Positions 1 through 64,000 are shown, counted from the stretch's first letter. The stretch: 64,000 bases of DNA from Halopelagius longus (GCF_900100875.1 NZ_FNKQ01000006.1:124001-188000); one strand, 5' to 3'. Program-made: numbers and translations. Notes: generated by a model from the sequence alone, not told the origin.

Positions 1-1181
1 TGGGTGTCGTCCGTACAGAGGACGGTCCACCCGCGCGCCGGTTCGGCCGTCGTCTTCACCCGGAGCCCGTTGAACAGCGGGTCCGAGTTGAACCGCCGCG
101 TGTACGACTCGAACGGTTCGAAGAACGGTCGCAGCGCCGCGGCGAACTCGTCGTCCCGTCTGCTCAGTTTCGCCTCGATGCGCCGGGCCGCGTTCGAGGG
201 CGTCCCCGTCCACCCCTCGGACCTTCGCACTGCACCGACTCGGGCGTCGCCTCCGCCCTCGGAGTTCAGAATCCGGCGACATCGGCCGTAGTGGCGCGGC
301 GCCTCTCGCATCTCCGTATCGACTCGGATGCCGTCCTCGTCGATGAGCGTCAGGCCCACCGGGTCGCGGTTGCGTTCGAGCAACCGAACGATACCGAGGA
401 GGACTTCGCGCAGGTAGTCCGACTTCCGCCGCCCGGGCCGACCGTCGGCCATCGACTCGCGGCGGTCGAGGAACATCCGCGTTCGGTGGGCCGTCTCGTC
501 TTCGAGTTCCCGGACGTACGCGTCGCCGAGTCGAGCGGTCGAATTCCAGTCGATTCGGCTCACGGAGTCGCCGGGGACGTACTGTCGAATGCCGACGACG
601 TCCGTTCCGGCCCCGCTCTGTCCGCTGGGGTGGTCGCCGTACATCTTCGCCGCGAAGTCCTCGCCGCCGACCTGCAGGTCGGACGGCGACGCGGTTTCGA
701 CGACGACGCTCGCGCGTTCGGGGCGTTCGACCGCCTGTTCGAAGAGTCCGCTCCCGTCCGTGTAGGTACACGTCACTTCGGGTATCTCGTAGCGACCCCC
801 GAGGGGCGCGGAGAACTCGCACGTCGTCTCTCTCCGCTCGTCTCCCGAACCGAGCGTCAGCGTCGGATGTTCGCCGCTGACGCCGACGGGCCATCCGACC
901 GCCGCCGAGACGGGCAGGTCCGACGCTTCGTCGGACTCGACGGTGACCGCCACCGTTCCCGGTTCCTTCGGGCGGAGCGTGGGACGCGCCGGCGTCACCG
1001 TCACCGACAGGGAGTCGTCGCACTCGACGAAGCGCGCCGCGGCACGATGCTGAGCGACGAGTAGCCACGCACAGAGAGTCGCCGCGCCCGCGACGGCTAA
1101 CGGCCTATCGCCTAGCGCGCCGACGAGAAGCAAAGTTCCGGCCGTACCGACGACTGCGTGTCCTCGTCGGGTCAACTCCAT
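1..1181 (-). CDS. DUF58 domain protein (3' end cut by window edge)
   Basis: Reading right to left from ATG at 1181, an open frame runs off the left edge (393 codons seen). The N-terminus has two hydrophobic segments, as in DUF58 membrane proteins. A beta-sandwich-like middle follows, then the family signature SRIDWNSTARLGD and an acidic VRELEDE stretch near residue 215. DUF58 proteins usually sit with MoxR ATPases and DUF4129/transglutaminase-like proteins, and the divergent neighbour is a DUF4129 protein, which fits. The molecular role is not established; a link to envelope-protein maturation is inferred from the family. The frame is not a shadow, because hydrophobic and acidic segments fall where the family has them. 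Confidence 0.85.
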   Translation of the reverse strand, partial: MELTRRGHAVVGTAGTLLLVGALGDRPLAVAGAATLCAWLLVAQHRAAARFVECDDSLSVTVTPARPTLRPKEPGTVAVTVESDEASDLPVSAAVGWPVGVSGEHPTLTLGSGDERRETTCEFSAPLGGRYEIPEVTCTYTDGSGLFEQAVERPERASVVVETASPSDLQVGGEDFAAKMYGDHPSGQSGAGTDVVGIRQYVPGDSVSRIDWNSTARLGDAYVRELEDETAHRTRMFLDRRESMADGRPGRRKSDYLREVLLGIVRLLERNRDPVGLTLIDEDGIRVDTEMREAPRHYGRCRRILNSEGGGDARVGAVRRSEGWTGTPSNAARRIEAKLSRRDDEFAAALRPFFEPFESYTRRFNSDPLFNGLRVKTTAEPARGWTVLCTDDT

Positions 1182-1238
1182 GGCTACTCATCTGAGCGTC
1201 TTCCATTGAATGTTTTGCTCTCGACAACGGAAGAACAT

Positions 1239-3455
1239 ATGTGCAGTGACCGCGAGGATAGCACTGTGCAAGGCTCTCACCGATGGGTCGCGGTCAGCCT
1301 TCTGGTCGCCCTCGCCGTCGTAGTGAGCGGAGTCGCCGGCCCCGTGACGGCGCAAACGCAGGACGCCGGACCGCGGGACTCCGACGGGTTCGCACAGCAG
1401 TCGACGCCCGAGAACGCCACCGGTACGGCCGAGGCCGCCAACAACTCGACCGCCCGTCACGTGAACCCAGACAACGCGACGGACGAGGAGACGATCTCGG
1501 AACTCGAACGCGTTCTCGCCGAACGGCTCTCCGGCCGTCTCAACGAGAGCGCCGCCCGACTCAGCGAGGGCGAGTACAACCGCGCGCAGGGAGAACTCGA
1601 CGAGGAGTACGCCGACTTGCTGAGCAAGTACGCCGAAATCGAAGCGGAACGGGGCAACGAAGAACTCGCGAGCGAGTTCGAGCGCGCGGCGATAGAACAG
1701 CGGAACCTCACTCTGGCGGCACAGGAGTTCAACGAGACACTCGAAGCGTATCAGGAAGCCAAACGACGGGGCGACGAGGAAGAGGCCCGTCGACTGGCCC
1801 ACCGACTGAACAACATCTCGACGCGAGCGAACGTGTCCGAGGACCGCGTCAGAGAGGCGTACACGAATCTGAGCCGGGAGACGGACGAGAATTTCTCCGA
1901 GGCGCGGACCCGCGTCGCGGCCGTCGAGGAGAACCTCACCAGCACCCGGAACGAAATCGTGGCGGCCGAACTGCGGGCGACGAGGCTGACGCTCACCACC
2001 GACGACTCGCACGCCTCGTTCGTAGACCCGATGCGGGTTGAGGGCCGACTCACCCTTCCGAACGGGAGCGCCGTCGCCGAGCGAGAGATTACGGTGGCGG
2101 TCGGCGACAGACGCTATCGGACGCAAACGGACTCCGAGGGGCGGTTCCAACTCGACTACCGCCCGACCACGCTCTCGGTGAACGCGTCCGAGGTGACGGT
2201 TCGGTACGTCCCCGACGGGGCGTCCGTCTACACCGCGTCGAACGGGACGCTCCCGATATCCGTCGAACAGGTGACCGCCACCGTCGACGTCGAAGAGCGA
2301 ACGGACCGCGCCGCGTACGGCGAACAGGTGGTCGCGCGCGGGACGCTCTCGGTAGACGGCCGCCCCGTTCCGAACTATCCGCTCTCGATAGGGACCGGCG
2401 GGCAATCGTTCGTGACGAGTCAAACGACGGGTGAGGGGTCGTTCTCGGCGAACGGGTCGCTCCCGGCGTCGGTCCCGTCGGGCGAACGACCGCTGGAAGT
2501 CGAGTCGACTCGCTCCGACGCCGCAGTCGCCGTCTCCGCGCGCGGCGAGGACTTCGTCGTCGAATCGACGCCGACGAACCTGACGCTCTCGGTGCGACAG
2601 AACGGGTCGAGCGCCGTCGCTACCGGTCGGCTGACCACCGAAGACGGGCAGGCTATCGAAGGACAACCCGTCCGCCTGTCCGTCGGCGGGGAGACGGTCG
2701 AGCGCGTCGAAACCGACGCCGACGGGCGGTACGAGATTCGAGTCGGGTCGGGGGACGTCGGCAGTCCGACGATGGCGGCGGCGTTCGACGGGTCGGGGTC
2801 GAACCTCGAATCGTCTCGCGCGACCGCCCGACTGGCCGACGGTTCGTGGAGCAACGAAAGCGAAGCGAACGCCTCCGGAGGCATCGGAGGGGAAGAAGCC
2901 CCCAGCGGTACGAACAGACTCATGAACTCGCTCTTCGGTTGGCTGTTCGGATCCGAGGGGGGAGGCGGTGGTGGCTCCGAATTCGGAGACGAACCCCGAG
3001 ACTTCACCGGCGTCGGTATCGTCGCCGTCGTACTCGCCTCGGGATGGTTCCTAGTCCGCCGGCTTCGGTCCCGCCGAGAGAACGAGACGAACGATGTCGA
3101 AGAGGAAACGGAATCGGAGGACACCTCCGAGACGGAGTCGCCGACCGCGGTGTTCACGGCCGACGAACTCCTCGAACGCGGCAGGGTCGAACAGGCGATT
3201 CGGCTGGCGTATCGCTCCGTGCAGACCGCAGTGACGCCGATGCTCGACGGGTCGCGTCGGAGACAGACCCACCGGCAGTTCTACCGGGCGTGTCGGCGGT
3301 CCGGCATCGCTCCGCAGGACGACCTCGACACGCTGATAGAGACGTACGAGGTGGCAGTCTACGGCGAACAGACGGACGACGCGGGTCGCGTCCACGAGGC
3401 GGTGGAGGCCGCACAGCGACTCGTCCGGCAGTTCCGAGAGGATGATGCCGAGTAG
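1239..3455 (+). CDS. Exported membrane-anchored DUF4129 protein with Ig-like/carboxypeptidase-regulatory repeats
   Basis: This 738-residue protein starts at ATG 1239, just before a hydrophobic signal segment (WVAVSLLVALAVVVSG) ending near AQT. Residues ~80-270 are a charged coiled-coil region. Several extracellular beta domains of the transthyretin/carboxypeptidase-regulatory type follow (repeated GRFQL and GRYEI blocks). A Gly-rich linker leads to one transmembrane helix at ~590-607, and a cytoplasmic DUF4129-like domain occupies ~640-730. It is divergent from the DUF58 gene, the usual genomic partner, with about 57 nt between starts. A longer in-frame start at 1158 is possible but would place 27 non-hydrophobic residues before the signal. 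The substrate is unknown; a cell-envelope role is inferred. Confidence 0.85.
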   Translation: MCSDREDSTVQGSHRWVAVSLLVALAVVVSGVAGPVTAQTQDAGPRDSDGFAQQSTPENATGTAEAANNSTARHVNPDNATDEETISELERVLAERLSGRLNESAARLSEGEYNRAQGELDEEYADLLSKYAEIEAERGNEELASEFERAAIEQRNLTLAAQEFNETLEAYQEAKRRGDEEEARRLAHRLNNISTRANVSEDRVREAYTNLSRETDENFSEARTRVAAVEENLTSTRNEIVAAELRATRLTLTTDDSHASFVDPMRVEGRLTLPNGSAVAEREITVAVGDRRYRTQTDSEGRFQLDYRPTTLSVNASEVTVRYVPDGASVYTASNGTLPISVEQVTATVDVEERTDRAAYGEQVVARGTLSVDGRPVPNYPLSIGTGGQSFVTSQTTGEGSFSANGSLPASVPSGERPLEVESTRSDAAVAVSARGEDFVVESTPTNLTLSVRQNGSSAVATGRLTTEDGQAIEGQPVRLSVGGETVERVETDADGRYEIRVGSGDVGSPTMAAAFDGSGSNLESSRATARLADGSWSNESEANASGGIGGEEAPSGTNRLMNSLFGWLFGSEGGGGGGSEFGDEPRDFTGVGIVAVVLASGWFLVRRLRSRRENETNDVEEETESEDTSETESPTAVFTADELLERGRVEQAIRLAYRSVQTAVTPMLDGSRRRQTHRQFYRACRRSGIAPQDDLDTLIETYEVAVYGEQTDDAGRVHEAVEAAQRLVRQFREDDAE

Positions 3456-3778
3456 GTGTCGGCTGTTCGGACAGTCCGCGTTCCGCTCTCGTACGACTGC
3501 GGCGACCGCGGGCGAGTTCCGAACGGGGTTCGAAGCAGGGTACCGCGGCGAGAACTATAACAGACGATCACCGACGACGACGGCGAAACGGCCCGAAATC
3601 GGTTCGTACGTCGAGACAGTCAACCTGTGGTACCAAAACTTTGATTTTAATGTGGGATGTCGTACACACCAACGTTAATTAGTTGACAATAAGCGGCAGG
3701 AGGAAGCGTGAAGAGCAGAGAAAGGGTGGGGCAAACCACCAGACAGCGGATAGTGCGTCCAGTAAGCAAAACGAAGAT
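3456..3778. other. Intergenic, 5' region of glycosyltransferase gene
   Basis: About 320 nt without a supported gene. It becomes AT-rich near 3640-3655 (ttgattttaatg), a likely TATA element for the downstream glycosyltransferase. A purine-rich AGGAGG sits at 3699-3704. The frame of the next gene stays open back to a TTG at 3683. Confidence 0.5.
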
Positions 3779-5134
3779 ATGTCAGAGATAGACTCAAACG
3801 GAGACAGGGCAAACGGCCACGGAGGAACAGTCCGCAGTGCGGGGGACCTGGCGACGGATGCCACGGCAGTATCGGACTCGACTTCCGGACCGAGCATCCC
3901 CGAGAACGGAGCGGAGGCAGAGCAACAGTACGCGAACGGCGAATCCGAAGTCCGACGCGATTCGGACGAAGGATACCTCGTCACGCCGGAGAGCGATCTC
4001 GAACCGACGCTCTCGGTCGTCATCCCGACGTTGAACGAGGAGAAGGGAATCGCCGAGTGCATCAACCGCGTACAGTCGGCGGTGGAGACGATGAAGGTGC
4101 CGACCGAAATCGTCGTCAGCGACAGTTCGACCGACAGGACGCCCGAAATCGCGGAGTCGATGGGCGGACACGTCGTCGAACCGACCGAAGGGGGGTACGG
4201 CGCCGCCTACCTCCACGGCTTCGAACACGCCCGAGGCGACTACATCGCCATCGGCGACGCCGACACGACGTACGACTTCGAGGAACTCCCGAAACTGTAC
4301 GAACTCGTCGCGGACGGCGACGCGGACATGGCGATGGGAAGCCGCCTCGGCGGCGAAATCAAACCCGGAGCGATGCCGCCGCTTCACCAGTATATCGGAA
4401 ATCCCCTCCTGACGAAGTTCCTCAACACGTTCTACGACGCGGGAGTCAGCGACGCTCACAGCGGATTCCGCGTCATCGACGCCGACGCCCTCGAGCAGAT
4501 GAACCTCCAGTCGACCGGGATGGAGTTCGCCAGCGAGATGATAATGCAGGCGGGGGCGAACGACTTAGAAATCGCGGAGCGACCCATCACGTACCACGAG
4601 CGAACCGGAGAAGCGACGCTCGATAGCTTCCGCGACGGGTGGCGACACGTCCGATTCATGCTGGTCAACGCGCCGGGGTACCTCTTCTCAGCCCCGGCAA
4701 TCGGATTCGCAGTCGTCGGCCTACTGACGATATTCGGGTCTCTCCTCGGTGCAGAGGTATACGGCGTCAACTTCGGGATGCAGACCGCCTTCGCGGGGTG
4801 CGTCCTCACCGTCATCGGCCATCAGGTCGGGTCGTTCGCGCTGTTCAGTTCGTACACGACCGACCCCATCCGCAAACCGAGCGACCCCATCACGAAGCGA
4901 CTTCGCGATAGTTTCCGCCTCGAACACGGCGCGACGCTCGGATTCGTCCTGTTCGGCGTCGGCGCGTTGTACGTCGTCGCCGCCCTCGTCCGGTGGGCCA
5001 GTACCGGCTACACCCAACTGCCGGCACCGATGCCGAACCTGTTTGCGATGACCGTGCTCATCATCGGCGTCCAAACCGTGTTCAGTTCGTTCTTCCTGAG
5101 CATGGTGGCGAACGGAACGTCGCAGGTGAACTGA
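3779..5134 (+). CDS. Family 2 glycosyltransferase with C-terminal membrane domain (polyprenyl-phosphate sugar synthase type)
   Basis: This is a GT-A fold enzyme of the DPM1/GtrB type, expected to move a sugar from an NDP-sugar to a polyprenyl phosphate on the cytoplasmic face. After ~75 acidic, disordered residues come LSVVIPTLNEE, the DSSTDRT nucleotide-binding block and a GDADTTYDF metal-binding DxD at ~160. Downstream is an acceptor-type HSGFR block. Four C-terminal transmembrane segments occupy ~290-445. ATG 3779 is preferred; a TTG at 3683 would add 32 polar residues. The gene stands alone, some 24 kb from the glycan island. The sugar cannot be told; AglJ/AglD-like roles in N-glycosylation are only possibilities. 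Confidence 0.85.
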   Translation: MSEIDSNGDRANGHGGTVRSAGDLATDATAVSDSTSGPSIPENGAEAEQQYANGESEVRRDSDEGYLVTPESDLEPTLSVVIPTLNEEKGIAECINRVQSAVETMKVPTEIVVSDSSTDRTPEIAESMGGHVVEPTEGGYGAAYLHGFEHARGDYIAIGDADTTYDFEELPKLYELVADGDADMAMGSRLGGEIKPGAMPPLHQYIGNPLLTKFLNTFYDAGVSDAHSGFRVIDADALEQMNLQSTGMEFASEMIMQAGANDLEIAERPITYHERTGEATLDSFRDGWRHVRFMLVNAPGYLFSAPAIGFAVVGLLTIFGSLLGAEVYGVNFGMQTAFAGCVLTVIGHQVGSFALFSSYTTDPIRKPSDPITKRLRDSFRLEHGATLGFVLFGVGALYVVAALVRWASTGYTQLPAPMPNLFAMTVLIIGVQTVFSSFFLSMVANGTSQVN

Positions 5135-5645
5135 GCGCAGCACCGAGCGAAGACGCCTTCCGCACGAACACCGTCGGTTCGACGGTCCTCCTTTTGCGAC
5201 ACCTTCTATCGCGCGTTCGTCGCCTATCGGAGAGTGCAGTATCGTCGGACGTGCCCCCGAGCAGATAGCTTAGACAAGACAGATACGGAGAACTCTAGCC
5301 GGTTACCCGAATATCTACCTACGTGTGTTTCTCTAGCCGGTATCCTCGTATCTACCGTCCGATAGTTCCCAAATACTATTCAAAGCCATATTTCGATTTT
5401 TCTCTACAGTCTCATATTGGAACGGGAGATTAACGATGTAAGTCCATATATATTCGATTCATGGCAAAGATGATAGTATAGTATCTTTCTCGGATGACTG
5501 TACAGAGAGTTCTGTTCGATCGCGATAAGCACTGTCCGGGGAGACGGTATAGGAATGAAACCACTGCGGAGATGCCGAGAAAGAGCCGAAACTCGGGAGT
5601 TCGCCGGCCGGAATTACTTTGTCCCGTCTCGAACGATGGAAGGGT
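5135..5645. other. Long AT-rich intergenic region with paired repeats
   Basis: About 510 nt with no convincing ORF. From ~5270 the composition drops sharply to AT-rich, unlike flanking DNA. It contains two near-identical 26-27 nt direct repeats (listed separately) and several TATA-like stretches. No tRNA-like fold was recognised. It could hold a small RNA or be a remnant of transferred DNA. Confidence 0.5.
5293..5356 (+). repeat. Two imperfect 26-27 nt direct repeats
   Basis: Copy 1 is at 5293-5319 and copy 2 at 5331-5356. Both begin CTCTAGCCGGT and end TATCTACC, with a few substitutions and one indel between. Start-to-start spacing is 38 nt. The spacer is 11 nt, so this is not a CRISPR. They may be regulator-binding sites or a duplicated end of a mobile element. 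Confidence 0.7.
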
Positions 5646-5882
5646 ATGGTTTCGCTTGGCGCCACCGGGATCGACCGAGAGACGCTTCTCGACATCGTCG
5701 TGAACATCGTACCGATGGGCATCCTCCTCTTCTTCGTCGTGCTGTTTCTCCTATACATGCCGTGGGAGGAGAACCTCTTTCTCACCGTCGTGAGCCACTT
5801 CTTGACGATATTCCCGCTCCTGATGTTGGTCTTGGTCACCTACGTCTCGGCCAGGGTCATCAGTCGCGACCAACACGCCTGA
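5646..5882 (+). CDS. Small membrane protein, DUF6684-like
   Basis: This 78-residue protein begins at ATG 5646, about 35 nt after an AATTACTT element suitable as a TATA box. After a short polar N-terminus with TGIDRETLLDIVVN it has two transmembrane helices (~18-39 and ~45-68) separated by PWEENLF, and a short charged tail. Small two-helix proteins of this type are frequent in haloarchaea (DUF6684); their function is unknown. The family name is from memory and tentative. The upstream TTG in the same frame (5619) is less likely. Confidence 0.65.
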   Translation: MVSLGATGIDRETLLDIVVNIVPMGILLFFVVLFLLYMPWEENLFLTVVSHFLTIFPLLMLVLVTYVSARVISRDQHA

Positions 5883-6331
5883 AATCGAGACCCGAGCGCC
5901 CGGCGAGAGATTTCGGCGAGGGGGACCGTTTCCACCCCGCAGGTGGCCGTCAAGGTAAAGCGAACCGAGCGTCTAGGGGTGATGGGTGGTAACATACTGC
6001 ATCAGGAACGACCGAACCGACGGAGACGACGCAACGCGAACGTGTGACCGACCGGCGTTCGCCGCGGCGACCACCGGACGGAGAGCGTCGGTTCGCAGAT
6101 AGCGGACGGAGAGAAGGAACTCGTCTGCGACCGAAGTAAGACGGACCCGTCTGCCGGGGGTATCTCGATTCGTCGCCATCTCGCGTGCCAGTACGCTGCT
6201 ACCTCCCCCGTCGTCGGTTCGAGAGGCCGGCGACGGGACGCCGTCGTTTTTTCCCGATTCTCAGCTTCGCGTTGGTGTTACAGTGTTATGTCTGTAACGT
6301 ACTGTTCAGTTTCGGTGTGAGTCACCGCCCG
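5883..6331. other. Intergenic region, no gene supported
   Basis: About 450 nt. A 68-codon frame on the minus strand (5973-6179) has no recognisable features and is not annotated. A hairpin plus T-run at 6231-6252 looks like a terminator on the plus strand although the nearest plus gene ends 350 nt earlier. The last ~80 nt are the 3' flank of the DUF7553-like gene. Confidence 0.4.
6231..6252 (+). terminator. Hairpin plus T6 run
   Basis: CGACGG-GACG-CCGTCG forms a perfect 6-bp stem with a 4-nt loop at 6231-6246, followed directly by six T (6247-6252). It would end a plus-strand transcript entering from the DUF6684-like gene or an unrecognised RNA. Archaeal termination needs mainly the T-run. 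Confidence 0.45.
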
Positions 6332-6613
6332 TTATTCTTCTGTCGGAGCGTCCTGTCGGTAGTCCGCTATGAGCGCCTTCGCTCTGCGGATTCGCTCTCG
6401 CGGCGACCCCTCCGCTTCCTCCTCCAGTTCATCCAACCGGTGCTCGACTTCGCGCAGGCGGTCGTCGTGAGGGCGGGTGTCCTGCGTCTTGTCGCCGCCG
6501 ACGACTTCCATCAGTCCCTCGGAGAGCGACATGAGGGGTTCTCTGACGTTGCTCTCGGCTTCGTCGCCGGCGCGTTCCATCTCCTCTCGGGCGCGAGCGA
6601 TTTCGTCGGTCAC
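6332..6613 (-). CDS. Small acidic coiled-coil protein, DUF7553-like
   Basis: This ~93-residue protein is predicted almost wholly helical: an N-terminal EIARAREEMERAGDEA helix, a linker, then a C-terminal coiled coil (DDRLREVEHRLDELEEEA) ending in a basic IRRAKALIADYRQD helix. It matches the layout of haloarchaeal DUF7553. GTG 6613 (MTDEIAR) is chosen; an in-frame GTG at 6631 would add six residues. A related coiled-coil block forms the N-terminal half of the protein encoded at 23870-24475. Function is unknown. It lies downstream of, and on the same strand as, the HTH-10 regulator gene, which ends 93 nt away. Confidence 0.65.
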   Translation of the reverse strand: MTDEIARAREEMERAGDEAESNVREPLMSLSEGLMEVVGGDKTQDTRPHDDRLREVEHRLDELEEEAEGSPRERIRRAKALIADYRQDAPTEE

Positions 6614-6706
6614 GGTCGTAGTTCGGCGCACCCGCGGATAGATTCGTCGGCCCTCCCGACGCCGCGACGGGCGTCGAGTGTCGCGAGTCTCGCGTAGTGA
6701 GGCGGT

Positions 6707-7366
6707 TCAGTCGAAGTTGAGCGTCTGGCCTTCCAGCGCCGACTCGATGAGCATCCGGTGGCCCCGCCGGAGGCGTTCCGAGAGCGCTTGGTGACTGATT
6801 CCGAACTCCTCGGCGAGTTCCTCCATCGTCGTCCGACGCGGAATCTCGAAGTATCCCTTCTCGACGGCCTTCAGCAGCGTCTCGTACTGTTCCTCGGTGA
6901 GTTCGCCCGGACTCGCGGTCTGTGAGTCCATCTTCGTGATTCGGGCGACGTCCACCGAGAAGTCGTGGTCCGTCGTGTCGTCTACGACCTTCGAGATGTC
7001 GTCGCGGTCCAGAACTAACAGTCGGAGGACCCACTCGTCGTCCTCGCCGCAGGCGGAGATAATCTGTCCGTCCCGTTGGAAGATTATCTCCCGGAGGACG
7101 AACAGGCGCGGAGAGTCCCAGTCTATCTCGTAGAGCCAGCTCTCGGCGCGTTGCGAGACGGCCTCGAAGTCGTCGACGGTCGGATCGCCGTCGAACGCCG
7201 CCTCGATTTCCTCCCGGGGTGCGCCCCACACCCGAACGTACGCCATCGAGACGGACCGGTCGGCGGCGACCGACTGAATCATCTCGAACCGGAGGTTCGG
7301 TACTACCTCGAACGCGTGTTCGAAGGCTAAATCGCAAGCAGGGATGCGGACTGTCACGAGACTCAT
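6707..7366 (-). CDS. HTH-10 family (Bat-type) transcriptional regulator
   Basis: This 219-residue regulator resembles the bacterio-opsin activator family. The N-terminal ~150 residues form an alpha/beta sensor-like domain typical of haloarchaeal HTH-10 proteins. The C-terminal ~155-210 carry the HTH: LTEEQYETLLKAVEKGYF followed by TMEELAEEFGISHQALSERLRRG. ATG 7366 (MSLVTVRIPAC) is preferred over an upstream TTG. The ligand and targets are not deducible. It is transcribed away from the divergent intergenic region shared with no close partner; the short coiled-coil gene downstream could be co-transcribed. Confidence 0.9.
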   Translation of the reverse strand: MSLVTVRIPACDLAFEHAFEVVPNLRFEMIQSVAADRSVSMAYVRVWGAPREEIEAAFDGDPTVDDFEAVSQRAESWLYEIDWDSPRLFVLREIIFQRDGQIISACGEDDEWVLRLLVLDRDDISKVVDDTTDHDFSVDVARITKMDSQTASPGELTEEQYETLLKAVEKGYFEIPRRTTMEELAEEFGISHQALSERLRRGHRMLIESALEGQTLNFD

Positions 7367-7554
7367 AGTAGTTTTTCGGACCAACGTACGGCTCGCGTAT
7401 ATGCGTTATTCCCACCGGACCACACAGTCTACGAGGCAAATAGGCGCAAGACGATTCCGCCGACGGGCGGGTACTCGATTCGAGGCTAATGAAAAATCGG
7501 TTTGCGATGTGCACGTTCGGAGGCCGCCGGGAGTTCGGCCGGGCGGACCCCCCG

Positions 7555-8112
7555 TCACCGATCGGAACCGAACCACGCGCCGAGTGCGAGTCCGTACACG
7601 ACGTGACTCGCGTGGAAGACGAACCGTTCGTCCTCGTCGAGGTCCAACTGCAGGACCCGGCGGATCAGCGTCGCGGTGCCGAACACCGAGATGAGAATAC
7701 CGTATACGAGGCCCAACGCCGTCGTCTTCTGCTCCGTAGTGACCTGACTCCGTTCGTCGGCCTCCCCGCCGTCCCGCGGGTCCGACGAGTCCGAGGGCGC
7801 GGAGACGAGTGCGCCGAACACCCCCCCGGCGACGATGCCGTAGAACAGGTGGAGTATCGCCCCCGGGACGAGGTGGTCCTCCGGTTCGCCCCCGCTCACG
7901 TACTTCGCCCAGAACCACGACGTCGGCGGCGGCGACTGCGAGATCGAGATCCGAAAGCAGGACATCACGACGGTCGCGACGCCGCCGGCGGCGAGGCCCT
8001 TCACGCCCCCTCTCACTCGACGGTGCTCGAAGAGGCTCGTGAGCGTGGGTTCGAACAGTTTCGCGTCCTCGTCGTCTGAGTCGGTCGCCTGCGCGCGTTC
8101 TGGTGAAGTCAT
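7555..8112 (-). CDS. Four-helix haloarchaeal membrane protein of unknown function
   Basis: This 185-residue protein has a polar N-terminal ~35 residues, then GVKGLAAGGVATVVMSCFR (helix 1), HLVPGAILHLFYGIVAGGVFGALV (helix 2), an acidic loop, GLVYGILISVFGTATLIRRVL (helix 3) and SHVVYGLALGAWFGS (helix 4). The HxxYGxxxGxxxG pattern occurring in helices 2 and 4 resembles DUF1440/DUF6789-like membrane proteins and suggests an internal duplication, but the family is uncertain. No transport or catalytic motif is visible. It lies divergent from nuoCD. Confidence 0.7.
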   Translation of the reverse strand: MTSPERAQATDSDDEDAKLFEPTLTSLFEHRRVRGGVKGLAAGGVATVVMSCFRISISQSPPPTSWFWAKYVSGGEPEDHLVPGAILHLFYGIVAGGVFGALVSAPSDSSDPRDGGEADERSQVTTEQKTTALGLVYGILISVFGTATLIRRVLQLDLDEDERFVFHASHVVYGLALGAWFGSDR

Positions 8113-8368
8113 CGTACTCGGGGCGTACCTCTCGACCGGGAGTTCGCGTCGTATCCGATAAACGTTTCCGGCCCCTTCGGTCGGCCGAGCAGCGTTCGGC
8201 GACCCGTCCGCATCCGCGTCCGTTTCAGTCCATCGGCCGAAGGTTGAATAGCTTCGTCCACGGAGCTACCTACATACGCCGGGTAGAGCGGGGACTGAAG
8301 CGCCGACGGACGACTCCCGGCACGGAACTACTCGTCGGGCGCATCCGGTCCGACGAGGACGATACACC

Positions 8369-10030
8369 ATGAGTTCACAACGACCCACACAGACTACCGG
8401 AGAGGAGGCAGTTGCCAGTCAGAGCGAGGTAGAGGCGCTACTCGAAGAGTACGTCATCGACAGAGAGGACCACGTGAACGCGCCCGCGTACGTCATCCGC
8501 CCGGACGACGTGCAGAACGTTCTCTCGACGCTCAAGAACGAGGCCGGATTCGACCACCTCTCCTGTCTGACGCCGCAGGAGTACGGCGACCGCTACGAGT
8601 CCATCTACCACCTCACGAGTTACGACGACCGGACCCGCGAGGTCAGCATCGTCGTTCCGGCGGCGAAGGACGACCCGCACAGTCAGACGGCGGTGCCCGT
8701 CTACGAGACGGCGAACTGGCACGAACGGGAGGCGTACGACCTCGTCGGCATCCGGTACGACGAGCATCCCGACCTGCGCCGCATCCTCCTCCCGGAGACG
8801 TGGCAGGGCCACCCCTTGTCGATGGACTACGACCAGGACCGGCCGCAGATAGTCTCGCTTCGGGAGAACGCGGCGCTCTTCGAGTCCGAGACGCAGACCG
8901 AGGACGACGACACCCTGTTCATCAACGTCGGGCCGCACCACCCGGCGACCCACGGCGTCCTCCACCTGAAGACGGTCCTCGACGGCGAACAGGTCGTGGA
9001 CGTCGAACCCGACATCGGCTACCTCCACCGCTGCGAGGAGCAGATGGCTCAACAGGGGACGTACCGCCACCAGATAATCCCGTACTCGGACCGCTGGGAC
9101 TACACGGCGAACATGCCGAACGAGTGGGCCGTCGCGCGCGCGATAGAGGATCTCGTGGACGTAGACGTGCCCGAGTACGCGCAGGTACTGCGCACGATGT
9201 CGGTCGAACTCGGTCGGATGCTCGGTCACTTCCTCGCCCTCGGCACGTTCGCGCTGGACGTGTACGGCGACTTCACGGCCATCTTCCAGTACGCGATGCG
9301 GGACCGCGAGAAGGTTCAGAACATCTTAGAGGACCTGACCGGCCAGCGGATGATGTTCTACTACTTCCGCGTCGGCGGCGTCGTCTGGGACATCCCCGAA
9401 CCCCGCGAGGAGTTCTTCGAGAAGATTCGGGACTTCATGGAGGATATCCCGCCGACGCTGGAGGAGTACCACGACCTGATGACGAACAACGAGATATTCC
9501 AGAAGCGGACGGTCAACACGGGCGTCCTCCCGTACGACGTGGCGAAGGAGTACGGCGTGACCGGACCGGTCGCCCGCGGGTCGGGCGTCGACTACGACCT
9601 GCGCCGCGACGACCCCTACGGCTACTACGAGGAACTCGACTGGAACGTCGTCACGGAGGACACCTGCGACAACTTCGCGCGGGTTCTCGTCCGCATGCGC
9701 GAGGTCGAGGAGTCCGCCCGAATCGTCGAACAGTGCGTGGACCTCCTGCAGGACTGGCCGGAGGACGACCGCACCCTGCAGGCGAACGTTCCGCGGACGC
9801 TCCGCCCGGAGAACGACAAGGAGATCTACCGAGCGGTCGAAATCGCCAAGGGCGAGTTGGGCGTCTACATCCGGTCTGACGGGACGGACTCGCCCGCCCG
9901 GTTCAAGATTCGGAGCCCCTGCTTCCACAACCTCTCTGCGCTCCCCATCATGTCGAACGGGGAGTACCTGCCGGACCTCATCGCGTCGCTGGGAAGCCTC
10001 GACATCGTCCTCGGAAGCGTGGACCGGTGA
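8369..10030 (+). CDS. nuoCD: NADH-quinone oxidoreductase subunit C/D fusion (isolated copy)
   Basis: This 553-residue fusion joins NuoC (~25-160) and NuoD (~185-553), peripheral-arm subunits of complex I. NuoC shows its signature HEREAYDLVGIRYDEHPDLR. NuoD shows GPHHPATHGVLH, the HRCEEQ block and a C-terminal RSPCFHNL / LGSLDIVLGSVDR, next to the quinone site. No other nuo gene adjoins it; nuoB is 6.3 kb downstream and nuoA, H, I-N are absent from the window. Haloarchaea normally have one nuo operon, so this may be a second, diverged copy. The YSDRWDYTANMPNEW segment and the ELGRMLGHFLALG helix look divergent from what I recall of the operon-encoded protein (memory, not alignment). Confidence 0.9.
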   Translation: MSSQRPTQTTGEEAVASQSEVEALLEEYVIDREDHVNAPAYVIRPDDVQNVLSTLKNEAGFDHLSCLTPQEYGDRYESIYHLTSYDDRTREVSIVVPAAKDDPHSQTAVPVYETANWHEREAYDLVGIRYDEHPDLRRILLPETWQGHPLSMDYDQDRPQIVSLRENAALFESETQTEDDDTLFINVGPHHPATHGVLHLKTVLDGEQVVDVEPDIGYLHRCEEQMAQQGTYRHQIIPYSDRWDYTANMPNEWAVARAIEDLVDVDVPEYAQVLRTMSVELGRMLGHFLALGTFALDVYGDFTAIFQYAMRDREKVQNILEDLTGQRMMFYYFRVGGVVWDIPEPREEFFEKIRDFMEDIPPTLEEYHDLMTNNEIFQKRTVNTGVLPYDVAKEYGVTGPVARGSGVDYDLRRDDPYGYYEELDWNVVTEDTCDNFARVLVRMREVEESARIVEQCVDLLQDWPEDDRTLQANVPRTLRPENDKEIYRAVEIAKGELGVYIRSDGTDSPARFKIRSPCFHNLSALPIMSNGEYLPDLIASLGSLDIVLGSVDR

Positions 10031-10099
10031 CGCGGAGACGGTCCCGGTAACCGTCTCACCTCGTCGCCTCGCCCGCGCCTACTTCGCGCGTTCGCCGAT

Positions 10100-10381
10100 T
10101 CACTCGCTGATTTTCGCGACGATGTCGTCCGCGACGCTCCGTGCCTCGTCTTCGCCGTCTACCCCGTCCACGGGCACGAGGACGCTCTGTGTCTCCCAGT
10201 CGTCGTCGCCGCCGCCCTCTTGGTGACCGGTGCGGACCTCGCTCCCGTCGAGGACCGACCCCGCGGCGTTCTCGGCCCAATCAGGTGTCCGAATCTCGTC
10301 GAACTCGTCGGGGTCGGCGTAGCGGACGTGGTAGTAGTCGTCACCCTCTTCGACGGCCTCGATGGAGTGGTTCTCGGCCAT
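10100..10381 (-). CDS. Small acidic haloarchaeal protein, unknown function
   Basis: This 93-residue protein begins MAENHSIEAVEEGDDYYHVRYADPDEF and is strongly acidic. The central part (RTPDWAENAAGSVLDGSEVRTGH) is followed by a segment ending in an amphipathic DEARSVADDIVAKISE helix. No domain was recognised. Codon use and acidity match neighbours and the ATG is well placed, so it is probably real. It lies convergent with nuoCD and on the same strand as the Rieske-FAD gene, whose stop is about 60 nt away (co-transcription possible). Confidence 0.65.
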   Translation of the reverse strand: MAENHSIEAVEEGDDYYHVRYADPDEFDEIRTPDWAENAAGSVLDGSEVRTGHQEGGGDDDWETQSVLVPVDGVDGEDEARSVADDIVAKISE

Positions 10382-10441
10382 GCTGGGACGTTCGCTCGGC
10401 CCGGGAAAAAGTCGTCCGGCCGGGTCACGCGGCCGGGACGT

Positions 10442-11977
10442 TCACTCCTGCGTACCGGGGTTCGAGAGGCCCTCGACTGCGGGGCCGTCGATGACGTCGC
10501 CGTCCACCTCGAACCGCGACCCGTGGCAGGGGCAGTCCCACGACTTCTCCGCAGCGTTCCACTTGACGATGCAGTCCATGTGCGTACAGACGGCGGAGAC
10601 GGCGTGGAGTTCGCCGTCCTCGTCGCGGTAGAGGCCGTACGGTTTGCCGTCGTGGCGGACGATTCGGGACTCCCCCGCGGGCGGCGTCACCGTCCCGGAA
10701 CCGAGTAGCCCCTCGGCCCACCCCTCGACGAACTCCTTTGCGACCTGGGTGTTCTCCTTGACCGCCTTCTTCGCGCTCGACTTCGAGACGCGAGTCGGGT
10801 CGTACACCCCCTCGTAGGGGTTCGAGCGACCGAGTGCGAGGTCGGCGAGGAGTTCGCCCGCCGCCGTCCCGTTCGTCATCCCCCACCCGCCGAACCCGGT
10901 TCCGACGTAAACTCCGTCGGTTCCCGGGCCGGCGCGTCCGACGAACGGAATCCGGTCGGGGGTCCCGTAGTCCTGCGTGGACCACCGGTACGGCATCGAC
11001 TCGACTTCGAACTGCTCGTCGGCGTACCGTTCGAGGCGTCTGTACCGCTCTTTGCTGTCGCCGTGGCCGGTCTTGTGTCCCTCGCCGCCGACGATGAGTA
11101 GGTCGTCCTCCCCGGCGACTTTCGTCCGGATCGTCCGTTCGGGCTCCTCGGCGCGGTAGTACATCCCCTCCGTCGGCGCGTCGTCCGTACGAATCGTCAC
11201 CACGTACGAGCGGTGCGGGTAGAGGCGGGAGAAGAACAGGCGGTGGTCGAGGATGGGGAAGTGCGTCGCGACGACGACGGCGTCGGCGGTCAGCGTCCCG
11301 CGGTCGGTGACGACGCGGTTCCTGTCGCCCGACTTTATCTCCGTCGCCTTCGTCCCCTCGAAGATGTCGTTTCCGGCGTCTTCGACGGTCTCCGCGAGTG
11401 CGAGCAGGTACTTTCGGGGGTGGAAGCGCGCTTGGTCCTCGACGCGAATCGCCGCCTCCACGTCGAACGGCAAGGGGGTGTCTTCGACGAACGCCGCGGG
11501 GATGTCGAGGGCCGTCGCGGCGTCCACCTCGTCGGAGATTTTCGCGCGTTTCTCCGTCGATTCGGTGTACGTGTACGCCGCCGTCCGGTCGAAGTCGCAG
11601 TCGATGTCGTACCGGTCGACCCTCTCTTTCACCGTCTCGATGGCCTCTTGGTTCGCGTCGGCGTACCGTCGCGCCTTCTCCGCGCCGAATTCGGAGCGGA
11701 GGTGGTCGTAGATGAGTCCGTGCTGGAGGGTCAACTTCGCAGTCGTCCGCCCGGTGACTCCCTCGACGATGCGCCCCGATTCGACGACGGCGACGTCCGC
11801 GCCCTCCTCCGAGAGTCTCGTCGCCGCGGTCAGTCCGGTGATGCCGCCGCCCACGACGACGACGTCCGCCTCTCCGTCGCCGTCCAACGGAGGGTACGAC
11901 GTGGGCTCGGTCGTCGACATCCAGACCGATTCGGTCGGGTGCGATTCGGCGTCGTCCGGTGCGTTTGTGTCGCTCAT
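10442..11977 (-). CDS. FAD-dependent oxidoreductase (DAO fold) with C-terminal Rieske domain
   Basis: This 511-residue protein has an N-terminal Rossmann FAD site (VVVVGGGITGLTAATRL, ~35-52) with RTTAKLTLQHG downstream, and a DAO catalytic body to ~380 that includes a GGWGMTNG FAD-closing motif. The C-terminal Rieske [2Fe-2S] domain has ligands C464, H466, C482 and H485 and the paired cysteines C469 and C484 (CTHMDC ... CPCHG). This architecture is widespread in haloarchaea and bacteria. It probably oxidises an amine or related small molecule and passes electrons through the Rieske cluster; the substrate is unknown. It stands as a single gene next to a 93-aa gene on the same strand. Confidence 0.9.
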   Translation of the reverse strand: MSDTNAPDDAESHPTESVWMSTTEPTSYPPLDGDGEADVVVVGGGITGLTAATRLSEEGADVAVVESGRIVEGVTGRTTAKLTLQHGLIYDHLRSEFGAEKARRYADANQEAIETVKERVDRYDIDCDFDRTAAYTYTESTEKRAKISDEVDAATALDIPAAFVEDTPLPFDVEAAIRVEDQARFHPRKYLLALAETVEDAGNDIFEGTKATEIKSGDRNRVVTDRGTLTADAVVVATHFPILDHRLFFSRLYPHRSYVVTIRTDDAPTEGMYYRAEEPERTIRTKVAGEDDLLIVGGEGHKTGHGDSKERYRRLERYADEQFEVESMPYRWSTQDYGTPDRIPFVGRAGPGTDGVYVGTGFGGWGMTNGTAAGELLADLALGRSNPYEGVYDPTRVSKSSAKKAVKENTQVAKEFVEGWAEGLLGSGTVTPPAGESRIVRHDGKPYGLYRDEDGELHAVSAVCTHMDCIVKWNAAEKSWDCPCHGSRFEVDGDVIDGPAVEGLSNPGTQE

Positions 11978-12152
11978 GGTGATAGGAGTCTCGACCGTGA
12001 AAGCTAGTCGGGGCGTCTCACCATCGGCTCAAAAGTATCGTGCCTGCGAGGGTGAGACGCTCGAACGGACAGTCTCGGCGGTTCGGAGGCGGTTCGCGGC
12101 GGTTCGGCGAACGGCAGGTGGGACTAAGTACGAAAGCGTCCAACAGAGGGCC

Positions 12153-12479
12153 ATGAGCAGTTACGGTGAGACTCCCGACGACGAAGACCGGGCAGAGGTC
12201 AATGAACTCTCGTTCGGTACGGCTCTGTACACCGAGGACGGAACGAAGGTGGGGACGATTCGCGGGATGACGAACGCGGGCGTGTTCGTCACGGTGCGAG
12301 AGGGTGCGGAGGAACTCTCCGTCGAACACGCCCGTTCGGGCCACAACTTCGGGATGGCGGAACTCATGTGGCGGTGTACGGACTGCGGCGAGATGGGACA
12401 GATAGACGAGGGCCTCCCCGGGACCTGCCCCAACTGCGGGACGGAGAAGGAGAACCTGATGTACTGGACCGAGGACTGA
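12153..12479 (+). CDS. Rubredoxin-like zinc-ribbon protein (DUF7130 type)
   Basis: This 108-residue protein has an N-terminal beta barrel-like half (SFGTALYTEDGTKVGTIRG, PRC/KOW-like) and a C-terminal zinc ribbon with CTDCGEMG and CPNCGTEKE, i.e. two CxxC pairs separated by ~17 residues, as in rubredoxins. It ends YWTED, as haloarchaeal DUF7130 members do. ATG 12153 is chosen; the frame is open further upstream only as a shadow. It may bind Zn or Fe; an electron-transfer role is possible because it is divergent from the Rieske-FAD oxidoreductase, but this is inference. Confidence 0.8.
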   Translation: MSSYGETPDDEDRAEVNELSFGTALYTEDGTKVGTIRGMTNAGVFVTVREGAEELSVEHARSGHNFGMAELMWRCTDCGEMGQIDEGLPGTCPNCGTEKENLMYWTED

Positions 12480-12595
12480 ACGGCGCGAGGCGAACCGTCT
12501 GCTTTTCGAGGTGAACGGAAGTCGAGTTCGGCAGTTCGCAGACCGTCAGCGTCGAGTGGCGGCGCGGACGGGCATCTCCGCCTTAGTTTGCAAGC

Positions 12596-13201
12596 ATGGG
12601 CCTCTTGGACGGTGTGTCCGTAGCCCACTCGATGGCATCTCGTAGAGCGTCGCAGTCGGCAGACGGATCGAGTAGCGGACAGAGTCCCTCGTTGAAATCC
12701 CGCGGCAAGTCTATCGCCACGGACGTGGTGAAAGACCGCGGGCGGACGATGCTCAAGGAGGTCCTGAAGGAGGCGATGGTCGAGGCGATAGAGGAGGCCG
12801 ACCGCTACGAACGAAAGGAACCCGAGGAGAGCAGTTCCGCGGACCAGACGGAACAGACCGAGTCGGACCAATCGTCCGGGTCCGATCAGTCCTCGTCTTC
12901 GTCCTCGAAGCTCTCGTGGATAGTGCCTCTCGGCATCAGCGTCGCCGCCGTCTACCTCTGGCGGCGACAGATGTCGGGCGAGAAGGGCGTCCAGAAGTCG
13001 ATAACCGAGTGGAAGGGAGACGACGAGTCCTCCGGGGGCGAAAGCGACGAGAGCACCCTCTCGGACGACGAAGACACCGGATACGGTACCACGGACGGTG
13101 AAGGGATGGAATCGCCCGAAGGCGTCGACACGGACGAGAGCGGACGCTCGAGCACCGAAGAGGACGACGACGAGGCGGCTGAGACGACCGAGACGCCCTG
13201 A
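12596..13201 (+). CDS. Acidic, Ser-rich single-helix membrane protein
   Basis: This 201-residue protein starts MGLLDGVSVAHSM. Residues ~45-80 form a charged helix (DRGRTMLKEVLKEAMVEAIEEADRYER), then a Ser/Asp/Gln-rich low-complexity stretch, one transmembrane helix (LSWIVPLGISVAAVYLWRRQ, ~105-124) and an acidic Ser/Asp/Glu/Thr tail of ~70 residues. Basic residues after the helix suggest a cytoplasmic tail. No family was recognised. The composition is typical of haloarchaeal proteins with disordered acidic tails. Confidence 0.65.
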   Translation: MGLLDGVSVAHSMASRRASQSADGSSSGQSPSLKSRGKSIATDVVKDRGRTMLKEVLKEAMVEAIEEADRYERKEPEESSSADQTEQTESDQSSGSDQSSSSSSKLSWIVPLGISVAAVYLWRRQMSGEKGVQKSITEWKGDDESSGGESDESTLSDDEDTGYGTTDGEGMESPEGVDTDESGRSSTEEDDDEAAETTETP

Positions 13202-13325
13202 CACCGCGGACGAGCCGCTCTCTCGTTTTCGAGCTGGTTGAGACGGTCGGTGACTCGCCGTCGCGTCCGAACCGTCGGTGTGACGTGCGAAAAGAGGTGG
13301 AAAGGCCGTATCGATGCCGAACTCG

Positions 13326-13502
13326 TTAGCCGTGCATCGGCATCATCGACTCGATTTCGTCGTCCAGCGTGAGGTGTCGGTTCACCTCGCGCATCGTCGC
13401 GCGTATCGAGCAGTAGTCGGCGACACGTCGCTCGGCCGAGAGGAGCGGCCGGGAGCGTCGTTTCGGCAGTTCGATCCTACGCTCGGGTTCGTCGAATAAC
13501 AT
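13326..13502 (-). CDS. Small haloarchaeal protein, 58 aa
   Basis: Reading right to left from ATG 13502 to TAA 13326 gives 58 residues: MLFDEPERRIELPKRRSR, a central RRVADYCSIRATMREVN, and ending EIESMMPMHG. It is charged and probably folds as a short strand plus helices. The amino-acid pattern (amphipathic helix, acidic C-terminal half) is that of a real protein rather than an antisense frame. Function is unknown. Confidence 0.55.
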   Translation of the reverse strand: MLFDEPERRIELPKRRSRPLLSAERRVADYCSIRATMREVNRHLTLDDEIESMMPMHG

Positions 13503-13894
13503 GGGCTAGTGGGGTGAGGGAACGGTGATGTTCGTGCGACACGGAAGTCGCCGAGTGACGGCTGCGGTGACCGGGGGAGAGACTCCGACCGGCGCGTCTC
13601 GTCGTCGGGTTCGCGGGGAAGCGTCGCTCACCGAGGGAGGAGAGCAGACGGAGACGAACTGACGGACGCTCCGGTCGGAGTCGGGAAGGGGGGGGACACA
13701 TCGTTGTGGTACTCCAAATGGGAACGGCCTCGGTGATACACCCTGTGCCTGTATGTGTAGGGTGAGCGCGTTCGCCGAGAGCGGTAACTGCCGAAGATAC
13801 CGCCTCACGTGGCGAAATACGCCATATTTAGCGGTATGAGCTGGTTGGACGTGCTTGCAAATGTGTTACACACTAACGCGACAGCGCGCGTCAG
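13503..13894. other. Intergenic region, nothing firm
   Basis: About 390 nt between the 58-aa gene and the SPW-repeat gene. It is G/C-rich up to ~13690, then more AT-rich (13720-13880). A plus-strand frame opens at 13809 but quickly becomes the antisense of the SPW gene and is rejected. No RNA gene was recognised. Confidence 0.4.
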
Positions 13895-14281
13895 TCACTC
13901 GTCTCTCGACCGGTCGCCGACGTCGCCGGTCCAAAGCGAGGACCACCCGCCGCCGAAGGACTCGGAGGTGCGCCCGCGGACGAACGCCAGACAGACGAGC
14001 AACGCGCCGGAGAACAACGCGTTGGCCGTCGCGGCGGGCGGGTGGGGGACGACGAACGGCGCGGAGAAGAGCGGTAGCGTGAGTAGCGCGTTCACCAGCC
14101 TGAGCGGTCGCACGTGCTCCCAGAGGGCGACGAAGGAAACGCTCGCCGCGAGGACGCCGACGACGTGGTGGACGTCGGCCGCGAAACCGTCGTACCCGAC
14201 GAGACGCGGCGAGGCGACCAACCACGCGCCGACGAGAACGCTCAGAGACTGGGCCCACGCGTTCCGAACCTTCGGAACCAC
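13895..14281 (-). CDS. SPW-repeat membrane protein
   Basis: This 128-residue protein starts at GTG 14281, two nt after the stop of the VKOR-like gene. It has four transmembrane helices. The first carries WAQSLSVLVGAWLVASPRLVGY, the SPW-repeat signature (W...GxWLxxSP). Further helices are VVGVLAASVSFVALWE, LLTLPLFSAPFVV and NALFSGALLVCLAF. SPW-repeat proteins frequently accompany VKOR-like proteins, which supports an operon. The biochemical function of the family is unknown. A longer frame upstream has no membrane character and is antisense. Confidence 0.75.
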   Translation of the reverse strand: MVPKVRNAWAQSLSVLVGAWLVASPRLVGYDGFAADVHHVVGVLAASVSFVALWEHVRPLRLVNALLTLPLFSAPFVVPHPPAATANALFSGALLVCLAFVRGRTSESFGGGWSSLWTGDVGDRSRDE

Positions 14282-14283
14282 GA

Positions 14284-14856
14284 CTACCCCTCGGACTCGT
14301 TCGCCCGCGAGCGTACGTGCGACCCCTTCCAGAACGCGCGCCAGAGCGACCCTCGGTAGTCGTACACCTGCCGAAGGTACTGGAGGGAGGCCAGCGTCTC
14401 GTCCGTGGCCGTTCCGACGAGAGCGAGCGACGCCGCCGCCGCGAGGAGACACGGCGCGGACCACGCGCCGACGAAGACGGACTGCGCGAGGAGAAGCGAG
14501 ACGCTCCCGGCCCCGAGAATCAGCGCGGTGGCCCCGAAGAGGATGGCGACGCAGGGTTGCGTCCGCCATCGTTCCGGTCCTTCGAGCGTCGCCGTCGCGG
14601 CGGCGGCGGCGAACCCGAGCGACCCGAACGCCGAGACGGGTACCGAGAGCACGTACGAGACGGACGAGGTCAGAACCGTCCGACTCGCGGTTCCGAAGAG
14701 AGGGTCCCAGACGGACGAGACGACGCCGAGTTGGAACGACGCGAGGTAGACGGTCGTCGCCAGACCGAGCATCGAGAGCGCGACGCTCCGCCGTCGCTTC
14801 GAGGGGTTCGACGGGTTCGTCTGCCACCCGTGCGGGACGCGTTCGTCCCTCCTCAT
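14284..14856 (-). CDS. Vitamin K epoxide reductase-like membrane protein lacking most catalytic cysteines
   Basis: This 190-residue protein has a VKOR-like four-helix bundle: LGLATTVYLASFQLGVVSSVWDP, then SRTVLTSS at the position of the loop cysteines, PVSAFGSLGFAAAAA, two further helices, and AWSAPCLLAAAASLALV at the place of the CxxC quinone-site motif. In active VKORs that motif is CxxC; here it reads SAPC, with one cysteine kept, and the loop cysteine pair is missing. It is therefore unlikely to make disulfides. ATG 14856 is chosen. It is coupled to the SPW-repeat gene downstream. Confidence 0.75.
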   Translation of the reverse strand: MRRDERVPHGWQTNPSNPSKRRRSVALSMLGLATTVYLASFQLGVVSSVWDPLFGTASRTVLTSSVSYVLSVPVSAFGSLGFAAAAATATLEGPERWRTQPCVAILFGATALILGAGSVSLLLAQSVFVGAWSAPCLLAAAASLALVGTATDETLASLQYLRQVYDYRGSLWRAFWKGSHVRSRANESEG

Positions 14857-15009
14857 CGTTCGGGTCTGACCGCCGGGAAACCGAGCAGACCGCTCTCTCC
14901 GACCGATTCGCCCCCGACCGTACAGTGGTTGATAGTGAGTGTCATGGGAGAGTTTCGAGGTTCGTCTGAGGGCTTCTACCGCCACCACCGACAAAATCGT
15001 GACGGCTGT

Positions 15010-15138
15010 TCACACGGCGGGGGCGACGCCGGCGTACACTGCGACGATGTACACGGCGATGACGAGGGCGACAGCGATAATCGCCGCCATGAGGTACGTG
15101 AACGCACCGTCCGGGGACGTCAGTTCGGGAAACTCCAT
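15010..15138 (-). CDS. Single-helix membrane miniprotein, 42 aa
   Basis: ATG 15138 to TGA 15010 encodes 42 residues: a short acidic head (MEFPELTSPDGAFTYLM) and one long transmembrane helix rich in Ala/Val/Ile ending YAGVAPAV. The sharp head/helix organisation and clean start argue for a real small protein. Such miniproteins often associate with larger membrane complexes; the partner is unknown. It is oriented with the VKOR/SPW pair, 153 nt upstream. Confidence 0.65.
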   Translation of the reverse strand: MEFPELTSPDGAFTYLMAAIIAVALVIAVYIVAVYAGVAPAV

Positions 15139-15225
15139 GGATGAGTATATCTCCTATCGATTGTTAAACGATATGGCAGATTCGTCGAGGAAACTCACAA
15201 GTCGGAGAGGGGGCGCGTTCGCCGC

Positions 15226-15783
15226 CTACACGACCGTCGTCTCGTCTACGAGGTGGGCGAGAACCTCGTCGGCCCCGTCGCCCTCCGCGAGTTCCGTCAT
15301 GCGTCTGCGGGCCTCCTCGTCCTCCTCGCGGTTCGCCGCCAGCGTATCGACGACGCCGTCGTCGAGGTCCAACGCCTCGGCGAGTTGCAGTAGCGAGTCG
15401 TAACACTGCACTTCGAGTTGTTCGACTTTCGCGCCCACGTCGAGGTAGTAAAGCGGCCGCGCCGCGTCGTTGAGTACGACGTTGTTGAACTGCTCTTTCT
15501 CCGCGAATATCTCGTCGACCGCCCGAATCTCGTGCGTCTCGGGTTGCCGGTCGAGTGCGTCGAACACCTCCTCTAACCGCCCGACGTGCGTCTCCGTCTG
15601 GTCGTGGTGCGTCCGGAACGCGTCGTGGACGTCCTCGCGGAACGACTCGTCGGCCTGTTCGTCCAGCGTCTCGATGTTCGCCTGGTCGGCTAACTCCGCC
15701 AACTCCTCGGCGACTTTCGTCTCGATGTAGTACGCGCCTTTGAGTTCGTAGAAGAACAGGTCTCCGGCGTCTTCGATGTTCAT
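15226..15783 (-). CDS. DUF892 (YciE/YciF-type ferritin-like) protein
   Basis: This 185-residue all-helical protein starts at ATG 15783 (MNIEDAGDLFFYELKGAYYIETK), the usual DUF892 opening. It carries the family pattern FRTHHDQTETHVGRLEEVFDAL in helix 2, and YYLDVGAKVEQLEVQCYDSL in the third helix. DUF892 is a ferritin-like four-helix bundle with Glu/His residues that could form a di-iron site (E18, H-rich helix 2). It is linked to stress responses in bacteria; the role in archaea is unknown. The longer frame extending to 16272 is antisense read-through. Confidence 0.85.
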   Translation of the reverse strand: MNIEDAGDLFFYELKGAYYIETKVAEELAELADQANIETLDEQADESFREDVHDAFRTHHDQTETHVGRLEEVFDALDRQPETHEIRAVDEIFAEKEQFNNVVLNDAARPLYYLDVGAKVEQLEVQCYDSLLQLAEALDLDDGVVDTLAANREEDEEARRRMTELAEGDGADEVLAHLVDETTVV

Positions 15784-15851
15784 GTACGGTACGAAGTCGG
15801 ACGGAATTCGGTTAACTATTGTGGGAAACGAGGCGACAGAATCGAGAGCGT

Positions 15852-16178
15852 TCAGAACGACTGTTGGAAGTCCTCTTCGTCGCCGACGGTCGGCGGGTCC
15901 CGGTCGCTGTACCGGGGTCGGCCGACCGCGTTCCGACTGACGCCGTTGAGGACGGCCAGTTGGAGGTCCTTCGAGGTGTCGTACGTCTCGCTTCCCGACG
16001 TTTCGAGGATGGGTCTGAGCATCTCGGAGTCGCCGCCGGGGTAGTTGACGATCACGTCGTCGAACTCCTCGAGGAGTTCCTCCGTCGTCACCGGGAACTC
16101 CTGTTCGCTGAACATCTCGTTGATTCGGTTCATCTCCAGAGAGCGAAGCTCTCCCGTCGTCTCGAGGTCGTCGGTCAT
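15852..16178 (-). CDS. Small acidic DUF5789-like protein
   Basis: This 108-residue protein has a LEMNRINEMFSEQEFPVTTEELLEEFDD block, a VNYPGGDSEMLRPILETSG beta/turn segment, then SKDLQLAVLNGVSRNAVGRPRYSDRDPP near the C-terminus. The last block resembles haloarchaeal DUF5789. That name is from memory and moderately certain. ATG 16178 is chosen over an upstream in-frame ATG at 16205. It is on the same strand as the DUF892 gene, 68 nt upstream of it, so the two may be co-transcribed. Function is unknown. Confidence 0.65.
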   Translation of the reverse strand: MTDDLETTGELRSLEMNRINEMFSEQEFPVTTEELLEEFDDVIVNYPGGDSEMLRPILETSGSETYDTSKDLQLAVLNGVSRNAVGRPRYSDRDPPTVGDEEDFQQSF

Positions 16179-16255
16179 CACCAACTCTGTTCTCGGCAAA
16201 GCCACAAAAGTCTGCGGCCCGCACCGTCACGACGTCCTCGTTAGGCCGTAAGCCT

Positions 16256-16342
16256 ATGTACGACGAGGCCACTACCCCTAGTGAGACGGCTTCGGGAGTC
16301 GCACCGTCACCGGCGGGGCGTTCCTCCTACCAACCAGACTAA
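16256..16342 (+). CDS. Possible 28-aa leader ORF before nuoB
   Basis: ATG 16256 to TAA 16342 is a 29-codon frame (MYDEATTPSETASG ...) ending two nt before the nuoB ATG. It is rich in Ser, Pro, Thr and Ala. A GTTAGGCCGTAAG stretch sits immediately upstream. It may be a translated leader or chance. Confidence 0.3.
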   Translation: MYDEATTPSETASGVAPSPAGRSSYQPD

Positions 16343-16344
16343 TC

Positions 16345-17058
16345 ATGAGCGAGAAACAAGAGAAACCGTTCGTTACGCCGGACAAAGACGAGGTAATGAC
16401 CGGAACGCAGGACGCCCGGAAAGGGAACACGGGCGTCGATACCCGCTTCAACTCGCCGCTTCGGAAGGCCTTCGGTTCGACGCCGTTCATCCTCACGAAG
16501 TTCGACAAGTTCATGGAGTGGGTTCGCGGGTCCTCGATGTTCATGCTGCAGTTCGGTATCGCCTGCTGTAGCATCGAGATGATGCACACGTACGCGGTGA
16601 AACACGACTTAGACCGCTTCGGGTCGGGCGTCCCCCGGGCGTCGCCGCGACAGGCAGACGTGATAATCATCCCCGGTACTATCGTCTCGAAGTTCACACC
16701 GCGGATGAAGCGCGTGTACGACCAGATGCCCGAGCCGAAGTTCGTCGTCGGCATGGGGTCGTGCACCATCTCCGGCGGCCCGTTCCAAGAAGGCTACAAC
16801 GTCGTCAAGGGCGCGGAGGAAGCCATCCCCGTGGACATCCACGTTCCGGGATGCCCGCCGCGCCCCGAAGCGCTCGTCTACGGCGTCGCCAAACTCCAAG
16901 AGCGCATCGCCAACGGCGAGTCCTCGCCCGTCGTCGTCAAACCGTACGAACTCGAACAGTTCGGCGACCTTTCGCGCGACGAAGTCGTGCAGGGCCTGGC
17001 CGACGAGATAGACGAGGACGACTTAGTGATGCGGTACAACTGGGCCGACTCCCCGTAG
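16345..17058 (+). CDS. nuoB: NADH-quinone oxidoreductase subunit B (isolated copy)
   Basis: This 237-residue NuoB carries the terminal N2 [4Fe-4S] cluster of complex I. All four ligands are present: C74 and C75 (GIACCSIEMM), C140 (GMGSCTISGG) and C170 (HVPGCPPRPEA). The N-terminal ~35 residues are polar. It is not flanked by nuoA or nuoCD; nuoCD lies 6.3 kb upstream with ten genes between. The protein is intact and looks functional. If the genome also has a complete nuo operon, this and the isolated nuoCD may be a paralogous N2/quinone-module pair. Alternatively the single nuo operon of this strain has been broken up. Confidence 0.93.
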   Translation: MSEKQEKPFVTPDKDEVMTGTQDARKGNTGVDTRFNSPLRKAFGSTPFILTKFDKFMEWVRGSSMFMLQFGIACCSIEMMHTYAVKHDLDRFGSGVPRASPRQADVIIIPGTIVSKFTPRMKRVYDQMPEPKFVVGMGSCTISGGPFQEGYNVVKGAEEAIPVDIHVPGCPPRPEALVYGVAKLQERIANGESSPVVVKPYELEQFGDLSRDEVVQGLADEIDEDDLVMRYNWADSP

Positions 17059-17208
17059 CGAACTTCGAGCAGGCGGCGTCCCCGTCGGGCGATTCTCGCC
17101 CGTCCCTCGTCGGTCCGAACGTCCGGGTATTCCATTACACCGATATATCTGTAACGGGAACGGGTAACGGGAGGCGTCACTCAGGTATCGACGAACGAGC
17201 GCGCTCCG

Positions 17209-17601
17209 TTACTCCTTCCACGCGGCGACGGACACCCCCGGGTCCTCCGTTCCGGGCGGACAGACGATTCGACCGTATCGCGTCCCGTCCGAGGGGACGT
17301 TCGTGAACTCCAACGTCGTCGGCGGCGACGTGCAGTTCGCCTCGACGGTGGCCGACTCGATGCCGGCGTCTTGGTCGTTGGCGAACTTGACCACGAAGAC
17401 GACGTCGCCGTTCTCCATCGTCTGTCGGTTCACGACGTCCACCGTGGGCGCGGTAGCCGAGTGCGTGGAGACCATCTGGACGGCCGCGAAGGCGAACAGC
17501 GACACGGTGAAGGCGACGCTGACGAGGATTATCGCCTTCTCGACGGCGGACATCCCGCCGTCCGGTCCGCCGTCCTTCGCGCCGTCGGCCGACTCGCTCA
17601 T
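17209..17601 (-). CDS. TIGR02588 family membrane-anchored protein
   Basis: This 130-residue protein has a polar N-terminus, one transmembrane helix (AVEKAIILVSVAFTVSLFAFAAVQM) and an exterior beta domain with FVVKFANDQDAGIESATVEA, as in TIGR02588. Its ATG (17601-17599) shares one nt with the TGA of the TIGR02587 gene (TGATG), so translation is coupled. The TIGR02587/TIGR02588 pair is found together across bacteria and archaea; its function is unknown. Confidence 0.8.
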   Translation of the reverse strand: MSESADGAKDGGPDGGMSAVEKAIILVSVAFTVSLFAFAAVQMVSTHSATAPTVDVVNRQTMENGDVVFVVKFANDQDAGIESATVEANCTSPPTTLEFTNVPSDGTRYGRIVCPPGTEDPGVSVAAWKE

Positions 17602-18425
17602 CAGATGACCACCTCCCCGGCGCTGGCCCCGACGGAGGCGAGAAACGAGAGGACGACGACCTGTTGGACCGCCTCCGAGAGCGTCGTGTCGATGAAGTGT
17701 CCGAAGGCGGCGAGGAGGGCGACGGAGACGGTTGCGGCGACGGCGTAGGCGACGAACGCGATTCCCCACTGGTGGACGCGCGAACGGGTCGAGACGCGCC
17801 CCTCTTGGTCTCGGAAGCCGAGTTCGTGAAGGATGAGTTGCGAGACGAGGAGGCTGACGACGATGAGAAGTAGCGCGTGGGCCCACCCCATGTGGCTCGC
17901 TATCTTCTCCATCTCCTCCGTCGGGGCGACGGGGAACGCCACGAAGAGAGCCCCGAGCGTGAAGACGGCGACGTTCTTCGGGAAGTCCGCCTCGCCGCCG
18001 GACGTCTCCCCCTCTTGGACGAGAAGGTTGGAGACGGAGGCTCCGAACCCCAGCGGAACGACCTGAATCAGACCGTGCCTGACGACGACGGGAAGCCGGT
18101 CGTTGAGCGTGAGGATGCCGAACAGGAGCAAGACGAGGTACGCCGTGACGAAACTCTGAAGCAGTAACTCGGAGAAGTCGACGACGACTCCCCACCACCT
18201 CCGCTCGGAGGGGTCCCGGCCCTGAACGCGGAAGTTGACGTGTCTGGTGGTGACCGTGACCACCGCGAGCCCGCCGACTGCGTAGACGAGAAGGTAGCTC
18301 ATCGGAAGCGTGGCGGCGAGCCACCACGTCTCCATCGTGTACAGGAGCGAGAGGCCGACGACCAGAAGCGCTCCAGCGATGCCTCGCCCTTGGTCCCGGA
18401 GGAGCGATGCGTGCGTCTCCCTCAT
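17601..18425 (-). CDS. TIGR02587 family integral membrane protein
   Basis: This 274-residue polytopic protein begins with a short charged head, then GRGIAGALLVVGLSLLYTME followed by TWW, the family signature in helix 1. About seven transmembrane helices follow, with a TLNDRLPVVVRHGLIQVVPLGFGASVSNLL central region. It partners with TIGR02588 immediately downstream (1-nt overlap). No catalytic motif is evident. Start ATG 18425 lies just before the hydrophobic region and is well supported. Confidence 0.82.
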   Translation of the reverse strand: MRETHASLLRDQGRGIAGALLVVGLSLLYTMETWWLAATLPMSYLLVYAVGGLAVVTVTTRHVNFRVQGRDPSERRWWGVVVDFSELLLQSFVTAYLVLLLFGILTLNDRLPVVVRHGLIQVVPLGFGASVSNLLVQEGETSGGEADFPKNVAVFTLGALFVAFPVAPTEEMEKIASHMGWAHALLLIVVSLLVSQLILHELGFRDQEGRVSTRSRVHQWGIAFVAYAVAATVSVALLAAFGHFIDTTLSEAVQQVVVLSFLASVGASAGEVVI

Positions 18426-18512
18426 CGAGAGACAGTTCCGAACCGACTCCTAAATACGTGTTCGCCGGACGGCTCGGCGGCCGAGGGTCGCGTCCCTACC
18501 GGCCGAACGGCG

Positions 18513-18668
18513 TCACTCCGGAATCGGTTCCTCGCACTGCTTTCGGGCGCGGTCGCCGTACGCTTCCAGAGCGACGACGAACTCCTTCGGCGATATTCCC
18601 CGGTCGCTGGCCCGTTCGGCGGTGATGTTGAACTCCTGAATCAGCCACGTGAAATCTTCTTCGTCCAT
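18513..18668 (-). CDS. Small acidic protein, 51 aa
   Basis: ATG 18668 to TGA 18513 gives MDEEDFTWLIQEFNITAERA, a GISPKEFVVALEAYGDRARK helix and an acidic QCEEPIPE tail. The pattern (helix-turn-helix-like, high acidity, an AT-rich promoter-like stretch upstream) supports a real gene. No family was recognised. It lies upstream of the TIGR02587/02588 pair in the same orientation. Confidence 0.6.
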   Translation of the reverse strand: MDEEDFTWLIQEFNITAERASDRGISPKEFVVALEAYGDRARKQCEEPIPE

Positions 18669-18868
18669 GTGTTATCTCTTGTCGCGAAATACGCGTTCTG
18701 GTATAAGTTCTTGTTGGTTTTAATTTCCTAATACGGATTACACGATGTTCGTTTTTCTCCCGGTTACGCGCATTACAGCGCGGTCGAACGGCCGACTCGA
18801 ACGATAATCCGACAGAGGGGTTTCGGACGAGCACTCGAAAACGACGCGTCCGGGACGGCCGAGGGGAC

Positions 18869-19501
18869 TCAGGAGAAGGGGCGGCGGGCGACGAGTTTCC
18901 GCGCGAGCGTTCGGAAGTACCGCGTCCCCCCGATTGCGACGGCGACGCCCCCGAGGGCGGTGAACACGATGTCGGTGACGATGTCCGAGACGCCGAAGAC
19001 GACGAGCACCGACTGCGTGCCGAAGGCGTGCCCGAGTTTCGTCGCCGCGAACTCGACGACTTCCCACAGGACCGCCGCCGCCAGAGAAAACAGGACGAGA
19101 GCGACGGAGAGGTACGGTTGCGGGAGGGAGACGCCGTCGGCGTGGCGGTTCGCCGTGACCACGACGGCGTAGGCGACGCCGGTGACCGTGAACGACGAGA
19201 ACGCGTGCGTCGCGTAGTCCCACCACCAGATGTTCCGGTACGGACCGAGCGTCCCGATCGCGTGCAGGGTGGCGGCGGCGGTTATCAACAGGACGATGTG
19301 CAGGTCCATCCGGAGACCGATTTCGCGGCGGACGACCGCGGGAAGCCAACTGACGGCGAAGGAGACGCCCGCGTTGAACGCGACGCCGAGGTTACCGCGG
19401 ACGACGCCGAAGACCGCCAGTCCGGCGAGAGCGAGTTGGAGAAACCGCGTCAGGAGGTACTCGTGGCGGTCGGTTACGGTCGGCCCCGAACGGTGCGCCA
19501 T
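18869..19501 (-). CDS. Polytopic membrane protein, DUF2238/YjdF-like
   Basis: This 210-residue protein has six likely helices. The central WWWDYATHAFSSFTVTGVAYA contains a conserved Asp-His-Ser set, followed by LWEVVEFAATKLG and SDIVTDIVFTALGG. The order D..TH..S, WE..E, D...D matches DUF2238 (YjdF) proteins, whose function is unknown. The C-terminus is basic (cytoplasmic). It appears to be a single gene. Confidence 0.7.
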   Translation of the reverse strand: MAHRSGPTVTDRHEYLLTRFLQLALAGLAVFGVVRGNLGVAFNAGVSFAVSWLPAVVRREIGLRMDLHIVLLITAAATLHAIGTLGPYRNIWWWDYATHAFSSFTVTGVAYAVVVTANRHADGVSLPQPYLSVALVLFSLAAAVLWEVVEFAATKLGHAFGTQSVLVVFGVSDIVTDIVFTALGGVAVAIGGTRYFRTLARKLVARRPFS

Positions 19502-19604
19502 ACGCGGTGTACCGCCGGGAGAGAGGAGTATCTTCGGGCGGTCCGGGTGGCACCGACGGCGCGTCTCCGCCGAGGGACAGCGCAGTCGTCCGCGGCCGGT
19601 CGCC

Positions 19605-20033
19605 TCACGCGGGCGAGTACTCGGGCGACTGCTTCTCGATGATGTCGGCTATCTGTTCGAGTTCGCGGCCGACCGTCGCGACGACGTCGTCGACGGTGAC
19701 GATTCCGACGAGTTCGTCGTTCTCGTCGACGACCGGGAACCGGCGGACGCCCGTGTCGCTCATCTGCTCTATCGCCTCGTAGCCTTCGATGTCGGCGTCG
19801 ATGGTCTGTACGTCCTCGCTCATTATCTCCTCGGCGGCGGTGGACGACACGTCCATCCCGTCGGCGGCGGCGAAGGCGATGTCGCGGTCGGTGACGATGC
19901 CGACCGGTTTCTCGTCCTCCTCGATGATTATCGACCCGACCATCTCGGACTCCATCTTCCCGGCGATTTCCTTGAAATTCGTGTCTTTGCTTGCTGTGAC
20001 TGCGTCTTGGGTTGCGAGTTTACCGATAGGCAT
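19605..20033 (-). CDS. CBS-domain pair protein
   Basis: This 142-residue protein consists of two CBS motifs: MPIGKLATQDAV ... SIIIEEDEKPVGIVTDRDIAFA (~1-60) and EEIMSEDVQTIDAD ... FPVVDENDELVGIVTVDDVVA (~68-128). CBS pairs bind adenosine nucleotides or S-adenosylmethionine and act as energy or salt sensors. ATG 20033 is preferred since upstream residues in the frame are Pro/Arg-rich antisense. It stands alone, divergent from a membrane protein gene. Confidence 0.9.
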   Translation of the reverse strand: MPIGKLATQDAVTASKDTNFKEIAGKMESEMVGSIIIEEDEKPVGIVTDRDIAFAAADGMDVSSTAAEEIMSEDVQTIDADIEGYEAIEQMSDTGVRRFPVVDENDELVGIVTVDDVVATVGRELEQIADIIEKQSPEYSPA

Positions 20034-20246
20034 TGCAGTTGTCACTTCCGCCCGAGGGGTTACCAAGATAGTGCCTGCATTTAGTGGAGGGTGGTCCCGG
20101 CGGACGCGGGGCGAAAACGGCGTCTGGGGGTCGAACGCGCCGGTTGGGTGGAGAGAGAGCGTTCGAAGGAGTTCGATTGGGGGAGGGGGAGCGTACCTGA
20201 ATAGGAAGGCACAGCGCATAGTTGACACGGGTCTAACAATTATGGC

Positions 20247-20606
20247 ATGGCGCTCATCGACACGGCTATCGTTTTCGTCGTCAGTTTGCTCATCGGCGCG
20301 GCCGCGATTTACGTCGGCGCGCGCATCATCGTCGACGAAAGCGACTTCACGTACGCTATCGTCTCGGCCCTCATCGCGTCGATAGTGTGGAGCGTCGTCG
20401 CCTTCTTCGTCGGGTGGATACCGCTTCTCGGGCCGCTACTTGCGCTCGTGGCGTACATCGGCGTCATCAACTGGCGCTACCCCGGAGGCTGGATGCAGGC
20501 CGGCGGAATCGCGCTCATCGCGTGGTTGATTTCGCTCGTCATCCTGTACGTCCTCGCCACCATCGGATTCATCGCGCCCGGCGCGACCGGCGTTCTCGGT
20601 TCCTGA
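20247..20606 (+). CDS. Small four-helix membrane protein
   Basis: This 119-residue, almost entirely hydrophobic protein has helices at ~4-26, 36-58, 60-78 and 86-110, with charged residues only in short loops (GARIIVDESDF, NWRYPGGWM). A short AT-rich element with CTAACAATTATGG precedes the ATG. It resembles haloarchaeal unknown membrane proteins; no transporter motif was seen. Confidence 0.75.
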   Translation: MALIDTAIVFVVSLLIGAAAIYVGARIIVDESDFTYAIVSALIASIVWSVVAFFVGWIPLLGPLLALVAYIGVINWRYPGGWMQAGGIALIAWLISLVILYVLATIGFIAPGATGVLGS

Positions 20607-20841
20607 CCGAGTCCGGCGTGCCGCCGGCCGCCGCGAGCACACGCCATCTCGACCACTGTGGACCGTCTTTTCGTCGAACGGCGTCCGAAATCGCTAGCCG
20701 TGCGGACGGCGGGTTCTCCCCCCGCGTTGTTACGGAGGTATCCCTGTAACGCGCGTTCGTCGCACACCGGACTGCGCGTCCCGGCACACACAGGCATCGA
20801 AGTTAATCGATCATGAGCGAATAGCAATGGGAGGGTGCAAC

Positions 20842-21585
20842 ATGATTCCGACAGTACTACAGTTAGAAGCGGTACCGGAGTTCCTGCAACAGACCATATC
20901 GCAGATAGTCGCGTTCCTACCGCGACTCGTCAGCGCGATAGTCATCCTCATCATCGGGTGGCTAATCGGCATCGTGGTGGGCAAAGCGGTACAGCGACTC
21001 GCCGACGGGGCGGACCTCGACAAACGGGCGCGCGGGACGCCTCTCGGACGGATGTTCGGCGACGGCGACACGACGAGAAGCGGACGGGGAATATCATCGG
21101 CGCTAGGTTCGTTGACCAAGTGGTTCATCGTCGCACTCGCGGTGCTGGCGATGTCCAACGTGTTAGCGATCCCGCTGCTCTCGCAGTGGATTTCGCGCGC
21201 GGTGTCGTTCCTGCCCACGTTCGTGGCCGGACTGCTCATCATCCTGTTCGGGTTCATCTTCGCCGATTTCGTCGGCGACATGATAATGCGGACGCGGGCG
21301 GCGACGGAGACGGCCTACACCTCGTGGTTCGCCCTCGGAACGAGGATGTTCCTCTACTTCACCGTCGTCGTCATCGGCCTGGACACGATGGGCGTGGACG
21401 TGCAGATACTGTACCTGTTCGCCCGCGCACTGGCGTGGGGACTCGCCGCGGCAATCGCCCTCGGCGTCGGCATCTCCGTCGGGGTGGGCGGTCACGAGTA
21501 CGTCTCGGATAACATCGACCGCTGGATGAGTCGAGCGTCCAACTCGACGCCCTCGCCGCAGACGCAACCGTCTGACGACGACTGA
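20842..21585 (+). CDS. Mechanosensitive-channel-like TM-helix protein
   Basis: This ~247-residue protein resembles the conserved TM-helix repeat (PF05552) near MscS channels. Two similar blocks occur: AFLPRLVSAIVILIIGWLIG-IVVGKAVQRL (~25-55) and SFLPTFVAGLLIILFGFIFA-DFVGDMIMR (~125-155), a sign of internal duplication. Two more helices follow, then an acidic/Ser/Pro tail. It has the pore-lining repeats but not the beta domain of MscS, so channel function is inferred. ATG 20842 follows a GGGAGGG sequence; ATG 20827 in the same frame would add five residues. Confidence 0.8.
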   Translation: MIPTVLQLEAVPEFLQQTISQIVAFLPRLVSAIVILIIGWLIGIVVGKAVQRLADGADLDKRARGTPLGRMFGDGDTTRSGRGISSALGSLTKWFIVALAVLAMSNVLAIPLLSQWISRAVSFLPTFVAGLLIILFGFIFADFVGDMIMRTRAATETAYTSWFALGTRMFLYFTVVVIGLDTMGVDVQILYLFARALAWGLAAAIALGVGISVGVGGHEYVSDNIDRWMSRASNSTPSPQTQPSDDD

Positions 21586-21729
21586 CGGGGGATCGAAGCG
21601 GACGAAACGGGCGACCTCTCTTTTTGACGGTCGCCGAGAAGAAGACGGCCGCGACGACTACCGACTCGAAACGGCCCGCCGCGTCCGTCGAGAGATATCG
21701 CACGGAGGTGCGACGGACCGGCCGTTCGC

Positions 21730-22035
21730 TCACTCCTGGTCGCTCTCGCGTTCGACGAGTCGGAGGGGTTTGTCGCCGCCGACGTCCGTCTCCGCGTCTT
21801 CGGCGTAGACCAACTCGAGGTCCTTCTCCTCGAACTCGTCTTCGAACGCCTCCCAGCTTATCTCCTTGAGGTCCTCGTTTTCGTCGCGCATGCCGACCCG
21901 GAGGAGTCCGCCGTCGCCTTGCCCCTCGCTCTGCGGTTCGTGGGCCGGATACCCGCCGTGATTCTCGATGACCGTCCGTGCAAGCGTCGGTTCGGTCGTG
22001 CGTCTCACGTCGGCGTCGTCGGGTTCGTTCGACAT
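21730..22035 (-). CDS. Acidic haloarchaeal protein, unknown function
   Basis: This 101-residue, highly acidic protein begins MSNEPDDADVRRTTEPTLAR with a VIENHGGYPAH segment. In its second half a compact WEAFEDEFEEKDLELVYAED block resembles small domains seen in haloarchaeal stress-type proteins; a comparable TWDDFGRELEQSERVVVYHG block lies in the adjacent gene at 22157-23641. The two neighbours may therefore share a domain and have arisen by duplication. Confidence 0.65.
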   Translation of the reverse strand: MSNEPDDADVRRTTEPTLARTVIENHGGYPAHEPQSEGQGDGGLLRVGMRDENEDLKEISWEAFEDEFEEKDLELVYAEDAETDVGGDKPLRLVERESDQE

Positions 22036-22156
22036 GGTGTGCGGGGGATGGGACGGAACGCACTTGGGTACTCCGGCTCCCTCGATGCCGACGCCGTACC
22101 CGGGGCTGTCGGTGCGGACGGCGAAAGAAAACGGGATACTCGGCGGACGGACGGGC

Positions 22157-23641
22157 TTACGTCGCGGTGGACGGCGACGAGGACGTCGAGACGTAGACGT
22201 GGTCGTCGGTGATGCTCGTCACGCTCTCGGCTTCGACGGGGTAGGTGTCCTCGTCCTCGTCGCTCCATCCGAGGGACTCGGCGATTTTCTCGGTGAGCGA
22301 GTGGTCGGGTTCGACGTAGATGGTGTCTCCCCGCACGTCTTTGACCTTCCCGACGTTCTCGCCGTCTTGGTTGACGACCTGCTTGCCCTCGTCCTCCTCG
22401 GAGGGGTACCGTTCGGGCGTCGCGGCGACGGAGTCGTCGGGACGCTGACCGGACCCCTCGTCGGTGGACCCGACCATGCCCTCGACGGAGCCTTCGGACT
22501 CGGTCATCCCCGCGTCGGAGTCGTCGGTGATTCCCTCGCGGGAGCCTTCCGACCCGGTGATTCCCTCGCGGGAGGTTTCGGATTCGGTCATGCCTCCCTC
22601 GACGGTTCCGGTTCCTTCGACCTCGGTCCCCTCACGGGACTCTTGGGCGGCGAGGAGGTCGGACTGGAACTCGTAGTTGGAGACGACTTCGCTCGAGAGC
22701 TCCGTCTCTCGGACGGTCGCCGATTCGAGGGTCTCGCCCTCCGTGAACGTCCCGGTGAGGAGTTTCTGGACGGTGATATCCTCCTCGACCATGGTCCGGA
22801 CCGGCAGTTGGGTGCGGACGACCGCGCCCTCGTGGTACTCGCTTCGGATGTCGCCGCGTTCGATTATCTCGTTGGCCCCCACCTCGTCGCCGAACATACC
22901 GCTCTGCAGCACCGACCGCTGAACGTGTTCGGTGTCGACGCTCGCCTCGATATCGTCGGACACGGTCGCGTCCGTCTCGGCGGCTTCGGTGTCGACGACT
23001 CGACTCTCGACGACTAACTCCTCGGTTCGCTCCTTGGTGAGTCGCCACTCCTCGTCGAGGGTGGCCTCGACGCCGATGTCCTCGTTCGGCGGGAAGCTGG
23101 CGTCGTACCGGTTGATGTTGCTCACCTCTATCGTCTCGGGATCGTCGACGAGGAGTCCGAACTCCACGAGTTCGCGGTCGAGGAGTTCCGCCTCGACGAT
23201 CTCCTCGTCGATGATTCGCCTGTCGACGACTTTGTTCTCGATGGTCGCCTCTTCGACGATGGTTCGCTCGACGACCTTCGTCTCGGTGACTTCGCTCGTC
23301 ACCGTCTCGCCTTCGAGGAGGGCTTCCTCGAAGCCCTCGCTGTCGACCGTGGCGCGTGTGGCCGCCTCGTCGCGGTCGATGACCTCGAAGTCGCCCTCAC
23401 CGTGGTACACGACGACGCGTTCGGACTGTTCCAGTTCCCGTCCGAAGTCGTCCCACGTCATCTCCTCGTGCGTGTCCGTCACCTCGGACTCCGGGACGAT
23501 TCGGAGTTCGTTGGACTCGCCTTCGACGCCGGAGTAACGGACCGGGATGGCGTCGTGGTCCTCCTCCTCTATCCATCCTCGTACCGTGTCGTGGTCTCTT
23601 GTCATTCGACTCTCGCGACCGGTATCGTTTTCTCTAGACAT
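22157..23641 (-). CDS. Large acidic YsnF/DUF2382-like repeat protein with C-terminal PRC-barrel-like domain
   Basis: This 494-residue protein has an N-terminal domain with MTWDDFGRELEQSERVVVYH, then a long Glu/Val/Ile-rich region (~90-300) with alternating acidic and hydrophobic residues (KVVERTIVEEATIENKVVDR), like the YsnF/DUF2382 stress domain. A low-complexity Ser/Glu/Gly linker contains a 10-residue tandem repeat (GITGSEGSRE-like). The C-terminal ~75 residues form a PRC-barrel-like beta domain (KQVVNQDGENVGKVKDVRGD). ATG 23641 is chosen; ATG 23605 is an alternative. A role in stress or surface protection is inferred only. Confidence 0.75.
   Translation of the reverse strand: MSRENDTGRESRMTRDHDTVRGWIEEEDHDAIPVRYSGVEGESNELRIVPESEVTDTHEEMTWDDFGRELEQSERVVVYHGEGDFEVIDRDEAATRATVDSEGFEEALLEGETVTSEVTETKVVERTIVEEATIENKVVDRRIIDEEIVEAELLDRELVEFGLLVDDPETIEVSNINRYDASFPPNEDIGVEATLDEEWRLTKERTEELVVESRVVDTEAAETDATVSDDIEASVDTEHVQRSVLQSGMFGDEVGANEIIERGDIRSEYHEGAVVRTQLPVRTMVEEDITVQKLLTGTFTEGETLESATVRETELSSEVVSNYEFQSDLLAAQESREGTEVEGTGTVEGGMTESETSREGITGSEGSREGITDDSDAGMTESEGSVEGMVGSTDEGSGQRPDDSVAATPERYPSEEDEGKQVVNQDGENVGKVKDVRGDTIYVEPDHSLTEKIAESLGWSDEDEDTYPVEAESVTSITDDHVYVSTSSSPSTAT
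22525..22574 (-). repeat. 30-nt in-gene tandem repeat
   Basis: A 20-nt identical block beginning CGGTGATTCCCTCGCGGGAG occurs at 22525-22544 and 22555-22574, an offset of 30 nt (10 codons). It encodes the repeated Ser/Glu/Gly linker of the YsnF-like protein. Confidence 0.7.
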
Positions 23642-23869
23642 AAGACACTCACACTCATGTTCGGTGCGAACTGCCTTATGCGCGGGGGCCAATCCGAGCC
23701 GTTCCGGACGTTTCAAAGCCGCTACCGATAAAATTCCGGAGGAATCGACGTCGGAACGAGAGGGGAGAGCGTCCGGCGGAGACGGACGCGTCCGCGACCG
23801 GCACCGGGCCGAAATCGACCGTTCGGGCCACAACAACTACCTACGTTACCGACCGAACGCGGAACAGCG

Positions 23870-24475
23870 ATGGCAACCGTACCGCGGATTATCGACATCA
23901 GAGACAACCTCGAACGCGCCCGCGAGGAGAGCGACGGGGACATCGACGACGAACTCGACGCCGTCGAAGAACAGATAGCGGAGTACACGGAGCGAACGGA
24001 GACGGAGGGAACCGACGAGGAGGGCGTCCTCGACACCGTAGACAACCGCCTCCTCAAGTTGGAGACGCGCGCCGACGGTGCGGTCGAAGAGCAGTTACAC
24101 GCCGCCCGCAATCGGATTCACCTCTTTCGGAACGCGCGGTCCGGGGCGGTCGACGGCGTCTCCGTCATCGACGTGGAGACGCGGTTCGCCGACGCCGGGA
24201 CGGACAAAATCGAGGACGACGCGGCGGGCGAGGAAGTCGAGTTCTGGGTCGTCCTCGCCAACGACGGCGAAGAGCGCTCGGTCACCGTCGAGATACCGTT
24301 CTACCGCGACGACGAGGAGGTGACGAGGGTGAGAGGCGAGTCGATACGCCTCGGCGCGAACGTACAGGAGACGGTCACGCTCATCACCGACGTTCCGCAG
24401 GAAGCGGAGTACTACACGGTCGATATCGACACCACCGACTCGGTCGAAACCTCGTCGTCCGTCACCGAACGGTGA
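23870..24475 (+). CDS. Coiled-coil (DUF7553-like) + CARDB-like beta-sandwich fusion protein
   Basis: This 201-residue protein has an N-terminal ~85-residue acidic coiled coil (IRDNLERAREESDG ... DNRLLKLETRADGAVEEQL ... RIHLFRNAR) with the same order of blocks as the small protein at 6332-6613. The C-terminal ~100 residues form an Ig/CARDB-like domain (VEFWVVLANDGEERSVTVEI ... QETVTLITDVPQEAEYYTV). No signal peptide or helix is evident, so it is probably cytoplasmic. The acidic C-terminal Thr/Ser tail is unremarkable. Function is unknown; the fusion suggests the coiled coil is a protein-association module. Confidence 0.7.
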   Translation: MATVPRIIDIRDNLERAREESDGDIDDELDAVEEQIAEYTERTETEGTDEEGVLDTVDNRLLKLETRADGAVEEQLHAARNRIHLFRNARSGAVDGVSVIDVETRFADAGTDKIEDDAAGEEVEFWVVLANDGEERSVTVEIPFYRDDEEVTRVRGESIRLGANVQETVTLITDVPQEAEYYTVDIDTTDSVETSSSVTER

Positions 24476-24501
24476 CGGCGTCGGCGCAACGCCTCACCCC
24501 C

Positions 24502-25155
24502 TTACCGGTCGAGTTCGACCGGGCAGTCACAGCGGTCACGTTCGAGGAGTTCCCGCGGGGAGTACCGCGCGCCGCACTCCTCGCAGAGAATCCGGATTTC
24601 GACGTACGCGCTCGGACTCGTTATCGAGAACAGACCGGCGTCGCAGAGTCTCCGAACCGTCTCGTCCACGATGACCCGGATTCGGTTCCGGAGCGCTTCG
24701 ATTCGGTCCACGTCGCGTTCGACTCTCGACGAGGGGCCCGTCTCCCGTTCGTACTCCGCCTCGAGACAGTTCTTCAGGTGGCGGTACACCGTCTGATGGG
24801 TGACGAAGTCGTCCCGAACCTCCGCGACGGAGACGCCCTCGAACTCCAGTCGATTCTCGGCCTGCACGCGGTGGCCGGCGCTCGACTCCTCGTCGGTCAG
24901 GAGGCGGTAGACGTTCTCCACCTCGCCTTCGAGGGGGTTCATTCCGGCGTCGAACATGGCGGACTCCACCACTCGCTGGTTGAAGTGGTCCGCCAACTCG
25001 CGCAGACTGTAGCGGTCCTCCTCGTCGGTCGTCCAGAGAACACCCAGTTCCCGCGACACGTCCCCGAGACCGTATCGGTCGGCGACGCTACCGACCTTAC
25101 AACCGCAGTGTACCCTCGGAGAGGGGCCGCGAAGGGATGCGGCTTCGTCGGTCAT
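24502..25155 (-). CDS. rdfA: Rod-determining factor RdfA family protein
   Basis: This 217-residue protein opens its domain with CGCKVGSVADRYGL, then YSLRELADHFNQRVVESAMFDAGM, the hallmark PLEGEVENVYRLLTDEESSAG, and FVTHQTVYRHLKNCL, all features of the haloarchaeal RdfA family needed for rod-cell formation in Haloferax. A C-terminal zinc-ribbon-like block (CEECGARY ... DRCDCPV) follows. Haloarchaea often carry several RdfA paralogues, so the specific role of this copy is uncertain. The N-terminal half resembles a winged HTH-like DNA-binding fold (inference). Confidence 0.75.
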   Translation of the reverse strand: MTDEAASLRGPSPRVHCGCKVGSVADRYGLGDVSRELGVLWTTDEEDRYSLRELADHFNQRVVESAMFDAGMNPLEGEVENVYRLLTDEESSAGHRVQAENRLEFEGVSVAEVRDDFVTHQTVYRHLKNCLEAEYERETGPSSRVERDVDRIEALRNRIRVIVDETVRRLCDAGLFSITSPSAYVEIRILCEECGARYSPRELLERDRCDCPVELDR

Positions 25156-25392
25156 TCCGTTACTCGTGCTTGGTGGTTGGGCCCATTAAGCGCACGGGTG
25201 ACGCCGCCGCCGTCGTCCGAACTGCAGGCAGTAGCCTCTTACTCCGCTAGCCGGGCCGTCCTGTGAGAAGCCGAGCCGAGACAGCAGTTCGTCGGTGCGG
25301 GCTTCGACACGTCTCCGCGCATCAGGTTAGTTCCGACCGGCAGGGTGCCATCGGCTTTTACGAGGAAGTCTCCTCTCGTTCTCGGAGGAACG

Positions 25393-25899
25393 CTACAGTT
25401 TGACGGGGTTAGAGACGGTGAGAACCGGGATGTCCGTCCACTGGAGGACGTGGAGGAGGTCGCCGCCGATAGTCGACGGGCCGTCTATCTTCCGCCGACC
25501 TTTCCCCATCACTATCATGTCGATGTCGTTCTCCTCCGCGTAGTCGAGAATCGCCTGCGTGGCCGACGCCGTCCGTATCTCCCGGACGAACGAAACCCCG
25601 CGGGACTCCGCGCGGTCGGCCATCTGCGTGAGGGCGGCGTCTCCCTGTCGTTCGAGTTCCTGTCGGACGATGGCGTCTATCTCCTCGTGGGAGTACTCGG
25701 CGTCGTCGGAGGACGGACCGTCGAGGACGTTCGACGATTCGACGGCGTAGAGTCCGTGAACCGTCGAGTCGAACATCTGCGCGATTCGGAAGGCGTGTCC
25801 GGCGGCGGCGACCGACTCCTTTTTCGTGTCGTGAGGGACGAGGATATCGTCGAGGGGCGTGGGACGGACGGACGAGTCGTCCGCGTCGCTCGTGGGCAT
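25393..25899 (-). CDS. Universal stress protein (UspA family)
   Basis: This 168-residue single USP domain has DDILVPHDTKKESVAAAGHAFRIAQ (strand 1/helix 1), HGLYAVESSNV, and the nucleotide-site loop DIDMIVMGKGRRK with TIGGDLLHVLQWTDIPVLTVSNP at the C-terminus. The G-x2-G-x9-G(S/T) ATP motif is only partly matched, so ATP binding is uncertain. ATG 25899 is supported by the start of the conserved fold a few residues later; the upstream frame is antisense. It stands alone. Confidence 0.9.
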   Translation of the reverse strand: MPTSDADDSSVRPTPLDDILVPHDTKKESVAAAGHAFRIAQMFDSTVHGLYAVESSNVLDGPSSDDAEYSHEEIDAIVRQELERQGDAALTQMADRAESRGVSFVREIRTASATQAILDYAEENDIDMIVMGKGRRKIDGPSTIGGDLLHVLQWTDIPVLTVSNPVKL

Positions 25900-26311
25900 C
25901 GCATCGGGCTTGTTCGCTCTCGTGCATAAACTGCGGGGCCGCCTATAGCCCGCGTGGACAGTTCGGCGCCCCGACGAAACGCGAAGCGACGTTCGTCGTG
26001 GAGAGAAAATGAATATAAATAATCGTAATGCACTTTTTCGTGTATCCGATATCACATCCCGGAATAGAACGCTCCTATACGCGAATCCACGCGCGAAAAA
26101 GGCCGCTAACTGCGGAAACCGGTGCTCTGCGAGTAGAATTTGCAAAGATTCTAGAATTTTTGGAATTTCTAACCCACAGAGCCTGATAACCCCTGTATTT
26201 GATCCCGGTAGGAGTCAGTCACTCCAGTCCTCCACGAGCGTTAGTCCAAGAATATTTGTTCTATCGAGTGGAGATCGCCGTCGAGAGAACGGGGAGCGAA
26301 CCGGCCGGAGG
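25900..26311. other. AT-rich intergenic region
   Basis: About 410 nt between the USP and restriction-modification genes. Much of 26005-26270 is AT-rich (for example ttctagaatttttggaattt near 26150), unlike flanking DNA. No ORF with protein-like composition and no tRNA/rRNA signature was found. It marks a boundary next to a probable acquired defence gene. Confidence 0.45.
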
Positions 26312-29300
26312 TCACGGGCGGAGCGACGACCACCCGTCCACGTCGGCCATCGTCGCCCGGACTGCGGCGAGTTGGTCGTCGGTCAGTCCGACCAGTTCCG
26401 CGACCCGCCGGTCGATGCGGGCGTCGAGTCTGCGGGCGCGGTCGGTCAGAGACGAGTGCCGGTCGCGGACGGCGAGATAGCGGGCCATCGTCTCGGCGTA
26501 CTTCGAGGGGTCCGGGACGCGGAGCGAACCGAGACGCGCGGCGGGCGTCGTCCGACTGCTCCGTCCGACGCGGCGCAGTCCGGTCGCCCGCCGGTCGGCC
26601 AACGACGCCCCGGAGACGGCGGGTATCCACGCGTCGAGGACGGTTCGAACGTCGGCGGCGGCGTCCGAGAACCGGAGTGCCTCGCGCGGCGGCGTCGCCC
26701 CGCCGCCCTCCCGGCCGTAGGAGACGGAGAGGACCGCGTCGGAACCGTCCGCGCGGACGGAGAGCGAGTCGATTCGGAGTCCGGGCGTCGTCCCGCGGTG
26801 GGCGGACAGGAGGGGGTCGTCCGCCGGCGTCGGGTCGAACGCGGCGAGGGGAACATCCGCCTCCTCGAACGCGACGTGCGAACGAACGTCCGAATCGAGT
26901 GCGAGTCGCGTCCGCGCGAGTTCGACGCGCGACTCGACCAACGCCACGAGTTCCGAATCCGTCTCGCCGGACCACACCGGAAGCGTCTCGTAGTTCCGTT
27001 GGTTCTGCTGGGGGAACTGCGCCGGGTAGGCGTTCCGCCGGACGTAGTGGTAGTAGTTACACACCGTCGAGTTGACCGCCCCGAGGAGGTGATGCAACGC
27101 CGCCTTCGGGTCGTCGTGGTCCACGTGCAGGTCGTACACGGACTTGAGGTTCGTCCGCCCCGCCTCGTCCGCGGCGGCGACGAGGAAACTTCCGGTCTGT
27201 CGCGCGACGAGTTTCGGCGGGTCGTACACGTCTTTCGCCACCGCGTCCGCCTCGACGTACCGGACGGCGTCGGGGCGGATTCCGTACGGTCTGACCGCCG
27301 CCCCGGAGACGATGGGGACGCGCCCCTCGCCCGGTTCGTCGGCGATTCGGTCGTCGCGCTTGCCGAACTCCTCGCCGCGGCCCACCGACGCGCGCGCGGA
27401 CACGGCGTCGAGTCCTTCGAGTTCGCGGAGTATCTCGTCGGCGCCGTCGTCGCGGAGGAGTTGGAGCCGGGCGTAGCGTTCGCCTTCGGCCACCGACCGC
27501 CGCAGGCGACGGTACTCGAACGAGTCGGTCGCCGCCGCCGCCGCGAACTCCTCGGCGTCGCCGTGCCACGTCAGAATCGGGTCCCGTCCCTCGTCTGCGC
27601 CGACGACGATAGCGGCCCCCTCGTTCGCGTCCGAGAACACCGACCCGACGCGGAGGAGGTGGGTGAGTCCGCCGTCGCGGAGGAGATACCGCCGGAGGGA
27701 TTCCGCGCCGAGGCGGACGAGGACGGCGTCGGGGACGACGAACCCGAGGCGGCCCCCCGGCGCGAGTCGCCGCCCGCGTTCGAGAAACGCCGCGGCGAGG
27801 TTCGGTTGGGTACCCTCGGCGGACTCGAACGCCTCGCGGATGGACGACCGAACGTCCTCGGAGAGACGAGCGCTGATGTCGGCGCGGCCGGCGGTGCCCT
27901 TCCACGGCGGGTTCCCGACCACGGCGTCGAACTCGACTCGGTCGCCCGCCGCCGCGACGGCGTCCGGAAACAACTCCGACGCCGACCCGAGGAGGGAGTC
28001 GCCGGTCACCAGTCGGTCCGAGAGGGAGGGACGCTCCGTCCGGTCGAGTCCCTCGCCGAGCGTCTCCGCCCAGAGCGTCAACTTCGCCACGTCGGTCGCC
28101 CGCCGGTCCCGGTCGACGCCGTAGACGCAGTCGGAGACGATTCGGGCGCGCCGCGTCGCGCGCGGGACGACCGGCGCGTCGTCGTCTCTCGCCGCCTCGC
28201 GCGCGGCGTCGGTCAGACACCCCACCGCGGCGACGAGGAAGTTCCCGGTTCCCATCGCCGGGTCGAGAACCCGCCTCTCGCGGACGCGTTCCTCGAACGT
28301 TCGGTCCGAATCCGGGTCGCTCCGGGAGTCGCGGCCGGCCGCCTCGGCGTCTCGGTGCGCCGCCGCCGCGAGGGGGCGAACCGTCCGCGCGACGACGTAC
28401 GAGACGACCGGATCCGGCGTGTAGAACGACCCCTCGTCCTTCCGGCGACCCGCGACCGACGGGTCCGACTCGGCGGTGAACGCGCCGCGCGCGACGAGTT
28501 GCTCGTAGACGGCCCCGAGGAGGCGGGCGTCGACCGTCCGGTAGTCGGCTTCGACGACTGCCCCCTCGACCGGAACCGCCGCGAGGAGTGCGGCGAGGCG
28601 AACGGCGTCGGCGACGCGGGCGAGTTCGTCGGCCGAGAGTATCGGCAGAGGTTCCGGGAGGCCGAACGCGTCCATCGGGTCCGCCCGCGCGGCGGCCCTC
28701 GTCCACCGGCGAAACGTCTCGGCGTGCGTCCGGGCGAGTGCGTCCTCCGTTTCGCCCGCCGCGGCCGCGGCGTCACGAAGGGCACGCCGGGCGGCGACGA
28801 GTTCGTCCGCGCCGACGAGGGCGGACCGTCCCGTACGGTCGGCGACGAACAGGTCGAACGAGAGGCGCGCGACGAGTGCCGCCGCGGGCCCGAGGCGGTC
28901 CGATTCGGACGCTTCCTCGACGGCGGTCACGGTTCGGGCGCGGAGGCGTTCGCGAACCGCGCGCCGCCGGTCGCCGTCCGCGGCGAGGAGAGCGTCCGCC
29001 GCCCCCGACGCTCCCCCGCCCGTTCCGTCGGCCGCCCCCGCGAACGCCTCGGGGGAGAAGAGCGCGACGAACGGTTCGAGCGCTTCCGGACCGGCGGCCG
29101 CCCGGGCGGTCACGTCGACTTCGTGGTACCGTTCCTCGTCGGGCGTCCCGCCGTGGAGTCGCCAGTACCGGCCGTCCGTCGCGACGCCCCACTCGGGGCC
29201 GCCGTCGGACGCGAGGCGGGAAACGAGGCGTCGCGTCGTCCGCCCGCGCCCGTGCGGTTCGAGTTCGCCGGGGGCGACGCTCTCGAACGCGACGGACGCG

Positions 29301-29545
29301 GGCGCGCCGTCCGCGGTGTCGTCGTACCCGAGTGCGCCCCGGACCGATTCGACCGCCTCCGCCCGACTCGCCCGTTCGACGGCGTTCGCTACCCGTTCGG
29401 CGGTGTCGCCGAGGGTGGCTCGGTCACCCGACGAATCGGGGTCGGCGGCGTCGCGCCGGGGTTCGACCGCCGCCGGGAGGTCGACTCTGAGCGTGGCCGG
29501 CGAGAAGAGGGGTTCCGGCGCGGTCGAACGGCGATGCCGGGGCAT
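26312..29545 (-). CDS. Type IIG-like restriction-modification protein (Eco57I-like N6-adenine methyltransferase)
   Basis: This 1077-residue protein has an N-terminal ~1-180 region with EWGVATDGRYWRLHG, as in nuclease-type N-termini of IIG enzymes. A helical linker follows, then an N6-adenine MTase domain: GSFYTPDPVVSYVV (~371), motif I LDPAMGTGNFLV (D428) and motif IV GNPPW (N545), then a TaqI/Eco57I-like target-recognition C-terminus (NYYHYVRRNAYPAQFPQQNQ). A PD-(D/E)xK nuclease site was not clearly identified. A single polypeptide without a separate specificity subunit points to combined modification and cleavage. No BREX, DISARM or toxin partner is adjacent. It is very GC-rich like its surroundings, so any transfer was from a similar host. 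Confidence 0.85.
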   Translation of the reverse strand: MPRHRRSTAPEPLFSPATLRVDLPAAVEPRRDAADPDSSGDRATLGDTAERVANAVERASRAEAVESVRGALGYDDTADGAPASVAFESVAPGELEPHGRGRTTRRLVSRLASDGGPEWGVATDGRYWRLHGGTPDEERYHEVDVTARAAAGPEALEPFVALFSPEAFAGAADGTGGGASGAADALLAADGDRRRAVRERLRARTVTAVEEASESDRLGPAAALVARLSFDLFVADRTGRSALVGADELVAARRALRDAAAAAGETEDALARTHAETFRRWTRAAARADPMDAFGLPEPLPILSADELARVADAVRLAALLAAVPVEGAVVEADYRTVDARLLGAVYEQLVARGAFTAESDPSVAGRRKDEGSFYTPDPVVSYVVARTVRPLAAAAHRDAEAAGRDSRSDPDSDRTFEERVRERRVLDPAMGTGNFLVAAVGCLTDAAREAARDDDAPVVPRATRRARIVSDCVYGVDRDRRATDVAKLTLWAETLGEGLDRTERPSLSDRLVTGDSLLGSASELFPDAVAAAGDRVEFDAVVGNPPWKGTAGRADISARLSEDVRSSIREAFESAEGTQPNLAAAFLERGRRLAPGGRLGFVVPDAVLVRLGAESLRRYLLRDGGLTHLLRVGSVFSDANEGAAIVVGADEGRDPILTWHGDAEEFAAAAATDSFEYRRLRRSVAEGERYARLQLLRDDGADEILRELEGLDAVSARASVGRGEEFGKRDDRIADEPGEGRVPIVSGAAVRPYGIRPDAVRYVEADAVAKDVYDPPKLVARQTGSFLVAAADEAGRTNLKSVYDLHVDHDDPKAALHHLLGAVNSTVCNYYHYVRRNAYPAQFPQQNQRNYETLPVWSGETDSELVALVESRVELARTRLALDSDVRSHVAFEEADVPLAAFDPTPADDPLLSAHRGTTPGLRIDSLSVRADGSDAVLSVSYGREGGGATPPREALRFSDAAADVRTVLDAWIPAVSGASLADRRATGLRRVGRSSRTTPAARLGSLRVPDPSKYAETMARYLAVRDRHSSLTDRARRLDARIDRRVAELVGLTDDQLAAVRATMADVDGWSSLRP

Positions 29546-29630
29546 CTGATAGGGACAATCGACTCGGCAGTGTACAAAAATCTAGGCGTGGGTGCGTCGG
29601 GCGAGAACGCCCTCGCCGACCGGTTCGGGG

Positions 29631-30962
29631 TCACATGCCCGTCGATTGCATCTCCCAGAGGTCGGACGCGGTCACGACGCGGAGGCCCAGTTCCTTGATT
29701 CGCCGCATCGTCTGCTCGAACTCCCCGGTCGTGATTCGGTCACCGCCCCCGCCGACGGTGTGGTACATGATGACCGCGACCTGACCGCTCCGCTTCGCCC
29801 GTTCCAACGTGCGGAGCGTCGTCTCCACGTCGTCGCCGTTGACGCGGCCGACGGTCATCGGGCCGGTGATGCGTCCGGACGGGCATCTGCCGCCGAGAAA
29901 GCCCATGTAGTGGTACTTCGCGCCCAAATCGAGCGTCTTCGCGTCGGTACGGCCGAACGGCCAGATGACGAACCGCGCGCCCTCTTCGAACCCGTTCTCG
30001 ACGAGCCACCGCTTGGAGGCTCGAATCAGTTTCTCCTGATGCTCCGGGGAGTACGCGGGGAGAGGATTCTCGTCCTGTGGGTGGCTCACCACGTCCCACC
30101 CCGCGTCCCGCATCTCCCGGAGTCGCTTCGGGCCGATTCGGCCCCGTTGATCCGCGACCCACGGAATCGCCCCCACGACGCCTGAGAACCCGTATTTCTG
30201 CATGATGGGGAAGGCGTTCCGGTACTGCGTCACGTTGATGTCGTCGAAGGTGATGACGACGGCCGGTTCGGACAACTTCGGCGTCGTCCGGAGTTCGTCG
30301 ACGTTGCAGGAGGCGGCCTGCTCCGCGCCGACCCACGTCTGGATGCGCACCTCCCGAACGTCGCCGAGGTCGGGTTCGCCGACGAACTCCGTGGGGCCGA
30401 AGTCGAGGCGAACCCACCCGCGGACGCCGCCGACGGGGTGCCACATCTCGATGCGGTTCTCCCGGTCGGGCGCGAGGAGTTGCAGGCGGAACTGCGTAAC
30501 CCTGCTTTGCCCCTCTCCGGGGTGGACCGCAAGCGAGAGGTCGCGGTCGCTCAGGTCGAGTCCGTCCTCGAACCGGCGGTATATCCACGCACGGGACTGG
30601 TCCGGCTTGGCGGTCAGGCGCGCGGACTGCACCCCCTGCACCACCGTCGAGAGGTCACCCCCCACGTAGCCGTCGTAGGTATTCCACCGCGAGATGTCCT
30701 CGAACCCGTCGAAGAGTTTCCCCTGACACCGGAGGGCCTCCCGGCTGTCGAACTCGACGACGAGGGGATCCTTCGAGTCCCTCTTCTCGGGCGTCTCGCA
30801 CGAGTCGTCGGTGGTCCCGTTTATCTGTTGCCCCGCGGGGTGGTCGACGACGGGTTCCGGAGTCGTTTCACCCGATCCCCCGAGACACCCTCCGAGGCCG
30901 CCGACGACGAGTGCTCCCGCCCGGAGGGCCGACCGCCGTGAGAAGGACGTGTTCCCGTCCAT
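29631..30962 (-). CDS. Exported lipoprotein, polysaccharide deacetylase family (intact paralogue)
   Basis: This 443-residue protein has a Tat motif and lipobox (SRRSALRAGALVVGGLGGC) and then a disordered linker. Residues ~60-230 form a carbohydrate-binding beta sandwich; the NodB domain follows. Metal site: TFDD (T238-D241), H294 in VVSHPQDE, and MYHTV near the C-terminus, so the Asp and one motif-2 His are kept although the second His of H(S/T)xxH is not obvious. It probably removes acyl groups from a surface glycan. It lies in tandem with a paralogue at 31099-32430; both end LWEMQSTGM. A TATAAC box is 35 nt upstream. Confidence 0.85.
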   Translation of the reverse strand: MDGNTSFSRRSALRAGALVVGGLGGCLGGSGETTPEPVVDHPAGQQINGTTDDSCETPEKRDSKDPLVVEFDSREALRCQGKLFDGFEDISRWNTYDGYVGGDLSTVVQGVQSARLTAKPDQSRAWIYRRFEDGLDLSDRDLSLAVHPGEGQSRVTQFRLQLLAPDRENRIEMWHPVGGVRGWVRLDFGPTEFVGEPDLGDVREVRIQTWVGAEQAASCNVDELRTTPKLSEPAVVITFDDINVTQYRNAFPIMQKYGFSGVVGAIPWVADQRGRIGPKRLREMRDAGWDVVSHPQDENPLPAYSPEHQEKLIRASKRWLVENGFEEGARFVIWPFGRTDAKTLDLGAKYHYMGFLGGRCPSGRITGPMTVGRVNGDDVETTLRTLERAKRSGQVAVIMYHTVGGGGDRITTGEFEQTMRRIKELGLRVVTASDLWEMQSTGM

Positions 30963-30991
30963 CGATAGTATAGAGTGCGGTACCGACTGTT

Positions 30992-30997
30992 GTTATA
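30992..30997 (-). promoter_or_regulatory. TATAAC box for deacetylase 1
   Basis: TATAAC on the minus strand (within ATATAACAA), 35 nt upstream of the ATG at 30962. The spacing fits a haloarchaeal TATA element and a very short mRNA leader. Confidence 0.55.
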
Positions 30998-31098
30998 TGC
31001 GTGTTAAGTGAGAACACGTGACATTCTTCGAGTGCAGACTGACACCGCGTATCCTCGAATAGAGAACCGATTTCGGTCGTTTACGGGCTAAGTCGACG

Positions 31099-32430
31099 TT
31101 ACATGCCCGTCGATTGCATCTCCCAGAGTTCCGACGGCGTCAGAACGCGGAGTCCCAGTTCGTCGATTCGCCGCATCGTCCGGGAGAACTCCTCGACGGT
31201 GGCCCTGTTGTCGTTCGTTGCGCCGACGGTGTGGTACTCGACGACGACGACCTGACCGCTTCGCTCGGCGCGTTCGAGCGCCTGAAGCGTTCGCTCCACG
31301 TCGTCGCCGTTGACGCGGCCGACGGTCATCGGGCCGGTGACGCGTCCGGTCGGCGACTGCCCGTCGAGAAAGCCCATGTAGTGGTACTTCGCGCCCAAAT
31401 CGAGCGTCGCCGCGTCGGCCCGACCCCCCGGCCAGTGGACGAACCGCGCGCCCTCTTCGAACCCGTTGTCGAGGAGCCACCGTTTGACGTTCCTGAGCGC
31501 CTCCTCCTGTTTCTCGGGCGAGTAGTTCGGGAGCGGTTTCTCGCGCCGGGGGTTGCTCACGACGTCCCACCCCTCGTCCTGCATCTCTCGGAGTCTGGAC
31601 TCGTCGAGGTGTTTGAACGTCCCGAGGAGTCGCGGCGTCACTCCCACCGCCCCCGAGAACCCGTACTTCCGCATGATGGGGAACGCGTGCTGATACTGCG
31701 TGGTGTGCACGCCGTCGAAGGTAACGACGACACCGGGGTCGGACAGTTTCGGCGTCGTCCGCAGTCCGTCCACGTTGCACGACACCGCGTCCGCCTCCCC
31801 GGCGAGCGACTGGATGCGCACCTCTCGAACGTCGCCGAGGTCGGGGTCGCCGACGAACTCCGTGGGACCGGAGTCGAGGCGCACCCATCCGGCGACGCCG
31901 TCGACGCCGTGCCACATCTCGACGCGGTTCTCCCGGTCGGGCGCGAGAAGTTGCAGGCGGAACTGCGCGACGCGGGTGTCGCCCTGCCCGGGGTGGACCG
32001 CGAGGGACACGTCCCGGTCGCTCAGGTCGATACCGTCCTCGAACCGGCGGTACATCCACGCGCGGGACCCGTCTTTCGAGGTGAGGCGCGCGGACTGCGT
32101 CCCGCTGGCGACCGTCGAGAGGTCGCCGCCGACGGACCCCTCGTACGTCTTCCACTGTGAGAGTTCTTCGAACCCGTCGAGGAGTCGTCCCTGACAGCGG
32201 AGGGCCTCCCGACTGTCGAACTCGACGACGAGGCGGTCGTCGGAGTCCCGCGTCTCGGGTCTCTCGCACGTCTCGTCGGTCGTCCCGCCTATCTCCTGCC
32301 CCGCGGGACGTTCGACGATAGGCGTCGGCGTCGACTCGTCGCCGCCCCCCAGACAACCGGAGAGCGTCGCCAGCGCCACCGCGCCGGTTCCCAGCATCGA
32401 TCGTCGCGAGAGGGGCGTATCCTCGTCCAT
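31099..32430 (-). CDS. Exported lipoprotein, degenerate polysaccharide deacetylase paralogue
   Basis: This 443-residue protein is collinear with the downstream paralogue, sharing long blocks such as LVVEFDSREALRCQG. Tat motif SRRSMLGTGAVALATLSGC with lipobox. The NodB active site is altered: TFDD is TFDG (D239-G240), and the motif-2 His is N293 (VVSNPRRE). The distal EYHTV His is kept. Loss of both a metal Asp and a metal His predicts no deacetylase activity. It may act as a binding protein or regulate the paralogue. The start is ATG 32430, not the upstream in-frame codon. Confidence 0.85.
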   Translation of the reverse strand: MDEDTPLSRRSMLGTGAVALATLSGCLGGGDESTPTPIVERPAGQEIGGTTDETCERPETRDSDDRLVVEFDSREALRCQGRLLDGFEELSQWKTYEGSVGGDLSTVASGTQSARLTSKDGSRAWMYRRFEDGIDLSDRDVSLAVHPGQGDTRVAQFRLQLLAPDRENRVEMWHGVDGVAGWVRLDSGPTEFVGDPDLGDVREVRIQSLAGEADAVSCNVDGLRTTPKLSDPGVVVTFDGVHTTQYQHAFPIMRKYGFSGAVGVTPRLLGTFKHLDESRLREMQDEGWDVVSNPRREKPLPNYSPEKQEEALRNVKRWLLDNGFEEGARFVHWPGGRADAATLDLGAKYHYMGFLDGQSPTGRVTGPMTVGRVNGDDVERTLQALERAERSGQVVVVEYHTVGATNDNRATVEEFSRTMRRIDELGLRVLTPSELWEMQSTGM

Positions 32431-32459
32431 TGCCCTTTTCGACGCTACTCTCAAAGTTT

Positions 32460-32465
32460 GTTATG
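32460..32465 (-). promoter_or_regulatory. CATAAC box for deacetylase 2
   Basis: CATAAC on the minus strand, 35 nt upstream of ATG 32430; same spacing as for the paralogue. Confidence 0.5.
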
Positions 32466-32733
32466 TATCTATTAAGCAGAACGGACGCGGAGAATCGTCG
32501 CGCCGCGCGGGACGCGGAGGACGGGCGCGCGCCCGAACGAGAGGAGAACGCTCGGCGCGCAGACGCCGATTACACCCGTCCTAACCGACCGAATCCTCTG
32601 AATCCGGCGGCCGAGCGGAGCGCGAGAGGGACGGAGGGAGGCGGAGTGCGGCGGACGGCCGCGGGCGGCGGACGGGGCGATGGGCGTCGGCGGAGAGTCG
32701 GCGGAACGACGCGACGGCGGCGGTCATACGCCG

Positions 32734-32739
32734 TATAAC
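32734..32739 (+). promoter_or_regulatory. TATAAC box for leader ORF and toroid gene
   Basis: TATAAC within GTATAACAAA, 32 nt upstream of the GTG that opens the 16-aa leader ORF. Confidence 0.55.
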
Positions 32740-32765
32740 AAAGCCCCGGTGACCTGTCTCTGCTC

Positions 32766-32816
32766 GTGAACGCAAACGGCCGAGCGAGTCGCTCGGCGAG
32801 GATTTCAAACCAATGA
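32766..32816 (+). CDS. Leader ORF 1 (16 aa), stop overlaps next start
   Basis: GTG 32766 to TGA 32816 encodes MNANGRASRSARISNQ. The TGA overlaps the ATG of the toroid gene (ATGA at 32813-32816). The start lies 32 nt after a TATAAC box, where a short-leader mRNA would begin. It is probably translated from the 5' end and coupled to the main gene. Confidence 0.5.
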   Translation: MNANGRASRSARISNQ

Positions 32817-34180
32817 TTCCCTCATCAGATATCGTCACATCGGTTCTCGAACCGCTGCGCGAACGCCGGCGGCGTCGGCTGAAGCGGGCGCATCGTCTCT
32901 CTCTCGACTCGCGGCGCGGCGCCGACGACCGGGAGTTCATCGTCGGCCTGCTGGAAGACACGCTCGCGTACGCGAGGGCCCGCGACTACACCGGGTACGA
33001 CTACTTCGACGGGATGAGCAGCAAACTCCTGCGAGCGCTCCCCGTCGAGGACCAGTGGGTGAACATCGCCGTCCAAGAGAGCATCAAGCGCGCGCCGGTC
33101 AACGTCCGTCCCTTCTTCCTCGTCGAACAGCGTCAGAACTTCAAAGGGAGCGCGCTGTTCGCGATGGCGAATCAGACTGCCCACCGGTTCACGGGCGACG
33201 AACTGTACGCGAACGAGGCCGACTACCTCGCGAACTGGCTGCTGGAGAACCAAAGCGAGGGGTACAGCGGGTTCTGCGGCGGTCACCGCCACGCGATGCA
33301 GCAGATAGGCGAGTTCCGCGAGGCGGAGACGCCGAACGTCATTCCCACCTCCTTCGCGGTGAAAGCGCTCTGCCGACTCGCCGACAGGGACGAACGGTAC
33401 GAGGAGGCGGCCAAATCTGCGGCGGACTTCCTCGTCGACGACCTCCGGTACCAAGAGGTGGACGGCGGCGCGCGCATCGTCTACCAACCGGAGTACGACG
33501 GGGAGTTCTACACGCTCAACGGCGGCGCGATAGGCGCGCGCCTCCTCGTGGACCTCTACGACCAGTTCGGCGACGAGGAGTACCGCGAACGCGCCGCCGC
33601 ACTCCTCGATTACATCGCCACGAAGCAGACGGACCTCGGCGGGTGGAAGTACCGCGACCCGCCGTCGGCGTCGCACCTCTCGATGGACAACCACCACAAC
33701 GGCTTCATCATCGAGTCGTACCAGCACTACCACGAGGTCACCGGCGAGAAGCGCTACGAAGAGACGCTCGATAAAGCGCTGGAGTTCTACCGCACCGTCC
33801 TCTTCGACCCGGACGGCGGCCCGAACTGGGACGAGTCGAAGTCGTACCCGAAGGACATCCACCACGCGACGCAGGGCATCATCGTCTTCTCGAAGTCGGG
33901 CGACACCGCGTTCGCGCGGCGCATCATCGACTGGACCCTCGCGAACCTTTACGGCGGTCAGGGACAGTTCTACTACCAGAAGCGCCGGCTCTACACCAAG
34001 AACTTCACGCTGATGCGGTGGTGTCAGGCGTGGATGGCCTACGCCCTCGCGGAGTACCTCTCTGCGACCGCCGACTCGGATGCGGTCGCGGACGGAGCAA
34101 TCGCCGCCGGAACGCGAGCCGAGGAGAGCGAGGAGACGAGCGGAAACACCGCGGAGACGCCCGCGACGGAGGGAATCTAA
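32813..34180 (+). CDS. Alpha/alpha-toroid (six-hairpin) carbohydrate-active-like protein
   Basis: This 455-residue protein is helical throughout, with repeated hairpins and aromatic/His-rich loops (SGFCGGHRHAMQQIGE, SASHLSMDNHHNGFIIES, KDIHHATQGIIVFS) typical of six-hairpin glycosidase-like, lyase or epimerase folds. No signal peptide was seen, so it acts in the cytoplasm. ATG 32813 overlaps the leader ORF stop, and the stop (34178-34180) directly abuts the ATG of the sulfatase-fold gene at 34181, so the two are one operon. A hydrolase, epimerase or lyase acting on a lipid-linked glycan is inferred. The C-terminal 40 residues are acidic and disordered. Confidence 0.75.
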   Translation: MIPSSDIVTSVLEPLRERRRRRLKRAHRLSLDSRRGADDREFIVGLLEDTLAYARARDYTGYDYFDGMSSKLLRALPVEDQWVNIAVQESIKRAPVNVRPFFLVEQRQNFKGSALFAMANQTAHRFTGDELYANEADYLANWLLENQSEGYSGFCGGHRHAMQQIGEFREAETPNVIPTSFAVKALCRLADRDERYEEAAKSAADFLVDDLRYQEVDGGARIVYQPEYDGEFYTLNGGAIGARLLVDLYDQFGDEEYRERAAALLDYIATKQTDLGGWKYRDPPSASHLSMDNHHNGFIIESYQHYHEVTGEKRYEETLDKALEFYRTVLFDPDGGPNWDESKSYPKDIHHATQGIIVFSKSGDTAFARRIIDWTLANLYGGQGQFYYQKRRLYTKNFTLMRWCQAWMAYALAEYLSATADSDAVADGAIAAGTRAEESEETSGNTAETPATEGI

Positions 34181-35161
34181 ATGGACACATCGATACTACT
34201 CAACAACCTCAAGCGGTACTGGAACGACCCCGAATGGTGGCGCGACATCGCCCTCCCGTTCGGGGTCCGCGCCGGCGTCGTCCAACCGTACTTCGAGTAC
34301 GTGGAACCGCGCGAGGAGGGCGTCGAGTACTTCGACGAGGACTGGGACAACCTCGTCATCCTCGACGCCTGCCGCTACGACATGTTCGCCGAGAACAACA
34401 CCATCGAGGGCGAGTTGGAACACCGCATCTCGAAGGGGTCGAACACCGAGGAGTTCCTCAAGCGGAACTTCCGCGGCGGGCAGTTCGACGACGTGGTGTA
34501 CGTGACCGCCAACCCGCAGGTGGACGTCCGACTCGACTCGCCGTTCCACGACACCGTCTCCGTGTGGCGCGACGCGTGGGACGACGAGTTCAACACGGTG
34601 ACGCCCGAGGCGATGGTGGAAGCGACCCTCCGCGCGAAGGAGGAGTACCCCAACAAGCGCATCGTCAGCCACTTCGTCCAACCGCACTACCCGTTCATCG
34701 GTCCGCGGGGCCGCGAACTGTTCGGCGAACAGGCCGGTATCGAACTCTCGCGGCGGATGGCCGACGGCGAGGAGGCCAAAAGCGACCACATGAACGTGTG
34801 GGACATGCTCCAACGCGGCGAGATAGACGAGTCTACCCTCTGGGAAGCGTACGAGGAGAACCTCCGCATCGCCCTCCCCCACGTCGAACGGCTTATCGAC
34901 GAACTCGGCGGTAAGAGCGTCGTCACCTCCGACCACGGGAACCTCGTCGGCGAACGTCCCGAACCCTGTCCGGTGCCGATGAAGATGTACGGCCACCCGC
35001 CGGGCGTGTACGCCGACAACCTCGTGAAGGTGCCGTGGTTAGTCGTCGAAGGCGAGAGTCGCCGGACCGTCTTCGCCGAGGAGAGGTCGGACGAATCGAA
35101 AACCGGAGAGTCAGCCGACGAAGCGACCGAACGACTCCGCGATTTGGGATATCTCGAGTGA
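34181..35161 (+). CDS. Sulfatase/alkaline-phosphatase-fold protein A
   Basis: This 326-residue protein has the fold's first metal-site strand NLVILDACRYDMF, a VVYVTANP strand, RIVSHFVQPHYPFIGPRG, and the C-terminal metal motif SVVTSDHGNLVGE with a YGHPPGVY loop. The usual sulfatase nucleophile motif (CxPSR) is not seen. It is therefore more likely a phospho/sulfo-transferase or hydrolase of the wider superfamily. A paralogue occurs at 39784-40746. The gene is immediately downstream of the toroid gene and ends RLRDLGYLE, matching the paralogue's ESLGYL. It has no signal peptide. Confidence 0.8.
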   Translation: MDTSILLNNLKRYWNDPEWWRDIALPFGVRAGVVQPYFEYVEPREEGVEYFDEDWDNLVILDACRYDMFAENNTIEGELEHRISKGSNTEEFLKRNFRGGQFDDVVYVTANPQVDVRLDSPFHDTVSVWRDAWDDEFNTVTPEAMVEATLRAKEEYPNKRIVSHFVQPHYPFIGPRGRELFGEQAGIELSRRMADGEEAKSDHMNVWDMLQRGEIDESTLWEAYEENLRIALPHVERLIDELGGKSVVTSDHGNLVGERPEPCPVPMKMYGHPPGVYADNLVKVPWLVVEGESRRTVFAEERSDESKTGESADEATERLRDLGYLE

Positions 35162-35236
35162 GATGGCGTCCCCTCTCCGCGCGCCGCGGACGGTCCCCGT
35201 TGGTGTCGAACTCCCAGATTGTGTCTTTACGGTGAA

Positions 35237-35242
35237 TATAAC
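35237..35242 (+). promoter_or_regulatory. TATAAC box for beta-helix lipoprotein
   Basis: TATAAC within AATATAACC, 38 nt upstream of ATG 35275. Confidence 0.5.
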
Positions 35243-35274
35243 CATACCGACAAGCGGGCAAGGAACGAGATAGA

Positions 35275-36759
35275 ATGAACCGCCGTCGGTATCTCAAACT
35301 GCTCGGTGCGACCGCGGCCGCCGGTGCACTCGCGGGGTGCGGCGGCGAAGATACCACCGAGTCGCCGCCCACCGGTACCTCCACGCCGTCGAGCGAATCG
35401 GCTCGAACTCCGAGCGGTGAGTCCGAGACGGAGTCGAAACCGTACGGGTTCGACTTCGATACCGTCCTCAACGCCGTCGACGACCTCGGGATGGACCCGA
35501 CGGGGGAACAACCCATAGACGACGCGTTCGTCGGGTTTCTCGGCCGGAAGTCCACCCTCCTCGAGTTCCCGCCCGGACGCTACCGCTTCGAGAACTCCCA
35601 CGAGGTCGAACGCGCGAACACGTTGGGCGTTCGCGGCATCGGAGAGGACAGAGGAAAGGTCACCTTCTGGACGCCCGCGAAGGACGGACGGGAGTTCATC
35701 AACGTCCGAAACGGCGGTAACGGGTTTCTGTTGGCGGACGTCACGTTCGACCACGGAAACGGCCCGGGATCCATCGGGAACATCCTCCGGTTGGACGACA
35801 ACCTCCGCGTCCAGAACGTAGAGCACGTCGGGTTCAACCCGACGAGGCAGAACGGCGCGGTCGATAATCTCAGCCCGCAGATACTCTCGAAGAACGGGAC
35901 GGCCATCGTCGATACGTTCGTCCGGACCGGACCGACGAACATCGTCTCGCACGGCCACCTGAACGGGACGGCCAACGCCGGATGCATCTGGCTCGGCGAG
36001 GACCACGTCGGACGCCTCGTCATCAGAAACAGCCTGTTCAAGAACACCGGGACGAACACCATCTACTGTTCGCGCGCCCCCGGCGGCGTCGAGGTACGGA
36101 ACTCCGAGTTCGTCAACAACAACCAGGCGTCGATACGCATCGGCGGACGCGGGTCGTTCGTCAAGAACTGCACCTTCAAGGTCGATACGGAGAACGCCGC
36201 GAGGAAAAACAAGGGGAAGCTGATAAACCCGAACGGAATCGTTTGGGAGACCGGTAACCTCGGGCTGAAAGGCGGATACATCGAGAACTGCACGTTCGTA
36301 TTCGAATCCGCACCGAAGGGCCGCATCCTCTCGGGCATCTGGGCCGACGGGTCCGCGGGCGCGTTCGAGGTTCGGAGTTGTCGGTTCGTCATCAACGTCC
36401 CGAACGCCCGCGCGATTCGCGTCGACGACCCGAAGGACCCGCGCCTCGGAACGACGGCGGCGAAACCGTGGGGCGTCAAGTTGACCAACATCGTCGTGGA
36501 GGGAGAAGTCGCGACCAGTACGACGCCCCTCATCGAGATAAAGGGCCGACCGAACTCGATTCTCTCGGACTGCTGTCTCTCGGTCCCGGACCAGGAGGGC
36601 ATCGTCAGGCTCGTCGGGTCGCCCGGCAGTTCGTTCAAGAACATCAACGTGAGCGGCTCCGGAAACTGGCTGAAAGCCAAGACGAACAAGTTGGTTACGG
36701 AGAACGTCACGAGAGAGAACGTCTGCGCGTCGCTGACCGAATCGGTCGGGGCGAACTGA
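35275..36759 (+). CDS. Tat-exported lipoprotein with right-handed beta-helix (pectate-lyase-like)
   Basis: This 494-residue protein has an N-terminal Tat/lipobox (NRRRYLKLLGATAAAGALAGC) and an acidic Ser/Thr linker. From ~60 comes a parallel beta-helix beginning FDTVLNAVDDLGMDP and LLEFPPGRYRF, typical of pectate-lyase-3-like domains, with repeated short strands (LVIRNSLFKNTGTNTIYC, VEVRNSEFVNNNQASIRI). It probably binds or cleaves an acidic surface glycan; catalytic residues cannot be assigned. It is closely related to the N-terminal half of the protein at 37003-39741 and to the shortened protein at 50249-51244. Confidence 0.82.
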   Translation: MNRRRYLKLLGATAAAGALAGCGGEDTTESPPTGTSTPSSESARTPSGESETESKPYGFDFDTVLNAVDDLGMDPTGEQPIDDAFVGFLGRKSTLLEFPPGRYRFENSHEVERANTLGVRGIGEDRGKVTFWTPAKDGREFINVRNGGNGFLLADVTFDHGNGPGSIGNILRLDDNLRVQNVEHVGFNPTRQNGAVDNLSPQILSKNGTAIVDTFVRTGPTNIVSHGHLNGTANAGCIWLGEDHVGRLVIRNSLFKNTGTNTIYCSRAPGGVEVRNSEFVNNNQASIRIGGRGSFVKNCTFKVDTENAARKNKGKLINPNGIVWETGNLGLKGGYIENCTFVFESAPKGRILSGIWADGSAGAFEVRSCRFVINVPNARAIRVDDPKDPRLGTTAAKPWGVKLTNIVVEGEVATSTTPLIEIKGRPNSILSDCCLSVPDQEGIVRLVGSPGSSFKNINVSGSGNWLKAKTNKLVTENVTRENVCASLTESVGAN

Positions 36760-36806
36760 CGGCCGGACTACACTTTCATACGCCGTTATTCCCGTTCCCA
36801 CTCGGT

Positions 36807-36838
36807 TAACACGTCCGTAAATTACCCATTAACGGCCG
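36807..36838 (+). promoter_or_regulatory. GTTAACACG element shared with upstream region of the third paralogue
   Basis: CTCGGTTAACACG occurs at 36801-36813 and a related CTCGGTGTTAACACG at 50032-50046. Both lie ~190-215 nt upstream of related beta-helix genes (37003, 50249). An ATTAAC follows at 36828-36833. Possibly a common regulator site. Confidence 0.35.
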
Positions 36839-37002
36839 TTTTAGAGCCTTAGAGCCGAGAATCGTCGATACAAGTAGGAAGTAAATACATTCAGGAAAAG
36901 AGTACATTCGTTTATTTTTTGTTGTCCCACAGCACATTTCTGTACTAATATCGAGAAATATACGAAAAGTATATATTCTGGAGGTGGTGTGAATCATCCG
37001 GA

Positions 37003-39741
37003 ATGGCAGAAGACACGGTTCGCACCGAAAAGGGGAACGGGGATGACCAAAACCGGGGGACGGAGGAGAGTAAACGTCTCCTTAACCGACGCGACGCGCT
37101 GAAGATGGGGGCGGCCGCGGCCGCGGTCGGGCTGAGCAGTGTGGGGACGATAGCTGGTTCGGCCGCCGCCGCCAGCGAACGATACGGAATCTCGTTCAAC
37201 CGCGTCGTCAACGCCGTCGACGACCTGGGTCTCGACCCGAACGGCAACGAGCCCATCGACTCCGCGATAAACCGGGCCATCGACCGAGGGGACACCCTCA
37301 TCGAGTTCCCGCCGGGCACGTACTACTGGAAGGACACCATCGCGGAATCGGGGGTCAACAACTGGGGAATCCGGGGACTGGGCGACCACCCGACCGACGT
37401 CAAGTTCGTCTCGGACGAGGGGGCCTCGCAGTTCCTCCTGAAGGTGAACGGGGGACGCGGCATACTCGTCGAGAACTTCGCGATCGACTACGGCTTCGAC
37501 CGGCAGGGGAGCCTGGGAATGCTCCTGAAGGCCAACGACAACATGCGCGTGCAGGACATCCACTTCGTCGGCTTCAACCCGACGCAGGGGAACGGCGCGG
37601 TGGACAACCTCAGTCCGCAGGCCCTCGACTCGGACGGCCGAGTCGTCGTCGACGGACTCGTCCGCACCGGCCCGACGGACATCACCTCGCACGGCCACCT
37701 CGACGGTGACGCGAACGAGGGGTGCATCTGGCTCGGGAGCAAGCACGTCGGCGAACTCGTCATCCGGAACTCCCACATCGAGAACACCGGGACGAACGCC
37801 ATCTACGCCCGCGCGGCGCAGGGCGCCGTGAAGATACAGGACAGCCTCTTCGTCAACAACAACCAGACGTCGCTCCGCATCGGCGGCGACGGATGCCACG
37901 TGAAGGGCTGCCGGTTCGTCGTGGACACGGACAACGCGACCGACGAGAACGGCGGCGAGTTCATCAACCCCCACGCCATCACGTGGGAGACCGGCAGGCG
38001 AGGCGACAAGGGCGGCTACATCGAGGACTGCGACTTCATCTACAAGTCCGCGCCCTCGAAGACGACGGCGGCCGTCTGGGTCGACGGCTCCGCGGGCGAG
38101 ATGGCCATCCGGAACAGCCGGTTCCAGATGGACGTCGACGGCATCGCGGCCGTCCGCATCGACAACCCGCGCGACCCGCGCCTCGGCACCACCGGCGAAC
38201 GACCGTGGGGCGTCACCCTCGACGGCGTGAGCGTCACCGGGTCGTCGTCCGGGTCGGCTCCGGCCATCCGCATCGACAACCGCAACGGTTCGACCATCCG
38301 AAACAGCTGTCTCCAGTTGACGGGGAACCGCGACGGCATCTACCTCCGCAACTCGGACAACAGCGTCATCGAGAACACGAACATCAACGTCACCGGACAG
38401 GCGACCATCTTCGACGGGTCGAGCGTCTCCACCTCGGGCATCACGCACTCCGATTCGTGCCCGGTGCCGGACGACTCGTTCACGGTCGGCGACGGGACGA
38501 CGACGAGTCCCTCGACGGACACCTACGGCAGTTCCTCGCACCCCAACACCCTCACCGTGACGGGGAAGGGAACGAAGACGAACTACGAGTTCTCCGCCAC
38601 CGGGGGCCTCGAAGGGCAGAGCGACGTCGAGTCGTGGGACAGCGTCGACTCCGGGAACGTCTCGGCGTGGATCACGAACGACGGCGACACGGACACCTAC
38701 GCCTTCTCGAAGGCGTTAGGCCCCGTCAACATCCTCGAAGGGGACGCCGACATCTCCGTCAACGGGACGGTCGTCGACCCCGCGACGCTCGTCGCCGACG
38801 CCGCGTGCGACCACACGCTCCAGATAGTCCCCGACGGCACCTCGACGAACTACCACCTCGAAGTCTCGGGCGGCGTCATGGACCACCCGGGTCTCGGCAC
38901 GTCGCTGACGAAGTACGACGCTATCGACGGCGGCGTCATCGACGGCTGGGTGACCAACGACATCGACGCCGTGCAGTTCTCCGGCGAGGTGACCGCCTTC
39001 TCCTTCACCGAGGGCGGCGCGACGCTCTACCTCGACGGCGAACAGGTCGACCCCGCGACGCTCGTCTCCAGCACCTCCGACGGCAGTACGTCGGACGGCT
39101 CCACGGACGACACGACCAACGACAGTACCACGGACAGCGCCTACGACTACGCGCTCGAAATAGTCCCCGACGGTACCTCGACGAACTACCTCCTCGAAGT
39201 GTCGGGCGAAATCGCGGACCACCCCGACCTCGGCACCCCCCTCACGCAGTACGACTCCCTCAACGGGAACGTCCTCGACGGATGGGTGACGAACGACAGC
39301 GACGGCGTGCAGTTCTCCGGCGAAGTGACCGCCTTCTCCTTCGTCGAGGGCGGCGCGACGCTCTACCTCGACGGCGAACAGGTCGATCCCTCGACGCTCG
39401 TCTCCAAGACGTCGAACGACGGCACGTCGGACGGGTCCACGGACGACTCCACCTCCGACGGCAGCACGGACACGACTGGGCTCCCGAACGTCATCACCAT
39501 GGACGGAAGCGAGACGAAGCGGGTCACCGGCTACGAGATAACCGTCACCGGCGAGTTGGAGAAAGACACCGCAAACAGCGTGTCGGCCAGTTCCTGGGAC
39601 GACCTCACGGACGAAGTCGACGGCAGCACCGTCGTCGGCGTCGTCGACGAGGGTATCGACCGGTTCCGCTTCTCGGGCGACATCGAGATGCTGAACGTCA
39701 ACGGGAAGGCGTCGGTCTCCTTCGAGGACAACGACGGGTAA
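37003..39741 (+). CDS. Tat-exported beta-helix protein with four C-terminal beta modules
   Basis: This 912-residue protein carries a Tat motif (NRRDALKMGAAAAAVGLSS) ending AAAA, with no lipobox. Residues ~60-490 are the beta-helix, with the same blocks as the 35275 protein (FNRVVNAVDDLGLDP, LIEFPPGTYYW). The C-terminus has four ~85-residue beta modules (38545-38793, 38809-39069, 39145-39405, 39487-39738), separated by Ser/Thr/Asp linkers. Modules 2 and 3 are very similar, showing a recent duplication. A TATA-like AGTATATATTC is 33-35 nt upstream. It is probably a secreted or S-layer-associated glycan-binding or lyase protein. Confidence 0.83.
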   Translation: MAEDTVRTEKGNGDDQNRGTEESKRLLNRRDALKMGAAAAAVGLSSVGTIAGSAAAASERYGISFNRVVNAVDDLGLDPNGNEPIDSAINRAIDRGDTLIEFPPGTYYWKDTIAESGVNNWGIRGLGDHPTDVKFVSDEGASQFLLKVNGGRGILVENFAIDYGFDRQGSLGMLLKANDNMRVQDIHFVGFNPTQGNGAVDNLSPQALDSDGRVVVDGLVRTGPTDITSHGHLDGDANEGCIWLGSKHVGELVIRNSHIENTGTNAIYARAAQGAVKIQDSLFVNNNQTSLRIGGDGCHVKGCRFVVDTDNATDENGGEFINPHAITWETGRRGDKGGYIEDCDFIYKSAPSKTTAAVWVDGSAGEMAIRNSRFQMDVDGIAAVRIDNPRDPRLGTTGERPWGVTLDGVSVTGSSSGSAPAIRIDNRNGSTIRNSCLQLTGNRDGIYLRNSDNSVIENTNINVTGQATIFDGSSVSTSGITHSDSCPVPDDSFTVGDGTTTSPSTDTYGSSSHPNTLTVTGKGTKTNYEFSATGGLEGQSDVESWDSVDSGNVSAWITNDGDTDTYAFSKALGPVNILEGDADISVNGTVVDPATLVADAACDHTLQIVPDGTSTNYHLEVSGGVMDHPGLGTSLTKYDAIDGGVIDGWVTNDIDAVQFSGEVTAFSFTEGGATLYLDGEQVDPATLVSSTSDGSTSDGSTDDTTNDSTTDSAYDYALEIVPDGTSTNYLLEVSGEIADHPDLGTPLTQYDSLNGNVLDGWVTNDSDGVQFSGEVTAFSFVEGGATLYLDGEQVDPSTLVSKTSNDGTSDGSTDDSTSDGSTDTTGLPNVITMDGSETKRVTGYEITVTGELEKDTANSVSASSWDDLTDEVDGSTVVGVVDEGIDRFRFSGDIEMLNVNGKASVSFEDNDG
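38809..39405 (+). repeat. 336-nt direct repeat (modules 2 and 3)
   Basis: Module 2 (38809-39069) and module 3 (39145-39405) are 336 nt apart and share long identical DNA stretches (for example around 38990-39050 and 39326-39386). They represent a recent in-frame tandem duplication and possible recombination site. Confidence 0.8.
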
Positions 39742-39783
39742 ACCCGGACGCACCCGTTTCGGTCACCGCTCCTCGGTTCACGC

Positions 39784-40746
39784 TCACAGGTAGCCGAGAC
39801 TCTCTAACCTGTCTTCGACGAGGTCGTCGGCTTCCGTCTCTTCTTCTTCTCCGTCTCCGAGAGAGATATCCTCGGACGACGCCTCTCTGTCCGTCTCCGC
39901 CTCGCCCTCGGCCGCGCCGTGGTGAATCGTCTTTCGCGGCCCGTTCTCGAACACCAGCCACGGCACTTTCGTCAGTTCGGTCGTGTAGATGCCCGGCGGG
40001 TGGCCGTACTCCCGGTTCGGCACGGGACGCGACCGGTCGCCGATCATCTGGCCGTGGTCCGCGGAGACGACCGTCTTTCCCGGAAGCGACTGCATTAGTC
40101 GTTCGACGTGGGGAAGCGCCACGTCGAGGTTCTCGCGGAACGCCCGCCAGAGAATCTCGTCGGAGACGCCGAGTTCGTCGCCGAAGGCGGCGTCCCACTC
40201 GAATGCGAGGTCGTCAAGGTCGAAGTACTTCTGCCCCGTCTCGCCGACGAACGGGTAGTGCGGTTGGAGGAAGTGGACCAACAGGCGCTTGTTCGGGTAG
40301 CGTTCGGCCGCCGTCTGGGCGTACTCGACGACCGTCTCGGGCATCACCGTGCGGTACGTGTCGTGCCACCCGCCCTCCTTCCAGACGTTGACAACGTCGT
40401 GGAACTCGGCGTCCAGTTCGTCGCGCTTGCGGTAGTACATCGGGCTCGCGGTCACGTACACCGTATCGCGCAGGTCGCGGTCCGCGACGTTGGCCTCGAG
40501 GAATTCGCTCGTGTGCGCCCCCTGCGAGACGCGAGACTCCAGCCGGCCCGGAAGGTCGTGTTGGTCGCGGAACATGTCGTAGCGGCAGGCGTCGAGGATG
40601 AAGAGGTTGTCCCAGTCCTCGGAGAAGACGTCGATACCGTCGTTGTGCCGACGGTTTCCGCGGGTGTGGACGAGACGGTTCGCTTCGCGGACGAGGAGGT
40701 GCGGCGAGTCGAGTCCTCGCTTCAGTTGCGAGAGAGAGTACATGCG
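39784..40746 (-). CDS. Sulfatase/alkaline-phosphatase-fold protein B
   Basis: This ~320-residue protein is a paralogue of the 34181 gene product: NLFILDACRYDMF, VYVTASPMYY, LLVHFLQPHYPFVGE, TVVSADHGQMIGDR and YGHPPGIY occur in the same order. ATG 40746 (MYSLSQLKRG) is chosen because the N-terminus then aligns with the paralogue. The in-frame ATG at 40779 is possible but would lie directly on an AATAACAATG element. The C-terminal ~50 residues are acidic and disordered. It has the same inferred role as the paralogue. Sulfatase genes A and B bracket the two beta-helix genes. Confidence 0.78.
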   Translation of the reverse strand, partial: RMYSLSQLKRGLDSPHLLVREANRLVHTRGNRRHNDGIDVFSEDWDNLFILDACRYDMFRDQHDLPGRLESRVSQGAHTSEFLEANVADRDLRDTVYVTASPMYYRKRDELDAEFHDVVNVWKEGGWHDTYRTVMPETVVEYAQTAAERYPNKRLLVHFLQPHYPFVGETGQKYFDLDDLAFEWDAAFGDELGVSDEILWRAFRENLDVALPHVERLMQSLPGKTVVSADHGQMIGDRSRPVPNREYGHPPGIYTTELTKVPWLVFENGPRKTIHHGAAEGEAETDREASSEDISLGDGEEEETEADDLVEDRLESLGYL

Positions 40747-40945
40747 TGTATCGAGCGGAGAGAACCACTCCGTGGACATTGTTATTAGAGTGATAATGGA
40801 CGCGGGCGGGCGCGGCGTTCGAACGCGGCGGTACGAGCGCCGACGTGACGGGAATCCGTCCCGGTCTCGGTGAGCCGAACCGGCGTTCGCGGCCTCCTGA
40901 GGCCCTTAGTTTCACTATAACGAATATCACGTACGGCGACGGAAA

Positions 40946-40951
40946 GATAAC
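40946..40951 (+). promoter_or_regulatory. GATAAC box for amidotransferase
   Basis: GATAAC, 35 nt upstream of ATG 40981. A second TATAAC lies at 40916-40921, 65 nt from the start. Confidence 0.4.
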
Positions 40952-40980
40952 GCGCACGTAGCACGCGCGGCTCTCAAACT

Positions 40981-42747
40981 ATGACCGGACTCATCGGCGG
41001 AAGCTACTCCGAATCGACGCTCCGCCGCCTCCTCGGGGAGACCCCGACGAAGGCGGAGAGCGAGACTGTGACGCTCTCTCGCGGCGACTACGCGCTCGGC
41101 GTCGAACACCTCGCCGACAGGGACCCCGGCGGGTGGGAGACGTACGACGAGGACGGCCTGACCGGCGTCGTCTACGGTGCCGTCTCGAACCTCTCTGCGC
41201 TCTCTTGGGACGCGAAGGACCTGTTCGAACGCGCCTTCGAGAACCCCACCGACACCCTCCCGAACGTGGACGGACCGTTCGTGTTGGCCTGCACCGACGG
41301 CGACAGACTCGTCGTCGCGACGGACAAACTCGGCACCCGGTCGGTCTACTACGCCGAAGACGGGGACGACTTCGTGTTCGGGTCGAACCTCAACGAAGTC
41401 GCAGAGACGGTCGAGGACCCCACCGTGGACGAACGCGCCGTCGGCGATCTGCTGATGATAGGGCACGTCTGGGGCGACAAGACGCTCTTAGAGGAGGTGA
41501 CGTTCCTCGATAGCGGGAGCGCGCTGGAGTACGAGGGCGACGACCCCAGGGTGCGGCGCTACTGGAACTTCGAGTTCGACACCCGGCCGAAGTCGTCGTT
41601 CACGCCGAACCTCGTCTCGGCGTACCGGACCGCGATTCGGGACTCGGCGGCGACCATGGACGACAGTTCCGTCGGGTTGTGGCTCTCGGGCGGCCTCGAC
41701 AGTCGGACGATGGCCGGCGAACTCAGCCAGTACGTCCCGGACATGCGGACGTACACGTACGACGCGAACCCCGCCGGCGGCGGCAACATCGAACTCGCGC
41801 GGGAGATCTGCGACATCCTCGGATTGGAGAACGAGGAGGTGGACCTCACCCCCGGACCGTTCGTCGAGAACTTCGAGGACGCGGTGACCATCACCGACGG
41901 GATGCTCGGGTGGAACACGTTCCTCAACCTCACCGCCACCTTCTCCGTCCCCGAACCGACGGACATCCTCCTCGAAGCGTGCGGGCAGGGGGGGATGATG
42001 GGCGACGGCATCGGACGCTCCTCCATCGAACTGAGCGACTCCCGCGAGGACGCCCTCTACCGCGCGAAACACCAGACCGACAAGGGGACGGTGTCGGACC
42101 TGCTTTCGGGCGAAATCGACCTCGACCGAACCTACGAGGAGGAGGTGGCCAAGAGCGGACAGGACGGCTACGCCGAGACGGTGATGGACGCGTACTACCG
42201 GAACTACTTCCCCCGCGGCGACTTCGCCAGCAACAAACTCGTCCGCAGTCGCGCCGGGACGCGCGTCCCGTTCGCCCACGGGGAGTTCCTCCGCGCGGTG
42301 ACCCAGATGCCCCTCGAACAGCGCGTCGGCTGGATTCCCGGGACGAGGGGGAAGATTCCCTCCGGCACCGCCGAGGCGAAACTCGACCTCGCGCGCGAAA
42401 TCGGCTACGGGATGGCGGAAGTCCCGTACGAACGGACGAAGATGCCGCCCGAGGAACCCCTCTGGAAGCACGTCGCCGGGTTCGTCACCAGCACGTCGGT
42501 GCAACGCCTCCGCGGCACGACGGCGTACGGCGGCCGCCGGATGCAGAGCGTCTGGTCCATCTCCGACGACGAGATGCGGTCGATGCTGGTGGACCTACTC
42601 GACGACGCCGCGGAGAGGGAGTTCCTCGACGCCGACGCCGTCGAGACTATCGCGGAGGAACACTTCGAGACCCAAGAGGTAGACCACATCGGCGCGGTGT
42701 CCGGACTCACGACGCTGGAGCAGTGGCTTCAGACGAACTACGACTGA
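40981..42747 (+). CDS. Asparagine-synthase-like amidotransferase without the glutaminase cysteine
   Basis: This 588-residue protein has an N-terminal Ntn-type domain (~1-190) and a C-terminal PP-loop synthetase domain with LSGGLDS (235-241). Asparagine synthase B begins MCGI; here it begins MTGLIGG, so the Cys2 nucleophile is absent. It may therefore use free ammonia or another amine, or amidate a sugar acid. In glycan loci, such proteins often amidate uronic acids (as with WbpS/AsnB-like enzymes). The start at ATG 40981 is where the Ntn fold should begin. The gene lies divergent from the sulfatase-fold protein B gene. Confidence 0.82.
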   Translation: MTGLIGGSYSESTLRRLLGETPTKAESETVTLSRGDYALGVEHLADRDPGGWETYDEDGLTGVVYGAVSNLSALSWDAKDLFERAFENPTDTLPNVDGPFVLACTDGDRLVVATDKLGTRSVYYAEDGDDFVFGSNLNEVAETVEDPTVDERAVGDLLMIGHVWGDKTLLEEVTFLDSGSALEYEGDDPRVRRYWNFEFDTRPKSSFTPNLVSAYRTAIRDSAATMDDSSVGLWLSGGLDSRTMAGELSQYVPDMRTYTYDANPAGGGNIELAREICDILGLENEEVDLTPGPFVENFEDAVTITDGMLGWNTFLNLTATFSVPEPTDILLEACGQGGMMGDGIGRSSIELSDSREDALYRAKHQTDKGTVSDLLSGEIDLDRTYEEEVAKSGQDGYAETVMDAYYRNYFPRGDFASNKLVRSRAGTRVPFAHGEFLRAVTQMPLEQRVGWIPGTRGKIPSGTAEAKLDLAREIGYGMAEVPYERTKMPPEEPLWKHVAGFVTSTSVQRLRGTTAYGGRRMQSVWSISDDEMRSMLVDLLDDAAEREFLDADAVETIAEEHFETQEVDHIGAVSGLTTLEQWLQTNYD

Positions 42748-42816
42748 ACGCGACGCGGGAGTAGTCCCGCGAGGGACTCGGAACGACCTCCGCTAAGAGA
42801 ACGTTTTTCCGACGCT

Positions 42817-43782
42817 TCAGACCGAGACTCGCCCGGAGAGCCACTGCTTCGCGCGGCGCGCCGACCCGTAGGTGAACGGACCGCCGATGGCCAACGCCAG
42901 ATAGCCGTACGCGGACACCTGCGTCGGGTCGCGCCGAATCGACCGGAGGAGGTGTCGAACCGAGTCGCGGTAGTAGCCGTTTCTGAGCGCCGAGAACCCG
43001 AGCGTGCGGTCGAAGTTGGAGAGGAACTCCCGGCGGCAGTCCTCGCCGTACGACGCCGCGAGCGACTCGTGTTTCTCGACGATGAGGGGGACGGACTCGT
43101 CGCGTTTCTTCTCGAAGTTGTCGGTTATCTGGCCGTGGTCGGTGACGCGCCGGACGACCAACGCCTCGGGCACTGAGGCGTAGCGGGCGTGTTGCGAGAG
43201 GCGGATGTGCCACTCGCGGTCCTGCAGACTCGGCAGTCGTTCGTCGGGGTAGCCCGCGTCGTCGAAAACCTCGCGGCGGACCGCAAATCGGGAGAACGTC
43301 GCCGCTTGGAGGGTTCCGCGGAGGAGTCGTTCGGTCACGTCGCCGGCGTACTCGGGAACGACGCTGCCGATCTGTTCGCCGTCGGCGTCCACGATTTGCA
43401 CGCCGGCGGCGACGACGCCCACCTCGGAACCGCCCGCGTCGAACGCCTCGAGGTATCGCTCGACGAGTCTCGGTTCCCAGTAGTCGTCGTCGTCGAGGAA
43501 GGCGACTATCTCGCCGTCCGTGGCTTCGATGCCGGTTCGACGGGCGGCGTTCGCGCCCCGGTTCTCCTCGTGGCGGAGACACCGCCACGAGAGGCCGTCG
43601 AGCGACAGGTCCTCGAGGACCGGTTCGACCGGTTCGGGCGAGTGGTCGTCCACGACGACGAGTTCGACGTTCGAGTACGTCTGCGCCGCGACGCTCTCGA
43701 CGGCGTCGGGGAGGTAGTCCGGCCGGCCGTACGTCGGGATGACCACGCTCACTTCGGGGGCGTACTCGGATGTCGCGTCCAT
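42817..43782 (-). CDS. Family 2 glycosyltransferase
   Basis: This ~321-residue GT-A enzyme has VSVVIPTYGRPDYLPDAVES, VVVDDHSPEP (nucleotide site), NRGANAARRTGI and the metal-binding VAFLDDDDYWEPR. The remaining ~180 residues form the acceptor domain. No transmembrane segment. ATG 43782 is chosen over a GTG at 43797 since a TATAAC box lies 34 nt upstream of it. It probably adds a hexose or uronate to a lipid-linked glycan. It is convergent with the amidotransferase gene. Confidence 0.87.
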   Translation of the reverse strand: MDATSEYAPEVSVVIPTYGRPDYLPDAVESVAAQTYSNVELVVVDDHSPEPVEPVLEDLSLDGLSWRCLRHEENRGANAARRTGIEATDGEIVAFLDDDDYWEPRLVERYLEAFDAGGSEVGVVAAGVQIVDADGEQIGSVVPEYAGDVTERLLRGTLQAATFSRFAVRREVFDDAGYPDERLPSLQDREWHIRLSQHARYASVPEALVVRRVTDHGQITDNFEKKRDESVPLIVEKHESLAASYGEDCRREFLSNFDRTLGFSALRNGYYRDSVRHLLRSIRRDPTQVSAYGYLALAIGGPFTYGSARRAKQWLSGRVSV

Positions 43783-43810
43783 TGTCGGAACATTCACCGA
43801 AGCGGGTTTT

Positions 43811-43816
43811 GTTATA
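43811..43816 (-). promoter_or_regulatory. TATAAC box for GT2
   Basis: TATAAC (within CTATAACAAAA) on the minus strand, 34 nt upstream of ATG 43782. Confidence 0.55.
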
Positions 43817-43925
43817 GGGAGCGTTCCGCGACGACGGCTCGAACCGAGGGCGAGAAGCGCGATTTCGGAACCGGTCGGAGAGCCGAGGCGGCGGCGTCTC
43901 CGGTCGGGATGTCTGTTATTCTGAT

Positions 43926-43931
43926 AGTAAC
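43926..43931 (+). promoter_or_regulatory. AGTAAC box for leader ORF 2
   Basis: AGTAAC within GATAGTAACGAA, 34 nt upstream of GTG 43960. Confidence 0.4.
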
Positions 43932-43959
43932 GAAGGTGATACGGAGTAGACAGCCGGTA

Positions 43960-44028
43960 GTGACCCGCAACTCGACCATCCGAGGGGGAGTGTCGTTCGA
44001 AGCCGTCAGGCAGGGGAGGGAGCCGTGA
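43960..44028 (+). CDS. Leader ORF 2 (22 aa) before DUF1616 gene
   Basis: GTG 43960 to TGA 44028, beginning MTRNSTIRGG. Its TGA overlaps the GTG start of the DUF1616 gene as GTGA at 44025-44028. GGGGAGGG just upstream of the overlap may serve as a Shine-Dalgarno sequence. Confidence 0.5.
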   Translation: MTRNSTIRGGVSFEAVRQGREP

Positions 44029-45107
44029 GTCGGAAGGGACTCGCGGCGGACGCGATTGTGACCCTCGCCCTCGTCGCGGGGACCGCCTTCGTCGTCAGTT
44101 CGGGCATCGGCGGTCCGTTGCAGGTGGTCGCCGGCGCGGTTCTCGTGCTGTTCCTTCCGGGGTACGCGGTTTCGACGCTCGTGTTTCCGGCCACGGAGTC
44201 CGGCCGGTCTCCGTCCGACGTGATGTCGAGACGCGGGAACGCCGGGTGGCAACTCGGCGGCGGCAGCGGACCGAAACGCGCGGGGCTTCCGTTCCTCGAA
44301 CGCCTCGCGTTCGGGTTCGGACTCAGCGTCGCGTTCGTCCCCGTGTTCGCGTGGACGCTCGACGTCGGGATGTTGGAGTACCAGCGACCGGCGATTATCG
44401 GCATCGCGACCGGAACGGCCGCCGTGGCGACGATTCTCGGCGCCGTTCGGCGCGCCAGAACCCCCGACGGGACGCGGTACGTCGTTCCGTTCGCTCACGG
44501 AGTCGCCGGCGTCCGAGACGCGTTCGACGGATCGAACGGAAACCGAGCCGTGAACGCCGCTCTCGCGGTGGCGATACTCCTCGCGGTCGGGGCGGTGACG
44601 TTCAGTCTCGCCGCGCCCGCCGACGGGTCGGAGTTCACGCAGGTGTCGATTCTCACCGAACAGGAGAACGGGAACCTCACCGCCGGCGGGTACCCCGAGC
44701 AGTTCACCAGCGGAACGTCCTCGGAGATGGTTCTGCTGGTGGAGAACTACGAACACGAGCGGACGAAGTACACCGCCGTGGTCCAACTTCAGCGCGTCGA
44801 GGACGGCCAAGTCGTCGAGCGCGAGGAGCTGAATCGGGAGTCTCAGACGCTCTACCCCGGCCAATCGTGGCAGTACGGGCACCGGGTGACGCCGACGATG
44901 GAGGGGCAGGACCTCCGACTCGTCTACCTCGTCTACCGCGGTGACGCGCCGGCCGACGCGCGCGAGGAGACGGCGTACCGTTCGGTCAACATCTGGTTCG
45001 ACGTGGTTCCGGTCGGCAACGGAAACGGGGCGAACGGCAGTAGCCAAGCCGCGACGGACGGGACGACGCAGACTGCGACCGAAACGGCGACGCAGACCGA
45101 GCCGTAA
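44025..45107 (+). CDS. DUF1616 membrane protein
   Basis: This 360-residue protein starts at GTG 44025, overlapping leader ORF 2. The N-terminal half has four transmembrane helices (ADAIVTLALVAGTAFVV, GGPLQVVAGAVLVLFLPGYA, LAFGFGLSVAFVPVFAWTLD, AIIGIATGTAAVATILG) and LPGYAVSTLVFP, the DUF1616 hallmark. A fifth helix (NAALAVAILLAVGAVTFSLA) leads to an exterior beta domain (QVSILTEQENGNLTAGGYP), ending in a disordered Thr/Glu tail. DUF1616 genes are frequent in archaeal glycosylation loci; function is unknown. Confidence 0.83.
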   Translation: MSRKGLAADAIVTLALVAGTAFVVSSGIGGPLQVVAGAVLVLFLPGYAVSTLVFPATESGRSPSDVMSRRGNAGWQLGGGSGPKRAGLPFLERLAFGFGLSVAFVPVFAWTLDVGMLEYQRPAIIGIATGTAAVATILGAVRRARTPDGTRYVVPFAHGVAGVRDAFDGSNGNRAVNAALAVAILLAVGAVTFSLAAPADGSEFTQVSILTEQENGNLTAGGYPEQFTSGTSSEMVLLVENYEHERTKYTAVVQLQRVEDGQVVEREELNRESQTLYPGQSWQYGHRVTPTMEGQDLRLVYLVYRGDAPADAREETAYRSVNIWFDVVPVGNGNGANGSSQAATDGTTQTATETATQTEP

Positions 45108-45134
45108 ACCCGTTTTCGCGCGGAAAATCCGCTC

Positions 45135-46088
45135 TTACGCTCTGCCGCCGCCCGCGCGGCCGCCGGGGAGATTCACCTTCTTTCGGAGCGACGTGAACGC
45201 GAGCGTCAGTCGGACCATCGCGTCCAGACAGACGAGCGCGAACCGGTCGCCTCGTGCCCGGTCTGAGCGCGACGAGGTCGGTTTCGAGTACTCCCTCGCC
45301 AGTTTGGACACCTCGGGGCGGGTCGCCGCCAGCAGTCGCCGACGCCGCCGTCCGGCGGCGCGCTTTCGGAGGTACGACCGCACGTCCGTCGCGTAATCGT
45401 GGTAGATGACCGGACGGGGGTCGTAGACGATATCCTCGCGGTCGTAGCCGCTTGTGAGCAGTCGGTACGTCAGTTCGATTCCCTCGTGGCCCGCCCGCCC
45501 GGAGAGCGACTCGTCGAACCCGCTGACCTCCCGGAAAGCCGCGCGTCGGATCGAGGCGTTGCCCTCGATGTTCAGCGTGAAGGGAACCCGCTCGTCGCCG
45601 AGGTCGTACCACGTCTGCAGGCGGTTGTACAGCGAGTCGCTCCGCGGGAGGACCCGGCCGCGGACGGCCACCGCCCCGTCGTCGTGTGCGGCGCGGTGCG
45701 CGGCGACGAAGTCGCCGTCCGGGATGCCGTCGTCGTCGAGGAAGATCAGGAGGTCGGAGGCCGCCACCTCGGCACCGACGTTCCGAGCCACCGTGACGCC
45801 GTAGTTGCCGTCGAGGTGGACGAGGGCGCTCACTCGTTCGGTCCGTTCGACGAGTTCGTCGAGGTCGAACCGGACGCCGTTGTCGACGACGATCACCTCG
45901 AAGTCGTCCGCCGTCTGTTCGTCGAGGGCGTCGAGCGTCTCTCGAAGCACCGCCCGCGGCGTCCCGTAGGTGACGATGACGACGCTCGCGGAGGGTGCTG
46001 CGGACAGGGGACGCTCGGTCGAACTGCCGACCATCTCGCGGTACTGCGCCGGGAGTTCGTCGACGCGAGACGAAGTAGCAGCCGACAT
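45135..46088 (-). CDS. Family 2 glycosyltransferase
   Basis: This 317-residue GT-A enzyme has SASVVIVTYGTPRAVLRETL, VIVVDNGVRFD, DGNYGVTVARNVGAEVA, LLIFLDDDGIPDGDF (metal-binding DDD) and NASIRRAAFREVSGFDE, all rhamnosyl/hexosyl-transferase-like. A basic patch (RKRAAGRRRRRLLAA) near the C-terminus may contact the membrane. ATG 46088 is preferred; a GTG at 46097 would overlap the stop of the preceding small gene as GTGA. It is in an operon with the 90-aa gene upstream. Confidence 0.87.
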   Translation of the reverse strand: MSAATSSRVDELPAQYREMVGSSTERPLSAAPSASVVIVTYGTPRAVLRETLDALDEQTADDFEVIVVDNGVRFDLDELVERTERVSALVHLDGNYGVTVARNVGAEVAASDLLIFLDDDGIPDGDFVAAHRAAHDDGAVAVRGRVLPRSDSLYNRLQTWYDLGDERVPFTLNIEGNASIRRAAFREVSGFDESLSGRAGHEGIELTYRLLTSGYDREDIVYDPRPVIYHDYATDVRSYLRKRAAGRRRRRLLAATRPEVSKLAREYSKPTSSRSDRARGDRFALVCLDAMVRLTLAFTSLRKKVNLPGGRAGGGRA

Positions 46089-46093
46089 CGGTG

Positions 46094-46366
46094 TCACTCC
46101 TCGGGAGCGTCGTTTCGGGCCGGTCCGTCGTCCTCGTCGGCGTCCCCCGGAAGCTCCGTGTCCAAGAACTCCTCTCGGCCGGGGAGCGCCGCCACGGCTT
46201 CGTTTATGCCGCGGTACGCGGCCGTCTCGACGGCGTCCTCGAAGGCGTTCGTCGAGGGGTACTCCCGGAGCGTGAGCACCCGGCCGTCTTCGGTCAGGTA
46301 GACGATTTCGGTCGTCCCGTCCGTGTGGCTGTACTCGTCGCCTTCCACCGGCGCGTCGTCACTCAT
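46094..46366 (-). CDS. Small acidic protein, unknown function (glycan operon)
   Basis: This 90-residue protein has a beta-rich core TTEIVYLTEDGRVLTLREYP then FEDAVETAAYRGINEAVAALP and an acidic tail. No domain recognised. Its stop (46094) lies between the alternative starts of the GT2 gene, so translation is coupled. Its ATG overlaps the stop of leader ORF 3 by 8 nt. Confidence 0.65.
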   Translation of the reverse strand: MSDDAPVEGDEYSHTDGTTEIVYLTEDGRVLTLREYPSTNAFEDAVETAAYRGINEAVAALPGREEFLDTELPGDADEDDGPARNDAPEE

Positions 46367-46445
46367 CGTTCGAGTCCGCGAAGTCGGTCAGTGCGCAGTC
46401 CCGTCGGGAGGGGCGGGTCGCGCCCACTCCGGTACGTCGGTTCAT
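46359..46445 (-). CDS. Leader ORF 3 (28 aa)
   Basis: ATG 46445 to TGA 46359 on the minus strand, beginning MNRRTGVGATRP. It starts 34 nt after an AATAAC box and its stop overlaps the following start by 8 nt (ATGAGTGA). Confidence 0.45.
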   Translation of the reverse strand: MNRRTGVGATRPSRRDCALTDFADSNDE

Positions 46446-46473
46446 GAGTACCCGTACGATTCGAACCATTATC

Positions 46474-46479
46474 GTTATT
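46474..46479 (-). promoter_or_regulatory. AATAAC box for leader ORF 3
   Basis: AATAAC within GAATAACGATAA on the minus strand, 34 nt upstream of ATG 46445. Confidence 0.45.
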
Positions 46480-46610
46480 CTGCCCGAAGTGAAGGCCGTT
46501 CCACGATCACCCATCCGCGCCGCGTCTGCGTCTGCGATTCCTTCCGGCGGACGCCGTCGGCCTCCGGTCTTTCGCGCCGACGGTCAGGAGTTCGCGGGCG
46601 TTACTTTAGA

Positions 46611-46616
46611 CATAAC
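46611..46616 (+). promoter_or_regulatory. CATAAC box for leader ORF 4
   Basis: CATAAC within GACATAACGAAA, 34 nt upstream of GTG 46645. Confidence 0.5.
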
Positions 46617-46644
46617 GAAAGGAGCGGTATTCGTGGTGGTGAGT

Positions 46645-46719
46645 GTGAAATTCGTATCGACAGCGGTACGCACTATCGGGGCGGACAGACACGGTTGCTG
46701 TCCGTCCCTCGATCGATGA
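46645..46719 (+). CDS. Leader ORF 4 (24 aa)
   Basis: GTG 46645 to TGA 46719, beginning MKFVSTAVRT and containing a CC pair near the end. Further in-frame GTGs at 46633, 46636 and 46639 are possible starts. The stop overlaps the main ATG as ATGA at 46716-46719. Confidence 0.5.
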   Translation: MKFVSTAVRTIGADRHGCCPSLDR

Positions 46720-48611
46720 GTGCGACTCGGACGGGGTGGTCGCAGTCACGGGCGGTGAGCGACGACGCTCTGCGCCTCGCACTCGTCGTCGGCTACCTCG
46801 CTCTCGCCGCGGGAGTCGTCGTAGCGAGGGTGAACCCCTCGCCCGGGTACGACGCGTCGATATACGCCTCGACGCCGTTCGTCTACTGGGCCGGCTTCGG
46901 CCTCGCGGTCGCACTCGGCCTCGGCGTCGCCGTCTTCGGCCGACGAGTGACGCGAGCGCTCGGCGTCGCACTCGCCGGACTCGCCATGCTCACCTTCCTC
47001 GGTCTGCCGTTCCTCCGAGGGACGTACTTCTACGGGTCCGGCGACGCGTTGACCCACCTCGGACTGGCGAAGTCGCTCCTGCGGACCGACTTCGCGTTCA
47101 TGGACCTCATCTATCCCGGCGGGCACTCGCTGGCTATCTTCCTCTCGGAGGCGATGGGCGTTCCGCTCCGTCACGGGTTGATGTACGCCATGATGACCGC
47201 GTCGGTGGTCAGCCTCGTGTTCGTCCCCCTCGCCGTGTGGGCCGTCGTCCCCGACGGTCGCGCGGTCGGGTTGGCGGTGTTCACGGCGATGCTGATGCTG
47301 CCGATGAACAACATCAGCACCCATCCGGGCTTCCACAGCTACACGCTGACGACGCTGTACTTCCCGTTCGTCCTCTATCTCACGTTCAAACACATCACGC
47401 GGGGGGCGGAGGACGAGACGCTCCCGGAGTGGGCGTCGGCGGTGAGTCTCGTCGCGCCCATCGCACTCGGCGCGACGGTGTTCTACCACCCGCAGGTGGC
47501 CATCGACGTGCTCATCCTACTGTTCACGGTGTTCGCCGTGGGGTACGTCCTGCGCCGCCGCACGGAGACCGCCGGGGCCGCCGGGGCCACCGGGACCACC
47601 AGGACGTTCGATCATCGACTGCTCACCGGGCAGGTTCTCGCCCTCGCGGTGATATTCACCGCGTGGGCCGTCCAGCACCAACAGACGTTCATCTTCGCCG
47701 AGAACCTGACGAACTCCGTCACGGGGTTCCTCCAGACGGGAGAGGGCGCCGGACAGATAGCGCAGGACCGCGGGAAATCGGCCGACTCGCTGAACATCAG
47801 CCTCGAGGTGCTGTTCGTCAAACTGTTCGGCATCTCGTTCCTGTACACCCTGCTGGCGGGCGGTCTGGTGCTGAAGGAGGTACTTGGTGGCGTCCTCCGC
47901 GACCGGAGCGGCGACGACTCCGAGATGGCCGTGACGTACATCGGCTTCTCGGCGCTAACCCTCGGGCCGTTCTTCGCCGCGCAGTTCGTCGGCAACGTGT
48001 CGTCGTACTTCTTCCGCCACCTCGGCTTCGCGATGGTTCTCATCGGCGTTCTCGGCGCTATCGCCCTCTACAAGGCGGTGACCGAGTACGGATCCGCCCT
48101 GAGCGGCGGTGCGCGCGTCGCGAGCGTCCTCCTCGCCGTTCTCGTCCTGACGGGGTCGCTCGTGGCGTTCTACCCCTCGCCGTACATCTACCTCCCCTCC
48201 TCGGAGACGCCCGAATCGCAGTTCGTCGGCTACGACGCCACGTTCAAACATCAAGCCGAAGAAGTCCCCGTGGCGAAGGTGCGCATCGGTGCCTCGCGCT
48301 TCACCGACGCGCTCACGACGACGGTTCCCGGCCGACTGCTGTGGAGTCCGAACAAGACCGAGTTCGACAGCATCGAGAACTTGACGAAGTATCGGGAGAA
48401 CGAACGGACGGACCACCCCGGATACTACCTCGTCGTCTCCGAACGCGACAAGGGCCGCGAGGTGAAAGGGTTCCACGGCATCCGCTATCAGCGGGAGGAC
48501 TTCCGAGAGATAGACGGGGCGGTCACGCCGCGACTCTCCCGCGTGCAGACGAACGGCGACTACCGTCTGTACTACGTCGACCAAGAGGGACTGGTGAACA
48601 CGACCGACTGA
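46716..48611 (+). CDS. Polytopic GT-C-like membrane protein (polymerase/glycosyltransferase candidate)
   Basis: This 631-residue protein has about twelve transmembrane helices and a ~120-residue exterior C-terminal domain. The first large loop carries FYGSGDALTHLGLAKSLL, with an acidic residue at the place of the GT-C catalytic Asp, followed by FMDLIYPGGHSLAIF, a pattern of GT-C glycosyltransferases or O-antigen-polymerase-like proteins. A Gly/Ala/Thr loop near 47570-47600 is low-complexity. ATG 46716 overlaps leader ORF 4. It probably transfers or polymerises lipid-linked sugar on the outer face; exact activity is unknown. Confidence 0.78.
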   Translation: MSATRTGWSQSRAVSDDALRLALVVGYLALAAGVVVARVNPSPGYDASIYASTPFVYWAGFGLAVALGLGVAVFGRRVTRALGVALAGLAMLTFLGLPFLRGTYFYGSGDALTHLGLAKSLLRTDFAFMDLIYPGGHSLAIFLSEAMGVPLRHGLMYAMMTASVVSLVFVPLAVWAVVPDGRAVGLAVFTAMLMLPMNNISTHPGFHSYTLTTLYFPFVLYLTFKHITRGAEDETLPEWASAVSLVAPIALGATVFYHPQVAIDVLILLFTVFAVGYVLRRRTETAGAAGATGTTRTFDHRLLTGQVLALAVIFTAWAVQHQQTFIFAENLTNSVTGFLQTGEGAGQIAQDRGKSADSLNISLEVLFVKLFGISFLYTLLAGGLVLKEVLGGVLRDRSGDDSEMAVTYIGFSALTLGPFFAAQFVGNVSSYFFRHLGFAMVLIGVLGAIALYKAVTEYGSALSGGARVASVLLAVLVLTGSLVAFYPSPYIYLPSSETPESQFVGYDATFKHQAEEVPVAKVRIGASRFTDALTTTVPGRLLWSPNKTEFDSIENLTKYRENERTDHPGYYLVVSERDKGREVKGFHGIRYQREDFREIDGAVTPRLSRVQTNGDYRLYYVDQEGLVNTTD

Positions 48612-48735
48612 GTTCGTCCGACCGCGCGGCGTTACCGCGGTTGTAACGCCGCCGTTCGTTCGCCGGACGACGACCGAACGCTCGGCCGACGGCGCGCGAG
48701 ACGCGTCGATTCGTCCGACCGCGGCGTAACTACTC

Positions 48736-48741
48736 CATTAC
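48736..48741 (+). promoter_or_regulatory. CATTAC box for GT4
   Basis: CATTAC, 35 nt upstream of ATG 48771. Confidence 0.4.
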
Positions 48742-48770
48742 TATCCACGCTTCTGTCGTGGGAACACTCG

Positions 48771-49838
48771 ATGCGGGCAACAGATATCATGCTGGTCGGA
48801 CCGGCGGGGAAACCGACCGGTGGCATCGCACAGTACATCCGCGAGCAACGGGAGCGTCTCGGCGACGGCGTCTCCGTCAGAGTGTACGACGTGGCCGTCG
48901 CCGACACCGACTCCCCCTCGGCGTTCGTCCGCGCGGTGTTGCACGCGATGTGGCAGGCGCTCTGCTTTCCCTTCCGGCGGCCGCCGGACGTGCTCCACGT
49001 TCACTCCAGCCACTGGTACTCGTTCTTCCAGTCGAGTCTATACGTGCTCTACGCCGCCGTCGTCTGGCGCGTCCCGGTCATCCTCCACGTCCACGGGTCG
49101 TCGTTCGACAGCTTCGTCCAGTCGGACTCGCGCCTCCTCCGGTGGTACCAGTCTCTCGTCTTCGACCACTGCGCGAACGTCATCGTCCTCTCCGAGTACT
49201 GGCGCGACGTAGTGGGGCCGCGCGTCGGGCAGGAGAAGACGACGGTGCTCCCGAACGCGGTGGACCCCGACGAGTACGACCCGACGTACGGCGCGCGCCC
49301 GCCGCACGTCGTCTTCGTCTCGAACCACATCGAGCGGAAGGGCATCCGCGAGTTCGTCGACGCCGTCGAGCAACTGTCCGCGCGCGGCGAGGAGTTCCGC
49401 GTCACCATCGCCGGGTCCGGACCCCTCTCTCACCTCTCGGAGGACCTCGCGGAGCGACACCCCGAGGTGACCTACGAGGGGTACGTCAGCGAGGAGCGAA
49501 AGCGCGAACTCCTCGGCGAGGGGTCGGTGTTCGTCCTCCCGACGCACGCCGAGAACCTGCCCATCGCGCTCCTTGAGGCGATGGCGGGCGGGAACGCCCT
49601 GCTCTCGACGACGGTCGGTGCGATTCCGAGTCTGATTGACGACAACGGCGTTCTCGTCTCGCCGGGCGACCCCGATTCGCTCGCCGCGAGTCTCTCGGAC
49701 CTGGTGAACGACCCCGAGCGGGTGGACGAGATGGGACGGAAAAGCCGCGAGCGAGTCGAGGAGGAGTACTCGTGGCCCGTCACCGTCGAACGCCTCGAAG
49801 CGCTCTACCGCGGCTTGAAACAGTGCGAAACGAACTGA
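48771..49838 (+). CDS. GT-B (family 4) glycosyltransferase
   Basis: This 355-residue protein has an N-terminal acceptor domain starting VGPAGKPTGGIAQYIREQ with VLHVHSSHWYSF and LHVHGSSFDSF. The C-terminal donor domain has VVFVSNHIERKGIREFVDAV, AGSGPL and the nucleotide-binding E-x7-E motif (HAENLPIALLEAMAGG), typical of GT4. It is a cytoplasmic enzyme adding a sugar from an NDP donor. ATG 48771 lies 35 nt after the promoter-like box. Single gene. Confidence 0.88.
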   Translation: MRATDIMLVGPAGKPTGGIAQYIREQRERLGDGVSVRVYDVAVADTDSPSAFVRAVLHAMWQALCFPFRRPPDVLHVHSSHWYSFFQSSLYVLYAAVVWRVPVILHVHGSSFDSFVQSDSRLLRWYQSLVFDHCANVIVLSEYWRDVVGPRVGQEKTTVLPNAVDPDEYDPTYGARPPHVVFVSNHIERKGIREFVDAVEQLSARGEEFRVTIAGSGPLSHLSEDLAERHPEVTYEGYVSEERKRELLGEGSVFVLPTHAENLPIALLEAMAGGNALLSTTVGAIPSLIDDNGVLVSPGDPDSLAASLSDLVNDPERVDEMGRKSRERVEEEYSWPVTVERLEALYRGLKQCETN

Positions 49839-50026
49839 AACAGTGAGCGAGAGCGACGCGAGAGCCCGCCTATCCGCCTCTCGCCGGGGAGTGTCGGCGA
49901 GACGCCCGGAGACGTTCTTTCCACCGCGCTCAGTCGCTCTCGCGCGTTCGCGAACGCCGCGCGGAGTCGGCCCTTCTTTCGGCCGTCCGCGCGCGCGGCG
50001 AATCCGACTCCCCGCCGCGACGATCC

Positions 50027-50059
50027 GTTAACTCGGTGTTAACACGGTGATAACGGAGA
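50027..50059 (+). repeat. Three 11-nt tandem boxes (GTTAAC/GATAAC)
   Basis: GTTAAC at 50027 and 50038, and GATAAC at 50049, spaced exactly 11 nt (one helical turn). The first two units read GTTAACTCGGT and GTTAACACGGT. Operator-like. Confidence 0.6.
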
Positions 50060-50142
50060 ATCTGGCCATCCTCACGGACACCAAACTGGCCGTACAGCGC
50101 TTCTCCACGCCTCGAAGCGGCGATGAGCTACCCTTCCGTTCA

Positions 50143-50158
50143 TTCACTAATTAGTGAA
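50143..50158. promoter_or_regulatory. Perfect 16-bp palindrome
   Basis: TTCACTAATTAGTGAA is a perfect inverted repeat ~90 nt before ATG 50249 and ~60 nt before its probable TATA (50215-50220). A candidate dimeric-regulator operator. Confidence 0.6.
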
Positions 50159-50248
50159 AGTCAGGAGTCTATTAGTATATTTACAGACAAAAAACGCCCA
50201 AAATAATCGAAGCACTTATCTAAATAATCTCTAATTAACCGAGCGTCC

Positions 50249-51244
50249 ATGGCAGAAAGACCGAACGATGCGGGCAGGACGGATGGGGACGAATCGAGTG
50301 GGACGCTTCTGGGGCGTCGCGACGCACTTCGACTGGGGGCGGCGGCCGCCGCAGTCGCCACGGGTGCGGCCGCGACGAGCAGTCCCGTCGCTGCGGTACT
50401 CGAACAGAACGACATCGAGTTCGACCGGCGCGTCAACGCCGTCGAAGACTTGGGGGCGGACCCGACGGGGACGGTTCCGATAGACGCCGCCTTGGGCGGG
50501 GCGGTCGACGACGGGGTGCTCGTCGAGTTCCCCGCGGGGACGTACAGCGTGAACATCCCGATAGAGATGGGGGAGCGAACCGGGTTCGTCGGCGTCGGGG
50601 AGACGGCGGCGGACGTGCGGTTCCGTCCGACCGGAGCGGCGGGGAACCAGTGGCTCCAGTTCGCCGAGACGGGCGACAGCGTCGTTGGGGGCTTCACCGT
50701 CGTCGGCGACACGCCCGGCAGCATCGGCGGAACCGTCGACGGGTCCGTCGTCGTCTCGAACGTCGCGTACGACGCGGTCGGGGCGGCGCAGGCGGGGGCC
50801 GAACCGCACACGCTGGAGATAGAGTGGATGGGCGAGAACGTCACCTACGAGTTCACCGTCGAGGGCGACACCGAACCCGGCGACGACCTCACGGAGGGAC
50901 GGGCGGCGACGTTCGGGCCGAGCACCGAGGGCTACCTCACCGGCGGCCTCCACCGCTTCGAGTACACCGGGTCGCTCGCCGACCTGCGCCTCTCGACCGG
51001 CGCGCGCGTCACGGTCGACGGCGTCGAAGTGGACGCCGCGACGGTGGGCGACGACGCGGACGTCGAGTTCTTCGCGGCCGCCGAGGGGGGGTCGGCGACG
51101 TACGACCTCGTCGCCTCGCGTCGCGCGGGCACGCGCGGAAAGACGCTCGATGCGGGCGACGACGACGCGGTCACCGTCACCGAGGGCGTCGAACACCTCT
51201 CGATAGAGGGGAGCGCACTCGTCGACGTCGCGCGGAAGTACTGA
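50249..51244 (+). CDS. Tat-exported shortened beta-helix protein with one C-terminal beta module
   Basis: This 331-residue third paralogue of the 35275/37003 family has Tat motif GRRDALRLGAAAAAVATG. It keeps only the first part of the beta-helix (DRRVNAVEDLGADPTG, VLVEFPAGTYSV, GVGETAADVRF) to residue ~165, then goes into a module related to those of the 37003 protein (50807-51046: HTLEIEWMGENVTYEFTVEG) plus a partial second. Most beta-helix rungs are absent, so the lyase groove is probably lost; it may be a binding protein. A CTTATC element lies 34 nt upstream. Confidence 0.78.
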   Translation: MAERPNDAGRTDGDESSGTLLGRRDALRLGAAAAAVATGAAATSSPVAAVLEQNDIEFDRRVNAVEDLGADPTGTVPIDAALGGAVDDGVLVEFPAGTYSVNIPIEMGERTGFVGVGETAADVRFRPTGAAGNQWLQFAETGDSVVGGFTVVGDTPGSIGGTVDGSVVVSNVAYDAVGAAQAGAEPHTLEIEWMGENVTYEFTVEGDTEPGDDLTEGRAATFGPSTEGYLTGGLHRFEYTGSLADLRLSTGARVTVDGVEVDAATVGDDADVEFFAAAEGGSATYDLVASRRAGTRGKTLDAGDDDAVTVTEGVEHLSIEGSALVDVARKY

Positions 51245-51415
51245 GTCGGAAATCGTAGCGGCGCGGCACTCTTCGTTTGCGGAGCAGTCCCGTGAGCCGA
51301 CGCTTCCGGCGGGTCGTCCGCCGCTAAGATGGTCATAACCGCCGACACGTGCGCGCGAGAGAAACGTTAGTCGCTGACGAATTATCCGTCCCGGAATCAT
51401 TTCGAACGATATCCA

Positions 51416-52813
51416 ATGCCCCGAGACGTCGTCTGGATAACACTCGAAAGCGTCCGTCAGGACCACAGTTCGCTCGGCGGGTACGACCGCGACACGACGC
51501 CGTTCCTTCGGTCGCTCGGGTCCCGATCGGACGCCGCAACGTTCACGAACTGCTTCTCGCACGATATCTGGACTCGGTCGTCGAGCGCGTCGATACTGAC
51601 CGGGTTGGCCCCCTCCGCGCACCGAACGTGGTCGCAGGACGACCGTCTCGCCAGCGACGTACCCACCGTCGCCGAGGCGTTCCGCGACGAGGGCTACCGA
51701 ACCGCTTGTATCTCGCCGAACCCCCAACTGAGCGACGTGACGGGCCTCGCGCGGGGGTTCGACCACTTCCACTACCTCGGCAAGGAGAACCTCATCGAGG
51801 AGATGGGCATCCCGACGATGATTCGGTATCTCACCGGGTTGCGCCGCTACTCCGCCGGCTACACCACCGACACCCGAAAGCACTCCATCGGCTACCTCAA
51901 CGAAGTCCTCTCGAAGCGCCACGTCCGCGCGGCGTCCGAGGAGGGAACCCCGCTCTTCCTCTACGTCCACCTCGGCGACAGCCACCACCCGTACTACCCG
52001 CCGAAACCGTATCAGGACGCGTTCACGGACGGGTTCGAGATGGGTCTCGACGAGGCGCTGGAGACGTCGATGGACATGTCCGAGAACCTCTACGAGTACA
52101 TGGCTCGCGACCTGCCGTTCGCCGACGACGAGTGGGAGGCAATCCGAGCGATGTACGACGCCGAGATACTCAACGTGGACCAGACGACGCGGCGCATCGT
52201 CGAGTACGCCGAGTCGCGACTAGACGACCCTATCGTCGTCGTCACCTCCGACCACGGGGAACTGCTCGGCGAGTCGGGGCTCCTCGCGCACATGATATCG
52301 GTCGAAGACGCCGTCTCGCACGTTCCGATGGTCGTCTCCGGCGTCCCCGGCCTCTCGGGCACCCGCGACGACATCGTCCAGCACGCGGACGCGATGCAGA
52401 CGGCCCTCACGGCGGCCGGCGTCGATTTCGACCTCCCCGTCGGCTACGACCTGCGCAAGAGCGACCGCGAGTTCGCCGTCACCCAGCGTAGCGGCGCCCG
52501 CGCGCAGGGGAAGTTCGGGAAACTCGCCGAGTCCGGCCCGCAGTTCGACGCGAGCGAATACCACTCCGACGACGTGACGAGCGTTCGGACGCCGGAGTTC
52601 CGCTACACCCGGAGTACCGACGGCGACGAACTGTTCGCCATTCCCGACGAGGAAACAGACGTGAGCGAGGAGCACCCCGATACTCGCGACGAACTGGCCG
52701 AAACGTGCGAATCGTGGCTCGAAACGTACGGCCTGCCGTACTCCGAGCAGCGCGAACGCGCGGAGTTCGACGACTCGATGAGCGACCACCTCGCGGACCT
52801 CGGATACATCTGA
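51416..52813 (+). CDS. Sulfatase family protein
   Basis: This 465-residue alkaline-phosphatase-superfamily protein has VVWITLESVRQDHSSLGGYDRDTTPFLRSL at the N-terminus, SHDIWTRSSSASILTGL at the nucleophile position, YVHLGDSHHPYYPP, and the metal motif VVVTSDHGELLGESG. A formylglycine-type CxPSR is not present; Ser residues occupy the place, which favours a serine-type sulfatase or phospho-transferase. No signal peptide. An ATTATC element is 35 nt upstream. Ends LADLGYI, as in the two smaller paralogues. It probably acts on glycan or lipid-linked intermediates. Confidence 0.85.
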   Translation: MPRDVVWITLESVRQDHSSLGGYDRDTTPFLRSLGSRSDAATFTNCFSHDIWTRSSSASILTGLAPSAHRTWSQDDRLASDVPTVAEAFRDEGYRTACISPNPQLSDVTGLARGFDHFHYLGKENLIEEMGIPTMIRYLTGLRRYSAGYTTDTRKHSIGYLNEVLSKRHVRAASEEGTPLFLYVHLGDSHHPYYPPKPYQDAFTDGFEMGLDEALETSMDMSENLYEYMARDLPFADDEWEAIRAMYDAEILNVDQTTRRIVEYAESRLDDPIVVVTSDHGELLGESGLLAHMISVEDAVSHVPMVVSGVPGLSGTRDDIVQHADAMQTALTAAGVDFDLPVGYDLRKSDREFAVTQRSGARAQGKFGKLAESGPQFDASEYHSDDVTSVRTPEFRYTRSTDGDELFAIPDEETDVSEEHPDTRDELAETCESWLETYGLPYSEQRERAEFDDSMSDHLADLGYI

Positions 52814-52851
52814 ACCGCGGTCTGAGGGGGGCTAACTTCAGTTCGTCGACG

Positions 52852-52857
52852 CATAAC
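52852..52857 (+). promoter_or_regulatory. CATAAC box for leader ORF 5
   Basis: CATAAC within GCATAACAAAA, 35 nt upstream of ATG 52887. Confidence 0.5.
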
Positions 52858-52886
52858 AAAACACGTTCTCCGTCGCTGTACAGTCG

Positions 52887-52967
52887 ATGACGAGGACACC
52901 TATCGTCTCGGAGCAGACACCGAGGAGCGACGACTGCGAGACGACGCGCGCGGGGGGATGGACGTGA
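52887..52967 (+). CDS. Leader ORF 5 (26 aa)
   Basis: ATG 52887 to TGA 52967, beginning MTRTPIVSEQTPR. Its stop forms GTGA (52964-52967) with an in-frame GTG of the DUF354 gene, suggesting this GTG rather than ATG 52958 may be the true main start. A GGGGGGA run 6-12 nt before could help re-initiation. Confidence 0.5.
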   Translation: MTRTPIVSEQTPRSDDCETTRAGGWT

Positions 52968-54070
52968 GCGAGACGGAACTCGCGCGGGCGGACGACGACG
53001 CGCGACGGACGCCTCGGGGCCGACCGGTGAACGTGTGGGTGGACCTCGCCAGCCCGAGCCACCCGTTCTTCTTCAAAGCGCTCACCGACAGTCTCTCGAA
53101 CGTCAGCACGGAGGTGACCGTCCGCGAGAAGACGGAAACCGTACCGCTCGCGGACGAAGTCGGCTTCGACTTCGAGACGGTCGGGAAGGACTACGAGAAC
53201 CCGACGCTCCGGAAAGTGGGGATTCCCATGCGGACCGCGCAACTGACGTTCAACGCGCCCGCCGCGGACGTGGCGCTCTCCTCGCGGAACGCGATGTGCG
53301 TCCTCGCCGCGAAGGCGCGCGGGACCCCCTCCATCCACTTCACGGACAACGACATCTGCGCCTACGTGGACGACCTGAAGGCCGAGGAGCTGTACCACCG
53401 ACTCGAAGCGCAGGCGACGCACAACGTCGTCCCGAAGGCGTTCGAGACGTCGGTGCTGACCGAACGCGGCGCGGACCCCGACAGCGTCCACACCTACGAC
53501 GGGTACAAGGAGGACGTGTACGTCGCCGCCTTCGAACCGGACCCGACGTTCCCCGAGCGACTGCCGTTCGACGGCGAGGAGTTCATCGTCGTCCGCCCGG
53601 AGGCCCTCACGGCGACGTACGTGGACGCCGACGGGAGCATCGTCCCCGACCTGCTCGCGGGCGCGGCCGAACGCGACATCAACGTCGTCTACCTCCCGCG
53701 CAACGACGGCGACGAGAAGTTCGCCGAGGGAGTCCCCTCCGAGAACGTGTACGTCCCCGACGAGGCCCTCGACGGCCTCGAACTCGCGTGGCACGCGCGG
53801 TGCATGCTCACCGGGTCCGGGACGATGGCGCGGGAGGCCGCCCGCATGGAGACGCCCGCAGTCTCCTTCTTCCCGAGCACGCGCATCTCGGTGGACCAAG
53901 CGCTCATCGACGAGGGCGAGATATTCCACTCTCGCGACGCCGAGGAGATTCTCGACTACGTCGAATCGCTCACCGACGACGACGCGGAACCCGACCTGAC
54001 CCGCGCGAAACGCGTCCGCCGCGAGGTGGCCGACCTGACCGCTCGTCTCGTCAACGAGTCCGTCCAGTAA
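52958..54070 (+). CDS. DUF354 (GT-B-like) protein
   Basis: This 370-residue protein (368 if GTG 52964 is used) begins VNVWVDLASPSHPFFFKAL after a polar head, the N-terminal signature of archaeal DUF354. It contains FTDNDICAYV, RPEALTATYV and LTGSGTMAREAARMETPAVSFFP near the C-terminus. DUF354 has a UDP-GlcNAc 2-epimerase/GT-B-like fold; the substrate is unknown but it is common in archaeal glycan loci. A T6 run follows at 54098-54103. Transcription probably includes leader ORF 5. Confidence 0.83.
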   Translation: MDVSETELARADDDARRTPRGRPVNVWVDLASPSHPFFFKALTDSLSNVSTEVTVREKTETVPLADEVGFDFETVGKDYENPTLRKVGIPMRTAQLTFNAPAADVALSSRNAMCVLAAKARGTPSIHFTDNDICAYVDDLKAEELYHRLEAQATHNVVPKAFETSVLTERGADPDSVHTYDGYKEDVYVAAFEPDPTFPERLPFDGEEFIVVRPEALTATYVDADGSIVPDLLAGAAERDINVVYLPRNDGDEKFAEGVPSENVYVPDEALDGLELAWHARCMLTGSGTMAREAARMETPAVSFFPSTRISVDQALIDEGEIFHSRDAEEILDYVESLTDDDAEPDLTRAKRVRREVADLTARLVNESVQ

Positions 54071-54097
54071 CCGACTGCGGCGAATCGAGCTGTCACG

Positions 54098-54103
54098 TTT
54101 TTT
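54098..54103 (+). terminator. T-rich terminator of DUF354 gene
   Basis: Six T (GTTTTTTC) 28 nt after the stop, as archaeal termination usually uses. Confidence 0.5.
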
Positions 54104-54314
54104 CTGCGGACGCGGTGGGGTAGAAACCAACGCGTTCGAGACGCAGTTCACCACCCAATCGGCCCGGAAACGGGTCCAGTCGTCGTTTCGTGTTGGTAAC
54201 TCCGGACACGGTGGTGCGCCGAAGTCTACCAAAGAGGGGGAGTCACGGGTCGAGTCGGCACGCCCGTTTTGCGCGACCGACGCACCCGGTCATCGACGCG
54301 CCGATTTTTTCGCT

Positions 54315-54333
54315 GCGCCGCCGATGGCGGCGC
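54315..54333. repeat. Perfect 8-bp hairpin
   Basis: GCGCCGCC-GAT-GGCGGCGC, a perfect inverted repeat between convergent genes. It lies next to a T6 run (54305-54310) on the plus strand, which precedes rather than follows the stem. Confidence 0.5.
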
Positions 54334-54365
54334 GGCCGCCGTCGCGCGGGGGGCGGCGGAGCACG

Positions 54366-54411
54366 GAGAGGAGGAGAGGGGAGGGGGTGTGGGGAGGGGA
54401 GAGGAGGAGAG
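54366..54411. repeat. 21-nt homopurine mirror repeat
   Basis: Left arm 54366-54386 and right arm 54391-54411 are exact mirror images (not inverted) of all-purine sequence beginning GAGAGGAGGAG, separated by GTGT. Such sequence can form H-DNA (triplex) or G-rich structures. It sits 4 nt past the stop of the dehydrogenase gene. Confidence 0.8.
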
Positions 54412-54415
54412 GACG

Positions 54416-55633
54416 TTACGACCGAGTGAGGCGTCCGAGTAGACGCGACGGGAGCGACCCCGACGACCCCGACGCGGCGTCGGCCCGCCGCGTGGCGCGC
54501 GAGGGCAGGTCCGAGTCGGGCCCGACTACACCGGCCTCGACCATCGCTTCGAGGGGATTGTCGTCTACCTCCAACGGGAGGTCGACCCGCCCGCGGCGGC
54601 GCGAGGACTCCCACGTCGCGAAGATTAGCTCGTCCGCTGCGAGGGCGTCTCGCGCGTCGAGTTCCGACCTCTCGCCAGTCCGGATCGACTCGATTACGTC
54701 CTCGATAGCGCGGGCGGTGTAGGTCGGTTTGTCCAACCGCCCCGCGAGTCCCTCGGACGCCTTGCCGAGGAGGTAACGGAGAGCGAGGCGAGGCTTGCTC
54801 AGTTTCGGGCGGTAGCGGGCGTCCGAGCCGGTATCGACCGTCTTCCACTTCCCGCCGTCGCGGCGGTAGGAGACGGTGCCGTCCGCTCCGACTTCGATGA
54901 CGCCGTCGGTGCCGACGAGTCGGAAGAGAGCGCCGACGAACTCCTCGCCGCGACCGGTCGACGCGATGCCGTAGACGCCGTTCTCGTAGCGCCACTGCGC
55001 GACCGCCTGATTCTCGTTGTGCGCGCCGAACAGCACGTTCTCCTCGGTGTAGTCTATCTGGCCGAGCACCCACTCGACCGGCGTCCCGTCGTTGTAGTAG
55101 TTCGCGAGGTCGAACGCGTGGGTGCCGTTGTCGTAGAGGTCCTCCTCACGGAACTCGATTCGCTTCAGGTCGCCGACTTTCCCCTTCTCTAAGAGTCGCT
55201 TCGGTTCGGTGTACGGACGGCCGAACCGGTGCTGGTGGTTGATGGTGAGAGAGACCCCCTCGGCGTCGCACACCTCGACCATGCGCCTCGCGTCCCCCCA
55301 CGTCAAGGCCATCGGCTTCTCGCAGTGGATAGCCCGGACGACGCCGCTTCTGGCCGTACCGACGACGATGTCCGCGTGGTCCGCCGGCGGGACGCAGACG
55401 CTCACTACGTCCGGTTCCGCCTCCGAGAGCATCTCCTCGTAGTCCTCGTAGACGCGGTGGTCGGGCACGTCGTGTTCCTCGGCGAACGCCTCGGCGTTCT
55501 CGCGAACCAAATCGGCGCACGCGACGATTTCGCAGTCGTCGAGTCGGCGGTACCCCTCCGCGTGACGGTACGCCATGGCGAACCCGTCGCCGTCCGGTGC
55601 TCCCGTTCCGATGAATCCGATTCGGTAGGTCAC
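54416..55633 (-). CDS. Gfo/Idh/MocA family sugar dehydrogenase
   Basis: This 405-residue protein starts at GTG 55633 (MTYRIGFIGTGAPDGDG), an N-terminal NAD(P)-binding fold. It shows the family's EKPMALT motif (HCEKPMALTWGDARRMVE) and a C-terminal alpha/beta domain (NHQHRFGRPYTEPKRLLEKG, LYDNGTHAFDLANYYNDG) with likely catalytic Lys (EKP) and His (THAFD). It would oxidise or reduce a nucleotide sugar or free sugar during glycan precursor formation. It is divergent from the sugar isomerase gene. The C-terminal ~40 residues are Ser/Arg-rich and disordered. Confidence 0.87.
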   Translation of the reverse strand: MTYRIGFIGTGAPDGDGFAMAYRHAEGYRRLDDCEIVACADLVRENAEAFAEEHDVPDHRVYEDYEEMLSEAEPDVVSVCVPPADHADIVVGTARSGVVRAIHCEKPMALTWGDARRMVEVCDAEGVSLTINHQHRFGRPYTEPKRLLEKGKVGDLKRIEFREEDLYDNGTHAFDLANYYNDGTPVEWVLGQIDYTEENVLFGAHNENQAVAQWRYENGVYGIASTGRGEEFVGALFRLVGTDGVIEVGADGTVSYRRDGGKWKTVDTGSDARYRPKLSKPRLALRYLLGKASEGLAGRLDKPTYTARAIEDVIESIRTGERSELDARDALAADELIFATWESSRRRGRVDLPLEVDDNPLEAMVEAGVVGPDSDLPSRATRRADAASGSSGSLPSRLLGRLTRS

Positions 55634-55756
55634 GGCGACGGATACGGGCGGCGTCGCGTTCAGTATGGACGGTATAACGGGGTAGAGGCCGGAGAGAAAG
55701 CGGGTACCCCCGACTCCGATACGGCCCGTCGAAGGCCCGATGGGGCTTAATAACCG

Positions 55757-55762
55757 TATAAC
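55757..55762 (+). promoter_or_regulatory. TATAAC box for isomerase
   Basis: TATAAC within CCGTATAACAATG, 33 nt upstream of ATG 55790; it decides the start. Confidence 0.5.
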
Positions 55763-55789
55763 AATGCTTACATGAAAGAGTTCGCGGGT

Positions 55790-56734
55790 ATGAAGCGCAG
55801 ACTCCGTCCAGCGTTCCAACTGCACAGCGTCCGGGAGTTCTCGGACCCCCTCCCCGAGGTGATTCGCCGCGTCGGCGCGGCGGGGTTCGAGGGCGTCGAG
55901 TTCGCGGGCCGTTTTCGGGATGCCGACCCCGACGCCGTCGCCGACGCCCTAGACGAGACGGGCGTCGAACCTGTCGCCGTCCACGCCGAACTGTCGGCGA
56001 TAGAGGCGGCGGTCGAGGGCGAGAACGACCTGCTCGACCGGTGCGAGACGGTGGGCTGTGACCGCCTCGTCGTCCCCCGCGTTCCGTCGTGGTACTTCTG
56101 CAGTCGGTGGAACGTCCGCGAACTCTCCTACCGACTCACCGACCTCTCTCACGAACTCGACGCTCGCGACGTCGACATCGGGTACCACAACGTCAGAAAC
56201 GACCTCTGGCCGTTCCTCCCCGACCGGGTGACCGAGACCCTCGAACGGTCGCCGCTTCCGGCCGGACTCGCCACCTACGCCTCCCGCGGACTGGCGGAGT
56301 TCGGCCGCGACGACCGGAACCGCATCCCCGACGAAACCGGCTTCTGGAACCTCGTCGCCCGCACCGCGCCCGACGACCTGTTCTTCGAACTCGACGTGGG
56401 TGAGGTGTACGCCGCCGGATTCGACCCCGTCGCCGCGTTCGAGGTGGTCTCGGGGCGCGTCCCGACGATTCACCTCCGCGACGTGGCTCCGACGGGTCGG
56501 TTCGGCGCGTACGAGGACGTCGAACGCGGAACCGGCGTCGTGGACACCGGTCGCGTCCTCTCGGCGGCGCGGCGGGCGGGCGTCGAGTGGGTCGTCTACG
56601 AGAACGAACTGGACGCCGGCCCCGACGAGAAACTCGAAGACGGCGCTGCGCTCGTTCGGCAGTTCTTCGACGACGAGTCCGCGGCGTCTGCGTCCGAAGG
56701 CGGAGCGTCGCCGACGGTCGGTTCGACGCGGTAA
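55790..56734 (+). CDS. Sugar phosphate isomerase/epimerase (xylose-isomerase-like TIM barrel)
   Basis: This 314-residue protein (ATG 55790; ATG 55772 would add six) begins RPAFQLHSVREFSDP and has the TIM-barrel metal-site segments GFEGVEFAGRF, VAVHAELSA, IGYHNVRNDLWPF, FFELDVGEVYAAG, TIHLRDVAPTG and WVVYENELD. Glu/Asp/His at the strand ends fit a divalent metal-dependent isomerase/epimerase. It would work with the divergent dehydrogenase in making or recycling a sugar. An FG-GAP-repeat gene follows. Confidence 0.82.
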   Translation: MKRRLRPAFQLHSVREFSDPLPEVIRRVGAAGFEGVEFAGRFRDADPDAVADALDETGVEPVAVHAELSAIEAAVEGENDLLDRCETVGCDRLVVPRVPSWYFCSRWNVRELSYRLTDLSHELDARDVDIGYHNVRNDLWPFLPDRVTETLERSPLPAGLATYASRGLAEFGRDDRNRIPDETGFWNLVARTAPDDLFFELDVGEVYAAGFDPVAAFEVVSGRVPTIHLRDVAPTGRFGAYEDVERGTGVVDTGRVLSAARRAGVEWVVYENELDAGPDEKLEDGAALVRQFFDDESAASASEGGASPTVGSTR

Positions 56735-56793
56735 GTTGGCCGGCCGAACCCGTCTCCGACGCCGGATATTCGGCCATCGGACGTTAATATCGT

Positions 56794-56799
56794 CATTAC
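56794..56799 (+). promoter_or_regulatory. CATTAC box for FG-GAP gene
   Basis: CATTAC within GTCATTACAATC, 38 nt upstream of ATG 56832. Confidence 0.4.
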
Positions 56800-56831
56800 A
56801 ATCTCTCTATCGTACCGTTGTTGGGTCGTAC

Positions 56832-57977
56832 ATGGAGTTCCAACACAGCCGAATCGACGATTCCCCGCCGTGCGGTCAGATGAGCTTCTGCCTCACGACC
56901 GACCTGACGGGGAACGGCCTTCCCGACGTCATCGTCGGTGCGCTCGGCGGTATCTATCCGTTTACGGTCCCCGTCATCGGCAAGGATCTCAACCTCCGGA
57001 AACTGCCGGGAACCCGCGAAGTGATAAAGCAGATGGAGACGAACGTCTTCTGGTACGAGAACCCCGGGTGGGAGCGACACGACGTGGCGAAAGCGCCCGA
57101 CCTCTCGGTCGGCGGGTCTCTCGGCGACATCTCCGGCGACGGGACGATGGACCTCGTCGCCGGGCAGAACCTGAACGAACACGACCTCTACTGGTTCGAG
57201 CAACCCGACGACCCCCGCGAGGAGTGGACGCGCCGCCTCATCACCGACGACTTCGAGAAGTACCACGACACCGCCGTCGCGGACGTGGACGGCGACGGCG
57301 AGGACGAGGTGGTCGTCCTCTCCCAAGAGAGCGCGGTCGTCTTCTACTACGACATCCCCGAGGACCCCCGGCGCGAACCGTGGCCGGTCGAGAACCGCCA
57401 CATGGTCGCCGAGGACCTCGACGTGGAGGGCGTCGAAGTCGCGGACGTGGACGGCGACGGGACGGTCGAGATTCTCGCCGGCCCCAACGTGTTCCACCGG
57501 AACGGCGACGGGACGTGGGACCGCGAGAGCATCGCCGAGGGGTGGCCGTGGACGCGCCTCGCCGTGGCGGACGTGGACGACGACGGCGAGGACGAGATTC
57601 TCGTCACCGAGGGCGACCTGCCGTATCAGGATCCCGACGACCGACGCGCCCGACTCGGCCTGTTCGACCCGCCGGAGTGGACGCCGACCATCCTGCACGA
57701 CGACCTGTCGAACCCCCACAGCCTCCAGGTCGCCGACATCGACGACGACGGCGACTTGGAGATATACGTCGCCGAGATGGGCCTCGAAGAGGGACACACC
57801 CCGCGGCAGTTCGTCTTCCACCGGAACGACGACGGGAGCTTCGAACCGGAGGTCATCGAAGAGGGCGTCGCGACCCACGAGGCGAAAGTCGTGGACTTAG
57901 ACGGCGACGGCCGCCTCGACATCGTGGGGAAGGGGTACTCCGAGCGCAACGTGGACGCGTGGTTCAACGTGGTCTGA
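56832..57977 (+). CDS. FG-GAP/VCBS-repeat beta-propeller without signal peptide
   Basis: This 381-residue protein is a series of FG-GAP/VCBS repeats, each with a Ca-binding loop: DVDGDGEDE, DVDGDGTVE, DVDDDGEDE, DIDDDGDLE, DLDGDGRLD. They form a seven-bladed-type beta-propeller. No signal peptide or transmembrane segment is visible, so it would be cytoplasmic although such repeats are usually exported. It may bind a glycan or a protein complex. It lies in a gene string with the isomerase upstream and, after a 16-codon ORF, a deacetylase downstream. Confidence 0.82.
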   Translation: MEFQHSRIDDSPPCGQMSFCLTTDLTGNGLPDVIVGALGGIYPFTVPVIGKDLNLRKLPGTREVIKQMETNVFWYENPGWERHDVAKAPDLSVGGSLGDISGDGTMDLVAGQNLNEHDLYWFEQPDDPREEWTRRLITDDFEKYHDTAVADVDGDGEDEVVVLSQESAVVFYYDIPEDPRREPWPVENRHMVAEDLDVEGVEVADVDGDGTVEILAGPNVFHRNGDGTWDRESIAEGWPWTRLAVADVDDDGEDEILVTEGDLPYQDPDDRRARLGLFDPPEWTPTILHDDLSNPHSLQVADIDDDGDLEIYVAEMGLEEGHTPRQFVFHRNDDGSFEPEVIEEGVATHEAKVVDLDGDGRLDIVGKGYSERNVDAWFNVV

Positions 57978-57979
57978 AG

Positions 57980-58030
57980 ATGGTCGCACGGACGCACGCT
58001 CACCCGCGGAACTCCGTCAGCGAGAGGTAA
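57980..58030 (+). CDS. Possible 16-aa spacer ORF
   Basis: ATG 57980 to TAA 58030 encodes MVARTHAHPRNSVSER. It begins 2 nt after the FG-GAP stop and ends 1 nt before the deacetylase ATG, and may pass ribosomes to the next gene or be chance. Confidence 0.3.
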   Translation: MVARTHAHPRNSVSER

Positions 58031-58031
58031 G

Positions 58032-58904
58032 ATGGCGCCGGAGAGCGACCTCCTGCCGCGGACGACGCGACGACTCGAACGGGCGGGGTTCGAGGCGTTG
58101 GGTCGCGCGGACCGGCGTCTCGGGTTCTCGCATCTCTACCCCGACGAGGCGAACGGCGTGCTCATGTACCACGCAGTCGGGTCGCCCGAGAAGTACGGGA
58201 ACGTCTCGGTCGGTCGGTTCCGCCGCGATTTGGAGTACCTGACGACGCACTTCGAGGTGTGCGACCTGCCCGCCGTCCTCGACGACGACGGCGGAAAGCG
58301 CGTCGCGTTGACGTTCGACGACGCGTACGACGACTTCTACGAGAACGTTCTCCCCCTCCTCCGACGGTACGGGGTTCCGGCCACCCTGTTCGTCCCGGTG
58401 GCGTTCGTCGGCGGCGGGCGGACCGACCTCGCGTACCGGTTCGGCCGGTCGCCCGCGGAGTTCGACCGCTACAACGACCCCGAGGCGCACCGCGACTACG
58501 GCGGCCCCGCGCCGGGCGTGATGTCGTGGGACCGACTCCGCGAGGTTGCGGCCGACGAACTGGTGACGGTCGGAAACCACACGCGGACGCACCCCGACCT
58601 CTCGCGTCTCTCCGCGCCGTCGGACCTCGAACCGGAAATCGTCGGCGCGCGCGACGAACTGGCGGAGCGACTCGGCGTCGATATCGACCGATTTTGCTTC
58701 CCCTACGGCCGGTACTCCGAGGAGGCGGCGGAACTCGTCGCCGAGACGCACGACGTGAGCGTCACCTCGCGGCGGGGCCTTCTCTTCGACCCGGCGTCGA
58801 ACGACGGACACCTCCTGCCGCGCGTCCGGGCGCACGACCCCGAACACCGCGTCCGGTGGGACCTCTCGGCGGTGCGGTGGCGACTGGTCGAACGACTCGG
58901 TTAA
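58032..58904 (+). CDS. Polysaccharide deacetylase (NodB domain), cytoplasmic
   Basis: This 290-residue protein has VLMYHAVGSPEKYG, the catalytic TFDDAYDDFYENVLP, and metal motif 2 VGNHTRTHPDL (H-T-R-T-H), so all NodB metal ligands are present, unlike the two lipoprotein paralogues. RFCFPYGRYSEEA is motif 3. No signal peptide. It would remove an N-acetyl (or O-acetyl) group from a sugar of a glycan intermediate. Located 54 nt after the FG-GAP gene. Confidence 0.87.
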   Translation: MAPESDLLPRTTRRLERAGFEALGRADRRLGFSHLYPDEANGVLMYHAVGSPEKYGNVSVGRFRRDLEYLTTHFEVCDLPAVLDDDGGKRVALTFDDAYDDFYENVLPLLRRYGVPATLFVPVAFVGGGRTDLAYRFGRSPAEFDRYNDPEAHRDYGGPAPGVMSWDRLREVAADELVTVGNHTRTHPDLSRLSAPSDLEPEIVGARDELAERLGVDIDRFCFPYGRYSEEAAELVAETHDVSVTSRRGLLFDPASNDGHLLPRVRAHDPEHRVRWDLSAVRWRLVERLG

Positions 58905-58995
58905 CCGGCGACTCCGTTCTCTGACCTGACGCAGGGCCCGGATAATTGACGGACGACGGAAGGGTACGTATTCGGCCGTGGGACATTAACCCAGA

Positions 58996-59001
58996 TATAA
59001 C
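58996..59001 (+). promoter_or_regulatory. TATAAC box for leader ORF 6
   Basis: TATAAC within GATATAACGATA, 36 nt upstream of ATG 59032. Confidence 0.55.
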
Positions 59002-59031
59002 GATACCGACGTAGAACGCCCAATTCGAACA

Positions 59032-59070
59032 ATGGCTCAGTTACGGACAAGCGAGGGGATGTCACCGTGA
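59032..59070 (+). CDS. Leader ORF 6 (12 aa)
   Basis: ATG 59032 to TGA 59070 encodes MAQLRTSEGMSP. The stop overlaps the flippase start as GTGA (59067-59070). GAGGGG about 10 nt before the GTG may also act as a ribosome-binding site. Confidence 0.5.
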   Translation: MAQLRTSEGMSP

Positions 59071-60569
59071 GCGGCCGGCTTCGTTCGCTCATCGAGGGCC
59101 TCATCCCCAGCGGTGGGACGGCAGAGCGAGTCGTCAAGAGCGCGATCTGGGCGATGGGACAGAACGCGTTCGGACGCGTCCTTCAACTCGCGATGCTCAC
59201 CATCGTCGCCCGCCTCGTCGGGCCGGCGGAGATAGGTCTCGTCGGTATCGCGCTTCTCACTCTCAGCGGCATCAAGAAGTTCACGAAGATAGGTATCAAC
59301 GACGCGCTCGTACAGCAGGTCGAAGAGAACGTCGACGAGCATCTGAACACGGTCTGGATTCTCGAAATCGCCCGCGGGTTGCTCATCTTCTCCGTGCTGT
59401 TCGCGGGCGCTCCGTTGGCGGGGATAGTGTTCAACGAACCGCGGGCGACGGACCTCATCCGCGCCATCGGCGTGTCGCCGCTCCTTCTCGGGTTCCGCAA
59501 CCCCGCGATGGTGTACTTCCAGAAGAACCTCGACTTCCACAAGCAGTTCGTCTACCGCGTCGGCGGCGACATCGCGCAGGCCGTCGTCGCAGTCGGGTAC
59601 GCCCTCGTCTGGCCGAACGCGTGGGCTCTCGTCGTCGGCTACATCGCCGCGGACGTGGTCCGACTCGTCGCCTCGTACGGCCTCGACACGTTCCGGCCGC
59701 AACTCGACTTCAACTGGGACTCCGCGAAGGGTATCGTGGACTACGGCAAGTGGATAACCGGGTCGTCCATCCTCTTTTTCCTCTACAGCGAGGGCGACGA
59801 CGCCTTCGTCGGCTGGCTTCTGGGACCGGCGGCGCTCGCGTTCTACCAGTACGGGTACCGGTTCTCGAACGCCCCGGCCTCGGAGTTAGGGAACGTCATC
59901 TCGTCGGTGATGTTCCCCGCGTTCTCGAAGGTGCAGGAGGACCGTGAGCTCCTGCAGACGGCGTTCCTGCGGACGATACGTGTCACCGCGTTCGTCGCGA
60001 CGCCCGTCGCCTTCGGCATCGCCGTCGTCGCCTCCGACTTCGTGCTGACGTTCTTCGGACCCCAGTGGACGGACATGGTCGTTCCGATGCAGATTCTCTG
60101 CGGGTACGGCTTCCTGCGGGCGTTGGGGCAAGCGTTCGGGCCGGTGTGGAAGACGCTCGACCGCCCGGACCTCGTCACGAAGTTCTCGGCGATTCGCGTC
60201 GTCCTCATGGCGATACTCATCTGGCCCGCGACGGAGATGTACGGAATCGTCGGGACGGCGGCCGTCGTCACGGGGATATACGTCTTCCCGATGATGCCGC
60301 TCGACATCTACGCCACCGTGAACATGATCGACGTGGGGTACACCGAGATAGTGCGCGAGATGGTGTACCCGTTCGCCGCCAGCGCCGTCATGGCCGGAAT
60401 CGTCTGGTACGTCGATTCGATGCTCTCGTTCGGTCCGACCGTCGAACTCGTCGTGAGCATCGCAGTCGGCGCGGCGGCCTACGGCGTCGCCGTGTTGCTC
60501 CTCGACCGGCAGTCCAGTTGGGGTATCACCGGTAACATCCGCGGCATCGTCACGAACGCCCGTCGCTGA
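59067..60569 (+). CDS. MOP-superfamily polysaccharide/lipid-oligosaccharide flippase
   Basis: This 500-residue integral membrane protein has 12-14 helices in the PST/Wzx order, with SAIWAMGQNAFGRVLQLAMLTIVARLVGPAEIGLVGIA at the N-terminus and FYQYGYRFSNAPASELGNVISSVMFPAFSKVQ in the middle, typical of flippases moving lipid-linked oligosaccharide across the membrane. Start GTG 59067, fixed by overlap with leader ORF 6. It is probably the export step for the glycan made by the island's enzymes. Confidence 0.88.
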   Translation: MSGRLRSLIEGLIPSGGTAERVVKSAIWAMGQNAFGRVLQLAMLTIVARLVGPAEIGLVGIALLTLSGIKKFTKIGINDALVQQVEENVDEHLNTVWILEIARGLLIFSVLFAGAPLAGIVFNEPRATDLIRAIGVSPLLLGFRNPAMVYFQKNLDFHKQFVYRVGGDIAQAVVAVGYALVWPNAWALVVGYIAADVVRLVASYGLDTFRPQLDFNWDSAKGIVDYGKWITGSSILFFLYSEGDDAFVGWLLGPAALAFYQYGYRFSNAPASELGNVISSVMFPAFSKVQEDRELLQTAFLRTIRVTAFVATPVAFGIAVVASDFVLTFFGPQWTDMVVPMQILCGYGFLRALGQAFGPVWKTLDRPDLVTKFSAIRVVLMAILIWPATEMYGIVGTAAVVTGIYVFPMMPLDIYATVNMIDVGYTEIVREMVYPFAASAVMAGIVWYVDSMLSFGPTVELVVSIAVGAAAYGVAVLLLDRQSSWGITGNIRGIVTNARR

Positions 60570-60941
60570 GACGGCGCGCCGCCGGAACCGCCGACCGCCG
60601 CTTCTTTTCGCCGTCGTCGCGATGGACGGACGTCTCCCCGTCGAGAGCGAACGCCGCAGATAGCCGCGCTTCCGCGGGAGCGAAAGCGGTCGAAGGGAGG
60701 AGACGAGAGGCCTGACGCGTCGCGGCCGAACGGGGAAGGCGAAGAGCGCCGGGCAGAGCGACGAGAGTCCGCGAAGTTACGGGTGAAGGGAGGACGGCAC
60801 GACGGCGGACGCCGGACGGAGAGAGGACGAAAGAGCGAACGGCGAAGGACGACGGACGAAGGAGCGAAGGACGGCGGGCGAGGGTGCGAAGGACAACGGA
60901 CGCGAGTGCGAAGAGAGAACGCAGACGACGGAGCGGCGACG
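60570..60941. other. Intergenic, purine-rich with tandem repeats
   Basis: 372 nt between convergent flippase and GT2 genes. The second half is a run of imperfect 21-22 nt units. No gene is supported; the frames that run through it are Arg-rich shadows. Confidence 0.5.
60841..60927. repeat. Imperfect 22-nt tandem repeat
   Basis: Units begin at 60841 (21 nt), 60862, 60884 and 60906, each starting with a GNGCGAAG-like block (for example GTGCGAAGGACAACGGACG). Lies just past the 3' end of the GT2 gene. Confidence 0.6.
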
Positions 60942-61982
60942 TTACTCGGAGTCGAAGTCGTCGCGCGCCTCGAAGCGTTCGCCCGCGTACTCGGTTTCGA
61001 GGGGTTCCGCGGCGCGGGCGTCCAACCGGCACCCGAGGACGAAGAGGACGGCGCCGCAGACGCCGGTGACGACGCCGCGGAGGAGACCCGAGGAGTCGCG
61101 ACGGCGGACGCCGCGTTCGGCGGCCCGGAGGACCGACCCCGCGCCGAAACACGTGGCGACCACGCCGAGACAGTACGCGAGGACGGCCGGCACGTACCGG
61201 GCGTCGCGGGAACGGGCCGCGAGTCGCCGGAGGAAGTTCCGGAGGAGGAGTCCCGAGAGTCGGGGGACGAACTCGCGGTAGACGATACCGCTCTCCTCGT
61301 CGCCGTACACCGCCCGGTGCGGGACGTTGACGACGCGGAAATCGTGGAGGTTCAGCGTCGTCAGGAGGTCGTTGAGGAACCCGTACTCGTCGTACACGTC
61401 CTCGAGCGGAATCTCGCGGAGCGCATCGACGGAGATGGCCGTGTACCCGTTCTGGGAGTCCACGGTTCGCCAGTATCCGCTGGAGAGGTTCGTGAGCGAC
61501 GTGAGCAGGTGGTTTCCGAACAGACGCCACCGACTCATCTCGCCGACGTTCTCCCGTCGGCTTATCCGATCGCCCTTCGCGTAGTCGGCGCGCCCCTCGA
61601 CGATAGGGTCGAGAAAGCGGTGGAGTATCGAGGGGTCCATCTGCGCGTCGCCGTTCATCACCGCGACCACGTCCATCTCGTCCTCCATCGCGGCGCGGTA
61701 GCCGGTTTTGACGCTCGCACCGACGCCGCGGTTCGTCTCGTGGCGGAGGGGGACGACGAACTCGCCGTCGCGGTGTCCGCCGTCGGCGACCATCGCCTTC
61801 TCTTTGTCGGCGTTCAGTCGCCGCGCGGTTCGCCGAATCTCGTCCCACGTCCCGTCCGTCGAACCGTCGTCCACCGCGTACACTCGGTCGACGAACGACG
61901 GGGTGGTCTCGATGGTTCTACCGACGAATCCCTCCTCGTTGTATGCTGGTACGACGACTGCGATTCGGTTTCCGTTGTACAT
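60942..61982 (-). CDS. Family 2 glycosyltransferase with C-terminal helices
   Basis: This 346-residue enzyme has RIAVVVPAYNEEGFVGRTI, VDDGSTDGTWDEI, NRGVGASVKTGYRAAM and the metal-binding AVMNGDAQMDP, a polyprenyl-phosphate sugar transferase signature. Two weak C-terminal hydrophobic segments (YVPAVLAYCLGVVATCFGA, VVTGVCGAVLFVLG) may anchor it in the membrane. ATG 61982 is chosen over ATG 62030. A TATAAC occurs at 62127-62132 but is ~150 nt away, so the promoter is unclear. It probably loads the first sugar on a lipid carrier. Confidence 0.86.
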   Translation of the reverse strand: MYNGNRIAVVVPAYNEEGFVGRTIETTPSFVDRVYAVDDGSTDGTWDEIRRTARRLNADKEKAMVADGGHRDGEFVVPLRHETNRGVGASVKTGYRAAMEDEMDVVAVMNGDAQMDPSILHRFLDPIVEGRADYAKGDRISRRENVGEMSRWRLFGNHLLTSLTNLSSGYWRTVDSQNGYTAISVDALREIPLEDVYDEYGFLNDLLTTLNLHDFRVVNVPHRAVYGDEESGIVYREFVPRLSGLLLRNFLRRLAARSRDARYVPAVLAYCLGVVATCFGAGSVLRAAERGVRRRDSSGLLRGVVTGVCGAVLFVLGCRLDARAAEPLETEYAGERFEARDDFDSE

Positions 61983-62455
61983 AGATGAGTATCTTCGATG
62001 GCCACCCTCCGTCGCGGCGCAACCGCGCATCGGGGGCGAACTGCCCGGCGGGGACGCCCCCTTCTCGGTCCGCGGCGCGCGGCCGTCGGTACGGCCTTCG
62101 ACGTAACGTATCTACAAACGGACTTTGTTATAGACTGACTTTTTGGGGTAGGCGAAAACTTCGGCGCGCAGAACCGCGGCGACAGACGCGAGCGAATCAG
62201 ATTCGAAGGCGAATCGATCTCGGTCGGGTCGCTCCCGTCAGGCCGCCGGCTCCGATTTTTTTCGGACGGCCGCACCTCGCGGTGAGCGTGGCGCGACTCG
62301 TTATGAACGTCGTAACGGACGCGTCGGCGGGGGGTCGAACGCACGACCGACCATCGGCTCGGCTCGAACCGGTGCGACCGCAGTACGCCGCGCAGAATCG
62401 TCACACCGCCGAGAGTCTCCGATGCGCTTATGTGTGTTCGAGAGTTGCACGTGCC
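61983..62455. other. Intergenic, divergent promoter region
   Basis: 473 nt between the divergent GT2 and USP genes. A CTATAACAAAG (62125-62133, minus) and an AT-rich block near 62110-62160 lie within. In-frame extension of the USP upstream to ~62303 is open but protein-like composition is lacking. Confidence 0.45.
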
Positions 62456-63430
62456 ATGGACGCAAAACCGAGCGACGACCTGTCGTCGGACCCCCTGACG
62501 GAAGGGAATCGCTCGTCCCCCTCGACGCGAGGGTCGGTGAAACCGCGACACGACGGGGGGAGCGACGAGGAAGGACCGATTCTCGTACCGATACGGAACG
62601 ACGAATCGACGACGCAGGCGTTCACGTACGCGGTCGCACTCGCGGACGCGACGGGACGGGAACTCGTGTTTCTCGACCCCGTCCCCGTCACTACCCAACC
62701 GCTCGACGACTCGGAGCGGAAGTCGTGTCTGGCGGAGGAACGCGCCGCGCGGGCGCGGAGCGTCTCCGACGGGGCGGTCTCAGCGACCGGAATCGTCAGG
62801 ACGGGGAACACCGTCGCCTCCGCAGTCGAACGCGCGGTGACGAGCGTGGGAGCGAGAACCGTCGTCGTGGAGGAATCGCCGGCCGACGGGGTGTTGTCCG
62901 GGCTTCGACCCTCGACTGGCGAGCGAATCGCGGCCGGCGTGGACGTGGACGTGGTGCGGCCGAACGGTCGGGGGACCCTCGACGACGTTCGATCGATTCT
63001 CGTCCCCGTCGCCGGCGGCCCCCACTCCGGCCTCGCGGTGGACGCCGCGAGAGCGTTGGCCGCCGCGACCGGCGCGTGGATAGACCTACTGTACGTCACC
63101 GCGGCCGACGCGGCGGAGGCGGACCGCGACGCCGGGCAGGCCGTCCTCTCGGAGGCGAGTTCGAGGCTCTCCTCGTTCGACCGGGTGGATACGTGGTCGC
63201 TGGAGGCGGAACCGAAGGCGGACGTGGCCGACGTTCTCGTCCAACAGGCGGGGTACTACGACGCCGTGGTCATGGGCGCGCCGACGAAGGGACGGCTACG
63301 TCGGTTCGTCTCCGGGTCAACCACCGAATCCGTCGCCGAGAGCGCAGAGGTTCCGGTGGTCGTCGTCTCCGACAGTACCGGTCGCTCGTGGGACGAGCGA
63401 ACCGTCGCTTCGGACGCCGAAGACGACTGA
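62456..63430 (+). CDS. Tandem universal stress protein
   Basis: This 324-residue protein has a ~40-residue polar head and then two USP folds: GPILVPIRNDESTTQAFTYAVALADATG (~41-165) and RSILVPVAGGPHSGLAVDAARALAAATG (~182-310). The second keeps the nucleotide loop VVMGAPTKGRLRRFVSGSTTESV with GS at the end; the first looks degenerate. A heterodimer-like USP, stress or energy sensing inferred. It shares only the family with the 25393 protein. Confidence 0.85.
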   Translation: MDAKPSDDLSSDPLTEGNRSSPSTRGSVKPRHDGGSDEEGPILVPIRNDESTTQAFTYAVALADATGRELVFLDPVPVTTQPLDDSERKSCLAEERAARARSVSDGAVSATGIVRTGNTVASAVERAVTSVGARTVVVEESPADGVLSGLRPSTGERIAAGVDVDVVRPNGRGTLDDVRSILVPVAGGPHSGLAVDAARALAAATGAWIDLLYVTAADAAEADRDAGQAVLSEASSRLSSFDRVDTWSLEAEPKADVADVLVQQAGYYDAVVMGAPTKGRLRRFVSGSTTESVAESAEVPVVVVSDSTGRSWDERTVASDAEDD

Positions 63431-63702
63431 CGCGACGACCCGTCCGTCGGCACACCACCGTGTCCGCTGAACTCCGGGAGTCGGCGGGAGACGAAGAGCG
63501 GAGACGCCCCGTCGGCGGAGCCCGGAGTAACGTCAGATATCGAATAAATGAAATAGAGATATAGGGATTGGACGGGGGAGGAACACGATTCCGCTTCCTT
63601 CGAATGTCTACTCGTCCGGACAGAACAACGAAGGGGACGTGTCGCCCCGTCGGGAAAAATGCCTATTCGTCTGGGACGCGCGTTACCACGTGTGTACGCG
63701 CC

Positions 63703-64000
63703 ATGACCGAGGACGACCGAACGCCGGACGACTCCGGACGCACGGACGGGTCGGGTCTCCCGGTCGCTCCCGACGGGGAGACGCCGACGTGGCGGGAACG
63801 CAAGGAGCGCAGCGACGGCCTCTCGCGACTTACCTACGAGTACTTCGAGCGGTCTCGCCGCGAAGACCAGGACCTCCGGCAGGAGTCCGACTACGTCGAA
63901 CGCGACGTGTTGGGCTTTCCGACGTGGCCCCACGAGATAATTCGTAACCTCTCTATCGCGAGCTTCTTCGTCGGTATCATCCTGTTTCTCTCGGCCACGA
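63703..64000 (+). CDS. Partial PetD-like cytochrome b subunit (runs off right edge)
   Basis: 99 codons seen from ATG 63703. A polar head ends with LSRLTYEYFERSRREDQDLRQESDYVERDVLG, then FPTWPHEIIRNLSIASFFVGIILFLSAT, the start of the first transmembrane helix. The combination matches what I recall of haloarchaeal cytochrome b C-terminal (PetD-like) subunits of the quinol oxidising bc complex. The C-terminus is missing, so the call is provisional. A TATTCG/CGTTACC stretch precedes it. Confidence 0.6.
   Translation, partial: MTEDDRTPDDSGRTDGSGLPVAPDGETPTWRERKERSDGLSRLTYEYFERSRREDQDLRQESDYVERDVLGFPTWPHEIIRNLSIASFFVGIILFLSAT

Follow-up and report, generated by a model that had tools for sequence, protein, structure and literature searches.

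The surface-glycan genes of Halopelagius longus raise the question of how haloarchaeal genes with a real 5′ leader obtain their ribosomes, and they offer a testable case of it. Within the window (the whole stretch of 64,000 nucleotides analysed here), an earlier note had described six short leader ORFs, each placed behind a YATAAC-like box and ending on the start of a longer gene. All six are present with the starts and lengths that the note gave them, with boxes 32–36 nt 5′ of the leader start at the six loci and with overlaps of 4 nt in five leaders and 8 nt in the remaining one (Table 1). The spacing from leader stop to main start lies within about −8 to +6 nt for all six. The count of six holds for the window, positions 124001–188000 of contig C6, and not for the whole contig, which carries eleven leaders in total; the five beyond the window all lie behind a YATAAC box. 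Main-gene starts were set by reading frame and homology. The DUF354 gene has further in-frame starts at 52958 and 53027, the latter of which could be the true one, and its GTGAG(C/T) overlap is retained in six genomes.

Table 1. Features of the leader loci. Positions are those of the window; the last five rows give the position of the box on contig C6.
Feature	Position	Strand	Remarks
YATAAC box 1, TATAACAA	32734..32741	+	TATAAC; 32 nt 5′ of leader 1
Leader ORF 1, GTG, 16 aa	32766..32816	+	4-nt overlap ATGA
Main gene 1, "toroid", 455 aa	32813..34180	+	Pec_lyase match only, sub-threshold
Leaderless GT2 gene	42817..43816	-	box TATAACAA 34 nt 5′; internal comparison (identical box, no leader)
Dyad GTTAT-N7-GTAAC containing box AGTAACGA (locus 2)	43915..43933	+	AGTAAC
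Leader ORF 2, GTG, 22 aa	43960..44028	+	4-nt overlap GTGA
Main gene 2, DUF1616	44025..45107	+	PF07760
Box AATAACGA (locus 3)	46472..46479	-	AATAAC
Leader ORF 3, ATG, 28 aa	46359..46445	-	8-nt overlap ATGAGTGA
Main gene 3, 90-aa protein	46094..46366	-	
GT2 gene after main gene 3	45135-46097		PF00535; own 4-nt overlap
Dyad GTTAC-N7-ATAAC containing box CATAACGA (locus 4)	46600..46618	+	CATAAC
Leader ORF 4, GTG, 24 aa	46645..46719	+	4-nt overlap ATGA
Main gene 4, membrane GT-C-like	46716..48611	+	no Pfam match
GTTCG-N7-ATAAC containing box CATAACAA (locus 5)	52841..52859	+	CATAAC
Leader ORF 5, ATG, 26 aa	52887..52967	+	4-nt overlap GTGA
Main gene 5, DUF354	52964..54070	+	PF04007
ATTAA-N7-ATAAC containing box TATAACGA (locus 6)	58985..59003	+	TATAAC
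Leader ORF 6, ATG, 12 aa	59032..59070	+	4-nt overlap GTGA
Main gene 6, Wzx-type flippase	59067..60569	+	PF13440/PF01943
Leader of sugar-nucleotide pyrophosphorylase gene	C6 box 8814	-	
Leader of UDP-GlcNAc 2-epimerase gene	C6 box 11666	+	
Leader of beta-helix protein gene	C6 box 70865	-	
Leader of second flippase gene	C6 box 92209	-	
Leader of gene for 380-aa protein	C6 box 94178	+	no Pfam match

The dataset comprised contig C6, except for its final 433 bases, and 1 Mb of the chromosome. With one box definition applied throughout C6, ten box genes are leader-coupled, eight are leaderless, four have a plain UTR and none has a leader that ends elsewhere. Plain-UTR genes aside, the box-aligned start codon on C6 is thus either the gene's own start or that of a leader reaching the main start. 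Leaderless box genes on the contig encode a nucleotidyl transferase, a DUF1616 protein, polysaccharide deacetylases, a phosphodiesterase and a GT2, and a plain 5′ UTR is found at a few box genes, two GT2-like genes among them. Since so many box genes are leaderless or carry a plain 5′ UTR, the leader cannot be regarded as universal for the box. One box thus serves mRNAs of three kinds, leaderless, leader-ORF and plain-UTR, which allows homologous genes to be compared directly. The median distance from the box to the start codon is 35 nt for leader ORFs and likewise 35 nt for leaderless box genes. In WecB and some DUF1616 genes the leaders begin 44–50 nt from the box, and their mRNAs are therefore likely to carry a short 5′ UTR.

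In many cases the box forms the right-hand half of a dyad of 17 bp, RTTAY-N7-RTAAC, with RA after it. The pattern RTT-N9-ATAACRA occurs at 13 sites in 3.87 Mb, nine of them on C6, which makes up 5% of the genome, and the reversed control pattern occurs at one site in the genome. The box may be a core promoter specific to a TFB, or it may be the site of a regulator.

An overlapping upstream ORF is not in itself rare. Of the out-of-frame ATG or GTG codons that lie 30–190 nt 5′ of genes on the 1 Mb of chromosome, 17% open a frame that overlaps the gene by 4 or 8 nt, a rate partly explained by the A found after 35% of start codons (NTGA). In GC-rich DNA, which is poor in stops, overlapping uORFs could therefore come for free, and the frames of leaders 2 and 4 do stay open far 5′, over 783 and 369 nt, and offer several alternative starts, so that the starts assigned to these two leaders rest on the box and on conservation. 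What is non-random, and informative, is the coincidence with the box. All eleven leaders on C6 overlap and none ends elsewhere, an outcome with a chance probability of about 4e-9 at the 0.17 background, or of 1e-5 if the frame alone is random. The leaders are also conserved in a congener and across a number of other genera. An NTGA start is present in only three of ten box genes that are leaderless, which indicates that these genes are not generally disposed to the overlap. The box-conditioned counts and the conservation together lead us to reject chance overlap, which we consider extremely improbable.

Leader coupling is also rejected as a general property of haloarchaeal promoters, as far as this genome is concerned, because the chromosomal counts are near background. 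Among 250 canonical AACGTTTAT-type promoters on the 1 Mb of chromosome, 8 are followed by a coupled ORF, 5 by one that ends near the main start and 23 by one that ends elsewhere, while 144 are leaderless and 70 have no start. The leader architecture, set against all other outcomes, separates the C6 box genes from these canonical promoters (Fisher 4e-8).

The earlier note had proposed the comparison of leader frame and overlap in a close relative. In a collinear contig of the same genus (G001:C3, approximately 80% nucleotide identity), leaders 2–6, that is five of the six window leaders, retain start codon, frame and overlap while their peptides differ; the overlap of leader 3 is 8 nt here and 4 nt in the congener. 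Across the eight leader pairs that could be aligned on the contig, the start codon is kept in every case (8/8), compared with 8 of 15 for other ATG or GTG triplets within these regions. Leader length changes among these pairs by −1, −1, +1 and −3 codons, and the frame is always retained. At the sixth window locus, that of leader 1 and the toroid gene, the equivalent box-aligned ATG is fused in frame with the main ORF and yields a longer protein. This fusion would fit a reading in which N-termini are mis-annotated, the gene truly beginning at the box-aligned start and the leader joining the main frame directly or by a frameshift. Elsewhere, however, the stop lies on the main start or at most 6 nt from it in the compared species, and no slippery site was noticed in an unsystematic inspection, which makes this reading very unlikely. 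A caution nevertheless follows from these loci, in that the annotated starts and intergenic regions of surface-glycan genes may hide functional ORFs.

The peptides themselves appear to matter little. Between the congeners, leader substitutions are distributed 14/15/14 over the three codon positions (pN 0.17, pS 0.23), with no third-position bias, and those in the main genes 282/170/567. This even distribution suggests that translation of the frame is kept and not the peptide, and supports the suggestion of the earlier note that the act of translation, rather than its product, is what counts. The leaders would thus be unannotated, coupled mini-ORFs retained for their translation. Basic residues are abundant in the leader peptides, in contrast to the proteome, and we found in these peptides no conserved sequence, control codons or shared residue runs. 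Given their divergence between species and the equal substitution across codon positions, a conserved leader peptide is rejected.

The same observations bear on whether the leader could act as a sensing peptide or attenuator, with its residues or codons responding to an amino acid or ligand. The leaders are short and precisely placed, and the one behind the box at C6 position 8814 is 97% identical between the congeners, against 88% at the 5′ end of its gene, as such a role would lead one to expect. Against it, the peptides diverge widely between species (MAQLRTSEGMSP versus MKQSGARGGLVP), hold no residue runs in common and lack third-position bias, and we give this reading very little likelihood. 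Sensing or attenuator-type short ORFs in mycobacteria depend on their peptide codons; these are bacterial, whereas the leaders here are archaeal and their codons unconstrained. A riboswitch or structured-RNA leader is likewise unsupported, as the leader regions have no Rfam match and no consistent RNA fold, with fold z-scores scattered around zero (−2.4 to +0.7).

Leader coupling is also seen outside the genus. For seven main genes, homologues were drawn from up to 170 genomes of the family, and those with a recognisable box were scored; many homologues have no box. The box-bearing homologues of the seven families comprise 52 coupled leaders, 23 leaderless genes, 17 plain UTRs and 8 others, three of which are WecB leaders with a later ATG. 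Spacings among the 52 coupled leaders are −4 (41 cases), −8 (four), 0 (one) and +4 to +6 (six). Apparent exceptions among the GT-C and WecB genes are leaders that stop 4–6 nt short of the main start or that have a later ATG. Carriers include Halogeometricum limi and H. pallidum (DUF354 and DUF1616), Halogranum rubrum (flippase, DUF1616 and GT-C) and a plasmid of Halomarina halobia (flippase). Leader length and sequence vary freely, with 11 aa in one genus and 19, 24 or 34 aa in others, within an overall range of 11–60 aa. As homologues share ancestry, these counts are not independent trials, and the argument across genera rests on frame and spacing, which appear to outlast the sequence of the leader. 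Some box genes, close homologues included, carry only a plain 5′ UTR; their translation presumably proceeds without a leader, which is therefore not obligatory.

SD-like motifs of at least 4 nt are found 5′ of the main start in 8 of the 11 C6 leaders, being absent at leaders 3, 4 and 5. Their frequency is 62% among homologue leaders and 68% among 4-nt operon overlaps on the chromosome, compared with 30% among leading genes. De novo initiation in haloarchaea is not driven by SD motifs (PMC6728339). Termination-reinitiation in H. volcanii is efficient at spacings of −8 to +6 and is nearly abolished at about 20 nt, and 15 nt of upstream ORF are enough in E. coli (PMC10666635). All nine overlapping pairs tested in H. 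volcanii were strictly coupled (PMC6728339).

The observed anatomy, its non-random occurrence, the conservation of start, frame and spacing, the absence of codon-position bias and the SD-like motifs are probably best explained by near-leaderless initiation on the leader followed by termination-reinitiation at the main start, or "ribosome delivery". Transcription from the YATAAC-box promoter would begin a few nucleotides before the leader start codon, and ribosomes would initiate on the leader in a leaderless or near-leaderless manner. They would then translate 11–60 codons, the identity of which makes little difference, and reach a stop that abuts or overlaps the main start codon, in most cases within ATGA or GTGA, where they would terminate before re-initiating on the main gene. 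In this way the leader may let a promoter 70–220 nt 5′ feed a gene that cannot itself start leaderlessly. The coupling of leader and main gene is here inferred from conservation. The leaderless start and re-initiation that the earlier note had envisaged gain support from the frame conserved in the congener, the spacings within the H. volcanii range and the SD-like motifs, and both steps remain at the level of a sequence-based prediction.

The further proposal of the earlier note, that the leaders impose a control shared across genes, is unsupported, as no observation here points to regulation, or to a dependence on conditions, rather than to plain ribosome delivery. A regulatory uORF would throttle or gate expression, through low or condition-dependent re-initiation or through leader translation that shields the transcript from early termination, and would co-ordinate surface glycans post-transcriptionally. 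Such a role is favoured by the clustering of the architecture in a single functional set of genes that share one box, and by its retention over long divergence although homologous genes exist in leaderless form; the lack of a conserved peptide, of a consistent RNA fold and of an Rfam match speaks against it. We regard regulation by the leader as possible but doubtful. Equally tentative is the broader idea of a haloarchaeal surface-glycan regulon, in which the non-canonical dyad RTTAY-N7-YATAACRA would be joined to a leaderless mini-ORF with termination-reinitiation as a standard second mode of initiation, and in which tuning of that mode would place flippases, glycosyltransferases and sugar-nucleotide enzymes of different genera under a common post-transcriptional control.

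A uORF that delivers ribosomes by termination-reinitiation is a known kind of mechanism. Like the leaders described here, the overlapping gene pairs of H. volcanii have ATGA or GTGA overlaps, spacings of −4, −8 and 0 to +6, and an SD-like motif within the upstream ORF, and they belong to the same archaeal class (PMC6728339, PMC10666635). The upstream partner in those pairs is an ordinary gene, whereas here it is an ORF of 11–60 aa, with no evident peptide function, directly behind a promoter. A 15-aa uORF of H. volcanii agl15, a probable glycan flippase gene, was listed in 2016 (Table 2 of PMC4983044); this short ORF likewise lies behind a mapped TSS and in front of a flippase gene, and provides independent transcript evidence in this gene class. 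The section of that study on these uORFs differs in describing them as small proteins in UTRs of 150–250 nt, and does not mention overlap, a box or a link between genes. The function proposed for short uORFs that "deliver" ribosomes (PMC12548453) is identical to the one favoured here, the act of translation mattering and not the product, but those uORFs are bacterial or synthetic and unattached to a single promoter box or pathway. Leaderless short ORFs of mycobacteria, which lie close to the next gene (PMC4633059, PMC9094748), resemble the leaders in the leaderless initiation proposed here. The open-licence papers searched did not describe any surface-glycan gene set, defined by a box and conserved across genera, in which leader coupling is used. 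What is new here is the connection of this mechanism with a single promoter box and a single pathway, and the fact that it has persisted in several genera.

The box ahead of the surface-glycan genes often forms the right half of a 17-bp dyad, RTTAY-N7-RTAAC(RA), and the contig carrying the window is strongly enriched in this dyad (nine sites), which is rare on the main chromosome. It may act as a TFB-specific promoter, or it may be a regulator site.

The leader can persist behind a changed box. Flippase homologues of one genus (L048-L055) are preceded by a 24-aa leader with an ATGA overlap, and this leader is kept although the element about 34 nt ahead of it reads TTACAT rather than YATAAC. 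The leader of the sugar-nucleotide pyrophosphorylase gene (L132) is 97% identical to its congener counterpart, while the start of its own gene is less conserved (88%), and possibly this leader has a second, sequence-specific function. At the toroid gene, the box-aligned start opens an out-of-frame leader, and the same start in the congener (L221) gives an in-frame N-terminal extension.

Box-aligned leaders that overlap the main start are also found at a few genes with canonical promoters on the main chromosome, with an overall frequency near background; the single cases listed are possibly real individually. Two GT2-like genes have a plain 5' UTR behind the YATAAC box, a contrast case for studying initiation.

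Boxes, dyads and leaders by location (G000:C1, main chromosome; G000:C6, contig of the window; G001:C3, collinear congener contig)
Feature	Location	Remark
Dyad	window 43915-43933, 46600-46618, 52841-52859, 58985-59003	5' of surface-glycan genes
Pyrophosphorylase leader	G000:C6 about 8694-8779	minus strand
Toroid box and leader	window 32734-32816	
Toroid locus with extension, congener	G001:C3 158314+	
Box-aligned overlapping leader ORFs, canonical-promoter genes	G000:C1 near 543716, 729689, 842286 (+)	
GT2-like gene, no leader start codon	window 62132 (-)	box about 150 nt before called start
GT2-like gene, no leader start codon	G000:C6 72342 (-)	box about 89 nt before called start
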